In this document: in pieces, positions 1-64,000 of the stretch
How the letters are laid out: each line of letters opens with the position of its first letter
How positions within the stretch are numbered: the stretch's first letter is position 1
Origin: Macrolepiota albuminosa
Lineage: Eukaryota; Basidiomycota; Agaricomycetes; Agaricales; Agaricaceae
Assembly: GCA_027475525.1 (NCBI GenBank)
Contig: JAMWFC010000085.1
Location: 434,001 to 498,000 of the forward strand
Length of the DNA stretch: 64,000 nt
Direction: 5' to 3'
Position numbers and translations under genes: made by a program
The notes under the pieces: generated by a model
Database searches by the model: none
What the model was told of the DNA's origin: nothing
What the model saw: only the letters and a program-made list of their open reading frames with translations

Positions 1-730
1 GGAATGCGCCAGTGGTTTCCCGAAGGACCTATACCGCCTTCCGTTAAGCTGAGGTTTCCTTCTCTTTAACGCCGGAGTGTTCTGGAAACGACGCCAGGAG
101 AATGAAGACACGCTTATTAAAGATCGCAGAACCTCCGGTTTCACGTCAAGGAAACCTTTGTGATACAGAGAACGTCAAGTTTCCGAGGCCACCCCAACGC
201 CACAGATGAAGGAAGCACCTCTCCCCTATTTCGTATTCGCGACGAGTACATGTGAGACTTGCTGGTAGCCACCTTCATGCAATCGATGTTCGATGATCAC
301 TTTGTAATACAAGAAACGAGTCCTCACTGGCGTGCTATAGAGTTCTGTTGACTTTGTACCGACGAACAAGCTCGTATGGTGTGGAAAGGGCAAATGACAA
401 GTGTTTAACAGTTAATCTATCAGAGACCTTCCTCAGGGGTATAAGCAAGAGTTTCTTAGAAGTAAAAACCAGTCTAGCAGAAACTTTTCGCGAAAGGAGA
501 AAAATGAACGGGCCAAAAGAAAAAGACATAACTGATTTTTTTTTCCCAATCTGGTACCCCAAGAAGAATTTGTCCAGCCATGGAATGACGCAAGACGGAA
601 TGTCAGAGTAACGATGTCGGGTGAGTTCGGACGGCAATCAAGGGGTATGTACAGGCAGCTCCTATTCTAACATTTTGAAAATTAAGCATGACCTACGTGA
701 CGTAGACTCTAATCTCCCCTTTGGAACACT
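1..730. other. Intergenic stretch, no gene recognised
   Basis: Short overlapping frames occur on both strands around 335-637. None has a recognisable domain or supporting splice signals. The stretch covers the 3' side of the minus-strand sulfhydrylase gene. I see no RNA gene or repeat in it. Confidence 0.5.
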
Positions 731-2475
<1,745 letters not shown>

Positions 2476-3351
2476 CGTTCACAGATAGGAATAGCCAATT
2501 CGGCAGTAACAGATGGCCTTCAAAGCCCTATATAAAGAACGAATGGCTGCACATGAGGAACAAGTGCTCTTTCGAGAGGAGCAGGAATGAGCATGGAGCA
2601 ATCCAGAAGGGTTATTCAACCTATAACGTTGTCATAAGTATTCAAGATACTTGAGCTGCCGTGTAAACAATCCTCGAACTTCGACAAAAACTTGTGATGA
2701 ATGGTATAATCTTAAGGGTTCTTCACAAACACCCTCCCAACCTTACACTCCAAGGCCTAATACGGATCAAGGATGTGACTTACTTTTTCTTCAATTTTTT
2801 CTTCAATCTTGTCTTGTAAAATATGTCAGGATCTGGTACAATGGCTAAAACACTGTCCATGAACAGTGACCCATTGGCCACAATGTGACAAGACCACTGG
2901 TAGCCACTGGCAACAAGTGTTGTACTTGTTTGTTTGTTTTTTTTTAAAAAAAAATCTGGAATTAATCATTCTGAGGGTGTCAATCATACACTGGCTCCAG
3001 GGAATGATATTCCTTGGCAAAACAAGGTAAAAACACTGTAAAAATAATCCAATTAATTTCAGAATTCGAAAAAATATCTTAACTGAACTCAAAAGAATTA
3101 ATAGAACCACAAAAAATAAAATAAAATAAAATAAGGGGAAGGTCCCTTTCAAGGGGGGAATAAACATCTACAAACCAAATCCTTTTTGGCACTCAGGAGG
3201 CAATCGTTAACCTTGGCTCGTTCGATGCTCCCTGACTCCAGCAGTCTACTCAACATAGGATCATCACCCCTAGTTGAGCCCCTTCCGTGCTCATCCATGC
3301 CTTATATAGCCCCTCGTCGTCGAGGAACTAGTAAACCCTGCCTTGACTAGC
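2476..3351. promoter_or_regulatory. Shared upstream region of the two divergent sulfhydrylase genes
   Basis: These 876 bases separate the two start codons and must hold both promoters. The middle part (about 2900-3150) is A/T-rich and includes a repeat relic. I could not identify specific transcription-factor sites with confidence. Confidence 0.6.
2989..3100 (+). repeat. Relic of a MITE-like repeat
   Basis: The sequence starting CACTGGCTCCAGGGAATGAT and running through TTCCTTGGCAAAAC to CTTAACTGAACT closely matches the reverse complement of 52380-52491, with small indels. That second site is one arm of an inverted-repeat element. Only one arm is evident here, so this copy looks truncated. 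Confidence 0.65.
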
Positions 3352-5284
<1,933 letters not shown>

Positions 5285-7030
5285 AACCTATATTGTAGGA
5301 ATGAATTATTGTCCATATGCGCACGCTACCAATGAATGTAACAGGTACTTAGACTATTTGTCCTGCCCATAGAAAACGGACGACAGTGCCATACTTGTGC
5401 AATATTCCCTTTATAAATCGGTTGGTGCATTTTTAGCCTGTCACAAGTGTGGACTTGGTCAAGATGTAGACTTTGTTACTTGCTGCGATATATGCTCCCC
5501 AGTACAGGCCCATAAAGCTGGGCAAGTTTAACTGTATAAGCGATGAGTTTGACGGAACAAAATTACATGCGACATGTGGATGACCCGATGCGATGCAGTG
5601 GAAGGAACTGCCCTAGTGCAGACTTTTTGCAATTATACATCATGCGCAATGATCTATTAGTCTCAAAGTCCATGGATATGATACACTCAAGAATACACTG
5701 CCTCCAGATATTTTTTCTCTCTTTGGCCAGGTCGCACACCGATCGGTATTTGCTAGTCTTCGGGATTAAACCTTATTAATTTTCGCTCTTATCTACACAT
5801 ACACAGAACGCCACCCTCAGTTTTATTACATTGAACTGGTGTGACTGAGGGTGAGCCCATACCTATTACTTTACCTACCTGTTACTGATCACCTCTTGCA
5901 GACCAATAATTGTATTCATCTACACGTATGAGGGTGAGAGGAACATGAGCTGGGGGATGTGGAGCTGTAATCATGTAGGGGACGTTTGGCGACGTATTGC
6001 CGGGTTTAATGCAGCAGGGAAACGCTTGGTGGCTTCGGTACCTCTGAAAGGGTGCTCAATGGCGGCCTGTGATCTCATATAAAAGCTTAGCTTAGGCAAT
6101 GAATAGGAAATTTGTTGATCTTTAGAAGGTAGTCACTGCATACAGATCGTCAGACATTATTTGTCTAATATAAGTCTATTCAAGAAATAATTGTATTCTA
6201 TGGACTACTTGTAGGTGATTGCACTAATGATAATAATAATGAAGAGGAAACATAATTAGGGCATAATGTTGCATGCCAAAACCAATGTCGGTTTATGCGT
6301 TGTTCCCTGATGTACGCCCCCCTTTCTGTTAAGAAGTGAAACCTTATTTATATATCTCTGCACAATTGACTGAGGGTGTTCTATGTTACTGCGTGATATA
6401 TATATTTCATGGTGCTACGGTGTTCTGACCACTCGCCAGATCGCAACATTTTCTAGAATTCGTTATTAGTGAGCTGAGCTGATTAACATGTGTCCCACGG
6501 CCAAATGATGTATCAAAACACTCAAAAGACCCTGCATCCTGATAATATCACTGATATGCTTTGCCTTGTCCTGTGCCTTCAGATTCCCAGACTGACATGT
6601 TTCCCCGCAGCCCTCGCCTTACGTGACCGTAGGACAAGGAATCTCGACTGAATGTTATGAAAGATTCGGCAGTCGTGAGGGAAGCGATGCAGGTATATCC
6701 TGGGACATGTTTGACGGGTTGAGATTTTCCCATTGATCAGATTAGCGCCCATCTAATCAAGCCTGATCAGAGATACGGTGTTAAAACAGTCATATGTATC
6801 TCATCAACTCAGCATCAAAGTTTTGATACCATCAGTTACACACAGGACGCGGGCTTTAATGGCCGAGCTCAGCATCGTCGACGCACGGATGCGTTTTTTT
6901 CCCAAGACGGCTATGCCAATGGGTAACTGTTGGAGAAGCAAGGACGTATCTTCACCCTACGTCTCTCTCGCCGTTCAAGTTAATGGCACCTTCATATTTC
7001 GTACAGCTGTAGGTGGACAAGATGTTTCAC
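5285..7030. other. Long intergenic stretch without recognised gene
   Basis: Only short frames lacking domains are present (for example 5543-5779, 6548-6733 and 6778-7047). The sequence is moderately A/T-rich with no clear repeat. The downstream part probably holds the promoter of the membrane-protein gene that follows. Confidence 0.5.
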
Positions 7031-8473
7031 ATGAAGACGTTTGCTGACTTGAGTCTCTCCATGGTTGCTACAGTCTGGGCGCTCTTGTAAGTGTTCTGTA
7101 AAGGCGTAGATAATGTAGGCTGATTCTCTTCTCGCAGCTGTTTGGAAACCTATTTAACTATGGAAAGACGCTCCGTAGACTTCAAAGAATAGTACATTGA
7201 TCCTCTTCTGCAGGCTTATTTGGAGCGTTGTCGATCCAAGTATACTTCTACATTCTTACGTTTCCTAAGGACAGGATGGCTCTCAAGGTTACAGGTATAG
7301 TGGTTCTAGATAACATAGTATCTCTCACTGTACTTGTCTCTAACCACGTCTCAATTTTCGTAGTTTTCTTGACCTATTTGCTGGATGCTGTTCAGACCGG
7401 GTTAGCGACTTATCTTGCCTGGTTTGTCTTCATTATTAACGTATCACTCTTGTGTGATGAACTTGATCTTATACTCAAGGGATATCTTTGTCCACAATTG
7501 GGGAAATCTGATGATCGTTGAAGTTGGGATTCCGCCATGGACCCTTGGTACTCTTTCACCTTTGTCTGGAATTGGTATAGCAATATTTTCCATGTAAGAC
7601 TATGGTACTGTGCTAAGTCCTCAACAGTTGCGCTTCTTGTTCAGTTTTTCTTCGCCTGGCGAATATATGTTTTAGCTTCATCTCGTTATATAATTCCAGT
7701 CGTTGGTGCTATAATCCTTGTGAGTTCTCAGTAGGCAATGGGATGCAATAATCTGACATCCCTGCTATTGATAATTTACAGACTGGCATTGCGTCCTTTG
7801 CTATGGCGATCGCATTCGGAATAACGGTACGTCGCTCAATCCCCGCTTTTCTAATGAACGCTAGAAGATTCATGGTGACCAGGTTGATCAAAACTTATCC
7901 AACGTCCCGGTCATAAGCCTTCGTAATGGTTCAGCTGTTGTGCGCATTTGAAAATTGATCTATAAAAGCCCATCTTACTAATTAGACCCAGATGTATTGG
8001 ACGACGGGTTTTCTTTGCGATCTGTTGATCACTCTTACTTTAGTGATCCAGGTCGGTCATAATGCGTATGCTCGGCCGAGTTACAGCGTGTTGACATAAG
8101 TGCAGTTCAGGTCAAAGCAGGACCATGGTTTTGTCAATGACATACTACACCGTGCTATCCGTATGGCTTTAGAGACAGGCGCCATAATGTGTGCAGTCTC
8201 TGTCATACAGGTAATCCTCTATGCTACACCGATTGGACTAATCGGTTACTCTCTCCTCCTGTGAGCAACTTACGTTTCTAATCATGCTTCTGTTCTTATT
8301 CGTGGCTGATACCACGATGAAATAGGTTGATAGTAAGCGGCAAGATATATTCAAACTCTCTCATGGCATCATTGAACTCCCGGGCACCAATCTTCAGACG
8401 CAGACAATCTTCGGATACAGAAGTCTTTCAAACTTCTGACGGGACAGAGATTCACTTTGTAACCTCAACTTAG
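7031..8473 (+). CDS. DUF6534-type integral membrane protein
   Basis: Multi-exon gene for a hydrophobic multi-span protein that matches the layout I know from the basidiomycete DUF6534 family, whose function is unknown. Segments in order: LFGALSIQVYFYILTFPKDR (about 7216-7290), FLTYLLDAVQTGLATYLAW (about 7363-7421), DIFVHNWGNLMIVEVGIPPW (about 7483-7549), VALLVQFFFAWRIYVLASSR (about 7628-7720), a short helix at 7783-7828, another near 7990-8052, MALETGAIMCAVSVIQV near 8163-8210, and the family's typical end SGKIYSNSLMASLNSR with a polar tail to the stop at 8471. Splice sites fit most joins. The first exon is uncertain: the ATG at 7031 is plausible, but the join into the 7216 exon is not resolved. 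Location: membrane. No partner can be inferred from the neighbours. Confidence 0.7.
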
Positions 8474-9452
8474 GGAGGAGCCTAAAACACACCTAATTAC
8501 AGAAAAATTCGTAGTTTTACTTATAATTGTGCTTTGCGAACACTTTCTCTAGAATTCGATAGACATTTCGAAGCGAACTTCCGAAATAAGTTCACATTTT
8601 GTCTCTCTTGATGAAATCGGTGTGTTGGCCCGAAGTCGACAGCGAGCGCGGAACCGTTCTATCTATCTCTTTGTGTAACTCATAATACGATAGGATCGCT
8701 TGATACCTCAAAGCCAGAGTAAAGGCTCTGTAGGTATCCCCAACGGGGCTGGTAAAGGAGCAATCAGGTATCGTGTCCTTTGCGGAAGAGAGCATAAGTC
8801 CTGGAGGCTTTGAATACTTAGGCGAGGATGGGAGGAAGGACTTTGTTATTGCTGGGAAGGCGAAGCCAAACTTAATGAAGTATCCGAAGACGCAAGGAGA
8901 GGTGCCAATATAGACATAGTTATTGATGTGGATGCCCCACCTGAAGGTACACTATAAAGAATTGCTCATTCATCAGAGACAGAGGAGCGTTACAGGTACT
9001 TCTAAAGACATTTTCGAAACATACTTTGAACATCTGAACATCTCTTTAAGTGAATCGAGGAAGATTATCTTCAATACGACGCACAAGTTCTCGTCCTCGT
9101 TCCAAATATAGGCCTAGAATCCTACGCCTGGTCGGTTAACGTTACAAAGTGGAGGTGATCATGTGATCCATACAAGCCAAGAACCAAAGAAAGACAATCA
9201 AACAAAGTGTACAAATCGACGCGCGCAGACAATGTAGTAATTTACCGAAAAAGTAACAATGTTGCTCGAATCTCGTTGCCTTAGATATTGTCCTTTCCGG
9301 GCAGTCGTTGTTCATGCATCATGGCCTATCCCTATTAAATCGCAAAGAGACGTGTAAGTATCTCTTCACACCCTTCTGAACCGCACACGCACAACGCTGG
9401 ATTGTTACCTACTGTCATTTCTTCCGGTGTCTCATCCTTTTGACTCTGAATA
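8474..9452. other. Intergenic, no gene recognised
   Basis: Short frames on both strands (8592-8795, 8923-9111) have no recognisable domain or convincing splice structure. The right end holds the upstream region of the F-box gene. Confidence 0.5.
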
Positions 9453-11674
9453 ATGGCTTCGCAAGTGTCTAGAAAGATAGCTTCTCTGCTCACCCGATTT
9501 ATTCCGTCAGACTCAAATGTTGCAGCAAATATCCCTCTGGATATATTCGTCGATAATATTAGTCCTTACCTGTATGTTGAGGATATCCTGGCTCTACGGA
9601 GAGTAAGTCCTCTTGACTATAAACACTCCTCTATTAGTAAGACTGACACAATGTGTGTTTGCAGGTCAATAAACACTATTTTCACCTCACCCATGAGCCC
9701 TTGATATGGAAGCGTTTTTTACGGGAACTTAGAATCCCTCTCCCTCCAATCCGTCCCACATTGGACCCTTACGTTCGAAGCTCGGAATACGAGTTTGAAC
9801 ATCTTGTTTCGCGCGCTATCTCTCTGGAAGACAACTGGCGCAAGAGGAATCCCCCTGTAACCTCTGCGATATCTTTCGACGCATCACTTCAAGTGCTTGA
9901 TATGAAGCTCCTTCCTGGTGGTAAATACCTAGTAGCGTCAATCAGGGATCGATACCGTTTTTTCATCGCACTGTACCACCTCGATCATCCTTGTGGACCC
10001 CATATTTTGGCCAGATGTCAAACCCCAACGAAAGCTGACCAACTTCAAGCCAAATATTTGAAATATCAAGAAAAGCCTGTAATTATGATTGCTTATGTCT
10101 GTCGAGTATTAGAAGAGGGCGGGCCGGCGAAGTGAGTAGTGCAAACCAAACAGCCGCCCATATTAACCCGTCTTTGTAGTTTCGATCCGGCAACGTGCAA
10201 TAACAATGCCGACATTGATCCGTCTATTCCGATTTCGCATATCTTAAATTGTGTTCATGTGGACTTGAGCACGCTCGATCTATTGGCGGGTGCCCATAGA
10301 GATCCTATTGGCTCAGAGACGACAAAGCACAAATTATGGTTGTCGGGCACTCGAGATCAACCTTTTACGCAGACTGTCAGTAAGAAGTTGGACGACCCTA
10401 TCCAGCAACTGTCACTGTACAGTAGGGCAGGAGTTGCACACTTAAGTCTCCTCCAGCGACCTGCCGAAGACATCAAAGATCTTCTCGTTATCGTTAATAT
10501 AGAACATCCTCTGGCATCAAACATCCTAGTTCTTGGACCATATACCTATGCAAATTTAAATGTAATGGGAAATCGGCGCGAGAATCAGGTATGTTAGGTT
10601 CAGCCCGTGATTGTCTGTGGTTGACTGAAGCATTTGCAGAGACAGTGGATCCAAGCTGTTCGCCATATCCCCGAACAGAATCATGTGCTCATCTGGCGAA
10701 CGATATACATCTGTCCTAATGCAGACTATAATTACTACCCTCCTCTCGAGTTCGAGATGCATGAACATTTCTTAGAATTAGTGCCAATACCGAACCACAC
10801 TCACGATGGAGCAGCCACTATCGCTACTCCTCATCATGGTCATCGAGTCTTGCTAGACGGCGATGTTGTAAATGTTTCCATGACGGATGATCTTTGGCCC
10901 TGTGATGGACGAAGTGACTTTCCTCTTCAAGCTTATTCTCAGCCCCCGCCGCCGATCTCTATCTTCGTCGAAATGACAAGGCCTCAAGGGATCCTCCATT
11001 TGTATGTGTGGCCGGACCATGAGCCGACACGAGATGGTTCTTCGTTCATTTATCACCCCAATGCAGAAACTATCACGAAACAAACGATGTATAGTGCCCA
11101 GCCAGATCTTGGACACGTTATTCCTGGGACGTTCCGCGCGCTCTTCTACACGACTCAAGGCAACGACAGGACCGCTACGCCTCGCCTGTTGCACCTCCGT
11201 CGATACATCAGTCCCGAATTCCAGAACAACACGTATCGCGTTGAGCGTTTGCAGCGCCAGTCAACTGTCGAGAGGCGTAAATACAGGAAGATGCCGCAGT
11301 TTGCTTTCGCTGATATAGAGCTTAGCAAGAAAGCTACGGCTCGGTACCAAGAAAACGGTCTTGGTGTGATCGCATGGGACGAGACAATCGGGAGAGTGTG
11401 CATGACGACTGTATGTGGAAGCATCATTGAAGTTTTAGATTTTTCGCATGCGGCGAAGCCGGGCGAGAGATTTCTCGAGTGGAAGATGTCTGGTCCTGGG
11501 GGATTTGAAAACAGAAACTGGGCCGATGAAGAGGATGAATTTGATGTTGCTCGTAAATCTAGGTTGAAGAGGTATCCGCGTTTAGTGGCCCCATCTGTCA
11601 ATGATGATGGGGACGTGAATATGAAGTATGACGATTGTTCAATTCACTCTGTTGACTCTTTTTATAATCATTGA
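9453..11674 (+). CDS. F-box protein of unknown substrate
   Basis: Four exons: 9453-9602, 9665-10131, 10180-10588 and 10640-11674. They total 2061 bases, 686 aa, with consistent phases. Residues about 25-70 form an F-box: ANIPLDIFVDNISPYL, then EDILALRRVNKHYFHLTHEP and LIWKRFL. By family this segment binds Skp1 in an SCF ubiquitin ligase. The remaining roughly 600 residues carry no repeat I can assign with certainty. They have scattered beta-rich stretches, such as LDMKLLPGGKYLVASIRD and GVIAWDETIGRVCMTT, as expected of a degenerate beta-propeller in agaricomycete F-box proteins. The C-terminus is acidic. The substrate is unknown. Confidence 0.85.
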
Positions 11675-12182
11675 TAACTTTTCTATATCAAACTCCTGTA
11701 AAGCTAGTGAAAGGAATAGACTCGGACGTGAAATGACGAGACCCGCTTATGTAAGATCATCTTTCACTTTTGAAACCAATTACGAAACTTCAGTCATAAA
11801 AGATTTGCGCCTGGAATCACCGCTAGGTCCGGCACAAGGATGTCACTCACATCTCTCACTCTTTTGAAGCCTACTATGAAACTGTCAGTCGTAAATGTTT
11901 CGTGTCTGACACCACCGCCAGGTTCGACAGAGGGATGTCATTCTCAACCCACACTGTCTCTATAGTTTACATCATTACCTCTAACGACACTACAAGCTTA
12001 GCCCAAGCAGTCCCACGGAACGACTATCCCTTGTTTCCAGGCTTGCAAATCGCCTCTGTTCTCGGTCTCGTCATACAGCCGACGATCTTCTGATAGCATC
12101 TGCCGTGCCAACAGTGTTTGACGGGTATGTAGGACCTGGACCTTTTCCTGTTCCCCCGTTGATTATGTTGAGATCCGCACCA
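11675..12182. other. Intergenic between convergent genes
   Basis: Holds the 3' flanks of the F-box gene and of the minus-strand zinc-binding gene. No feature recognised. Confidence 0.5.
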
Positions 12183-13176
12183 TCAGTGTCGATGATGTAA
12201 GTGTTCACGATTTGCTGCCAACAACTCAACGCTGGCCTGGTCCAGCATAGTAACAGCACGGGAGGTATGCCTCGCAAGTTTGTAAGTGAGATACGGTGGG
12301 ATGCCCTCCATGGTTTCCTTGACATCCTTGAAAGGATTTTCGACCAACTTAGTGGATGGTGGCTTCTCGTTCTTAGTATCTGTAGAACGTCAAAGCGCTT
12401 TTGCTTTTCAAGCATGATGTTTAACCTACTTGTAACGAGGGTCAATGCATTCTCCATCTCTGGCATCGATGTACGCACGGAGTGCGGGGAGTCGTCCCTG
12501 GTGCCGCCTGGATCGGTCATAGACTGGCTGTCCGAGTCTATGTCCATTTCCGAACACACATTTTCATAATCGCTCTCCTTTAGTCTTGTCGTCTTAGCCT
12601 GGGGACATGTCAAAGTCAGCTCGTTCGATTTTAGTTCGATTCAAGTAGATGTTTCTCACTTCTTTCTTCCTAGCTTCCTTTATTTTCTTGCACAATTTTT
12701 TATGTTTGTTCCAATTGGAACGATAATACTGTCCGTATCGAACGTCGAGTTTAATGGGCTTTTCACACCCCTTGCATTTCACAACGTACGGCTGAACGCT
12801 GGCAGCCCATTCGTCCTCACTGAGGGCCGACCGTCTGTTAACCGGGTCTGTCTGGTTCCTGCGACCTTCCTTTGTTGTGCCTTTTCGCTGATCATCCAAT
12901 TTCGCAGCATTGGCAGCTCTAGTCTGCCGCTTAGCTCGTGATGTGTGTGCGGGTGTAGTTATAGTTTTTCGCTGTCGTTTCTTTTTTGTGCTATCGCTGC
13001 CATGAGATAAATGAGAGAGACTGCATGAAAAACCGTCAGATTCTTTACCTTTTTTCTGGATTCTCGGTATGGACGATTTCTAGATGACATTCCTTTGAGA
13101 AGGAATCATCAGATGTGTCGTTGAGTGTACTTGGCCCATCTCCTGGAGCTAGCGGAGTGCGCTCTCGTTGGCTCAT
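12183..13176 (-). CDS. Putative zinc-binding protein, C-x2-C-x20-H-x3-C family, member A
   Basis: Four exons modelled: 13049-13176, 12660-12996, 12430-12598 and 12183-12379. They total 831 bases, 276 aa, with matching phases. The N-terminal third is basic and Lys/Arg-rich (KKKRQRK, RAKRQTRAA), which may be a nuclear localisation signal. Near residue 100 lies CKGCEKPIKLD, then YYRSNWNKHKKLC. The spacing C-x2-C-x20-H-x3-C suggests a single zinc site. The C-terminal half is acidic or polar (SEMDIDSDSQS). A paralogue with the same motif and similar length lies at 52835-53849. I do not recognise a named family. A DNA-binding or chromatin role is a guess from the basic region and finger. The last intron (12380-12429) was chosen because it restores the frame and gives a more protein-like tail. 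Confidence 0.7.
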
Positions 13177-14197
13177 CGAGCTTGCCTGCGTATAAACGCA
13201 ATGGTAGATGGGAAAAAAGGTCACTGTCTTTCTTGACCACTCAACTTGACCTGTGGCTCACTGTATGCACGTGGCTAAAGTGGCCATTCTGAAGTGGCGA
13301 ATCATTCTGCCAAGTCACCGGACAAACATTATTTCGTAAAGCACACGGCCATCACAAACACACTTGTTATGGAATTTTCCTCCTAGTATACCGTGGCTGT
13401 TTCTCTCTTGTGCTTTCTTGAAGCTTTGATGGACCGCCAAGCTCACATTTGATTTGATCGATCAATTAATTATTCATCAGCTGCTACGGTGAAACTCAGA
13501 TTTTCCCCAAACTCGCAGATAGATCTACTTGCCTTCTTCTGTTAATCGATTCAGGAGAAGGGCTGAAGTCGGGCTTCTTTATGGCGTACCTCACACACAA
13601 GGGCGAATGACATTGTTGGACATACACGTGACACGCGCTCGGAAGACGCGTTTTTGCATTCTTCATCATCTTTGACCTATGTAAACATCGATCGAGTCTA
13701 TTCACCAATGAGATTGATATGTTTCTGGAGCTCTTCTATCAGCCCGTAAGCTAACTGCTAGAGTATTTATCAAGTACTAACCTTGGAAGTGAGTTAACTC
13801 CACTTTGCCATGACCATTGTCTCCTCGTAAACACCCTCTGAGGTGCTTGTAGCGACCTTGTCACTTCAGCCTCGAAGCTGTGGCGCATTCGGTTGATTAT
13901 CTTGATTCTATAATCAGGTACAGATGATATTTCAAAATCAAGAAAGGCGAACAAGTACCTGAAGAATGCATCTGAAGAACTTATAAAGCTGTTTCTGCCC
14001 AGGAAAAAATTTTAATATCCTATCCTATTCTTGGTTTCGATACTAGTTCTCGTCGACTGCACAAAGATTCCTGTCAGTCAATAAAGTAAACAAATTGTCT
14101 ACTTAACGTTTCCAGTGAACACCGTCGATCACATGACTGTCAACAACGATCAGAATGATTTATTGCGCTGCTCGCTGTTTCCGACGACGAGGGCTGC
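13177..14197. other. Intergenic between divergent genes
   Basis: Upstream region of both the zinc-binding gene and the recyclin gene. Minus-strand frames at 13496-13708 and 13751-13954 have no recognisable domain and no clear splice link. I do not call a gene here. Confidence 0.5.
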
Positions 14198-17100
14198 ATG
14201 GACAAGTTCACCACGCTCGAGCCCGTCCGCCTGTATGCCGCCTCTAGCGCTCGGCTTCTACGCAGCGGAACGGTCGTCCCTAAGAAAAGCCCATCCGCAG
14301 CCCTCATAGGACGATTACCAGCTGATTTACACCAACTCATTCTCTCATTTCTTCCGATTCCTGATGTTCCTACTTATGCACTTTCTTCCAGGGCACTTAA
14401 CTCCTTAGTAAAGGATGACAAGTTCTGGGATACTAGGTGGTCAGCGTTGAGAATAGAGGAACACGGTCTCGACATCGTGCTCAACGACCTAGAGAATGCG
14501 AAAAAGGGCCAGCTCGGAATGACACGTTCTATGCAATCACCGACGATTGCCATGTCTAACGAAGATGATTTTGGTGACTTTGCAACAGCAGAACCTGTAG
14601 CTGCATATGGTATTCTACCTCCAATCTCGTTGTCGTATCCAATCGCGCCGACGAAACGGATGGCCTATGTCCGAGCGCATAATCTTTTGAAGCCTCTTGC
14701 GCTGTCGCTACGTTCAACAGCGCCCCACCTGATACTATCGACCCTTTCCACCTTCTTCGTCTCTCGGCAGACCCTCACGTCTTCCGCTCCGCAAAATCAG
14801 ATAGACGGCCTTCCATTGCGAACCCGCGCGAAAGCTTTACGTCTTCTTGCTCTTTTTCTCTCGCAAGCTGTCCAGCCGCTTCGATCATGGTCTACCCTTC
14901 GGCCGATTTTACAGACCGCGATCGACCGGTTCGACGCAGGGCTTCTCGCGGCATTTGACGCTGCAGATGGACGCGGGGACGAGGAGGGCATGCGTGAAGC
15001 TGCGGAGTCTAGTTGGGAAGTGTGGACTGGCAATACAGCTGAATGGGAAATGGGCAAGATGTGGGCCGAGAAGCGCGAAATCTTCTATCTCCAGGGACAG
15101 TGGGATCCCCTGGCTAATTTTACGTGAGTTGTACAGCTTCATGTGCGTGAGTAAATTTAGGAATTCGAACAGGGCCGATGGCGCCCTGGACTTCGACGCG
15201 ATGGATGAGTTTATGGGAGGTGTCTTGAAAGCTATCGAGGAATATGGGTCGCGGGCTGTTCGTGTGTTTCCGCCTGCAGCTCAAGTACTAGTCTTATTCG
15301 CAGAACGCGTCGCCAATGATGTGGTGCGTTTAACGCTTCCTACAGTCATCCTTATGCTAATATTATACAGGTTGGAGAATATATAACAACCCTTTTAACG
15401 CGAGCACGCGCGGCCACGAACTCGTTTATCTTCCTCCAAGCAACTGCTGCATCGTTCAAGGAAGCTTGGCGAATGGTGGAAGTCCTGATACGCGTAGCAC
15501 AAGCACGGGTTCAGGACAAGGGTGTTGTAAATCCAGAAGTCATAATCACATCTACGAAAGCCGAAGATGTCGTGTGAGTAACATCCCTACCACGAGCTAC
15601 CTTCCTCACTGGAAGCAGGTATCAGATGTTTGAGAGCAACATGGATGAATACCTCGATGAAGAAATCGAGTCCGTCAAACACGTCCTGAGCACGATTTGC
15701 AAAGCATGGGATCTGGAGGTCAGTACCTCCTTTTTTCTTAAACCTCCCACTCAATCTCACAACAGCTTGCAACATACGCCCCCTCAACAGCAAGTGCCTC
15801 AGTTTCCTTATCCACATCCGTCGACACACAAAACTACCACCAACAACACTCCTCTCAACCGCGCTTTCTGAACTCACAAAATCCCGCTCAAATAAAGCGG
15901 AACGTCCTAGCATCCTTTACCTCCGTGCTCCTCCTCCCCGTGACTATTGTACCTCGTACCGTCGGCGCAGTCAGCGGGGCACTTGTCAGCGGCGGTACGG
16001 CGGCTGTGCAGGGTATCGCTATGCTGAATCCTACAAGATGGGGAGGGAGTGACAGTGGAGGCACGGGGAAGTATAGTGGAGGAGTAAGCAAGACGGGGTG
16101 GGGGGCTGGTGCGGGAGCTCACGGAAACGGGAGTGTGTATAAGACGTCCGAGGTGGAGGGAAGTACAGTGTTTGAGGTTGGAGATGTTGACGAGGATGAG
16201 GATGAGAAGACGCAGGTTCGCGATGAGAATGAGCTGGATGCACGGAGTACTAAGAATGGTATGTCTTAATCTACCCTTGTCCGTTGAAGGTGCTGAACGC
16301 ATATTCATCATCACTTACGTAGGCTCATGGATCTCCCCTTCTCCCACTATACCATCCTCCGCCACGTCACGGACGCTCGTCTCAGCATCGTCGGCACCAG
16401 AGAACAAACTCGAGCTTCTTCTCTCGCTCGACGTGGCACTAGAAGTGATCCACGCGGATCGCGAAGCGCTCAAGCGAGTTGAAACGTTCGCTGGGTATCC
16501 AGGTCACTATGGACACCGCGTCCGAGACACCATTGAGGAACTGTTCATCCTCATGCTTGGGGCACTTGGTGATGAACATCTCCGGAAGGGTTTTGCTAAG
16601 TACGGTGGTCAATTGGATTTGGTCAGAACCTGGTACTTATGCTGAGAATTTCAGAGCGACAGAGCAGATGCGGGAGTATAAGCCTGCAGAGCATGAGGTT
16701 ACTACGAGTGTCGCGCCATTGCTACAGTTTTTTGAGCTTGTGCATATCGGTGATACAATTCAGTCGATGGTACAGGTGTATTTTGACAAAGAGTTGGTGA
16801 GTTGTAGAATTTCTTTGATTGACGTGATCAATGCATGAATACGGGTCTAAGGCACATCACATTGATCGTACAGACTTCCTGAATGCTGTTGTGCGGGAGA
16901 AGAAGCGGTTTGAGAACGGGTTGGACGATTCCGTCGCCGGTGGGCTGAATGCTGGCACTGAGGTCCTCATGAACCAAGTAAGTGATGTTCATCAATCTTC
17001 CTGCAGCATTTAGCTCAAGGTTTCTCCTAGGCAGAGCACATTCTCGTGACGCTAACAGGGCCACGCGAGTATTATCCTGATGATGGTCCATTGGATTTAG

Positions 17101-17729
17101 GACCCACGCGCGGGTGTTCTGAAGCAATCAAATGCTTGGAGACGCACTGCAAGCTGTTGAAAGGGAGCACGAGCAAGGAGGTGCTTGAGGTGTTCTATCA
17201 GGAGGTTGGCATCCGGCTTATAGCGTAAGTTATCGTATTCTTGAAGGAGAGGAAAGTTCCTCATGTGCTACTGATTGCTTCAGAGTTCTGCAGAAACACA
17301 TAAAGCGCCAAATCATATCGCTAAATGGCGGATTCCGTGTAATTGCAGATTTGAATACCTATTATACATTCATTTCATCTCTGAAGGTTCGCAGGATACA
17401 ATGTCAACTATTTGTTAACTCTACAAAATCTCGTCAGGTTGCGTCAATTGTATCGGATTTCTCCCACTTGAAGATGCTGGGTCATGTTTACGTCGTCGAG
17501 GACGCTAAGGATCTCGCGCAGATAGTTCGTGACGTCACGCGGTATGGTGGTGCTTACAGACCCGAGGTGCGCTGCTTTTCCTTCTGCAATGTTCTGTGAT
17601 AGATGTTGACGACGTTGACAGGACATCTACGAGTTCATTCAGCGGCGGTCGGACTGGAAGAAAATTGAGAAGACAGTAGATAAGACGATGTATAATCTGA
17701 GTTTCAAGGAGGACTGTGTTGTCTGTTGA
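14198..17729 (+). CDS. RCY1: Recyclin-1 (Rcy1)-like F-box and Sec10-type protein
   Basis: About 12 exons, the first 14198-15123 and the last about 17622-17729. The product is roughly 950-980 aa. The N-terminus has an F-box at residues about 30-75 (LIGRLPADLHQLILSFLPIP, then FWDTRW). The rest matches the exocyst Sec10-like helical layout of fungal recyclins: stretches MDEYLDEEIESVKHVLSTI, FTSVLLLPVTIVPRTVGAVS, FAGYPGHYGHRVRDTIEELF, GGLNAGTEVLMNQ, LTGPREYYPD and VLQKHIKRQI. The protein ends in CVVC followed by the stop, a CAAX prenylation box of the kind that anchors yeast Rcy1 to membranes. By family it acts with Skp1 in endosome-to-plasma-membrane recycling. An acidic, Gly/Ser-rich insert lies around 16030-16250. 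All joins keep the frame, so I see no damage. Confidence 0.88.
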
Positions 17730-17800
17730 TCTGGCTGAGAGTTTGAGTCCGACCAGCGCATTTCCCTATCAGTATTGTGAGCGTACGATTATTTGCAAGT

Positions 17801-17882
17801 GGCGCTGTAGTGTAGCGGTTATCACTCGAGATTCTGATTAGTTCTCATTTCTCGAAACCCAGGTTCGATTCCTGGCAGTGCC
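17801..17882 (+). tRNA. tRNA-Gln (anticodon CUG) with an 11-nt intron
   Basis: Acceptor GGCGCTG (17801-17807) pairs with CAGTGCC (17876-17882), with one G-U pair. The A box TAGTGTAGCGG and B box GGTTCGATTCC are present. The anticodon stem CGAGA (17827-17831) pairs with TCTCG (17850-17854). The loop reads TTCTGA, placing the anticodon CTG at 17834-17836. An 11-nt intron (about 17838-17848) sits directly after position 37, the canonical site. The T stem is CCAGG/CCTGG. It lies 71 bases downstream of the recyclin stop. Confidence 0.93.
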
Positions 17883-17905
17883 TTAGCCCGTTATAATTCG
17901 GACCC

Positions 17906-17910
17906 TTTTT
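17906..17910 (+). terminator. Pol III terminator of the tRNA gene
   Basis: A run of five T residues lies 23 bases after the tRNA end, the usual RNA polymerase III stop signal. Confidence 0.7.
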
Positions 17911-18157
17911 CGTGAACGGGCTACGTACGTCGTTATAGGAGCCGTGGAATGAGATAATGTGAACTATACGAAGATTTGAGGCCCTCGTTGAACCGGATCC
18001 AGGCATTCCTGCAGCTACTTTCTGCCACGTCCCGAGTTTTGGTAAGGAATACATAAAAAACGCCTTAAAGCACATGAGCTTGAAGATCTGAGAGGTTGTT
18101 GCCCTTTCTGCTCGCACATAACATTTCCCCTAAGACATGGTGAAATTTTTGTCAACA

Positions 18158-19290
18158 TTAAAGGTGAAATAGCTCTGAAGTATCTAATGCTCGCTCGCTG
18201 AAAACATGTTCCGGCAGTCTCTCCCAGCCATTTAGTTCTTTTGCTTGTAAAAACCCAATGGTTTTCCGTGTCCTCCTCATACTGTCGGCCTCATTATTCA
18301 GAGGTATCGCTCTAAATAACCAGTCGACTTCTTGGGTCAAAGGCTGCTGCCAGAGATGACAGGAGAGACGAGGGTTGGATGAATCTTTGAGTTCTGCGCT
18401 TTGTCGAGTCATTTCACTCGGCGCACCAGGAAGTTCTGAAGGAACGTTGATTTTGTCCATACAAGAAATAGGAGATGATGGCCACAGGATCGTCTTCGCC
18501 AATGGACTGGAGTTAGGTGATCCCTCAGCACCCTCAATGCACAAATTCCGGATGGTCGGGCGAACAATTACCGCAGTTGTTTCATTAGTTGACGATTGAT
18601 TGTATCGTGGTGCAGGCCTCCGGGGACCCGAAGCTTGATCAGAGAAAAACTTGGTGCTCGGCAAAGTATCTTGTGTCCACAAGTAGCGAATTGCCATCCC
18701 AGTTGGGCCTGACAATGATAAACTAGCTTCCTTGCTCTCGCATATAACGGTTGGCCGAGGCTGCAATGAATATGGTGTATGATCATCTCGTCGTGCGGCT
18801 GCATGTACAGTGATCGACTCCGTGCCACAACTATTAATGTGCGTCTCAGGTGCCGACATTCCAACCTTCTGTACGATTTCCGTTGAAATGTTCATCAAGT
18901 CGTGTCTTTCACTTTGCTTTTGAGTTGTTGTCATGTTTTCTCGTGCTCGTTTTGCTGGAGGATACTCGACATTGTCTACAAGAGGACGCTTCAAGGTGAA
19001 TGCACCAATCTCTAAACCTGACACCAAGATTTCCGAGGACTGTTGCGGGAAAATCCTCGAGTCTGGCGTTTGGCAAGGATCGATGAATGTAACTGGGCGC
19101 CTCCTTCCATCCTCACTCTGCTGTATAGAAATGCTGTTTGGACGTTACGATCAATTTTATTACAAAGAGCAATTTTTGGCGCCCACCAATGTCTACGCTC
19201 TGCCTTGAGTTCATTGTCTGACTTGCGTGGTGGGTCTGGATTGTTATCAACAAACCGAGTCATCTGTAGTGGCGTTGGCGTTGGCGTCAT
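18158..19290 (-). CDS. Uncharacterised protein, exon structure partly resolved
   Basis: The main block (about 19125 down to 18158) is an open frame of over 300 codons. It starts near RRPVTFIDPCQTPDSRIFP and includes a basic stretch (YPPAKRARENM). It is Ser/Pro/Thr-rich and ends with LPEHVFSERALDTSELFHL. No domain is recognised. Upstream, an ATG at 19290 opens a second block containing ERRHWWAPKIALCNKIDR, which probably forms exon 1. A GT-AG join between the blocks that keeps the frame was not found, so the 5' structure is open. The protein may be a low-complexity nuclear protein. That is inference from composition only. Confidence 0.5.
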
Positions 19291-20980
19291 AGTCTCTAGA
19301 AGGAGTGTCAAGGAGATGGGTTGGTGGCGTCATTTTGGAATCGCGCTGAGCTTTTTAACGTCCGTGAACATTGTCCTGAAGGAGAAGAAGGCTGTGCCCA
19401 ACAATACACAGGTGTTTGTCATTACCATCAATTATTCCAGAGTAAGACATCCCTTGTATTCATTTTATGCCTGGAACAATTGATTGTTAGATTTTCCGCA
19501 TAAATGATGGACACAAAAGGACATTGACAAATAACATAACCTATGTTTCAAGTGTATTTGAATAACTTGCCGTCGTTTATGGAGGTACCAACATCAATTT
19601 ACCCCTGATTTGATGGTTGCACACCTTTCCTATCCTGGTGATCGAAAGTACTTCTTTGCGCATGCCTTTCATTCTCATTGCACAGAAAAATAGACCTGAG
19701 TATGGCAACCTGGGGGCTCGGTACATTCCGGGTTCAAATCTGTAAATTGCCGAGCCCTGCATTTATGACTGGTCCTTGTCAGTCTCCTTTGGGCTACCGT
19801 ACCTATTGTTAGATCTGGTGCCACCACGGACACTCACTGTGTCAGGCCAAGCACTGTCACTTTTTCCTTTCTCCCTTTTCACAATGTGAAAAACGGCCTC
19901 ATTGTTCGTACCTTTACATACATAATTGGATTTCTTGTAGAGGCATGACGACGCAACCATAGATAACGCAAGTTTAAAAGATGGAATAACTGATATTATA
20001 TTAGGTTCACAAGTCGAAAGACATTATTAATTAATTGCAAGTAAAATGAAATAGTAAGCGTACATGAAATCTGATGAATATGAGGACAGAAATCCAGGGA
20101 AAAGGGCCTTGATCTATAAATAGATCTCAGAATTCTTTAACCCATGGTCCAAAACCAATAAAAGAAGTTGGAGAATCAACAATGCTGCTTATAGAGAAAC
20201 ATAACTTTCTCTTTCTTCAAATGGCACTAATATATTTCTTTCAGTTTGTTCTTTATGTCAGGCTCTGCTGATGGCAGGGGCTTGCAAATTCTTACTAGGC
20301 AGACTCAATGTCTTCAATAGACTGTTCTCAAACCTATAGAGCTTATGTATGAAGTTCAGAGTTGTTGAAAGAGGTAGAATAACTCCAGGAGGCTGATACA
20401 ATTGGCCTCAGGTGCTGGGAAATAAATGCAGAGGATCTTGGAGTAGTACAGGCCCAGTGTCACAGCCAATTCCATTCCCTAGTAGTTCCTGTCCAACTTC
20501 CAACTGCTTGCTCATACATAGCCTTGTCAGCATATTCCTATATGCTTTGGTTGTTCTTCTAGTTACATATTTCTCCCTATCTTTCTCCTTTATTTATCAT
20601 AGACTCCTACATTTATCAGACTTTTTCCCTATTAATTTCACCCTTATTATAATTCTCCTTTACTAGTTTACTATAAAAACCCCATGGATTCATTAATAAC
20701 TTCAGGCAATCAACACAGTTGCCATTTCTTATGCACTTGTTCTCTCAAGTCTTAGTTATTCTTGTGAATTCTTGAATGGGTCCTTGACACCCAGAGAAGG
20801 CTGAACAAAGTTAATGAAATGAAATGAAGCTAAGAGAAAGCTAGAAAAGATCTTGAAGAAAACTTGTAGTGGACTTCAAGAAATTTAAGAGCAGACATAG
20901 AATTAATAAGGAAAAAAAGTGATATTGGATTAAAACAGGCTAGACAACAGAAACAGATGATCAATTTACAGGCAATCAGG
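19291..20980. other. A/T-rich stretch at the left edge of the transposon island
   Basis: No coding frame with a recognisable domain is seen. Pyrimidine- and A/T-rich tracts increase towards the LTR relics that follow. Short frames (19577-19762, 20412-20666) look like chance. Confidence 0.5.
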
Positions 20981-21042
20981 GCAGTATGTAGGCAATATCA
21001 AGACTACTGTAACAAATTACTATTTACTAGTTAATTATTACA

Positions 21043-21196
21043 TAAAATAGAGCAGAGCCTGAGGGCTGGATGAGTCAGATCTGGAACATCAGAGTGATTG
21101 AGCTCATGCAGTGTATTGTTAAAATAGAGCAGAGCCTGAGGGCTGGATGAGTCAGATCTGGAACATCAGAGTGATTGAGCTCATGCAGTGTATTGT
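21043..21196 (+). repeat. 77-bp tandem duplication
   Basis: Two identical 77-bp units, 21043-21119 and 21120-21196, beginning TAAAATAGAGCAGAG. One of twelve duplications in the window with exactly this period. Confidence 0.95.
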
Positions 21197-21262
21197 GCAA
21201 GTGTCAGAATAGCACTAAAATAGGCATTGGCTCAAGGTGATGGAATACTGATAGCAGGTGAC

Positions 21263-21729
21263 TATCAGAGGACTCCTCATTTCTTCCTTCCTTCACTCCT
21301 TATTTCTTCTGCTCTCCTTTCATTCATTCTCTTATTTCTTCTGACATTATTTTTTTACTATCTCTATTCTTTCAACACTACCTGTTAGTACTATTCTCAG
21401 CCCTTGAGGTGCTCTGGTTCTTTAGCTACCATTCAGACAAGTGTGGGCCCCTCAGCACCACTTCCAGACTGCTTACATAAGCCAGAGTTTGCCAGAGTTT
21501 GCCCCTTATTCAGACAAGTGTGGGCCCCTCAGCACCACTTCCAGACTGCTTACATAAGCCAGAGTTTGCCAGAGTTTGCCCCTTATCTGTGCAATTATTT
21601 GTGTAGGCAATTTTTGAGTTTTTAAGGTTTTGTTGTACTGTACAGTTGTTTCCCATGCTTCAGAGGCCCCAGAAGCATCCAACCTGGCATAGGAAATCCC
21701 TAGACTTGTTCTCTTTGGATCTCCCTCTG
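21263..21729 (+). repeat. LTR of decayed family B, first of two adjacent copies
   Basis: Starts TATCAGAGGACTCC (the second copy has TGTCAGGGGACTCC) and ends CTTTGGATCTCCCTCTG, directly abutting the second LTR. It is homologous to the reverse complement of 48105-48508. Without the internal 77-bp duplication it would be about 390 bp. Confidence 0.7.
21431..21584 (+). repeat. 77-bp tandem duplication
   Basis: Identical units 21431-21507 and 21508-21584, beginning ATTCAGACAAGTGTGGGCC, inside the first family B LTR. The second LTR and the copy near 48300 carry this segment once. Confidence 0.95.
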
Positions 21730-22200
21730 TGTCAGGGGACTCCTCATTTCTTCCTTTTCTCACTCCTTATCTCTTCACTCTCCCTTCATTCATTCTTTTA
21801 TTTCTTCTGACATTATTTCCTCATTTCTTCCTTTTCTCACTCCTTATCTCTTCACTCTCCCTTCATTCATTCTTTTATTTCTTCTGACATTATTCCATTT
21901 TACTGTTTCTATTTTTTCAACACTATCTGTTAGTACTACTCTCAGCCCTTGAGGTGCTCTGGTTCTTTAGCTACCATTCAGACAAGTGTGGGCCCCTCAG
22001 CACTGCTTCCAGACTGCTTATATAAGCCAGAGTTTGCCAGAGTTTGCTCCTTATTTGTGCAATTGTTTGTGTAGGCAATTATTGAGTTTTTAAGGTTTTG
22101 TTGTACTGTACAGTTGTTTCCCATGCTTCAGAGGCCCCAGAAGCATCCAACCTGGCATAGGGAATCCCTAGACTTGTTCTCTTTGGATCTCCCTCTGCCA
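21730..22200 (+). repeat. LTR of decayed family B, second adjacent copy
   Basis: Starts TGTCAGGGGACTCC and ends GATCTCCCTCTGCCA, with TG...CA termini. Without its 77-bp duplication it is about 394 bp. The following sequence (22260-22340) matches the leader and gag-start region of family B near 48000 on the other strand. Confidence 0.75.
21741..21894 (+). repeat. 77-bp tandem duplication
   Basis: Identical pyrimidine-rich units 21741-21817 and 21818-21894, beginning TCCTCATTTCTTCC, inside the second family B LTR. Confidence 0.95.
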
Positions 22201-22811
22201 GGTAAGTAGCTATCATGATATTGTCAGTATATATTCTAATACACTTTGGATCTCCCTCTGCCAGCTGTATGACTGAGCCACAGCCTCTAGAGGTTGCCTT
22301 TACAATGACAGCATTAATAGCAAGTAGTGAAATGCTGAAGGTTGGTGTCAGAGCTGATAGAGCATGGCACTGAATGTTGAGTATTGGATCTGATCAGGCA
22401 GTGGCATTTCAGAGAAACTCAGCAGATGTCAGGTCTGATTAGATAGCAGCAAACTATTGAGGCCAGCTTATGCTGGGATCAGTGGTCAGTTGTGTAGATA
22501 AAACAGAGTCTTGGTCCTTAGTGACTCCATATAATGTGGTCAACTGATAAATATATTACTTGTAAATATAACAGAGTTTTAGTCTACCAGATAAGTAAGT
22601 ACCTATGAGTACAGTGAAATGTAGATAAGCTCACCCTCAGTGACTCTATATAATGTGGTCAACTAAAGGTGGTGGGTTTTCTATTTTAGATATATAAAAA
22701 AATATTAAGGTCTGCTTATAAAGAATAGCAAATATGTAATGTTATTGTTGGTATATAGCACAATTGAAGAAACAGAGAGAGATTCTTAAACAGAGAGAGA
22801 TTCCTAGATAG
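22201..22811 (+). pseudogene. Leader and gag-start relic of family B retrotransposon
   Basis: The segment around 22260-22320 (GAGCCACAGCCTCTAGAGGTTGCC) matches the reverse complement near 48010-48040, which reads TEPQPLEVAL in one frame. The rest is A/T-rich with no open frame. The outer Ty3/gypsy element begins just after it. Confidence 0.55.
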
Positions 22812-22816
22812 AAAAG

Positions 22817-23068
22817 TGTAACAGGGGGACCTCTTTGAGGTCCCTATTCATTATTTTACTACACCCGCACCCTTAGGGGTGCGGGCAGCATATTGTATTA
22901 GCGGAAATAATTACAGTAGTAATTATTTCCTCAATTAATTTACTGTTAAATTATACTGTATTTACTTGTATTTGGGTAGATACTTTTTTACTTACACTAC
23001 GTACAGAGAAATCTACCGATTTGGCAGATTCTGTGTCTTGTGTGAGTAAGCCAGTAATTTCTCTTACA
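22817..23068 (+). repeat. 5' LTR of the outer element
   Basis: 252 bp, TGTAACAGGGGG to TCTCTTACA. It contains three consecutive perfect hairpins (22826-22844, 22864-22885 and 22903-22930). It differs from the 3' LTR at CTACGTACAG versus CTACATACAG. Confidence 0.95.
22826..22930 (+). repeat. Three perfect inverted repeats in the outer LTR
   Basis: GGGACCTC-TTT-GAGGTCCC (8-bp stem, 22826-22844). CCCGCACCC/GGGTGCGGG (9-bp stem, 4-nt loop, 22864-22885). GGAAATAATTAC/GTAATTATTTCC (12-bp stem, AGTA loop, 22903-22930). All three recur in the 3' LTR. Confidence 0.9.
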
Positions 23069-23123
23069 CTTTTTTGAATCGTCAAATGACGATAATCTGT
23101 ACGCAAACATTCAAAAACTATAC

Positions 23124-23146
23124 ATTCTAGAACTTAGTTCTAGAAT
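23124..23146 (+). repeat. Perfect hairpin in the outer element leader
   Basis: ATTCTAGAAC-TTA-GTTCTAGAAT gives a 10-bp perfect stem between the 5' LTR and gag. No conventional TGG-initial tRNA primer-binding site follows the LTR. Confidence 0.85.
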
Positions 23147-23203
23147 CTCAATTGACAGTAACATCAACCATCAAGCTTCTTGAGTGCCGAACGCAAGCCG
23201 GGA

Positions 23204-26200
23204 ATGGAGCACGAACCTCTGCCACCAGAACGGAACGACAATGTCGCCCCGGTGCAAAAGGACGAGAATGCCACACCAGTGGCAGCGCATACTCGAGATC
23301 AGCAGGTGGCAAGTTGGGAGGAGGCTGAGGTCGAGCTGACCCCAGCCCGAACCGATATGCTGGGGAGTTTGCTTATGACAGAGCAGAGACGTCCAATCCA
23401 GCGTAGAGTTAGAAGAGAGGTTGGGGTGGCTAGTGAGTCACCGCCGATCATACAGGTACCTCAAAGGGCACCGGTGCTATTCTCGGGATTAAGGACGTCG
23501 GGCGTGGGTGTGGCCACGCATGAGGAAAAAAGACCATCTCCGTTTAGGGCAGGGGCTCCTGGGACGGCAGGAGAGGCTTGGACAAGTTCGGAAGGTAGAC
23601 GAGAGGAATTCTCCCAGGAGACACCATGGAGAAATATACCAGAATCGACACCATTGAGTCGACGACCTGGAGGGCAGCGGCCAGTAGCACCGGTGCAGAC
23701 TGCGGGGACAAAAAGACATCAGCCCACAGTGGTTGATGATACGTCTGATGAAGACAAGAATGGACGCTATGAAGCGACCCTCGACGTTCAAGTAGCTATG
23801 CTTTGGGCAAGGTTCCCAGAGATAAGTAAGTTGTCGACGAGGGCTAGGTTGAAGTTGTATGTGAACAAGCACATGCAGTTGATAGAGGCTAGAGGTGATG
23901 CGCTCCCTGAGGTGGGAACAGATGAGTACATTTCGGCCTATATGCAGATTCTGGACCTGGAAGCTCAAAGCTACCTCGACCGTAAAAGGCGCCGAGGGTC
24001 TGCTGCGTCCACCCCAGCGGATGTGGAGCTAATCCCTACGATTCCTGCAGGGAGAGGGAGTTCACCTCACATTGAGGAGGCTTTTAGCAACATATTTGCT
24101 CCACAACAGGCGGGGGAGACTCTGGAGCAATACCAGACGCGAGTAGCAGCTGGGCAGAGGCAGCAGCAGTTTGTAGGATACCGACCTACAGCTATGTCCG
24201 TGGCCGAGACGGTGACTTCCAGACCGGCTACACATGTACTGTTGGAAACAGTACCGGAGGAAGTGTTGTCACCTCAGGTAAAACGAGAAGCGGAGGAACC
24301 AGTGGTGCCGGCTAGGGTACCACTTGCCGACACGTTTCAGGACCGAGTCGCATTCCAAAGAATGCGGATCCAGGATTTACGGGGGCAAGGCTACTTTCGT
24401 ATTGATGATCAGGGAATTAGTTTCAATGGGCCCCAACCCATTGATGAAATGAGGCGAGAATTTGTGGAACGTGCGCAGAACAGTCGTCGAAATAAGCACG
24501 GGAGCGATATCAGCAGTCGAGAGGAGCCACGGGGGTTGGGGCCGGATAGACGGAATGGAGGGCAGGGCCCTCGGGACGACAGATCTCACGGCCCCAGAGG
24601 ACCGATGACTCGGTCTGTGCGAGCCTTCTCAACGTTCGTCCCCGCTGAGAGATGCAACAAGACACCTGGGATGAATGAGGCCACCAGAGCCTACACTGAT
24701 AGCATGCATCGACGACTGGTGAGCATAATCGATGACGCGGTTGGGATTGCATTGCAATTACCCGAAGGGATCAAACCACGGAGGGCTGATCCAAAGCATA
24801 TTCTGCCCTATAAGGGGGGAACAAAGTTCAGCGAGCTGGAGGATTGGACAATGGATGTATGCTACCATCTGGCAGCATGCCTGTACGGTGGAGATCGTAT
24901 GGACAAGGAGCGAGTGTTTGTGCTGCCCAAGTTTTTGGAAGGTCCGGCAAAGAGGTGGTTTTGTCATCACGTCCTTCACCATAATCGGGCGAGGCAGCAC
25001 TGGACGTTCAAAGATGTGATCCTTGAACTGTACAATCGATTTGTAAGTGCATCCACAATGCAGGATGCACGAGAGGCGTTTTACTCGGCAGTGTACACCG
25101 AGGCCCTCGGAGTACAAGGGTTCTATGATACCCTTGTTGACCATGCTCAAAATATGGCCATTTATCCCGACGCATGGACTGTGTGCGAGACCTTTCTTAA
25201 GGGCATACCTGCTGAGATGAGGCGAGTGCTAATCCGGGATGACGGATTATCTCCAGAAATAAATGAAGTTGAGGAATTCGTAGCGCATGCCATACGTTAC
25301 GAACAGGCGTTGAAGACGGCACGCCACTTTGATCTGCATAGCTCGCGAGTAAAAGCTGTGGGGCCAATGGAGGCATGCCAGTCACGAATGATCGGCACGT
25401 TCCTGGTCAGGAAAGCGGACATGGAACGTAACCAAAACCCTAGGTTCGTATTGAGACGAACGTTGTCGAGGCCTCATCGACCTAAGCCGATTGAGCCAAA
25501 ACTTGTGGCTGAAGAGCATGGTCACAATCCGCCAAAACCTGAGGCCAATCGTGACCTGCATAAAGAGCGGGGAACAGGCCCGGGTGGGATGGGTGAAAAA
25601 CGCATAGTAACATGCTATGCGTGCAGTGAGAAAGGACATTTCGCGAGCACTTGCCCTAGAAGGGGGCAAATAGCGGGTAAACCACGAGCGTATGTACACG
25701 CCGTGCACACTGAAGCAGAGGAATCTGCGAATGACGCAGATGAGGAACCGGACGTGGAGGAGGAGGATGAGAGCTCCCAGTCTGGCGATGAGGGTCCAGC
25801 TGATGACGAGGTAGAGACAGTGATGATCGATGGGGATGAGTATGTGGAAGTGGATGTGTACGACTCGGAGCTCTATGCTAGTTCTGCAGAACAAGATTTC
25901 TTGATGGCGTTAACGGACTTTCCTGAGGATGAGGAAAGCATGCAGTTGGGCGTGGGTCGAGTGAAGGTTCACAAAGTGAAACTTAGGAAGGCAGCACGCA
26001 AGTTGATCCGGCCGCAACTGCGATGTGAGGATAAGGAATGTTTGGCTACCTACGTCAAGGTGGGAGGTCACAAAGCATGGACGTTGTGGGATTCGGGAAG
26101 TACAACTACAGGAGTAACGCCCCAGTTCTGTCAGGTCCATGACTTGGCGGTGCATCAGTTGGAGCGGCCCATAACTCTGCAGCTTGGTACTGTAGGCAGT

Positions 26201-26473
26201 CGCGCTGCAGTACAGTTTGGAGCAAACCTCGAGCTATCTGTCCCGGGGTCAACAAGTGTTGAATACGTGGACGTGGCGAACTTTGACCGGTACGACATGA
26301 TTGTCGGGACGCCGTACATGCGCAAGCACCAGGTGGTACTTGACTTCTGCAATAACAAAGTTATTGTAGCTGGCACTGAAATCCTGGCAGTGCGGGTCGC
26401 AGTGGAAGAAGCTGGAGAGAGAGTTCGTCGCCACCGCGCGACGGAGAGGAAGCGAGCGGTGGGCACCAATTGA
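23204..26473 (+). CDS. Gag and aspartic protease of the outer element
   Basis: Long open frame; the ATG at 23204 is the first after an in-frame TTG at 23180. The N-terminal half is low-complexity and charged. The capsid-like domain is around codons 520-700 (LEDWTMDVCYHLAACLYGGD, FLEGPAKRWF). A zinc knuckle CYACSEKGHFASTC (C-x2-C-x4-H-x4-C) lies at 25613-25654. An acidic linker follows, then a retropepsin-like protease with LWDSGSTTTGVTP (active Asp near 26090) and YDMIVGTPYM. The frame ends at TGA 26471-26473. The sequence after that stop stays open in the same frame up to the 77-bp duplication at 26579, so gag-pro-pol may originally have been one frame. Acts in cytoplasmic particle assembly and polyprotein processing. 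Confidence 0.9.
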   Translation: MEHEPLPPERNDNVAPVQKDENATPVAAHTRDQQVASWEEAEVELTPARTDMLGSLLMTEQRRPIQRRVRREVGVASESPPIIQVPQRAPVLFSGLRTSGVGVATHEEKRPSPFRAGAPGTAGEAWTSSEGRREEFSQETPWRNIPESTPLSRRPGGQRPVAPVQTAGTKRHQPTVVDDTSDEDKNGRYEATLDVQVAMLWARFPEISKLSTRARLKLYVNKHMQLIEARGDALPEVGTDEYISAYMQILDLEAQSYLDRKRRRGSAASTPADVELIPTIPAGRGSSPHIEEAFSNIFAPQQAGETLEQYQTRVAAGQRQQQFVGYRPTAMSVAETVTSRPATHVLLETVPEEVLSPQVKREAEEPVVPARVPLADTFQDRVAFQRMRIQDLRGQGYFRIDDQGISFNGPQPIDEMRREFVERAQNSRRNKHGSDISSREEPRGLGPDRRNGGQGPRDDRSHGPRGPMTRSVRAFSTFVPAERCNKTPGMNEATRAYTDSMHRRLVSIIDDAVGIALQLPEGIKPRRADPKHILPYKGGTKFSELEDWTMDVCYHLAACLYGGDRMDKERVFVLPKFLEGPAKRWFCHHVLHHNRARQHWTFKDVILELYNRFVSASTMQDAREAFYSAVYTEALGVQGFYDTLVDHAQNMAIYPDAWTVCETFLKGIPAEMRRVLIRDDGLSPEINEVEEFVAHAIRYEQALKTARHFDLHSSRVKAVGPMEACQSRMIGTFLVRKADMERNQNPRFVLRRTLSRPHRPKPIEPKLVAEEHGHNPPKPEANRDLHKERGTGPGGMGEKRIVTCYACSEKGHFASTCPRRGQIAGKPRAYVHAVHTEAEESANDADEEPDVEEEDESSQSGDEGPADDEVETVMIDGDEYVEVDVYDSELYASSAEQDFLMALTDFPEDEESMQLGVGRVKVHKVKLRKAARKLIRPQLRCEDKECLATYVKVGGHKAWTLWDSGSTTTGVTPQFCQVHDLAVHQLERPITLQLGTVGSRAAVQFGANLELSVPGSTSVEYVDVANFDRYDMIVGTPYMRKHQVVLDFCNNKVIVAGTEILAVRVAVEEAGERVRRHRATERKRAVGTN

Positions 26474-29400
26474 CTATGCTCGGGGGCGCTACCGGCTACC
26501 GTGGAGGATGAGCCAGAGGAGGTAAACCCTATCAGAGGCTTACCCAAGGAGTGTGGAGCGATCCTGATGTCCATGGAAGAATGGGCTAAGTATGAGAGTG
26601 TGCAAAGGGAGGAACTCACCGCAGGTGCGGTGGGTGGTCAGGATGTGCATTGCACGAATGGGCTAAGTATGAGAGTGTGCAAAGGGAGGAACTCACCGCA
26701 GGTGCGGTGGGTGGTCAGGATGTGCATTGCACCCGGCCAACGCGGCCGCAGAAGCGGTCTGTCAGAAGGGAATGCCAACCTACATCGTCGAAGGTGAAGG
26801 TTGAAGAGCTAGTTTGTGAGGAACCTCCGATGGACCCACTGAATGGAGACTGGGAGGATGAGGTAGAGTGTAGCGAACAGTCGCACCGATCCTTATGGGA
26901 CTGGCCGGTACCTCCACCAGCGTTTGATTGGGCGTTCGATCCGCAAATGCCTAGAGAATGGAACGAGCTGGTGGCATCCATGTGTGCCTGGGAAGGTCGA
27001 CCATGGATTCGGCAGACCGAGGTCTATCGACAGGCGAGGGATGATGAGATATCCTTTCCGGAGGAAATCCAGGTGGACGGGGCGTCGATTTCGGCGCGAC
27101 GAGTCAGGAAGGAGAGACTGTATCGTCTACAGGTGCCAGACGACAGTGAGGAGAGGTTGTGAGCACTTCGGGAGAAATATGCTACTACCCAGATAGTGGG
27201 CAGTAGTGGGAGGAGGCTAAACAAGCCGCCACAAGCCAAGGACAAAGGCAAGGTCAGGGCAACTGGGTTGTCCCGAGATGATATTCCAGAGCTCTGCCGA
27301 CAGTGGCAGGAGGAGTTTGCGGATATGGTCAATGGCACTAAGGAGGAGCTGCCACCGTGGCGTGAGGTGAACCATGAAATTAACCTAGTCGATGATACAA
27401 AACAGTACAAGTACCATCTACCACGTTGCCCCATGGCCCTACAGCAGCAGCTGCGGGATAAAACAAACCGTTACCTCAGGGCCCGGTGGTGGGAGGCGAG
27501 ACCTGCGTCGCAGGCCGCGCCATTGCTGTGCATTCTGAAGAAGGATGGGACATTATGCACGGCACTGGACGCACGCCAGCGCAACGATAACACTATTAAG
27601 GATGTGACCCCGCTTCCTGATCAGGAAGTGATTCGTGAAGATGTGGCTCGGGCGAAAGTCAGGTCAAAAATCGATCTGACGGACGCATACGAACAAGTTC
27701 GAATACGGGAGAGTGATGTCGGGAAGACCGTGTTTTCATTGATTACCGGCACCTATGTCAGCAACATAATGCAGATAGGTGACTGTAATGCCCCAGCAAC
27801 CTTTCAGAGGTTGATGACATCGATTTTCCGTGATGTCATCGGACGATTCATGCACGTATATCTTGATGACATCTTCATTTACTCGGACTCCATTGAGGAG
27901 CACGAGAAGCATCTCCGTGTTGTGTTCGAGCGCTTACGTTCGAACCTATTGTACTTGAAGTGGAAGAAGTGCGAGTTGTATGCGGACCGGGTGGACTGCC
28001 TGGGACATGTTATTGACGATGAAGGTATTCATCCTGACCAGGATAAATTGGATCAGATTCGTGACTAGCGGACGCCACGAAACTACAACAATGTGCAGCG
28101 GTTTGTTGGGCTGGTAAACTACGTATCGACGTTCCTGCCGGATGTCACGACATACACGGGGCCACTGATGGCCATCACACAAAACAGGGCGCCATTTGTA
28201 TGACGGCCACTGCACCAACGCTGTTTGGACATGATTAAACAAATATGTGATTGCACGCTGATCATACGTCCCATTGATCCGCGACGAAATGAACCAATAT
28301 GGCTCATTTGTGATGCATCGAAGACGAGAGTGGGAGCAATGTATGGACAGGGACAGTCCTGGCAAACTTGCCGCCCAGCCGGGTTTATGTCGAAGAAGTT
28401 CACGAATGCGCAGCAGAATTACGCTGTGCATGAGTTGGAGACATTGGCTATATTAGAGGCCCTCCTGAAATGGGAGGACAAGCTGATGGGGTATGATATT
28501 CATATCATAACCGACCACAAAGCGCTTGAGTTCTTCAAAACCCAGGCGAACTTATCTCCGCGTCAGCGGCGATGGATTGATTACATGTCGCGGTACAAGT
28601 TTGACATAACATATGTCAAAGGGGAGCTTAACAAGGTAGCGGACTGTTTGTCGCGCTACTTTGAGAGTGACCGACTAGATGAAGCCCATGAAGCTCATCA
28701 CTATGTCAATGCGGATATACGTATTGACCCAGAAGGGGACGACATCCCTTACCAACGGTATCGGGAGATTAAGGACCATGTGGTGGACATTTGAGCCATG
28801 CAGGTTCGAGAGCATCGGCGAAGTAAGCGGTTGCAAGAGCGGCAGGAGGCACACGATAGTGAGGCGGAACATCTCAAGGTCACGGGTGCTGGGGCCGAGG
28901 TGGGCTCTAGTGGACGCACTGCGGATGCGGGCGACGGGGATATGCGGCTGGCAGACGCACTATGTGCGCCTGCTGAGACGAAGTCTGCCCCTCGGGACTA
29001 CCATTGATCTGAATTTTGAAAGGCAGTGATACTGGGGTATTCAGAGGATAGGCTATGTACAGAGGTGTTGACGCGGCCCAAGGATCACCCTAGTTTTTCA
29101 GTGCGTCAGGAGCTGATCTACACTGCTAGCGCTAGTGGCCAGCAGGTTCTGTGCTTGCCCCGGCAGCGTGCATTGATCACAGAGGTGATCAATCAGGCAC
29201 ATGGGGTGGTTGGGCATTTTGGGTCACAGAAAACGCTAGAATATGTGCGGCATTGGTATTGGTGGTCGAAGATGCATGCTGATGTACTGGCGTTTTGCAC
29301 CACTTGCGAGTTGTGCCAACGGGCGAAAGGGGCCAACCGTAAACCGGCTGGCAAGCTGCACTCGCTACCTGTGCCCACGAAGCCATGGGACTCCATCGGG

Positions 29401-30504
29401 ATGGACTTTGTTGGCCCGTTTCCTGAGTCCAAGGGGTTCAACTACTTGTGGGTAGTGATATGCAGGATGACGAGTATGGTACACTTGATACCGGTGTGCA
29501 CCACAATGAAGGCCTCGGAGCTCTCATGGATTTACTTGAAGGAAATCGTGCGGTTGCACGGGCTGCCGAGCTCGATTGTTAGCGATTGGGATTCAAAGTT
29601 CACGTCAAAGTGGTGGCGAGAGCTTCACGTGATGATGGGCGCAAAGCTGCTGATGTCAACCTCGTTCCATCCGCAGACGGATGGACAGACGGAGTGAGCA
29701 AACCGTAACGTGGCACAGATATTGCGCACGGTAGTGCAACCAGACCAGCGGGACTGGGTAGACCGAGTACCCCTGACGGAGTTTGCGATAAACGCTAGTG
29801 TGTCGGAGACAACAGGGTATGCCCTGTTCGAGTTGAATGGGGGGTTCTTGCCCTCCATGCTTCAGGAGTTGCGTGCCAATGTAGCGGTGCATAAGGGAGT
29901 TAAAGACTTTGCGCGGACTGCCCTGGAGAATTTAGCAAACGCGCATGATGCAATCATTGAAGCACGCGTGTTTCAATCAAAATATGCGAATAGGAGGCGA
30001 GCGGAGGAGCCATTGCTGGCCGTAGGGGCACTGGTATATCTATCAACGCAAAATTTGAACCTACCCAAGGGCAGGGCGAGCAAGCTATGCCCGAAGTATA
30101 TTGGTCCATATAAAATCATACAGGCCGAGCCAAAGACGTCAAACTATGTACTGGAGTTGCCTACGGCACTGCAGGCACGACATATTGTACCGAAGTTCCA
30201 TGTATCACTGCTTCGACCCTTCAGGCCGAATGATGATGCATTGTTCCCTGGACGGGTGGTCCCAGAAGCTTATGACTTCGGGGCGAAGGATGATCAGGAG
30301 TGGTTTGTCGAGGACCTAGTAGGCCATCGGTGGAACGAGGCTGGGGGTCTGGAGTACGAGGTACGGTGGAGCTTGGGTGATACGACATGGGAGCCGCATC
30401 AGGAGTGTGCCAAGTTGGCCGCCTTGGATCGGTATTTGGAGTTGCATGGCGTGAAGCGCCCTGCACAGTTGCCGAGGAAGGACAGGGCTCGGGGAGCCAT
30501 GTGA
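26474..30504 (+). pseudogene. Pol of the outer element: RT, RNase H, integrase, chromodomain; several stops
   Basis: After the 77-bp duplication (26579-26732) one frame runs to 30504. Domains: reverse transcriptase with LCILKKDGTLCTALDAR, FSLITGTYVSNIMQIGDCNA and catalytic YLDDIFIYSD (near 27860); RNase H with LICDASKTRVGAMYGQG and ITDHKALEFF (28300-28540); integrase zinc region (VVGHFGSQKTLEYVRHWYWW, then CTTCELCQRAKG, 29200-29330) and core with MDFVGPFPES and IVSDWDSKF, then DGQTE; chromodomain at the end (GLEYEVRWSLGDTTWEPHQE, near 30350). In-frame stops occur at about 27160, 28066, 28201, 28792, 29005, 29017 and 29695. By comparison with the family, several replaced Trp (TGG) or Arg (CGA) codons. 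It therefore cannot give a full product as assembled. Confidence 0.9.
26579..26732 (+). repeat. 77-bp tandem duplication between gag-pro and pol
   Basis: Identical units 26579-26655 and 26656-26732, beginning GAATGGGCTAAGTATGAG. Because 77 is not a multiple of 3, the extra copy shifts the frame. With a single copy, the frame of gag-pro and the frame of pol coincide. Confidence 0.95.
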
Positions 30505-30592
30505 ATGTGGCAGATGAGTTGCATGGCGTGAAGCGCCCTGCACAGTTGCCGAGGAAGGACAGGGCTTGGGGAGCCATGTGAATGTGGCGGAT
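30439..30592 (+). repeat. 77-bp tandem duplication at the end of pol
   Basis: Units 30439-30515 and 30516-30592, beginning GAGTTGCATGGCGTGAAG. They differ at two transition sites (CTCGGGG/CTTGGGG and GGCAGAT/GGCGGAT), the only one of the twelve that I saw with mismatches. Confidence 0.93.
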
Positions 30593-30690
30593 TGTCAGCT
30601 GAAAGGGGAAGTGATGATGTAAGTGAAGGCGGTGTACGGCTGACTTGGAATTTTCGTTTTGTCATTGGATTGTTTGTACACCTCACCGCC

Positions 30691-33211
30691 ATGTCTTCGT
30701 CGCACCAGGACCAACGCTATTCGAGAGATAACCAGAGCTCACGGAGCTCTGGTGGTGGGGGAGAAGTGAGAGAACAGCAGCAAATGCCGCAGCAGCAAGG
30801 GGGTATGGGGAGTTTTTTTGCGTACCCTCAGGCGCAGCAGGGGTACGGGCAGGGGCAGATGCCCATGTTCTTTATGCCGATGCCAGTACCAATGGGTCAG
30901 CAGGCGGCGGGGGCAGGATCGAACTGGGGAATGATGATGCCCCAGGGAACGATGATGCCGCCGTTGCAGCCCTGGCAGCAAATGGGAGGAATGGCACAAG
31001 GCCAGGCACAGAGTGGAGGAAGTCATCAGCCTATGGAGGTTGATGGGGAAGCGAGAGCGAGTAGACCGAGAGAAGGAAGTTCGCCTCCGGCAGAAGGACG
31101 ACGGAAGGTGCAATACGACAGAGAGGTACCTCGGGGATCCCCCCGGGAGAGGTCGCAGGAGGATCAGAGGTCGAGCAGACGAGGCCCACCAGAAGGGTCG
31201 CGTCGAGAGACAAGGCAGCAGTCTCCCGAGCGGGAGACAACGCAGGACAAAGGAAAAGGGAAGGAATGGATGACAGAAAGGGACCAGTGGCGTGATGAGC
31301 CACACGCAGAGGCGTTGTGGAGACGCTTGTTACAGGCGGGTCACCGCGTGCCACCTGAGACTGAGTTCCTTCGAGATACAGTGGCCCAAGTAGTGGTCAC
31401 TGGATTGTTAGATGAGATAGCGCTGCTGCAAGAGCAGCAGCATAACACTATTGTAACCTTTAACAAGGCGCTGAAACGTCGGGCGGCCACGCCCGAATCT
31501 GCCCTGGAGTCGGAACCAAAGAGAACTCGGGCAGATCGACCACGGGCGGAGGATAGCGCTCGACCTCGTGAAGGTTGAGTAACGGGGGTACTGCTGTTGG
31601 AGCAGCGGATAGAGAGAGAGAGTGGGCCATCAACGTCGTCGGAGCTGTCCAGACAGAGGTCGGTGAGGAGTGCGATATCTTTGACGCAAGCGCCGAAGAG
31701 GAAAGAGAGGGCAGTGAAGCAGGTGGATGAATTTTTGGTGCAAATGGTGACGTTTGCAGCAGACGTGCCACAAGGAGCGCCGGGAGGAGTTTTGAGGTTC
31801 CAGCCTCCAGTAGAGTATGAACCGCCAGCGGACAGCTACCCAGAGAAGTGGCTGGACGCCAATCCTCAAACGGAGAATGAGGCAGAGAATGTGGTGCCTT
31901 TAGGTGCACCCATGGTTGTTGCAGGAGAAGTAACGGTAGCCTATCCCCACAGGGATAGTGAAGACGAGGATGCGAACTATATCAGTTCAAACGAGGCCAC
32001 TCCTGATGAAGAGGAGTCAAAGCATGAGCGGGGAGTGCAGGTCGCTCGCAATATGAAGAAGAACAAGCGGAGGAAGAACGAACAGGCTGAGTTTGAGCGG
32101 AACAAGCAGAGACGAGCCGAGGAAGCTACGGGGATTATCCCCCCGAGCCTCGGTGTTCGAGTATTTGCGGACCACACAGTGGAACGCCTTAACTCGTTCT
32201 TCAATGGAGGGTTGGACCAACATTTTTATTATTCGTCCGCGAATAATACCGTGTATGTGGGAACGGAGGCTCGACATGCCTACGCCCATGAGTCGAGCCA
32301 TGTGAGCGGGTATGGTGGCGCGAAGGGAGCCCTCAGTAAGGTCGTGCCTAGAGGGTTCCCCATGAATCCCCTCCAATTACGAAAGCTGGTGGAACTAATT
32401 CGTAATCGGTATGCACCAGCCGACGACAGGATCGCCGGTTATCACTTGTATCGAGAGTTCCGACATGTGAGCGATGCCTGTGATGTCAGCGCACGAGACA
32501 AGACCATGAAGCTGGTCTTGAACCATAGCGACTACAGCCAGGTGGACCCCCCATTTGAGGCATGGTCGGCGGTGATGAGGATGTTGTCCCTTCCTATCCC
32601 GGACGGGATAGTGCGCACAAAGGAGTGGGGGAGCCATCGAAACACGACGCTCGCAGGTGTCAGCTTCAAGCAGATTGAGAAGATGCTGGACCTGGAGAAA
32701 TGGGCCCAGAATGCACTGTACTTCGGGCGTCCCAGCATGCCTAATGCCATCCCAGGGATCGCGTTTGACACCGCATACCGTATGCACTGGCAGACCATTT
32801 TTGGCCATGCCCTGATTCGGTCCTTGTCCCCCCAGGGCAAGGCTCGCTCGGCGTTTGCATGGCAAATGGCGCTGGTGTTGGCCTAGCCGGGATTGTACCA
32901 TGAGGCGGTACAAGACTTTAATGCGGCTCATCCCAATGATCCGTTTGTTCCAGCTCCTTGGAACATCGTGTCTATCATGACGCCCATTTTCCCGGATGAG
33001 GCAGCGAGCAACATTACGGAATATGACGTGATGCGGGTGATGCTTCACAACCGCATCCTCCTGGAGTGGGCCGACCATGCGTATACGTATGGAGTGGTGT
33101 TCCTCGAACACCAATTTTTCCATCCTAGTCCGGCCCTCCCGCGATACGTTCATGTTGATAATGAGCGTCATGTTCGAATGCATCGCTATGGGGTACCGGC
33201 TGCTATACCGG
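30691..33211 (+). pseudogene. Extra ORF (ORF3) of the outer element, 5' part, interrupted
   Basis: Begins at ATG 30691 (MSSSHQDQRYSRD), 187 bases after the pol stop. Same frame throughout, with in-frame stops TGA at 31576-31578 and TAG at 32884-32886. The N-terminal part is Gln/Met/Gly/Pro-rich (FFMPMPVPMGQQAAG). The middle is charged and Arg/Glu-rich, with KKNKRRKNEQAEFERNKQRR near 32060. The C-terminal part looks globular (GFPMNPLQLRKLVELIRNRY, VDPPFEAWSAVMRMLSLPIP, IPGIAFDTAYRMHWQTIFGH). No signal peptide, transmembrane segment or known domain is seen, so an envelope role is not supported. Similar uncharacterised proteins are familiar from agaricomycete genomes. The inner retrotransposon interrupts it at 33211, and it resumes in frame at 44921. 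Full length would be about 961 codons. Function unknown. Confidence 0.75.
33208..33211 (+). repeat. Target-site duplication CCGG, left copy
   Basis: CCGG directly left of the inner LTR (TGATGACGCCC). The matching copy is at 44917-44920. Confidence 0.9.
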
Positions 33212-34146
33212 TGATGACGCCCAGAGTTTGGTCAGTAACAAATGTAACAATAGTGTTACCGTACCAAAAGCTTGCGTTGGGCGCGCTATAAGTGATGTGA
33301 GGAGTCCTGGGCAGGCCCCAGAGAACGCGCCTGTGAAAAAGGGGAAAAGTCGGTAACGGAGTCGGCAAGTGTAAAGCGCTAAGGTAAAGCGCCTAGGAAA
33401 GGGCGGTAAGCGAACACGGCAATGTGAGCGGCAAGAGCACGGTATGCTTAGCGAAGTCTAAGCGTCGATAATGCCTGACGTAGCTGCAAGGCGCAAATAT
33501 GTCGAGTGTTGGCAAGCGTCTGTAACTGCCGATGAGTTCGACGTTGCCGACCGTAAATGAGCTCTTGAGCGTAAGGGAGACTGAAGAAAGGGGAGCAGGA
33601 AACTCTGGTCTGTTGTTCTGTGTTCTATGTACAAGTCGGTAAGTACTATATATACTACAAGGAGTTCACCGTCGCCAGTGACCAACCATCGCCAAAGTGC
33701 GGTAAACTGGAAAATTTCATAGGGGTAGCTCCAACGGTTTCAGATCCCTACCGTCCTTTCAAGACCCTTGGCACCACCAGGCAGCAGATCGCAGTGCTAA
33801 ACCATCAATCCATCACCCTTCTGCCTGTCAGAACACCTAAGCGACGTTGGGCGCCAAATCGAGACGCTAAGCGGTGTCAGACGCCAAGGTCAAACGCCAA
33901 GCTGTCCATCAGTTTTTGATAGATCATCAGGCTTCTCCCTAAGCGCTGTCGTCAGTGACTGATGCCATCTGTCAGTTGTCATTCTTGCTGCCGTCGGCGC
34001 TATCACTGATTGGATCTGCTTCTTGCCGTGCGCGGCCGTCAAATATCGCCAAACTTGGTTAATTAGCGCGCGCTAAGGTATTTTGAGCCTGTGCTGTGTT
34101 GCCATAGCCTGCCGTTGATGCGCTGATCCTGTATGGGGTCCTATCA
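33212..34146 (-). repeat. 3' LTR of the inner element (left)
   Basis: 935 bp. Differs from the right LTR at about 14 sites by eye (about 1.5%), mostly transitions, for example GGGCGGTAAG/GGGTGGTAAG and GTGCGCGGCC/GTGCACGGCC. Confidence 0.93.
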
Positions 34147-34155
34147 TCTCCCCCC
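34147..34155 (-). promoter_or_regulatory. Polypurine tract of the inner element
   Basis: On the minus strand GGGGGGAGA abuts the 3' LTR start (TGATAG... orientation), the usual plus-strand primer position. Confidence 0.75.
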
Positions 34156-34316
34156 AACTGAAAAATTGACTGTCCTCAGTCACCAAATATGGTTACCGTT
34201 ACCGCTTTTGTGACAGGTGGTCCGTGCGTTCTTGAGATTTTGTTTATAGTCCTGGCGCGTGAGTTTGGACTTCATTTCTTCTCCCCATCTTTTTTCTGGC
34301 GCTCAAAAAATAAAAT

Positions 34317-36691
34317 ATGTCCTTCCGTATTCCAACTCCGCCCCCCGTCCCATCTCGCGAGGCTCAAGACGCCGCCTCCGCCTACATTGACAAGGCCAAC
34401 AACTTTATTAGACGCATCGAGGTTGTGGGCGCGGAGGCGCCTCCAAACTTGGTCATTGCCGTGATGAAGTTGTTAGAGCGCTGGTACGAAGTTCGCGTCC
34501 TTGGCATTGGCTGGGACAGAGAAATTGAAGTGCGGGAGTGGTGCCGGGCGTGGTACGTCGACAATTGTGGCGCCGACTGGTTAGCGCCGTTTTCTCGTTT
34601 TGTAAGTAGTTTTAGTCCTTGCCGTGTTGCTAGCTGATTGGTCCCTAGGCGCCTCCTCCCGTTCCGACCATTGAGGACGAATTGGAGGACATCCTCTCTG
34701 GCGCCTTGCCAATGACGGTAAGCACGCCAGCGCCTGAGTGAGTATCTCTAACTGTGGATTTCTAACTTAGCTGTGGTCGGATCTGTCCCCTCATAGTAAG
34801 CAAGAGGTATTGGCGCCTCTCGCCAATTTGCAGGTGGACGCCGAGATGGTGGCAATTCGCGAGAGCGTGCTAGAAGAGGCCTCCCGTGACGCCAAGGAGA
34901 GGACCAAGGCATTGGAGGAGCGAGAAGTCGCCAGTTGCAAGGAGGCAGATGTCTGATGTGAAGGATTCCCACGCCGGTAGTGCCCAGAGCCCAGCACTGC
35001 CGGCAAGCAAATCGGGCTCTCCGGTCAAGCCTGGCAAGACTTTGAAAAAGAAGGTAAGTTTGAGGGTTCTTACCGCTGGCGACTTCTGCTTATCCCACTC
35101 TCAGTCTCGTAAGGCTGCCGCCCCTCATTACACGGTAAGTCCGTTACACCAAGGTACCTTCCCTGCTAACCAAATAGTTGGCAGACGCCAACGCAAACTT
35201 CTTTTAGCGATGCCGAGCTGAAGGGTTTGCTGGTAGCACGACGAGATGAGGCGGTTTTGGATAAGGGAATGGAAGCGGGAGTGGTCTTGCCGGAGATGAA
35301 GGATAAGAAGACGGCAAGCCCAGCGGCAAGATGGGAGTTCAAGGACTCCCAAGGAGTGGTAAGTACTATGGCCTTCCTTACCGCTCTTGTTAACATTCTT
35401 GCAGTGCGACAAGTGCTGGGCTGACAACGACCCAGAGGGGTGTTGGTACCCCACGGGTGGCCAGCCCTGCTACCGGTGCGGTACTCTGAAGAGGGCCTGC
35501 ACTCTGGATGGCGCCAAGAGTCGAGAATGCGGTGGCACCCCAGACGCGGTAGTGGAGCGCACCTTCAAGCACGCCGTCCTTGTTAAGAGGGCTCGGGAGT
35601 TCGTTGAAGGAGAGAGGAAGAAGAAGGCCGCAGGAGACACGGCAACCATCAGCAAGAGTTCCCTGGCGCTGCCGACGCGTCAAGGGGACAAAAACAAAAT
35701 GGTCGGTAATCGTGGCGCCGGTGAGCACCAAGGGACTGCGGTCCCTTCAAAAAGACAAGTCTCTTCGCCTGCCAAGGGGAAGGGCAAGGCCAAATGTGCG
35801 CAGGTAGAGTCTCCTCCCTCTACCCCTGAAGACGTGGAGATGGAGGAGCTGGAGAAGGCGCTTGCTGCCAGCCGCCTGCCGCCGAGGGACCCTGAAGCCG
35901 GGCCTAGCAAGTTGCTTTCCCCCATCCACCTGAGGGGGGTTTCTCTGCTGGCTGCCGATGAGAACGACGCGGTAATGGGTCCGCCGCCAAGAGAGGAGCC
36001 TCAAGAGGCGGCCATGGCTGGTGACCAGGATGCGGACAGGGAGGATGACGTGAGTGCAGGAGAGGCGGTAGCGGTAGCGGGGGGCGATAAGGATCTGGCG
36101 GCCGACAAAACGTTGGCGACGCAGCGGGAGGGTGGGGAGGAAGAGGCATCAGTAAGGGAGGTAGTGGAAGGAGAGGAGGGGGCCACAGGGGTTGCCCGGA
36201 AGGAGCCTGAGTGGCGATGGCTGCCGCCTTACGGCAACATTGCCCCTTGGGAGGTGTCAGATCCCAAGGATGTTGCAGGGCTGGAGCCAAGGCGCCCTGT
36301 GATCGCCAGGATTAATCCTGCCTGGACCCCTCAGCCACAGCCGACAGTGACTGACGACGCCTTTCAGTGGCTGGGTCAGGACCTCGTTTATCCGGTGATA
36401 GCGCTAAATCCTCGCGAGATGCTGGAGCGGTATTCAAGGAGGGCGGCAACGATGGCAACGTTGATAGAACGGGAATGGGAACGGGTGCGGGGACAGCTCA
36501 TGGCGCTTCGCTTGCGCTACTCCAACTTGGGCCGCAGCCTGCACGTTCTGCGAGATTACCAGGACGACTGCCAAGCCACCATGGATTGGCAGACCGCTAA
36601 CAACATCTTGCTGGGCGACCTCCTTCCTCTGCGCGACTCTTCTTTGCCGGTATCTGATAGTTCCCTGCCGCTAGAGGACGATAGCGATTGA
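34317..36691 (+). CDS. Antisense, intron-containing gene inside the inner element; Cys-rich putative zinc domain
   Basis: Runs opposite to the element's gag-pol. Exons seen: 34317-34601 (starts MSFRIPTPPPVPSREAQDAA), 34649-34717, 34771 onward (DAEMVAIRESVLEEASRDAK), a block around 34950-35054 ending TLKKK, a short one near 35106-35135, about 35190-35358 (DAELKGLLVARRDEAVLDKG) and 35405-36691. All introns have GT-AG ends on the plus strand. A one-base frame conflict near 34935-34950 is unresolved and may be an indel. The last exon opens with CDKCWADNDPEGCWYP, then CYRCGTLKRACTLDG and a further Cys. This Cys pattern suggests zinc binding and resembles Cys-rich motifs seen in agaricomycete hypothetical proteins. 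The middle is Lys- and Glu/Ala-rich. The C-terminus may form helices (EREWERVRGQLMALRLRY) and ends in an acidic tail. It could be a captured host gene or an element-encoded accessory protein. Confidence 0.65.
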
Positions 36692-36790
36692 GCGGACCTT
36701 AGCGTAGATAGGCCTCTTCTTTGCCGGTATCTGATAGTTCCCTGCCGCTAGAGGACGATAGCGATTGAGCGGACCTTAGCGTAGATAGGC
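36637..36790 (+). repeat. 77-bp tandem duplication at the 3' end of the antisense gene
   Basis: Identical units 36637-36713 and 36714-36790, beginning CTCTTCTTTGCCGGTATC. The stop codon at 36689-36691 lies in the first unit, so the product is unaffected. Confidence 0.95.
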
Positions 36791-39700
36791 CGCTTATGTT
36801 TATATTGTTTTTATTGGCGCCTCATATATCTATTTTTGCTGTTTCCCTGCCGAGTGAACAGATAAGTCTAGTAATTTGAGTTAGCGCAACGGCTGAAAGC
36901 CAAGAAAGTAAAGCAAAGAGAACGCAAGCAACAAGTATTCTAAGGTAGGTTTTAGCAAGAGCATTTGTATGTGAGGGACTTAGACAAATTTTGAGGAAAA
37001 AGGGAAACGCTCAGTAGATCATCATAGCGAAAAACCCTTGGCGAGAGTTGCGCATGGCGCTAAGCGTTGGCGACACGCTAGCGCTGCGACTTGACTATGT
37101 AAGGAATTGTCTGTTGGATATAGTATAGTAAGCATCGGCAAGAAAGATAAGTAAGATAAGTAATAGAAAGAAAGAGCTTATCAATATATAGTCTTTTCTA
37201 ATCATTTTCTTCTTCTTCAACTAGAGTCGGCAAGTCATCATCGTCCAATAATTCGGTTTCTTCAAGTTCTCTCAGCTTGGCGGTGTCAATATCTAGCGCT
37301 TCAAGCGGCAAGTCGATTTGTTCCCTGGCGAGATACGGCAATAGGCAAAAAGCGGCAACAGGTCGATGCAGTACTGAACCATCTAATTCACAGAGCACGT
37401 AAGCGCCTCCACGGTTACAAGAGATAACTACCAAAGGTCCTAGATAGCGAGGGCGCATTTTCTTGTTGTATGAGGTTTCAATTTTAGAGTTGCGCATAAG
37501 CACTAGCGCTCCTCTCGGGAAGTTGTAATCCTTGATAGTAGCGCTATGCTCGGTTTCGAATCGTAGGGCTGCTTGGCGACGTGCGCTAAAGACTACCTCG
37601 TGGAGTCGCTCTAAATCTTCTTTCCTTCGCTGGAGATCAATAGCTCGTCTGGCGATAAGGTCGGTAGTCGCTAAGATGCTGTTGGGTGCTGGCTGAAGAT
37701 AGGTCGCTTCTATAATGTCGGCAGGGAGTAACGGATGGGTGCCAGTAGCCACGTAATAGGGAGAGCAACCCATGCGCTTACGAATGGTAACTCTTTCCGA
37801 CCAAAATACTGAGTAAGTCGCTTCACTCCAACGAGACTCGTCGCCATCGACTGCCTTGAAGAGCGCTTGCCGAACGTCAAAGTGTGGTCTCTCTACCAGG
37901 CCATTGGCGCGCTTGTTGTAGCCAGATACTCGAATGTGATGGATATTGTATTTCTTGGCGAGGTAAGTTAGCGCTTTGATAATGGGCGCACCGTTATCCG
38001 TGACGATTTCTCTTAGCGCTCCCCAACGGCAAATGACGTCCTCAAATAGCCACTTGGCGACCGCGTCGGTATTTTCTCTTTGGAGCATTCGAAATTCAGG
38101 CCAGTGGATTAGCGAACAACGACCTTGAATGATGTACTTGTAGCGACCGGATTTGGGCATGTGCATGGTATCGACGTAAATTTTGCTGAAGAGAGGAGCT
38201 GGCGTTGCAACGGTTGGCGGAATGAGCACTTGGCGTGTCTGTTGAATTTGGCAAAGGTGGCAAGTCCTAATGTACCAGGCGATGTCGGCACTAGCGTGTG
38301 GCCACCAGAATCGTTCTAGCAGAGAAGCTCGGGTAGTGTACAGACCTCTATGTCCTAGTTCGTCATGCATGGTGCGCAGGACTCGTAAGCGACTTTCTGG
38401 CTTGATGATCAGCTTGTGAGCGCCATCTCGATTTTGTCGCCAAAGTCGGTTGTCGGTAAAGAAGAAACGGGTAGCATATCGGATAAAGGTCGCGTATTGC
38501 TTGTCGGTAAGGCCTGCGGGTCGCTTGAGGTCTTGTAGCCATTGTTCAACGATTAACAAGCGACTGTCTTCTGCCTTTGCTTTGGCGGATCGGGGGACGG
38601 CATCGTAGGTCAAGTTTTCGCTGTCTTCTCTTAGCGGATGTGGTTCTTGTACGACTTTTACTGGAGGCGAGTTTTGACCGAAGATGCTTGCCGTGTAGAA
38701 TGTGAGGGGTGCACTAAAGGTCTCGGGGTGGTAAGGGACAATGGGATGTAAAAAGATACTGGTAGGCTGTTGCCATCGTAGTAGGGGGATTGGCTGTTGT
38801 ATGAGGTGCACGAAACCATGTAAGCGGTCGATCCAGTCCTCGAAATCGCTATCAACCTGTGGATCCACTGCCGGGTTGCCAGGTTGCCGTGGTCGCCTAG
38901 AGAGTCCATCTGGTCCATGGAAAGAGCTCTTGACATGTACCAATTCAAAGTGAAACATAAGAATAGCGACCACCCAACGGTTCATGCTAGCGGATGGCTG
39001 GATGTCAGGATTCTGCAGCATGCCTTTGATGTACCTAGCGTCGACTTCAACAATCAGATTCCGCACGCCAATCAAATACATCTTTAGCGACCGGAAGGCT
39101 TTGAAGAGTCCATAGAGCTCTAGCTTAGGCTGACTGTAGCAAGACTCTCTGTCGTTTAGCGTGATAGACCCAAAGCGGTTGTAATGTCGCTGTTTCCAAT
39201 TGTCGCTAAGGCACTGGCACAAGAAGTAGCCAACGGCAATGTACGAGGTATCCACCGCCAAGATAACTGGGTCGGCAGAGCTATAGTTGATAGGAACTAG
39301 GGGTTTGGCGTCTTGTAGGGCTTTCACTAAATCTTGCTGTGCAGTGACCTGGTCTGGCCCAAATTCGAAGGGCTCGTTGGCGCGGGTGAGTCGGTTAAGA
39401 GCATGTGCGCGATGGGCAAAGTTTTTGACGAATATCCTGAGAACGCCAACGGTGCCAAGAAAGGTGCGAACTTCAGATAAGTCGCGGCAAGGACCCCATC
39501 GCTCCAGGAGTGCTAAGCGAGACTCGTCGGGAGTGCAGATGTGACCAAGTATCTTGAACCTTGGCGCGCAAAGGAGGAGTTTGTGACCGCTAAACGTACC
39601 ACCGCTATACTTCATACGTTGGAGAACTCGGTTGAGCAACTGGAAAAAGTCCCATAGCGCTAATCGAATATTGGGGTTGTCGGGATGGGTCGCAGGTAAG

Positions 39701-40288
39701 CCGTTCACAAGTCGCCAGTCTTTGGGGCCTTTGACGCCAACATCATCAATGAAGCTTAGGACATTATGCGGTATCTCGGGTTGGAGGATGAAAGTGATGT
39801 CGTCATGGAATATGGGGACTGAGTTTGTCCATCCCATCAGTAAGGTGACTAGGCGCAAGGCACCAAACAGAGTTTGAAAAGTAGTGAGATCCCGGGAAGA
39901 GGGGTGTATGAGGCGTTTGTCGTAGCCAACGTAGAGGTCAAGGGTGGCACCACAAATGCGCCCAGCAAAGGACTTGGCAACGTGGTCAGGGAAAGGTGGT
40001 ACGCCAGAGTGTCGTATGGTAACTCTATTCAGCGGCTCGAGACTGTGAACTATGCGTAGATTGCCATTCTTTTTGAGGATGCAAAACCATCAGGAGCGGT
40101 AAGAGCTATTGGAGGGTTCGTAGACGCCAGCCTTAATCTTGGTCCTAATGATTTGGCAGACCTCGGCTTCAATTCCAGGTGGTAACGGTCGGTTGTGCTC
40201 AGTCCACGGCACGTGAGGGATGGTCGGGATTACGACAGGCGGGAAGAAGTCTGTGCGAAGGCTGCCGCGTTCCGAGTCCTCCCAAGCA

Positions 40289-40442
40289 AAGGCTTTGTCT
40301 TGCTTAGCGACAAGATCAGTAAGGACGTTCAACTCATCTTTGGTCAAAAATCCTGTGTCGTGCTCAAGGCTTTGTCTTGCTTAGCGACAAGATCAGTAAG
40401 GACGTTCAACTCATCTTTGGTCAAAAATCCTGTGTCGTGCTC
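40289..40442 (+). repeat. 77-bp tandem duplication in inner pol
   Basis: Identical units 40289-40365 and 40366-40442, beginning AAGGCTTTGTCTTGC. It shifts the pol frame upstream of RT. Confidence 0.95.
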
Positions 40443-41072
40443 CTTGGCGAACTGCTGCTGGCATTCCACGGTAAAACGTCCTGTGGGCTGAAAGGGTGGC
40501 GGATTCGGTGATAGGGCCGGCATGTCGGCAAGAGGGTCGCCAATGATCTGGCGCTTGATTCTAAACGTCTCGGGAGAGTGCGTAGCAACGGGTTTTGTTT
40601 TAAGCGCAACTGGCTTATATTTCTTTTTGACTTGAACCCCTTTCCTTTTGTGAGTGTTAGCTTGGTTATATGCAGAGGTGGAAAGGGGAATCGTAGCCTG
40701 TGGAGCGGCAAGTCCAAGAACGGCAGGAGACGATGCTCCGGGAAGGGTAGTGAGATAGGTATCAATAAACGCAATATTTTGAAAGGATTCGGAAGCGGTA
40801 AGGTACAAGTAGGCAAGAGAGGAGTCGGTAATGTTTTGATTTTTCTGGGGAAGCTCTGCGTCGGTAGCGGGTAAAGTAGTTAAAACCTCTTTGTCAAGAA
40901 AAGCGGTAGACATAACATTTACAAGACCAGTTGAATGGTCATATTCCAGCGTTAGCGCCACATCTCCGTGATCGTCGCCAATCACCTCCTCGATGGTCTG
41001 TGAAAACACCGGTAGGGTCGTTCGTTGGCGTGCTGGTCGGTAAACTCTGGTGGCTTAGCGAGGGCGCCTTTT

Positions 41073-41226
41073 CGTTGTCCCCTAGGGAACGTTGGCACCG
41101 TTCGTCGGATTCCGGAATTGGGGTCGCTAATTGTGAGGGTCGTTTCCTCCGTTGTCCCCTAGGGAACGTTGGCACCGTTCGTCGGATTCCGGAATTGGGG
41201 TCGCTAATTGTGAGGGTCGTTTCCTC
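41073..41226 (+). repeat. 77-bp tandem duplication in inner protease region
   Basis: Identical units 41073-41149 and 41150-41226, beginning CGTTGTCCCCTAGGG. It shifts the frame just after the protease domain. Confidence 0.95.
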
Positions 41227-42083
41227 ATCGGTAACTGTCTTGACGACTGATCGCGCCAAGACGTCGAAGGGTCTGCCGAGTAGTAAGTCATAAGCCGGGG
41301 ATCGCAAAATGTGTATCTGGAGGTAAAAGGTGATGTCGCCAAGGATGCACGGCACATTCTTGGCGAGGCCTAAAGATCTGTCCACCGTACCATTAGCGCT
41401 CTGCATGTTTAGTATAACGGTAGGGTCATAAATAAGGCCTAAATCGTTAGCGACTTCAGCTGCCATAGAAATGATTTGAGAACCGCTGTCCACGATTGCC
41501 TCTACTTCGTGCTTGTTGTCTACCATTAGCGCGACTGAGCGAATAGCGTGCGATTCTTGAGCGACGGTAAGGATGGCCGGGTCTTCTTCATGGTCCACTG
41601 ACCTAAGGTAGGTCTCCACAGGGTCCACAGAGGTGGCGTTAGCGATGGTGTCGGCAAGAGGTTCATCAGTGTCGGGAGAGTCGATGGTAACAGAGAAACC
41701 AGGAAGCGCATCGTCGAGTTCATCAACCTTGGCAACAGCTGTCGCCAAGGGTCATCGAGGAGTGACTGCCGTCTTCACCTGATTGCGAACGTCGGGAGCA
41801 ATACTGCAAAGTCTTCAACTGACAAGGTGACGGCGGTTTTCATGATGCGGCTAAAGACGTGGTTGGATTTCTCTATGTCGAAAATTGGCGCAGTAGGTCA
41901 GTAACCACCTTCAGGACATTTCTCAGGAGCGGCAAAGTTTCGTTGCGCGGGAGCATGGTAACGGTCGGAAATCCCTGAGTAGGGATGGAGGGGCGGCAAA
42001 GGCGGTGTGGGAGCGGTAGCGGACAACGATGGTTCTGGGGTAGTAGCAGGGGTAGTAGCAGGTGGTGCGGCAGGAGCAGGAGT

Positions 42084-42237
42084 CGGTAACTTGCTAGTGG
42101 GAGGCATTGGCTTGTATCCTTTAAGAGGTTGTTTAGGCTGCTTAACTTCAACCCCATCAACGGTAACTTGCTAGTGGGAGGCATTGGCTTGTATCCTTTA
42201 AGAGGTTGTTTAGGCTGCTTAACTTCAACCCCATCAA
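42084..42237 (+). repeat. 77-bp tandem duplication in inner gag
   Basis: Identical units 42084-42160 and 42161-42237, beginning CGGTAACTTGCTAGTGGG. The extra unit diverts the gag tail into another frame. Confidence 0.95.
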
Positions 42238-43052
42238 AAACCTGGTTCTTTAGCAAATCCAGCTCCTGTTGGAGCTTGGCGATACGCTCTTCCTGCGAGA
42301 AAGTAGGGCGGTCGCCAACGCTGTCGAAGTGTAAGACCTCGTGAATCATTTGCTGTTGAGTCGCCTGGTCAGGGTCGGGGTTGGCATTGCCGGAAAGCGT
42401 GCCGGTGACAATTTGTCCTGGATTGCACCTATGCCATTCATCAACTCGCTCCTGGAAGGACTTCTTGTCTGGGTAGTTGGGGATGGTGGCGCCAGTGGTT
42501 AGGACTATCTTGCTGTCGATAGCCCTTCGAATTCTCCCTTGCCGAATATAATTTTTGAGAGTAGTGCAGCGTCCTCTAGTCATAGTATGGCCAATTTCCC
42601 CACAGAAGTGGCAAGGGCCAGGTGCAGGTACGTTAGCGGGTCGGTTCGCAGTGAGGTTGGTGGTAATCATGGTTTCAATACGAGTCATAGCAGAAGTGAC
42701 AGCGGCGGTAATGGCAGCATTGAGCTCCTCTTTCTTGATGAAGTCGGTAGTAGGAGGCAGGATGGGAATAATACCGTTGGTTCGCTCAGGGGGTGGGCTC
42801 ATCCTAGCGCGTGGTATACCAACGCCAGTGTCCGTTCCCTTGAGAACCCATTTACCGGCTTCAAAGACGTCGGCAACGTTATAGGGCTCGTCAGGGTGAT
42901 GGGCCTGATGAACTATCTCTAGGCGACGACCAATACGAGTCCAAAGCGAAGTCGGGATGCCTTGTTGGAACAGGCGACGTTCCTTGTTAATATAGAGCTT
43001 GCCGTTCTGCAGAAGCCACCTAGCAATTTTCTGGAACTCGCGGTAATATGTA

Positions 43053-43206
43053 GAGAATGCGCCAAGCAAAGACGTGCCGTTGTCGAAAGATTCCTGAACT
43101 AATTTCTGCAACTCGTTTACCGTGTATCGGAGAATGCGCCAAGCAAAGACGTGCCGTTGTCGAAAGATTCCTGAACTAATTTCTGCAACTCGTTTACCGT
43201 GTATCG
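43053..43206 (+). repeat. 77-bp tandem duplication in inner gag
   Basis: Identical units 43053-43129 and 43130-43206, beginning GAGAATGCGCCAAGC. It separates two blocks of gag that otherwise join in frame. Confidence 0.95.
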
Positions 43207-43367
43207 GGTAGCCTCTTCTGCGCCAGGGTACAGCTGGATCACTGCCGTCTTCCAGTTCTCATACGAAGCACCTCGGGCGGGAACAGGTGGGGTGGCAGGA
43301 ACAAAGGCGGCAAATTCGGTCAAACCTGTCCACGTTTCTGCCGTGTCATACGATACGTATCTAGCCA

Positions 43368-43521
43368 CGTACTCCTTCATCTGTGTGTGGTTGGTAATGT
43401 TACAATCTCTGAATAAATACTCTAATTCCTTGAAATACTGGGAGCGTACTCCTTCATCTGTGTGTGGTTGGTAATGTTACAATCTCTGAATAAATACTCT
43501 AATTCCTTGAAATACTGGGAG
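43368..43521 (+). repeat. 77-bp tandem duplication in inner gag
   Basis: Identical units 43368-43444 and 43445-43521, beginning CGTACTCCTTCATCTG, near the gag N-terminus. Confidence 0.95.
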
Positions 43522-43960
43522 AGCTCCCATGGCTTAGACTCGTCCCATTTCAGTGCCGAGAAGTGGTTGCGTGGCGGCATGCGCTGGACTTGTTGTTCCA
43601 TAGCGACTGTGTTGGCGAGTTCGGTTAGCGGTTGTGGGGAAGGGGTTCTAGAGATTGGCGACGGGGTAAGAGAAATGAGTTGTAAAAGAGGCGTTAGCAG
43701 AGTAATGGGGGTGACTGGTTGCGGTACGGTAAATGGCGACGCTAAGGGGTCGTCGGCGCTATAATCGAGGGAATGCGGGAAGAGATCAGGAAATGCGTCT
43801 ACAGTGGCGTTCTGTAGTTCCTGTGCGAGAGAGAGACCCGGTAAGGCACCAGGTGGTTGTGGAGTTGATGGGTGGGAAGGAGCTATGCCTTCTGCTGACT
43901 GGTCTAGCAGGCGGCGCCTACGCTGGAGACGGGTTTCTGGCGGAATTCTGCCCTAGAGAT

Positions 43961-43978
43961 CCCTCGCGGTGGGCTCCA
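43961..43978 (-). promoter_or_regulatory. Candidate tRNA primer-binding site of the inner element
   Basis: Minus strand TGGAGCCCACCGCGAGGG begins 3 bases inside the 5' LTR. The initial TGG fits a tRNA CCA end. Which tRNA is not established. Confidence 0.65.
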
Positions 43979-43981
43979 ATT

Positions 43982-44916
43982 TGATGACGCCCAGAGTTTG
44001 GTCAGTAACAAATGTAACAATAGTGTTACCGTACCAAAAGCTTGCGTTGGGCGCGCTATAAGTGATGTGAGGAGTCCTGGGCAGGCCCCAGAGAACGCGC
44101 CTGTGAAAAAGGGGAAAAGTCGGTAACGGAGTCGGCAAGTGTAAAGCGCTAAGGTAAAGCGCCTAGGAAAGGGTGGTAAGCGAACACGGCAAGGTGAGCG
44201 GCAAGAGCACGGTATGCTTAGCGAAGTCTAAGCGTCGATAATGCCTGCCATAGCTGCAAGGCGTGAATATGTCGAGTGTTGGCGAGTGTCTGTAACTGCC
44301 GATGAGTTCGACGTTGCCGACCGTAAATGAGCTCTTGAGCGTAAGGGAGACTGAAGAAAGGGGAGCAGGAAACTCTGGTCTGTTGTTCTGTGTTCTATGT
44401 ACAAGTCGGTAAGTACTATATATACTACAAGGAGTTCACCGTCGCCAGTGACCAACCATCGCCAAAGTGCGGTAAACTGGAAAATTTCATAGGGGTAGCT
44501 CCAACGGTTTCAGATCCCTACCGTCCTTTCAAGACCCTTGGCACCACCAGGCAGCAGATCGCAGTGCTAAACCATCAATCCATCACCCTTCTGCCTGTCA
44601 GAACACCTAAGCGACGTTGGGCGCCAAATCGAGACGCTAAGCGGTGTCAGACGCCAAGGTCAAACGCCAAGCTGTCCATCAGTTTTTGATAGATCATCAG
44701 GCTTCTCCCTAAGCGCTGTCGTCAGTGACTGATGCCATCTGTCAGTTGTCATTCTTGCTGCCGTCGGCGCTATCACTGATCAGATCTGCTTCTTGCCGTG
44801 CACGGCCGTCAAATATCGCCAAACTTGGTTAATTAGCATGCGCTAAGGTATTTTGAGCCTGTGCTGTGTTGCCGTAGCCTGCCGTTGATGCGCTGATCCT
44901 GTATGGGGTCCTATCA
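43982..44916 (-). repeat. 5' LTR of the inner element (right)
   Basis: 935 bp, same length and ends as the left LTR. Flanked on the right by CCGG (44917-44920). Confidence 0.93.
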
Positions 44917-44920
44917 CCGG

Positions 44921-45285
44921 ACTGGGATGGTTGGAGAACACCAACCACCGAAGACGTTCACCACCTTCAGGTATTGTTAGCAAAAGAGGAGGATGAGCAG
45001 CGCCGGTTTTACGCCCACCACGGGCTGCACTATTACATTGGGTCAGACCCCAATGTGCATCATCTATGGAAGCGGCAGGAGCAACATGGGCCCTTGCCCA
45101 CGAGCTGTCCGACCACAGGGGCTGGCACAGCACGGGAGTCCGACGTGCCGGAACGACCACCGGCCTCGGAGCCCTCCTCAAGGCCTCCGTCAGTCGATGA
45201 GCGCATGCAGTCTCCCCAGCTGGAGGACTATCCGTCTAGTCCGCCGGGGCCAATTGCGTCGCCTATCGCACCCACTATGGATTGA
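44921..45285 (+). pseudogene. Extra ORF (ORF3) of the outer element, 3' part
   Basis: Joins in frame with 30691-33211 when the inner element and one CCGG copy are discounted: codon CCG, then G plus AC gives GAC at the junction. Continues as DWDGWRTPTTEDVHHLQVLL, then HHGLHYYIGSDPNVHHLWKR. It ends in a Pro/Ser-rich tail at TGA 45283-45285, about 50 bases before the purine tract of the outer 3' LTR. Confidence 0.8.
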
Positions 45286-45330
45286 TATTGTTGGCCACAG
45301 AGTCCCGCATTGCAGACCGTACAACGGTCT

Positions 45331-45342
45331 GAAGAGGGGGTG
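45331..45342 (+). promoter_or_regulatory. Polypurine tract of the outer element
   Basis: GAAGAGGGGG followed by TG, immediately upstream of the 3' LTR start TGTAACAG. Confidence 0.75.
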
Positions 45343-45671
45343 TGTAACAGGGGGACCTCTTTGAGGTCCCTATTCATTATTTTACTACACCCGCACCCTT
45401 AGGGGTGCGGGCAGCATATTGTATTAGCGGAAATAATTACAGTAGTAATTATTTCCTCAATTAATTTACTGTTAAATTATACTGTATTTACTTGTATTTG
45501 GGTAGATACTTTTTTACTTACACTACTATTTCCTCAATTAATTTACTGTTAAATTATACTGTATTTACTTGTATTTGGGTAGATACTTTTTTACTTACAC
45601 TACATACAGAGAAATCTACCGATTTGGCAGATTCTGTGTCTTGTGTGAGTAAGCCAGTAATTTCTCTTACA
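45343..45671 (+). repeat. 3' LTR of the outer element
   Basis: 329 bp, exactly 77 bp longer than the 5' LTR because of an internal duplication. Followed by the target duplication AAAAG (45672-45676). Confidence 0.95.
45450..45603 (+). repeat. 77-bp tandem duplication inside the outer 3' LTR
   Basis: Identical units 45450-45526 and 45527-45603, beginning TATTTCCTCAATTAATT. The 5' LTR holds one copy only, which shows directly that the second copy is extra. Confidence 0.97.
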
Positions 45672-45676
45672 AAAAG

Positions 45677-47370
45677 ATTCTACAATTACATAAGTCTATT
45701 CTCAACAAGTTGTACTGTTTAAAGATTGTTGAGAGTCAGTTGGAGCGATTCTTGAAGTAAGGAGTGAAAGGTAGTTCAGGGCTGATAAGGTAATTGCATG
45801 AGTTATAGCATATCATTTATAGTGTTATCATACTTATGTTCTTCTATTCTCTTTATTTACTTTTGTTTTTTGATAATCAAATCACATTGTTTTTGGTAAT
45901 CATGAATTGTTTAATTTTCCTGTGCAACTAGCTCAACTAAAGTCATCTTTATTGAGATGCAATATATATTCTTCAATGAGGTATCTATAATTGTTTAGTA
46001 GATATTTACAAGATCTCAGCTTGCTTTGCTCAGACTACATATCTGTCTCATTTCTACTTTGGCAGTATGTTTTTGCTTAGTAGTTTTTCTCAGTTTATTC
46101 AGTAGCTAGCCTATAGTTACAACATGAGTATGAAATTTATAGATTTAAATGAACAAATAGCTGTATTGAGTAAAACACTTTGGCACTAAGCTACTATAGT
46201 AGTCATATTGAAACAAAATATGAGACAGACAGTGAAAAATCGAAATAATAAATCTTTTGAAACTGCTTTTGCCAACATAAAGTATAAAGCATGCACTAAT
46301 TCACTAAAAATGATATCCAGTTCCTAGAGCATTAACAAGTCTCCAACTATTCAGATTCTTGTTTTCTCAACAATGACTTTTATAATGTAATATACAACAT
46401 AGATAAAAATGTCATCAATGTTGTTGGAAGTAGTAGGCTTGCCTCAGAGAGTATCAAAGGACCAGTCTCCTGACTAAGTCCAACTTTATTCCAAGCTTAG
46501 TCTGATAATGTGCCTACTCTTAGCAGATTCACAGAACTGCTCAGTCAATTATATTCTCTTTTATCTCTTAGTAGTCAGCCTTGATGAGTCATATGCATAG
46601 ACTTCACTTCAGCATTGATTATTGTCAGTCATACTTCTTTACATACTAAGATCTGATTAATTAAACAATATTAGTAATAGCACAGCCACCAATATAGCAT
46701 ATATATATATATATATATAATTTGTAGAATAGAATATCCTCAGGCTAAACAATAGCAGTGTTTTCCTGACCTATACACTAAACTGACTATAAGCTTCTTT
46801 AGCAATGTCTAACTCTCTGCTAGCCTTGCTTGCCTCTTGTCTGCCTCTTGCCTGCCTCTACATTCATTTGACTCTTGCTTGTTGCTTGTACTGCTCACTT
46901 TATAGAAGAAGTTCTGCAGATGCTTCTCTTTTACAGAGAGTGAATTCAATGTGATAGAATTCTTTGACAAGAATACTGTATTTGAAAAGATGATAAGAGT
47001 ATATACAAAGCTAAGAGCAGAGAAGTATCAGATATACACAGAATTTCTTTGCACTCATCTGTTTAGAGGAACAAATTTGGCAATTAGGTTAAAGATTCTC
47101 TTGATAGAATTCATACTTATTCTGAACAAATCTTTGAAGAGGATCCACTCTGTTAAGGCATATTCCTAGAGTCTATATGCATTGTCGCTGATTGCTTTGA
47201 GTCTAATAACATGAGTGTAGGAGGCTATAAAGTTGATATCTCTATCCTTCTGGCAGATCATGATGGCTTTGAAGTTGAGGTGGTTGAGAACTTTGTTAAA
47301 GGCATTCCAAATATCAATAAGCCTGTAGCAGTAAAGTCTTCTAGTACACTCTTGTCAATAGGGTTTAAAC
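45677..47370. other. A/T-rich decayed sequence
   Basis: No gene recognised. A short (AT)n microsatellite lies near 46698-46720. Frames such as 46951-47169 have no known domain. Probably old transposon debris. Confidence 0.5.
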
Positions 47371-48104
47371 TTAATTAGGACAGTGCAGGCATTGTAAAAA
47401 AGATGTTGCTGAATGTGTAAGCTTCTGCACTAAGATGAGGTTGTCTGTGCCTTGTTGAGAAGAGAGAGAGACTGGAGTTGAAGTGGCCACCTTTATAATA
47501 GATGGTTGGGTGGGCCCAGACAAAGATGCTGTAGATGGGCTTGTAAGCTTGGATGCCAATGCACTCAATGAGCTGATCACTATTTCTGGAGTGCTGGAGG
47601 TGGCCTGCAGTACAAGAATTGATTCTGCATACTTAGTGTTGCTGGTAGCCAGAAAGTTGGCTGTGGAGCTTAGCAGCTAAGCTTTTCAATTAGGCTATTA
47701 ATCTAAGCCATAGCTTCAGAAGCCACATTTTCCACTAGAATGTTTGAGACATGGTCCATTATGTTTGTATCAAAAAAGCTATAGTGATTGCAATAGTTTT
47801 CAGTTCTTGGAGCCTTGACAAAACAGTAGCCATAGCAAGGATGGTAACAAGATATATACAGTTATAGAGCTCATCAGCAAGAATCCAATTTTTTAATTTG
47901 AGCTACTTATGCATATTTTCAAGAAATCTGACTGGGCACATGATCTGAAGCCATAAGTAACTTGAGATTGGAATGAGTCAGGAGCAGGCAAGAGTGTTTC
48001 TGTAAGGGCAACCTCTAGAGGCTGTGGCTCAGTCACACAGCTGGCAGAGAGAGATCCAAAGTGTATTAGAATATATACTGACAATATCATGATAGCTACT
48101 CACC
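47371..48104 (-). pseudogene. Gag-like relic of family B, downstream of its LTR
   Basis: On the minus strand, directly after the LTR at 48105-48508, the text reads TEPQPLEVALTETLLPAPDS and then broken blocks including LISSLSALASKLTSPSTASL. Several stops. The start region matches plus-strand 22260-22320 next to the other family B LTRs. Confidence 0.5.
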
Positions 48105-48508
48105 TGGCAGAGGGAGATCCAAAGAAAACAAGTCTAGGGATTCCCTATGCCAGGTTGGATGCTTCTGGGGCCTCTGAAGCATGGGAAACAACTGTACAGT
48201 ACAACAAAACCTTAAAAACTCGAAAATTGCCTACAAAAACAATTGCACAAATAAGGGGCAAACTCTGGCAAACTCTGGCTTATGTAAGCGGTCTGGAAGC
48301 GGTGCTGAGAGGCCCACACTTGTCTGAATGGTAGCTAAAGAATCAGAGCACCTTAAGGGCTGAGAATAGTACTAACAGGTAGTGTTGAAAGAATAGAAAC
48401 AGTAAAATGAAATAATGTCAGAAGAAATAAGAGAATGTAAGAGAATGAATGAAGGGAGAATGAAGAGATAAGGAGTGAAGAAAGGATGAAATGAGGAGTC
48501 CCCTGACA
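48105..48508 (-). repeat. LTR of decayed family B
   Basis: Minus strand TGTCAGGGGACTCC...CTCTGCCA. The purine tract GAGGAGGGG (48512-48520) lies just upstream, so this is the 3' LTR of the pol relic to its right. It is also followed by gag-like sequence on the left. Confidence 0.75.
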
Positions 48509-49599
48509 TCACCCCTCCTCTAGAGCACAGCATCTTGACATGCTGGATAGAAGTAGTTCTGGATGGCCTGGTCCATCTTGGAAAAAGAATAGAGGCCTCT
48601 GATTGCCTGGAGAGCATTGGGATGCTGCTGATAGAATTTTCAGACCAAGGCAGAGGCATGGACATTCTCTCGTGGCTCCTAGGAGATGTCCTTGATTCCA
48701 TAGCCCTTCTACTTGACCTTGAACTGAAGCTTGTTTTGAAAAATTCAGCTATCTAGGATCCGCTTCACTTCATACTCTTCCTTGTTATCTGTCAGGTTCC
48801 GCTGACAACAGGGGCTTCCAACTGTGAGCGGGTCCTTACTAGGTGGACTTGATATTTACAGATAACTCTGGGGAGCTGAGGATGTGCTCCAGGGGTAGCT
48901 GGCAGGGCTCTGGTGGTGCTCTGGGATATACATGGAGAGCTGGGGGTGAGGCTGGTAGAGGTGAGGTCCCAGGCTGAGTCCAAGACACGACAAAGTGGAG
49001 GTGGAGCCAGAAGGTGGAGAGACACTGAGGGAAAGGATTGAGGACGACCCGAGACTGGGAGACAGAAGAGACAGAAGAGAAGAAAAGTGAGACTTAAGAC
49101 CAGGAGACTGAGTTGAAGGAAAATGAGTAGATTTAGTAAGTAGATAGATGAACAAGCATAGAGACAAGAGTTATAGCAATATCAAGACTACCGTAACAAG
49201 CTACGAACTACAGGTTAAATATCTGGTGCCAGATGAGCTCCAGGCCACCTGAGTGAGGTCCATATCCCTCTCCATGTGGTTCATCCTGTGCAGTGTATTG
49301 TCTGGGTGGGAGTCCTCTGTGGTCATGTGGTCCCAGGGCGCAAATGGGCTGCGGTGTATTGCCCAGGCCCAGGAGTGGTGCTGGGAGTGTGGTGTTGAAT
49401 GGAGGTGGCCTCTGGGCTTGATTGATCAGGGTCCAGGACAGCGTCCAGGGCACATGACGTGCTGGCTGAGGTTCGGGTCTGGCCAGAGAGCTGGTTGTTG
49501 AGTGCTGTCAGGTCAGCCTTGGTTGGGGTGGCATCGGGTCTAGTTGGTCAGGGTCCTGTGTATCCCAGGGTGCACTGGGTAGGGAGTAGGGGACGGTTT

Positions 49600-51785
49600 T
49601 CAAGGGAGGGGGTTCAGGCATGGATTACCGGGGGGTTGGGGTGGCACAGGTATGGCTCATGACATTATCTACCAGAACTGGAGGAGGGGGTGGCTGTGGA
49701 CATCGACCTGGAATCAGATCCTCTGGTGCAGGAGAGAGCTTCACCACATTGAAGACTGGATGGAGTCAACTCATTCCACTAGGCAGCTTGAGTTGATAGG
49801 CTAGTGGGCCTACCTGCCTTACTATAAGAAAGGGTCCCAGACAATGATGAGAGAGCTTCTGAGAAGGCTGAGTAGCAATGTTAGAGGCATCCAGATAGAC
49901 TCAATCTTCAGGCTTGTACTTGGGGGCTGGAGTTTGTCTACAATCATAGTAGTGGGCCATGTCATCCTTTGCCTTAGTTAAGGCAGCCCTGGCTTCTTCC
50001 TGGGCTGCCTTCATCTGGTCTAAGAACTCATTGACAGCTTCATTCTCTGAAGGTCATCCATGAGGCTCAAATCCCATCCAAGGGTGTCAACCAGTATCTA
50101 GAAGGAAGGGAGACATCTGGGTAGCAGCATGTACATGGTTGTTGTGCTGAAACTCTGCCTCTGGTAGTAGGTCATCCCAGTCATCCTGTCATTCATTGCA
50201 GAAGAGCTGGAGGTACTGTTCTAGCTCTTAGTTGACATGCTTGGTCTGGCCATCAGACTGAGGATGGTAGGCTGTGGAAGTGTGGAGTTTGACATGGAGA
50301 AGGCAATACAGTCCTCTGGTAAACTCAGCCACAAACTGAGGTCCACGGTCTGAAACGTAGGCATCTGACAACCCATGGAGATTCCAGACATGCTTTCAAT
50401 ACAGATTAGCAGCATCCATGGCAGAGCAAGTGGTGTGTGTTGGAATGAAATGAGCACACTTGCTACAGAGGTCTACTACCACCATGATTGCATCATATCC
50501 ATGAGAGTCTGGTAACTCCACAATGAAGTCTACTAAGGCCATGCTCCAACACTCAGCTGGAATAGGCAGAGGATGAAGCTGTCCCATGGGAGGCTGATGA
50601 CAAGGCTTAGTCCAAAGGCAGAGGTTGCAGGTGGAGGTGTAGGAGCCTATATACTGTGACATCTGAGGCCACCAGTAATTCTGGGAGACCAGCTCTAGTG
50701 TCTTTCATCTGCCAGGATAACCTGCCACCCAAGAGTCATGATGCTGCTCCACAATCCACCTTTGGAGGTCTGGCAGGTTGGGAACATAAATGTGCCCCCA
50801 GAAGGTGAGAAGACCATTCTCCAAAGACCACTCATCAGTGTGAACAGACTTTACTCCAGTTTTCTCTCAAGCATGCAAGGCCAGGGCAGCCTTGGCTATC
50901 AGATCTTTTTGAGTGTCCTCCCGGTTACTTCAGCGGATGTCTCAAAGGATGCTCACTTCTTCTTCTTGGCCAACCACACCCTCTAGAGCATGGATAGCAA
51001 ACAGTTCTGGCTTCAGGAGTACAATATTGTCATTGTTGCTTACTCCTGAACCATGGTCTGCTTGTCTAGAAAGTGTGTCTGGCTTGCCCATGTTCCATCT
51101 GGGTTTGTGATGTAGAGAGAAGTCAAAGTTGGCCAGATACAAGGACCATCGAGCCTGTCAGCGGTTAAGTTTCTTGGCTGTCTAAAAGTACTCTAAGTTC
51201 TTGTGATTAGTCCACACCTTGAATTTATGCCTGGCATCCTCAAGGAAATGTTGCCACTCCTCAAATGACCAAATGATAGCTAGCATCTCCTTGTCATGGA
51301 TCTCATAATCTTGCTCCATGGCATTAAGACTCTTGGAGTAGAAAGCCACAGGATGCCACTTACCATCCTCCTTTGACTGTTGAAAGAGGATGGCTCCAGT
51401 AGCAAAATCTGAGCTATCGGCTTCAACACAGAAGAAAGAGTCATCATTTGGGAATAGGAGGACAGGCTTTGAAGTGACAGCATGTTTGAGGGCATCAAAG
51501 GCTGTCTGCTGCACTATGTCTCAGTGCCAAGGAGTGTCCTTAGTGGTGAGATCAAAGAGGGGCCAGGCATGGTGTGAGAAATTCTAAATAAACCTCCTGT
51601 AGAAGTTGGTGAAGCCCAGGAAGGCCTGAACCTCCTTCTTATTCTTAGGCTCTGGCCATTCTGCCACACCAGCCACCTTGACTGGGTCCATCTCAGCCAT
51701 TCCATGAGAGATGATCAGTCCAAGATATTCGACCTTAGTCTGCTCAAACTCGCACTTCAAAAAGCAATGAACACTGAAGGAGCTG
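49600..51785 (-). pseudogene. Pol relic of a Ty3/gypsy element (family B)
   Basis: Many stops, but recognisable blocks in order on the minus strand: RT end (FEQTKVEYLGLIISHGMAEM, then a PFFGF-like EVQAFLGFTNFYRRFI), RNase H (FFCVEADSSDFATGAILFQQ, EMLAIIWSFEEWQHFLEDAR, 51182-51514), integrase zinc region with NYWWPQMSQYIGSY and CNLCLWTK (50640 area), core with MALVDFIVELPDSHGYDAIM and VSDRGPQFVAEFTRGLYCLL, DGQTKHVN, then the C-terminal LGPFLIVRQVGPLAYQLKLP and LHPVFNVVKLSP. It breaks off at about 51785, inside RT, so the 5' part is missing. The family B LTR with purine tract at 48105-48520 terminates it. The stretch 48520-49600 holds only fragments. Confidence 0.85.
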
Positions 51786-52165
51786 TGATGAGAGGTGTCA
51801 GAAGTGAAAAATAATGTAGGTGTGGGTGCTGAGGCTCTTGATCACATTTATCAGCACTTAATATAGACAAGGACACCTCCACAATAGATTTCCAATAGTA
51901 ATATAGACTCACTTCTGATACTGGAAGGTGTTTCTAGTGTGAAAAAGTGTAAAAGAAGATTTCTGACAGAAAAGTCTTGCAACAGAGGAAAGTACCTATT
52001 TCTCTTGAAAATTGGCACATTGGAAATAGTATGACAACTTTCTTTTCTACTTTTTCCAGTGGAAATACAATCTGGTGCCAGCAGTGACTGAGGGTGGCTT
52101 TGTTTATCCCTAGATAAGTAAGAAAAATATTAAAATTTATCTCCAAAAACTAGAAAATACCAGTT
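51786..52165. other. Noncoding junction between pol relic and MITE
   Basis: No coding potential or recognised repeat unit. Confidence 0.4.
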
Positions 52166-52491
52166 CACTAGGTGTAGAAAACAATGTTCTTTGGCAAAAC
52201 AATGTAAAAACAGTAAAAATAATCCAAACCCACAAAAAAATATTGTAACTAGATTTTTGATGGTACTTGGTCTGATGCTCTCAAATGCATTAGAGAGGAC
52301 TATATTGGTTATTCTTGAACCTAAGAACCAGAGCAAGCTTCCTGTGGCAGGCAATTTGTTTTCTTACTCTTTTAAGTTCAGTTAAAATATTTTTTCCAGG
52401 AATATTCAAAGAAAATTTTGAAATTAATTAAATCATTTTTACTATGTTTTTGCATTGATTTGCCAAGGAATATCATTCCCTGCACCCAGTG
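52166..52491. mobile_element. MITE-like element with inverted terminal repeats
   Basis: The left end CACTAGGTGTAGAAAACAAT, running on to TTCTTTGGCAAAACAATGTA, resembles the reverse complement of the right end (CACTGGGTGCAGGGAATGAT, then ATTCCTTGGCAAATCAATGC), over roughly 55-60 bases with mismatches. The 326-bp element has no coding capacity. One arm is shared with 2989-3100. A target duplication is not clear. Confidence 0.6.
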
Positions 52492-52834
52492 ATTGGCACG
52501 CCACATTTAGTGGCGGATAAAAATGTAGAGGTATTCTAAAAATAGATGAGCATATGACATCACCTAATTCTGGTCTCGCCAGTCATTCCTCAACAAAGGA
52601 AACTCACACACGGTGATCACCCGATTACACCAGATTATCGTACCTTGATTTCACCCAGACTGGAGGGTAGCCAGTTTCTGTTCAATACTGCATCTGATGT
52701 AAGCATTCCCTTGGACCCGGATTTTGGTAGATATATATTGTACGTAATGTTCTGTCACTTTTAAAGTCCATATGATACACTTAATAATACACTTCTTGCA
52801 TAATTCACCTGCCAAATCTATAAGGTGCTCGACT

Positions 52835-53849
52835 CTACCCCTCTTTTAATCTTCGTAGATATGTCAAGAACTCTACCGCTCGCCATTCGTTTTCCTGCAA
52901 CTGATCAAAAACCCCAGCAGAGTTGTACGGAGCCCAAGTGCTTGTTTGATAATAATATGGCTGTTGCGAGAGCTGATTCGAGTAGGCTGTCCCTACATCA
53001 TTCTCGAGCGAAGTGTTTCTCATACAATGTGTTTCAGGAACGTAATATGTGCGGGTCGGCTCATTGGTGTAGACGCTTGCAGTATAGCCAGAATACCCAG
53101 TGATTACAGATGGATCAAAGAAATACAACTCTGAAAAACATTGCTTCGGTGTGCATTAATTACCAAGGGGAAATACTCACCATGTTCCTCGGGCCCAATT
53201 TCTTTGTCGGACCATGTGGTTGGCCTTGTCGAAGTGCGCTGATTGAAACCGTACGATGTTTCTTTCCAGACATAATTCGTCAAAGGATATGATAGTTTGT
53301 CACCTGTTATGACCTGTGAAACATCCGAGGCTGCTTCCTGCTTGCCTGAGAATATACAACACTCGAAGCCACTGACTTTTTGGCTTTCCGTCTCCAGAAT
53401 TTTCCTACATATTTTCTTGTGTTTGATCCAGTTCGTTCGATAGTAACTCTCTGGGTTGCGCCCATCCAATTTTATTGTCTTGCGACAGCCGCGACAGTCA
53501 ACAAACAGGGGTCTCACGTTCATCGTCCACTTGTCTTCTTCGAGTTTGGTTCGTCGAACTTCGTTCTCGGTGTCGTTGGCACGTTTGGCTTTTGCAATGT
53601 CTTTGCAGTGCCGTATGATATCCGCTGTCACTTTTTCACGTCGATTGAGGTCAACAGGTTGAACCGGTGTAGCACCATTCTTCCTGTCCCTTGTATATCA
53701 GGTCAACCTTTGGAACGATCAAAGGGAAAGACTGACGTACCTGGTAGTCCGCGTTCTGGTAACTGGAGTGGAAGCAAAAGAGGGTGGCCTTTAGAACATG
53801 CCCAAAGACATGGATTGGTCATGTACTTACAGATTGTGGTTCCTGTCAT
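52835..53849 (-). CDS. Putative zinc-binding protein, C-x2-C-x21-H-x3-C family, member B
   Basis: Four exons modelled: 53831-53849, 53741-53762, 53181-53689 and 52835-53130. They total 846 bases, 281 aa, phases consistent. Near residue 80 lies CRGCRKTIKLDGRN, then YYRTNWIKHKKIC. These align with CKGCEKPIKLD and YYRSNWNKHKKLC in the gene at 12183-13176, and the preceding EDKW...VRPLFVD matches EDEW...VQPYVVK. The N-terminal region is basic (TRTRTTRDRKNG, KAKRAND). The C-terminal half is Tyr/Gln/Ser-rich (YSNQLSQQPYYYQTSTWAPY), unlike member A. The two tiny first exons (19 and 22 nt) are inferred from splice sites and phase only. Function unknown. Nuclear location is a guess. Confidence 0.7.
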
Positions 53850-55814
53850 GGTATAACGGCTATGAGATAGAGATGGGAATGCAGGTGAGCGAGTGACTAC
53901 TGGATTTATAGTCTGGCCGTGGCCAAAACACGGATAACTTCAGGTTGGGCAGGCATTACTTAATCCTGATGTTATTTGAACACCATTGTACCACTCTGGC
54001 CAAATGAACTTCTTTTCGTGAAGATCTTGGGGTGCTTTGTTCGTGACTGGCCAAATGGAACGCTTTGTATAAGCCTCAGTCTACCATGCCTGTTTCTTTT
54101 GTATTTCAAACAAAGTATTATCATTGTGTGTTACAGATAGATATTGATATTCTGACTTCTCTTTCTGGGCTATCGATCTTGCCATTACTTCGTTTGTGAA
54201 TGCGACCTTGCTCTTCTGCTATCATTACGTAGCGTCCCGAGTCTTAATTATAGACCTATCCTCCGGTTGGGCTTGTAGGTCACCACTGAGACTCTTGTTT
54301 CAATTGTGTTCAATTGGAGTGGTGTCGGCGATGGAAGTTATGCGCGCGTTGAGCACACAGAACCCCGACGCGTGACAAATAATATTGGTCATGTGACCTT
54401 GTCCCATTTTGTGGGCAGTTATATCCAACCATCATGGCGGAGCACTCAAGGTCTGTCCTTCTACTCTTTACCTAGGCTGAAACGACGCTCTACTTTATAG
54501 CCCTCTGTTGAATAGTGTAATCCCTTCGTCTTGAAGACTACATTGAGCATTGTTGAGTGAGGTTCCAAAGCCTGAGGGTCTTCCTTTATCCCGAGTTGCT
54601 TTTTCTGTTGATTGATCCAATACTATCCCCTCTCACTGAGCATACCTTACCAACCAATGCATTACTTCCCCACCCATTGCAATCTTGTCATGATAGATTA
54701 CATCATGTAACGACTTATTATATTACAAGAAGGAACGCGATTAAAAATGTCGCAGCAAGTTCTACGCAGTGAGATCCGACTGAGACTAAGAAGATATGAG
54801 ACTGAATCTAGTGTCTTATTGATCTCGTGCTAGTGTCCTTTTTTAGGGGAGATGCATCAAACACGGTTGGGGTTACGAGTCTTGCTACTTCTTACTTCTT
54901 TGAGTCTATACTAGTTGAGTGATGTGATAGCAAGAGAAATCTTATGGATGAATCAAAGATGTGATAGTGGTCTCAAGGGTGTGGTGGTATTCGTTATCGT
55001 TTGTAGGAGACCTCTAATGAAGTATGTCCAGGGCACTGAAAGCAAGCGATGGCATCCCTCCAAGTAAGTTTGCTGCAGTTGGACCAAAAGGCTTGGAGGA
55101 GGGCACATAACAAAACACCTCCACAAAAAGGTCATTGCAGATGAATCTGGATCATTTCTGTGCTGCTGGACTGCTAGATATAGACCTATTGTATATGGCT
55201 TAGCAGTCAAACTTGGACTATCTATCATGTTGGGTATATTTCCGTCCAAACAAGCATTGTAATTCATTGTCGATGTTCATGTAGATCGAAAATATCAGAG
55301 TTGAGGTTCACTATCCAAGCAGAGTTGCGATAACTTTAATTTGTCAGTTCAGAGTATATGGACAGACACAAGACAGACTTGCAAGGGATCGAGCTTTGCT
55401 CTCTGTGGACTGCATGTATACCACGAACTAGAACGAACCAACTGAGTGGCAGATCACACTGGCGCTTGGAAAAATCACAGCAAGAGGAAAACAGGTAACT
55501 GAAGCTCAGTTTAAAAAGATACATTGCGGAATTCATACTGGCCAAGGAAGGACGTCATGGATGGAAGCAGAAAATTGTGTCGTTACATACGTCGAGGTCC
55601 AGATCTCTTGTCAAATGGCGTTACTCTGTCCCACCGAGGATATGGTCCATAACTTGTCTACAACTGTCGGTACGTCTGACTCTCTGATTGACTATTTCGA
55701 TTCAAATCCGTGTTCATTTCGAGAAATTGTTGTTCTTACAGGATTTATCAGAAACGTTTCTCTACAAGCACATCCTCAGTAGTAAGTACAGCATATTCGG
55801 GATCTCACTAGACT
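53850..55814. other. Intergenic, no gene recognised
   Basis: Short frames on both strands (54306-54500, 54557-54772, 54953-55267, 55336-55545, 55561-55782) have no domain or convincing splice structure. Confidence 0.45.
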
Positions 55815-56612
55815 TCAAGAAGTGACGGGTGCTATCCGCGTACGATAAACTGGTGTCGGCTTCTTCTCCACCACTCTCCAGGCTGTACGTGTAGGCGTAG
55901 TAGGCGCATCGGAACTGTTGGAAGATTGCGAGGTGCCTGACGTCGACCGGGAAGGAGGCGGTCGTGCTGAGGATGGCGATGACAACTGCGAAGCTGACCC
56001 TGAGGCATTGTTCGCAGCATTTGATCCTCCTTGATCTGGAGTCACAGGATGGGGCGAGTCAATAGTAATAGACGGGGTACGACTCCTTGGTCCAAAAAGG
56101 CCCATCTCAACTTTATCAGTCATATCGTCTTCGGACGTTGGTGGTGTAGGTGTGGTAGGTAACCACGGTGTCTGCACAGACCGCTTACGATTAAATAAAG
56201 GGGACGAGGATCTGAAAATCGATGAAAAGGGGTTGCTGTGAATACCTATCTGACAAAAAGATGTAGATATCAGACGCACAGAGAGCTTTCTCCAAGTAGC
56301 GGTCCTCCCTGGCATTTAGATAGCATGATGTCATGGATGTCACTGAAACCATCTTAAGCCAGCTTTAGTTCAAAAGGGGTAGTAGCGTACCGAAAGAGAC
56401 CTTCACGTTGTCTTTTCAACTGCTTTATCTCGACGACGAGTCCTTGTATTTCTCCCCGTAAACTCGCAGCCAGTTCAGACATCGCAACATCTGCAGATTC
56501 AACGTTCTTCCTGTAACTCGACGTAACTTGAAACTGAGCTGAAAGCCAACAGCAGCATAACGCACTGCGGGTCAACCACCTTCTTCGATTTTCTGAACCA
56601 TTTTCTGAGGTT
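55815..56612 (-). CDS. Hypothetical protein: coiled-coil segment and Ser/Pro-rich tail
   Basis: Two supported blocks. The 5' block (about 56537-56400) reads SSYRKNVESADVAMSELAAS, then a heptad-like stretch GLVVEIKQLKRQREGLFR that may form a coiled coil. It is preceded through a 41-nt GT-AG intron by MVQKIEE. The 3' block (about 56240-55815) is Ser/Thr/Pro-rich (TPTPPTSEDDMTDKVEMGLF, SQLSSPSSARPPPSRSTSGT) and ends at 55815 with TPVYRTRIAPVTS. The join between the blocks and any further 5' exons (one candidate contains VSLDVEDFPVPLHIRKL near 56640-56700) are unresolved. No family recognised. Confidence 0.5.
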
Positions 56613-56645
56613 TAGGCCCATCAGGATGCTTCAGAGCTTGCGAAT

Positions 56646-57327
56646 GTGGAGAGGAACTGGGAAGTCCTCGACGTCCAGAGACACTCCTTGGTCTTCAAGA
56701 AAAGGCTCGAAGAGCTAGATCTGTCGACTACGATGATCGAACACGAGGTCAAGGTATGCCTCAACACGTTGATTGCCAGATCTGCCGATTTTCGGACCGT
56801 CAACAACACGAGGAGACTCGTGCCTGCAATAATGATGCCATTTCATATAGGAGCTTGCAGCGGATTGAAGGAACAATATTTAAACATCAACGAATGATTA
56901 CACATGTCCTGGAAAGTAAAATGTATCGTGCTCATATTGGTTAGGAAATTGTATAAGCGCTGAATGATAAGCAGGCTATTATTAGCTAGCATGACAAAAG
57001 ATTGGATCGTATTCCTACTTTCAACGCCGAACCTTGCTCCATCTCAAAGACCCCAGGTGGCCTTCACTTAGAATGCTGAGAAGGCTCCTCCAGTACATCA
57101 TATTGATCGGCGGTGGGAAAAATGCGGCGATGCTAATTGACACATACATGAGATTACTTAAGCTTTGTGGTTCGTCTGCGTTCATGGACGTTCATGAAGT
57201 GATACCAAGTGCGCATCCTCTCGCGCTAGTGAGTGCTTGTCGAGTTGCTGGTCTTCCGAAGTCGTTTCAAGCTTGTCGCTATGATGCAATCATGGGATCA
57301 CAGGAACTGAGTTCATTAGAAGATTAG
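56646..57327 (+). other. Ambiguous coding region
   Basis: Plus-strand frames (NWEVLDVQRHSLVFKKRLEE at 56646, and LRRLLQYIILIGGGKNAAML at 57034-57327) compete with a minus-strand exon candidate of the neighbouring gene in 56640-56700. No domain decides between them. Confidence 0.25.
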
Positions 57328-57707
57328 TGCCGTCTGCGCTTATAGTGGTAGTTGAACGTTTAACTTTAACGTTGAACACGCACACATCACGGTGTCCTCT
57401 GATTGTGTAATGAAGACTATGTGATATTACGTAATTGAAGGCCGAAATCAATAATTTATTTCACAGCAGAGGGCTTCTGGAACTGACTCCTTTAAGCTAC
57501 TCTCATAAAAATTTCATTCTTTCTTTCCCTTGAAGCTTCAGTGTCGAAAACGGAATTAGCGCCCATCAAAAACCCGGAGTCCAGACAAAGGGATCGCTCA
57601 CTGCATCGTCGTCTGTCTGTCTGAATGGGGAGACGGAAACAGTATTGAAAGAACGAAACTCCACTAATTTATTTGTACGGCTTCTCTCACATCTGTACAC
57701 GAAATGG

Positions 57708-58277
57708 CTAGAAGTCAACGCTGCCTGTAATTGTAAAATTCGGTGAAAAGTTCCCCGAATCACCGAACACTGGTTGGAGATGAGTGTGATGCTGATGAAC
57801 CATTAATTCCCTAACTCACAGACAACCTGATAATCATCGCCATTCACGACCCAAGGGACCTGAACTTCAATCCTGCCCAGAAGAATGTCAAAACCGGAAG
57901 CTAAAATCACTGGGAATAGTCGGGGTAAAAATTTGGTTCGGAAGTATGAAAAGTTGACGGACATGGTGTCGTCAGTCCGCCTTTACGCAACATGATACGA
58001 CCGAGCTTATTCGTGATGTTGACCGGAGGGTTAGATGTGTCCCTATAACCATTAAGGAGCTTGATCACTGCTACAGTATTATTGAAAACAACTTCGAGCC
58101 TTACCAAGTGACGTTACGAAGCTGCTGGATGATCCAGACCGTACCGTTGTGAGGAGACGTGACAGGGGGTACAAACACATCTCGCGTCGAAAGATCAATG
58201 GTTGCTGCATGGGATTGGAAAAATAGCGAAGCAACGACTAGCATCATAGTCAGCGCCCGGAAAATTGTCGAATTCAT
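57708..58277 (-). CDS. Small secreted protein with Kre9/Knh1-type N-terminal domain
   Basis: Four exons: 58105-58277, 57963-58042, 57820-57909 and 57708-57769. They total 405 bases, 134 aa, phases fit. Residues 1-22 form a signal peptide (MNSTIFRALTMMLVVASLFF, then QSHA). The mature part has the family's marks: RDVFVPPVTSPHNGTVW, VTWDTSNPPVNITNKLG, IMLRKGGL, GFDILLGRIEVQVPWVV, DDYQVVLFGDSGNFSPNFTI. This is the layout I know from the Ser/Thr-rich GPI-anchored membrane family (Kre9/Knh1 N-terminal domain) of basidiomycetes. There is no C-terminal GPI signal here, as the protein ends in GSVDF, so it is probably secreted and free. Two further in-frame ATGs lie upstream (58325 and closer), and 58277 is preferred because it places the signal peptide at the N-terminus. 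The exact role in the wall is unknown. Confidence 0.82.
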
Positions 58278-58755
58278 GATGACGTTGAAATTCATGACGA
58301 GGAAGCCAGAGCTGGGCAAAAGCACACTAACCAGCTTGATCTAGTGGACCTTGTATATAAGCAGGACGACTCTCTATAACGTGTGAAACTATGATATATC
58401 TTGGTCGTCTGATCGCGATATCAAGACACCGGTCGAGGGTCGAAGGACAAGTCTTGAGAATTCTACATTGGGGCGAGTCTGGTGATCTGATACATCATAC
58501 ACTGAAATTAAACTTTCGTACAGTTAGGTCCAATGACCTCGGTTGCTGTAAGAAGCTAATCAAGGGTGGGCAAATGTCACGGTCGACTGGGAGAGCCCAC
58601 TGGTAGTTGTTGCGGTTGTGTTACGCGCTATGGAGTTTGAATGGACTGGCAGTACCTCACCTCTCGTAATCGTGTCACAGTAGTAACGTGGCTGTTTCAA
58701 TGGGAAAGAACAACTATATTTAGCACCGAGATAGCAAATAAAGGGCTTAATCTTT

Positions 58756-59643
58756 GTGTTATCCCAGGGGTCATACTGGGATAAGCCAACGATGGAACCG
58801 ACCCTAAAGGAAAGAAGTATATGTAAACACGACGGGGAAATAGACTCCCTGAATCACATAATCGTGGAGTGTACCAGCATAGGACAAGGGGCGGTATGGG
58901 AAAGCGTACGTAGCATATGGAGAAACAGGACCGGAAAGGTCCTGCCTAGGCAAGACATTCCCACCGTACTGAGCAGCCTACTTACAAAAGTCAAAGACGA
59001 AGATGGAAAGTTGTCGCCGGGGCTAACCCGACTGCATAAAATCATAATAATTGAAGCAGCCTACTTTATCTGGGCTCTACGGTGCGACAGGATAATAAAT
59101 AACAACGGAGCCCAGTACACACCACTAGAAGTGATAAATAAGTGGAATAAAGTCCTCAGGAATAGGGCTGAGCTGGATGTCAAACTGGCGAAGAGAAGGC
59201 GGGGCAAAAAGTCAATTCCCCAGCCTCTGGTCGTAGAGACCTGGAGAGACACAGGAATTGTTGACCTGACTGGAATATTAAACACAGAAGGCACATTACA
59301 AGGCGGGGTTTTAGTGGGTAGTAGGCCTGTCTCGAGAAATGGAATAGCATCTACAAAAACAACAGCGCCATGGATACCCTATAGCCGGGTATACATGGGC
59401 TACCGGAGGGTACCTGGGCTACAATCCAGGTGGTGTTCCATGTCCGGCATTACATGGATGTGCACCCTTACTTGGCTTTGTATGGGTCGACGTCTGCCAG
59501 GTTTTGTTGCCAGCATGACATTCTATGTATTGGTAATGTATCATGTATGGCTTATTACCTGGATGTATATACTAGCACTACTACCTAACCTTTCCTTCAC
59601 TCAATTGTCGTCATTATCCGAGTCCATTAATAAAATTCGTTGA
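58756..59643 (+). pseudogene. 3' end of a non-LTR retrotransposon (LINE, Tad-like)
   Basis: Open frame of 295 codons. ICKHDGEIDSLNHIIVEC resembles the Cys/His motif after RNase H in agaricomycete LINEs. AAYFIWALRCDRIINNNG and AELDVKLAKRRRGKKSIPQP, then LVVETWRDTG, match their typical C-termini. RT, endonuclease and most of RNase H are absent, so this is a 5'-truncated copy. The part after about 59300 (Trp/Met-rich) is probably untranslated 3' sequence read through. No poly-A tail is evident. Confidence 0.75.
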
Positions 59644-59826
59644 TTATCGGATTACACACTAATGATACATTCGGAACAAAGCAACGAGACAAGGGAGACA
59701 ATGATCATGCAGCATGCTATGGCAAACACGGACGAACTTGAACAATGCAATGAAGCGTGGTATCGAATCTAGCAGAACAAAACAATGACTGAACAAGCAA
59801 CAAGCAAAGCGAAGAAACAGAGCAAC

Positions 59827-62261
59827 TTAACGACGGCGCTTAAAGAGTCGAGGTGGCCTGGCAGTATCCTCCACCTCTCCCTCCCCCGAAAGGTTACCGT
59901 CACCCTCACCTTCCTCTGGTCCATCTTCTCGAGTCTCAGGTGGGTTCATGGGCGAGTTGTCCTCATTTCGATGCTCATCATCATTCAAGCTCGAGTCTGA
60001 GTCCTTCTCTCCAGGTGACAATTCCTGCTCATCCTCCCTGTCGCGGCTAGATTGAGAAAGTTTTTCGGCTTGTCTTGTGATGGATCGGAACTGCTGTGGT
60101 TGGAGGGGCATGCGTATATTGTCTGGCTGCTGGAGCGAGTGAGGCTGATAAAGAACATCAACATGATGCGAAAATACTAGTCATGGACTCGGAAATAATC
60201 AAGACTTACAGGAAGTACTTGCTCATGATAGCCACGGGCTTGATCCACACGGGGGTTGCGCCGCATATCCTCACGTCGATAGTCATTGTATCTGTATGGA
60301 ACATTGTAATATTCATTGTAGTATCGACGTCCCTCGTGGTGGTCGATGGACAGGCCCTGCTCCTGGTATTGAAAATTGTGTCGGTCATAGTAATGACCCT
60401 CAGGCTCCTGCCAATATTCCTGGTATCGGCGTTCTTTGTGTCGGTCATCTCCATGTCGATATCCTGCACGTCGAGGATCTACTTGTTGACGGTCTTCATG
60501 TTGCCGTTCCCCATGTCGACGATCGTCATATTGTTGGTCTGCTGGTCAAAAGTCATTACGCTGATGCATGTGGTCATTATGAAAGAAACCTGTCTGATGG
60601 TTGCCACTTTTTGGAGAACATGCACGAGGCTGTGGTGAAGTCGGAGGGGATGAGTATTGACGGTGCAGAGAAGAATCTTGCTGTGTTTCAGGTGGATCTG
60701 GTGTCTGCGAGATGGAGCTTGATTCCTGTTGACAATCATTGAAGTATACAGATGTATAATAGGAATTGCGTACCCGTTGAGTTTTCTGAGCCTTCCATGT
60801 GCATAAAACCTCCTCAGCAGCATCGTCACTCTCATTATCCTGCTCCTTGGACACAGCCCTCCGCTTTCTCTTCCTTTTGGGTTCCGATTTGAGCTCTGGT
60901 ACATTCCTATCACGCAATGAAATATATGAGCACCATACCAAAAAATCAGATGCACTTACTCGTTCCACCATTTTAATGTGTTGATGACCCACTGCTGATC
61001 AGGATCAGACTCAAATAACTTCACAACCATATCGTAAAGCTTTTGATAGTCAAAAGATCCATCCTTCTGACTCCACTTTTCCATTGAAGAGAGAGCGAAG
61101 TAGGTCTAAAAAATTGGTAGTAGAGGTCATGAAAAGAAAATCAACATACTTGAATAATTGTATATGCAATCGTTCTTGGAGTGACTTCTTTCAGACCATG
61201 GAGGTGTGTGATACAGGGTTTTGTCGCACTTCGATGGCCAGACAGTGCAGATGATGGGCTGGTAAATATATGACGATAAACCTATCAAATATACAAGTCA
61301 ATAAGTCTTATGGCGGATCTGAGAGCTCACTCGAAGAAGCAAATAACCTCTCATCAACCCCTTTGTCCGGTCATTTGGGTCAAATAAATCAAGATCATAA
61401 ACGAAAGAAGGCCAGTCAGAAGCTGTGATAATATACCCGTTCTTCCCTTCATTGACTTTGTCCATGAATGATCTATGAAGGAAATTACTAGATCAGAGCT
61501 GACGCTATAAGAGTAAGAAACTTACTCAGGATCGCAATCAAACATAGTAAGTTTCTTGATTGGACAAAGATGGCGGGCAAAGACAGGATGTCAAAAGGCA
61601 TGGCATGCTTTTGCTCCTGTTTCAGGTACCTTAGGGTTGAGATTAGTGTCTGGGTCCTTCAAAATGTACTTGATGATTGCGGGCTTCAATGATGAGGTAT
61701 TGTCAGTTCGTGCTCCATTCATTGCCTCTTCAATCTATTGATAATCGGGTTAAACCATAGAAAGTAAACCACATTGACTTACCTCTTTGATAAAATTATT
61801 CAGCTGTTCTTCGTTGAGGCATTGCAATACATTTTCTAGTCGTGGTTCAAGCTTGAGAATGGCCTGATATTGAGCCAAAAGTATAGCTTGGTCCTCACTA
61901 CATCTATTGACAGTAAGTTGAGTGTAAAATAGAGAATGACGCACTTGGATTGCTCAGATTGTTCCAGTGCAGTGTATATAACATTCCCTACAATCATGAA
62001 AGGGTCTATAGAGAGAGGTATCCAGCGTGCCATATCAGTATATGTCTTCAGTGAGTTTTTCCGGCTTGAAAAAATGTATGTTGATGCATATATGCAGGTG
62101 ATTGACTGCACTTACTCAGTTGTCTTTCGGCAAGATCCTTCCTGCAGGTTCTTCAACACTTTCTTTGCATGCTCATCATTTGAATTGGCCTTTGAAGTGA
62201 TTTGTTGAGAGAAGCTTGAAGGAGGACTTGAAGAGGGATGTAGTGGAGGGCGAGAAGGCAT
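59827..62261 (-). CDS. DUF6698-type protein with one in-frame stop
   Basis: Eleven exons with consistent phases: 62116-62261, 61945-62064, 61783-61903, 61526-61734, 61331-61472, 61150-61281, 60960-61105, 60774-60906, 60590-60725, 60210-60541 and 59827-60144. They give about 644 codons. The conserved core matches an agaricomycete-expanded family of unknown function: HPVFARHLCPIKKL, ASDWPSFVYDLDLFDPND, KGLMRGYLLLRVYRHIFTSP, HGLKEVTPRTIAYTIIQTYF and WVINTLKWWNENVPEL. The C-terminal part is basic (KRKRKRRA), then Arg/Tyr/Gln-rich, then acidic, ending LFKRRR. A TGA at 61591-61593 interrupts the core just before HPVFARHLCP. A 75-nt in-frame GT-AG segment (61555-61629) could remove it, but would also delete that conserved block. 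So the copy may be a recent pseudogene or encode a variant. The transposase at 62987 is divergent from it. Confidence 0.7.
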
Positions 62262-62986
62262 GTGATGAAGTGTTTGTGACACGACACAAGGTCAGTATGT
62301 TTGTGACACAATACAAGGTCAGTATCGTGACGATATTTGTTCACAGTTTGAACTCAAGCCATTCTCGGCATGGCACCATAGTTGTGCCAGCAGATGATGA
62401 GTCAGGAACAGCCTTCTTGTCTCTTGCCACCACTATCTCTCTTCCGATTGCTTTATTGCAGCACAGGTGAGTGCATAGTCACTCTCTCACCACACATTGT
62501 TCACTCCAAGTTGATTTGTAGAGTACAGAAGTTTGTCTACTCCATTCTCCCATCCCCAGGCCCTATTATTCAAGTTTTACTCTGCTTGAAATCAAGGTGA
62601 GACACTCACTCTACAACAATGAGCTTCCTCCTCATCTCTCCCTGCAGCTTTATCAAAAAAATTTGTATCTACAAGTTTGATAAAATATAGTAAGCCTTTG
62701 TTGGCCATAGCCATGTAAGGCTATCTCACCTCAATACTCATAGATCTCTCAGTCTGTATATAATAGTCTTGTCTCATTTTTTTTGCTCACCATCTCTCCT
62801 CTCTCTTTTATTTAGTCAAAAACTTGCATTACATTGTAGTATTAGCCCTCTCGTTTGCTCTAGTTGAGAAGTTCAATTTGTGGCTGCTTCAAGGAGTGCT
62901 ATTCTACAACCTGTTCCTACTCTTATCCTGTGATCTATTCTCCTCCTTTACAAACAGCAGCAGAGGCTTTTCTTCTCACTGTGACT
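62262..62986. promoter_or_regulatory. Shared upstream region of the DUF6698-type gene and the transposase
   Basis: 725 bases, A/T- and pyrimidine-rich, with no convincing gene. Contains the promoters of both divergent genes. Confidence 0.45.
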
Positions 62987-64000
62987 ATGCCACCATCTAG
63001 TTTCTCTTGTCCTGCTTGCTACAAGACCTTTGGTACTAGCTCTGGGCTGTCAACTCACAAAAGACAGTGCAGATTCATGCAGCGCAAGGCCACTCAAGTT
63101 CTTAATATTTTTAACAAGAGAAAAGTTGATGAACTGTCACAGAGTGGAGTTCAAAGGCCAGAAATGGAAGATACAGGTTTGGAGGAGACTGAGCTGCTAG
63201 TGTGTCCCAATCTGATGCATATAATTTTGGAACTTACTAGTTTTTACTTCTAGGATGCTAGTACTTCAAATGCTCAGGCTGATGAAAGAATTTCTATGCT
63301 ACTGCCTTTACCTCTGCCTCTTCCAAGGACTGTAGAAGACCCACTACCTTCTTTTCCTGCTTTTCGACCATCTGGAAGACCAAATCGTGCCATCCGATTG
63401 CCTAAGCGCTATATAGACTTAATGCCACCACCACCACCACCACTTATTCATGATCCTTCACCTATTCATGATATTTCACCTATCACTGATGCTTCAACTC
63501 AAGAAACTATTCCTAGTCCATCTCCAGAGCCAGTTATCTATTGTACCAAACCCAATAGCTTTGGTATATATCATGTCTATCCTGGAGGTCAACCATCATT
63601 CACTCCAGAAGAATTCTATTCGCTTTCTCATACATCCAATGCTCCCACATTTGCAGGTAGCCAAAGCACCTCTGACAACCAACCATGGTGGAGTCCCTTT
63701 GGCTCAACACCTGATATTGCAAAGACAGCTTACTTTGCACCATTCAAAAATCCGACAACATTCCTTCTCAAAGAATGGCAATTATCTGGCTCAAATCTCA
63801 AATCAGATGCTGAAGTTAATCGCCTTGTTCATGATTACATCCTGCGAGATGATTGGGATACAGTGGAATTGAAGGATTTTAATGCTGGCAGAGAAAGTAA
63901 ACGACTAGATGACTTCAGAGAGGCAGCCTCATCACCTTTTTCAGCAAGTGATGGATGGAAACAGTCAACACTCAAGATATCTGTGCCTTGTGATGGTGTT
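62987..64000 (+). CDS. Plavaka-type DNA transposase, N-terminal part (runs off the window)
   Basis: Exon 1 is 62987-63199 and exon 2 starts at 63254 and is open to the end. The product begins with MPPSSFSCPACYKTFGTSSG, a zinc finger (C-x2-C, then STHKRQC; last ligand Cys). It continues through Pro-rich text with RPSGRPNRAIRLPKRYIDLM and FGIYHVYPGGQPSFTPEE. It reaches the family's conserved stretch WWSPFGSTPDIAKTAYFAPF, ESKRLDDFREAASSPFSASD, GWKQSTLKISVPCDGV. That layout is the N-terminus of Plavaka (KDZ/CACTA-related) transposases of mushrooms. The catalytic domain lies beyond the window. No stop is seen, so the copy may be intact. I did not find its terminal inverted repeat inside the window. 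Confidence 0.85.

What the first reader, a model, noticed from the sequence alone, without database searches (positions are those of the whole stretch)
21043..45603. Twelve tandem duplications with a period of exactly 77 bp, all in the transposon island
Direct duplications begin at 21043, 21431, 21741, 26579, 30439, 36637, 40289, 41073, 42084, 43053, 43368 and 45450. Each is two head-to-tail copies with a 77-base offset and no further match beyond the two copies. They have unrelated sequences, so they are not one repeat family. One constant length shared by unrelated loci, only in repeats, is what results when assembly-graph pieces overlapping by a k-mer of 77 are joined without removing the overlap. 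A direct control is in the window: the outer 3' LTR (329 bp) is exactly 77 bp longer than the 5' LTR (252 bp). If correct, much of the apparent frame breakage of both Ty3/gypsy elements is artificial. The pair at 30439 differs at two sites, which may mean distinct repeat copies or alleles were joined.
Basis: partly seen in the sequence, partly recalled or inferred. Interest (0 to 1): 0.9.

Follow-up and report, generated by a model that had tools for sequence, protein, structure and literature searches.

The report
Genome assembly scars of 77 bases
Twelve 77-base stutters in this genome are almost certainly a software error made when pieces of the genome were stitched together, not real DNA, and the same error recurs elsewhere in the assembly.

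Summary
The artefact reading is strongly supported. In 59 loci holding other copies, period 77 occurs 101 times against 5 for all other periods 20-299. Run lengths fit a unit of exactly 77 plus chance flank matches. Where near-identical copies of the window's units were listed elsewhere, they were single; more diverged copies carry pairs nearby, mostly at other offsets. The duplicated 77-mer tends to be a de Bruijn branch point: 31 of 43 testable events have a different neighbouring base in another copy, against 292 of 3199 shifted controls, with a spike at shift 0. The only base differing between the outer element's LTRs lies immediately after the duplicated 77-mer. Two corollaries need correction. 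The scars are not confined to repeats: three occur in a 3.5-kb stretch that matched only itself, beside DEP/RGS domains. Several frame breaks of the outer element are not at a duplication. The tool is unknown; a SPAdes-type K=77 graph is my inference.

The parts
21043..21196 (.). 77-bp tandem pair, exact; left base differs in the one other exact copy, which is single
21431..21586 (.). 77-bp tandem pair, exact (run 79); 17 other places within 1 mismatch all single; no immediate branch in the one exact copy
21741..21894 (.). 77-bp tandem pair, exact, near an LTR-like end; right-branch vertex; 17 other held copies of this block carry period-77 pairs, 1 within 3 bp of this start and 16 at other offsets
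26579..26732 (.). 77-bp tandem pair, exact; right-branch vertex; four other exact copies single
30439..30592 (.). 77-bp tandem pair with 2 mismatches; ten other places within 2 mismatches single; the right base differs in one of the two exact copies of the first unit
36637..36791 (.). 77-bp tandem pair, exact (run 78); branch vertex at an allowed offset
40289..40442 (.). 77-bp tandem pair, exact; no other exact copy in the genome, so the branch is not testable
41073..41226 (.). 77-bp tandem pair, exact; right-branch vertex; more diverged copies carry pairs nearby, one (L005) starting 1 bp away
42084..42237 (.). 77-bp tandem pair, exact; left-branch vertex; tandem only here among 100 listed of 212 places within 3 mismatches; three more diverged copies (L008, L015, L020) have pairs starting 1 bp away
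43053..43207 (.). 77-bp tandem pair, exact (run 78); one other exact copy, single; no immediate branch seen
43368..43521 (.). 77-bp tandem pair, exact; left-branch vertex; one other exact copy, single
45450..45603 (.). 77-bp tandem pair, exact, inside the outer 3' LTR; right-branch vertex against the 5' LTR
22817..23068 (+). outer element 5' LTR (252 bp), single-copy control for 45450; base 23001 G versus 45604 A is the only LTR difference besides the duplication
45343..45671 (+). outer element 3' LTR (329 bp), flanked by the same 5 bp AAAAG as the 5' LTR
33212..34146 (.). inner element LTR, no 77-bp duplication
43982..44916 (.). inner element LTR, no 77-bp duplication, 14 differences in 935 from its partner

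Best explanation
The duplications are scars of genome assembly. Short-read de Bruijn graph pieces, whose neighbours share exactly 77 bases, were strung together along a path (probably guided by long reads or scaffolding) with the shared 77 bases written twice at some joins. Shown here: the unit is exactly 77, it recurs in the sampled parts of this assembly, near-identical copies listed elsewhere are single, and the unit is preferentially a 77-mer at which copies diverge by the adjacent base. Inferred: the software (a graph whose edges overlap by K=77, as in SPAdes, recalled), that the true DNA holds one copy at each site, and that the mismatches in a minority of pairs come from later polishing with reads of other copies.
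For: Period 77 in 101 events against 5 for all other periods 20-299 in 59 loci, with 97 distinct units and 92 of 101 pairs exact (L015 and L017 overlap, so a few are counted twice). Excess of exact runs over 77 was 0, 1, 2, 3, 4 bases in 50, 25, 9, 2, 1 of 87 (L017 left out), against chance 48.9, 24.5, 9.2 and 4.4 for 3 or more (p 0.92). Pairs in 17 held copies of one LTR-like block start at many different offsets. Window units are tandem only in the window among listed near-identical places. Branch test: 29 of 39 against 34 of 295 controls; with overlaps removed 31 of 43 against 292 of 3199, and for runs of exactly 77, 19 of 25 at shift 0. Nine of twelve window sites show an immediate branch, two do not, one is untestable. 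The sole LTR-LTR base difference abuts the unit. Random 45 kb: five exact period-77 pairs.
Against: No reads, assembly log or independent assembly could be examined. Twelve of 43 testable events showed no branch, though only a small part of the genome was held. Sites 21431 and 43053 have an exact copy elsewhere without an immediate branch. The 30439 pair and 9 of 101 pairs in other loci carry mismatches, which a pure overlap join would not create. Five of 97 pairs in other loci start within 3 bp of a window pair (three at 42084, one at 41073, one at 21741), and 50 more within 150 bp; shared vertices would explain this, but so would shared ancestry, and these loci were ranked high because they carry a pair there. 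Pairs in single-copy DNA need another source of branching, such as a second haplotype, which was not shown.
Confidence: 0.97

Rival explanations
1. Real tandem duplications made in the organism by a process with a fixed 77-bp step, for example slippage or a staggered break.
For: The pairs are present in the assembly at many loci, including DNA that matched only itself.
Against: No spread around 77; 92 of 101 pairs without divergence inside elements whose copies differ by several percent; single in listed near-identical copies; positions tied to where other copies branch. I know of no process with such a fixed step (recalled).
Confidence: 0.015
2. Inherited duplications that arose once in ancestral elements and spread by transposition.
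For: 17 held copies of one LTR-like block carry a period-77 pair in the same neighbourhood, and five pairs in other loci start within 3 bp of a window pair.
Against: Most offsets differ from copy to copy (50 of 55 nearby pairs lie more than 3 bp away); the window's units are single in listed near-identical copies; the outer 5' LTR lacks the pair of the 3' LTR.
Confidence: 0.005
3. An assembly artefact of a neighbouring kind: a k=78 graph with k-1 overlap, or a gap-filler or read corrector that re-inserts the seed 77-mer, rather than joined SPAdes-type edges. (The confidence is a share within the 0.97 of the best explanation.)
For: Branches lie mostly on the right side in contig orientation (23 R, 6 L, 2 both; p 0.002 for 23 of 29), which fits left-to-right extension that stops at an out-branch and is then rejoined.
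Against: Nothing here separates these from plain edge concatenation; the assembly record was not seen.
Confidence: 0.35

Closest known systems
K-mer overlap between adjacent edges of a de Bruijn graph (SPAdes with K=77; recalled)
   Same: Constant overlap equal to K, located at branching vertices, repeats strongly affected.
   Different: Correct tools remove the overlap; here it is left in, and in the held sample more often at out-branches in contig orientation.
False duplications in genome assemblies (literature recalled; paper searches and look-ups failed)
   Same: Sequence present once in the genome but twice in the assembly.
   Different: As recalled, usual false duplications have variable lengths from uncollapsed haplotypes; these have one fixed length and lie head to tail.
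Target-site duplications of transposable elements
   Same: Fixed-length direct repeats associated with elements.
   Different: TSDs flank an insertion and here are about 4-5 bp; the 77-bp pairs are head to tail, mostly inside elements, and some lie in single-copy DNA.

Membership tests
Assembly-graph overlap artefact with K=77 | One unit length across unrelated sequences | tested here: met
Assembly-graph overlap artefact with K=77 | Two copies identical | tested here: inconclusive
   11 of 12 in the window and 92 of 101 in other loci identical; the rest have 1-2 mismatches
Assembly-graph overlap artefact with K=77 | Unit is a branching vertex of the k-mer graph | tested here: met
   31 of 43 against 292 of 3199 controls, spike at shift 0; 12 of 43 showed no branch in the held sample
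Assembly-graph overlap artefact with K=77 | Same sequence single in other copies of the element | tested here: met
   for listed near-identical copies; no other exact copy of the 40289 unit exists; some more diverged copies have their own pairs nearby
Assembly-graph overlap artefact with K=77 | Raw reads carry one copy | not testable with these tools
   no reads held
Assembly-graph overlap artefact with K=77 | Assembly record names a K=77 graph step | not testable with these tools
Genuine tandem duplication | Lengths vary and copies diverge with age | tested here: not met
Ty3/gypsy LTR retrotransposon (outer element) | LTR pair, short TSD, protease, reverse transcriptase before integrase | tested here: met
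   LTRs and AAAAG; RVP_2, RVT_1, then Integrase_H2C2, rve and SH3_Tf2-1 in that order; the chromodomain match is below Pfam's cut-off
Ty3/gypsy LTR retrotransposon (inner element) | LTR pair, TSD, reverse transcriptase and RNase H before integrase | tested here: inconclusive
   LTRs; RT_RNaseH before Integrase_H2C2 in window:37201-39858:-; no reverse transcriptase match in the two inner frames scanned; TSD boundary ambiguous (CCGG or ACCGG)

The most novel reading that the evidence does not exclude
The scars are a fossil of the assembly graph: each 77-bp pair marks a vertex where the reads branched. In single-copy DNA such as L085 they would point to polymorphism (for example a second nucleus or haplotype) that the finished assembly no longer shows. 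Any other genome built with the same pipeline would carry a detectable spike at one tandem period.
Probability: 0.4. Interest if true: 0.45.

Novelty: not a real feature. Interest (0 to 1): 0.33.

Why it matters
The assembly is likely to hold thousands of false 77-bp insertions: a random 45 kb in six pieces gives 5, which scales to roughly 3,600-26,000 genome-wide if representative. 77 is not a multiple of three, so a pair in coding DNA shifts the frame, makes elements look more decayed than they may be and distorts repeat annotation and LTR comparison. The period spectrum and the branch test give a simple screen for this error in other assemblies.

Tried and rejected
Inherited duplication was considered because 17 held copies of one LTR-like block have period-77 pairs; rejected as the main explanation since most offsets differ, though five pairs in other loci start within 3 bp of a window pair. 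'Only in repeats' was tested with random pieces and rejected, with the caveat that the search tool skips very common words. Identifying the assembly method from papers failed: each of the seven paper searches and look-ups returned an error, so statements about SPAdes and the false-duplication literature are recalled, and no claim is made that this artefact is unreported. That the genome is a fungus is my impression and was not tested.

Rows dropped: one search left out L001, L003, L033 (window) and L063 of 63 loci; one search's run-length count left out L017 too; one search left out L017 and counted runs of 40 or more (97 pairs). The branch test left out L001, L003, L033, L015 (overlaps L017) and L080 (overlaps L002), and imperfect pairs; one search counted both L015 and L017. 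L064-L079 were fetched because they hold copies of window units, so one search is partly a chosen sample; one search was run before them. The loci are the best-ranked matches, which favours copies that carry a pair near a window pair. The period scans used a 92% identity threshold and a low-complexity filter.
Full report
Observation. All twelve duplications are present at the stated starts with an offset of exactly 77. A scan of every period from 10 to 999 for exact runs of 25 or more found no other period outside one LTR-like block, where 468 and 545 appear. TRF agrees. Eleven pairs are identical and the one at 30439 has two mismatches.

Where it lies. The window is part of contig 68 of an unnamed 100.1-Mb assembly in 129 contigs. 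The island holds an outer Ty3/gypsy-type element with LTRs 22817-23068 and 45343-45671 between copies of AAAAG, and an inner element on the other strand with LTRs 33212-34146 and 43982-44916. Domains found in the outer element are RVP_2, RVT_1, Integrase_H2C2, rve and SH3_Tf2-1, with a chromodomain match below the cut-off; in the inner one, RNase H and Integrase_H2C2.

Period spectrum. Searches with single units and island segments returned loci of other copies. In 59 such loci period 77 occurs 101 times with 97 distinct units (92 exact, 6 with one and 3 with two mismatches), while all other periods from 20 to 299 give 5. L015 and L017 overlap, so a few events are counted twice. With L017 left out, 87 exact runs exceed 77 by 0, 1, 2, 3 or 4 bases in 50, 25, 9, 2 and 1 cases; chance matching of flanking bases predicts 48.9, 24.5, 9.2 and then 4.4 for three or more. 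Eleven further runs of 29-76 are imperfect or partial. The unit is therefore exactly 77.

Single state elsewhere. For 42084, 212 places match within three mismatches; of the 100 listed, only the window's two are adjacent. For 30439 the ten other places within two mismatches are single. So are four exact places for 26579, two one-mismatch places for 36637, one exact place each for 43053 and 43368, and 17 places within one mismatch for 21431. The 40289 unit has no other exact copy. For 21043 the one other match has one copy; 21741 and 41073 each have one other exact occurrence among the held loci; for 45450 the 5' LTR has one copy. In one search many copies align in segments that break at the window's duplications and overlap by about 77 bases in the other copy, as expected if that copy is single there.

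Pairs in more diverged copies. Of 97 period-77 pairs in the other loci, 89 map to the window and 55 fall within 150 bp of a window pair: 5 within 3 bp (three at 42084, one at 41073, one at 21741) and 50 at other offsets. For the block at 21741, 17 held copies carry a pair, at starts from 17 bp before to 57 bp after the window's; some copies share a start with each other. The loci were chosen by rank, which favours copies with a pair in that place. Recurrence at the same vertex is expected of a graph artefact; shared ancestry is not excluded for those five by offset alone.

Vertex test. If the pairs are unremoved overlaps of a K=77 graph, the unit should be a k-mer at which copies branch on the very next base. 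Before any targeted fetching, 29 of 39 events whose unit recurs in another held locus showed such a branch, against 34 of 295 shifted controls. With overlaps removed and small pieces around copies of window units added, 31 of 43 branched (23 right, 6 left, 2 both), against 292 of 3199 controls; random single-shift controls averaged 9% with a maximum of 25% in 200 draws. For events with runs of exactly 77, the rate was 19 of 25 at shift 0, 31 of 312 summed over shifts -15 to -1, 7 of 16 at shift +1 and 9 of 89 summed over shifts +2 to +15. In the window, 21043, 42084 and 43368 branch on the left, 21741, 26579, 30439, 41073 and 45450 on the right, and 36637 at an allowed offset of its 78-base run; 21431 and 43053 showed none, and 40289 is untestable. 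The outer LTRs differ, apart from the pair, at one base only, 23001 versus 45604, immediately after the unit.

Not only repeats. Six random pieces, 45 kb in all, hold five exact period-77 pairs, in two of the six pieces; the other periods seen were 81, 28 and 84. L085 holds three of them beside DEP and RGS domains, and its 3.5-kb stretch matched only itself. Branching there would need another cause, such as a second haplotype; this is inference.

Frames. 77 leaves a remainder of 2 on division by 3, so a pair inside coding DNA shifts the frame. In the inner element, the pairs at 40289, 41073, 42084 and 43053 touch open frames of 120 aa or more on its coding strand, of which one frame ends in the 40289 pair and one begins in the 43053 pair; 43368 touches none listed. 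In the outer element the breaks near 28.1, 28.8 and 29.7 kb are not at pairs, the stop at 26473 precedes the pair at 26579, and the stop at 30504 lies in the first copy of its pair. In 29 loci of inner-element copies (L004-L032, with L015 and L017 overlapping) the median longest open frame is 866 aa with no pair (n=1), 821.5 with one (n=8), 728 with two (n=9) and 470 with three or more (n=11). This is a correlation on loci of unequal length.

Interpretation. I conclude that the pairs are assembly scars (0.97). The specific software is not established. The right-branch excess (p 0.002) suggests a left-to-right extension that stops at out-branches; this too is inference, and in the window itself right and left are about even (5 and 3, with 36637 showing both).

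Noticed in passing
window 33212-34146 versus 43982-44916: The 14 differences between the inner LTRs are patchy: 8 in 33404-33517, 6 in 34011-34104, none in the 493 bases between. This could be a mosaic of graph pieces, gene conversion or mutation clusters.
   Followed up: no
held loci and window: Branches beside the duplicated 77-mer are mostly on the right in contig orientation (23 R, 6 L, 2 both), a polarity that may reveal how the assembler walked.
   Followed up: partly
L085:158-3494: Three exact 77-bp pairs flank a region with DEP and RGS domains that matched only itself; all five random-sample pairs lie outside the open frames in which a domain was found.
   Followed up: partly
window 21257-22304 and 48001-48513: An LTR-like block occurs twice in direct order and once inverted, at about 90-96% identity, on both sides of the nested elements.
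   Followed up: no
window 768-1211 (-) and 4535-5032 (+): Two similar open frames in opposite orientation that look like C-terminal parts of a Cys/Met-metabolism PLP enzyme (recalled, not searched).
   Followed up: no
L081:3856-4089 and L083:74-441: Tandem arrays with periods of about 81 and 28 and diverged copies, in contrast to the exact 77-bp pairs.
   Followed up: no
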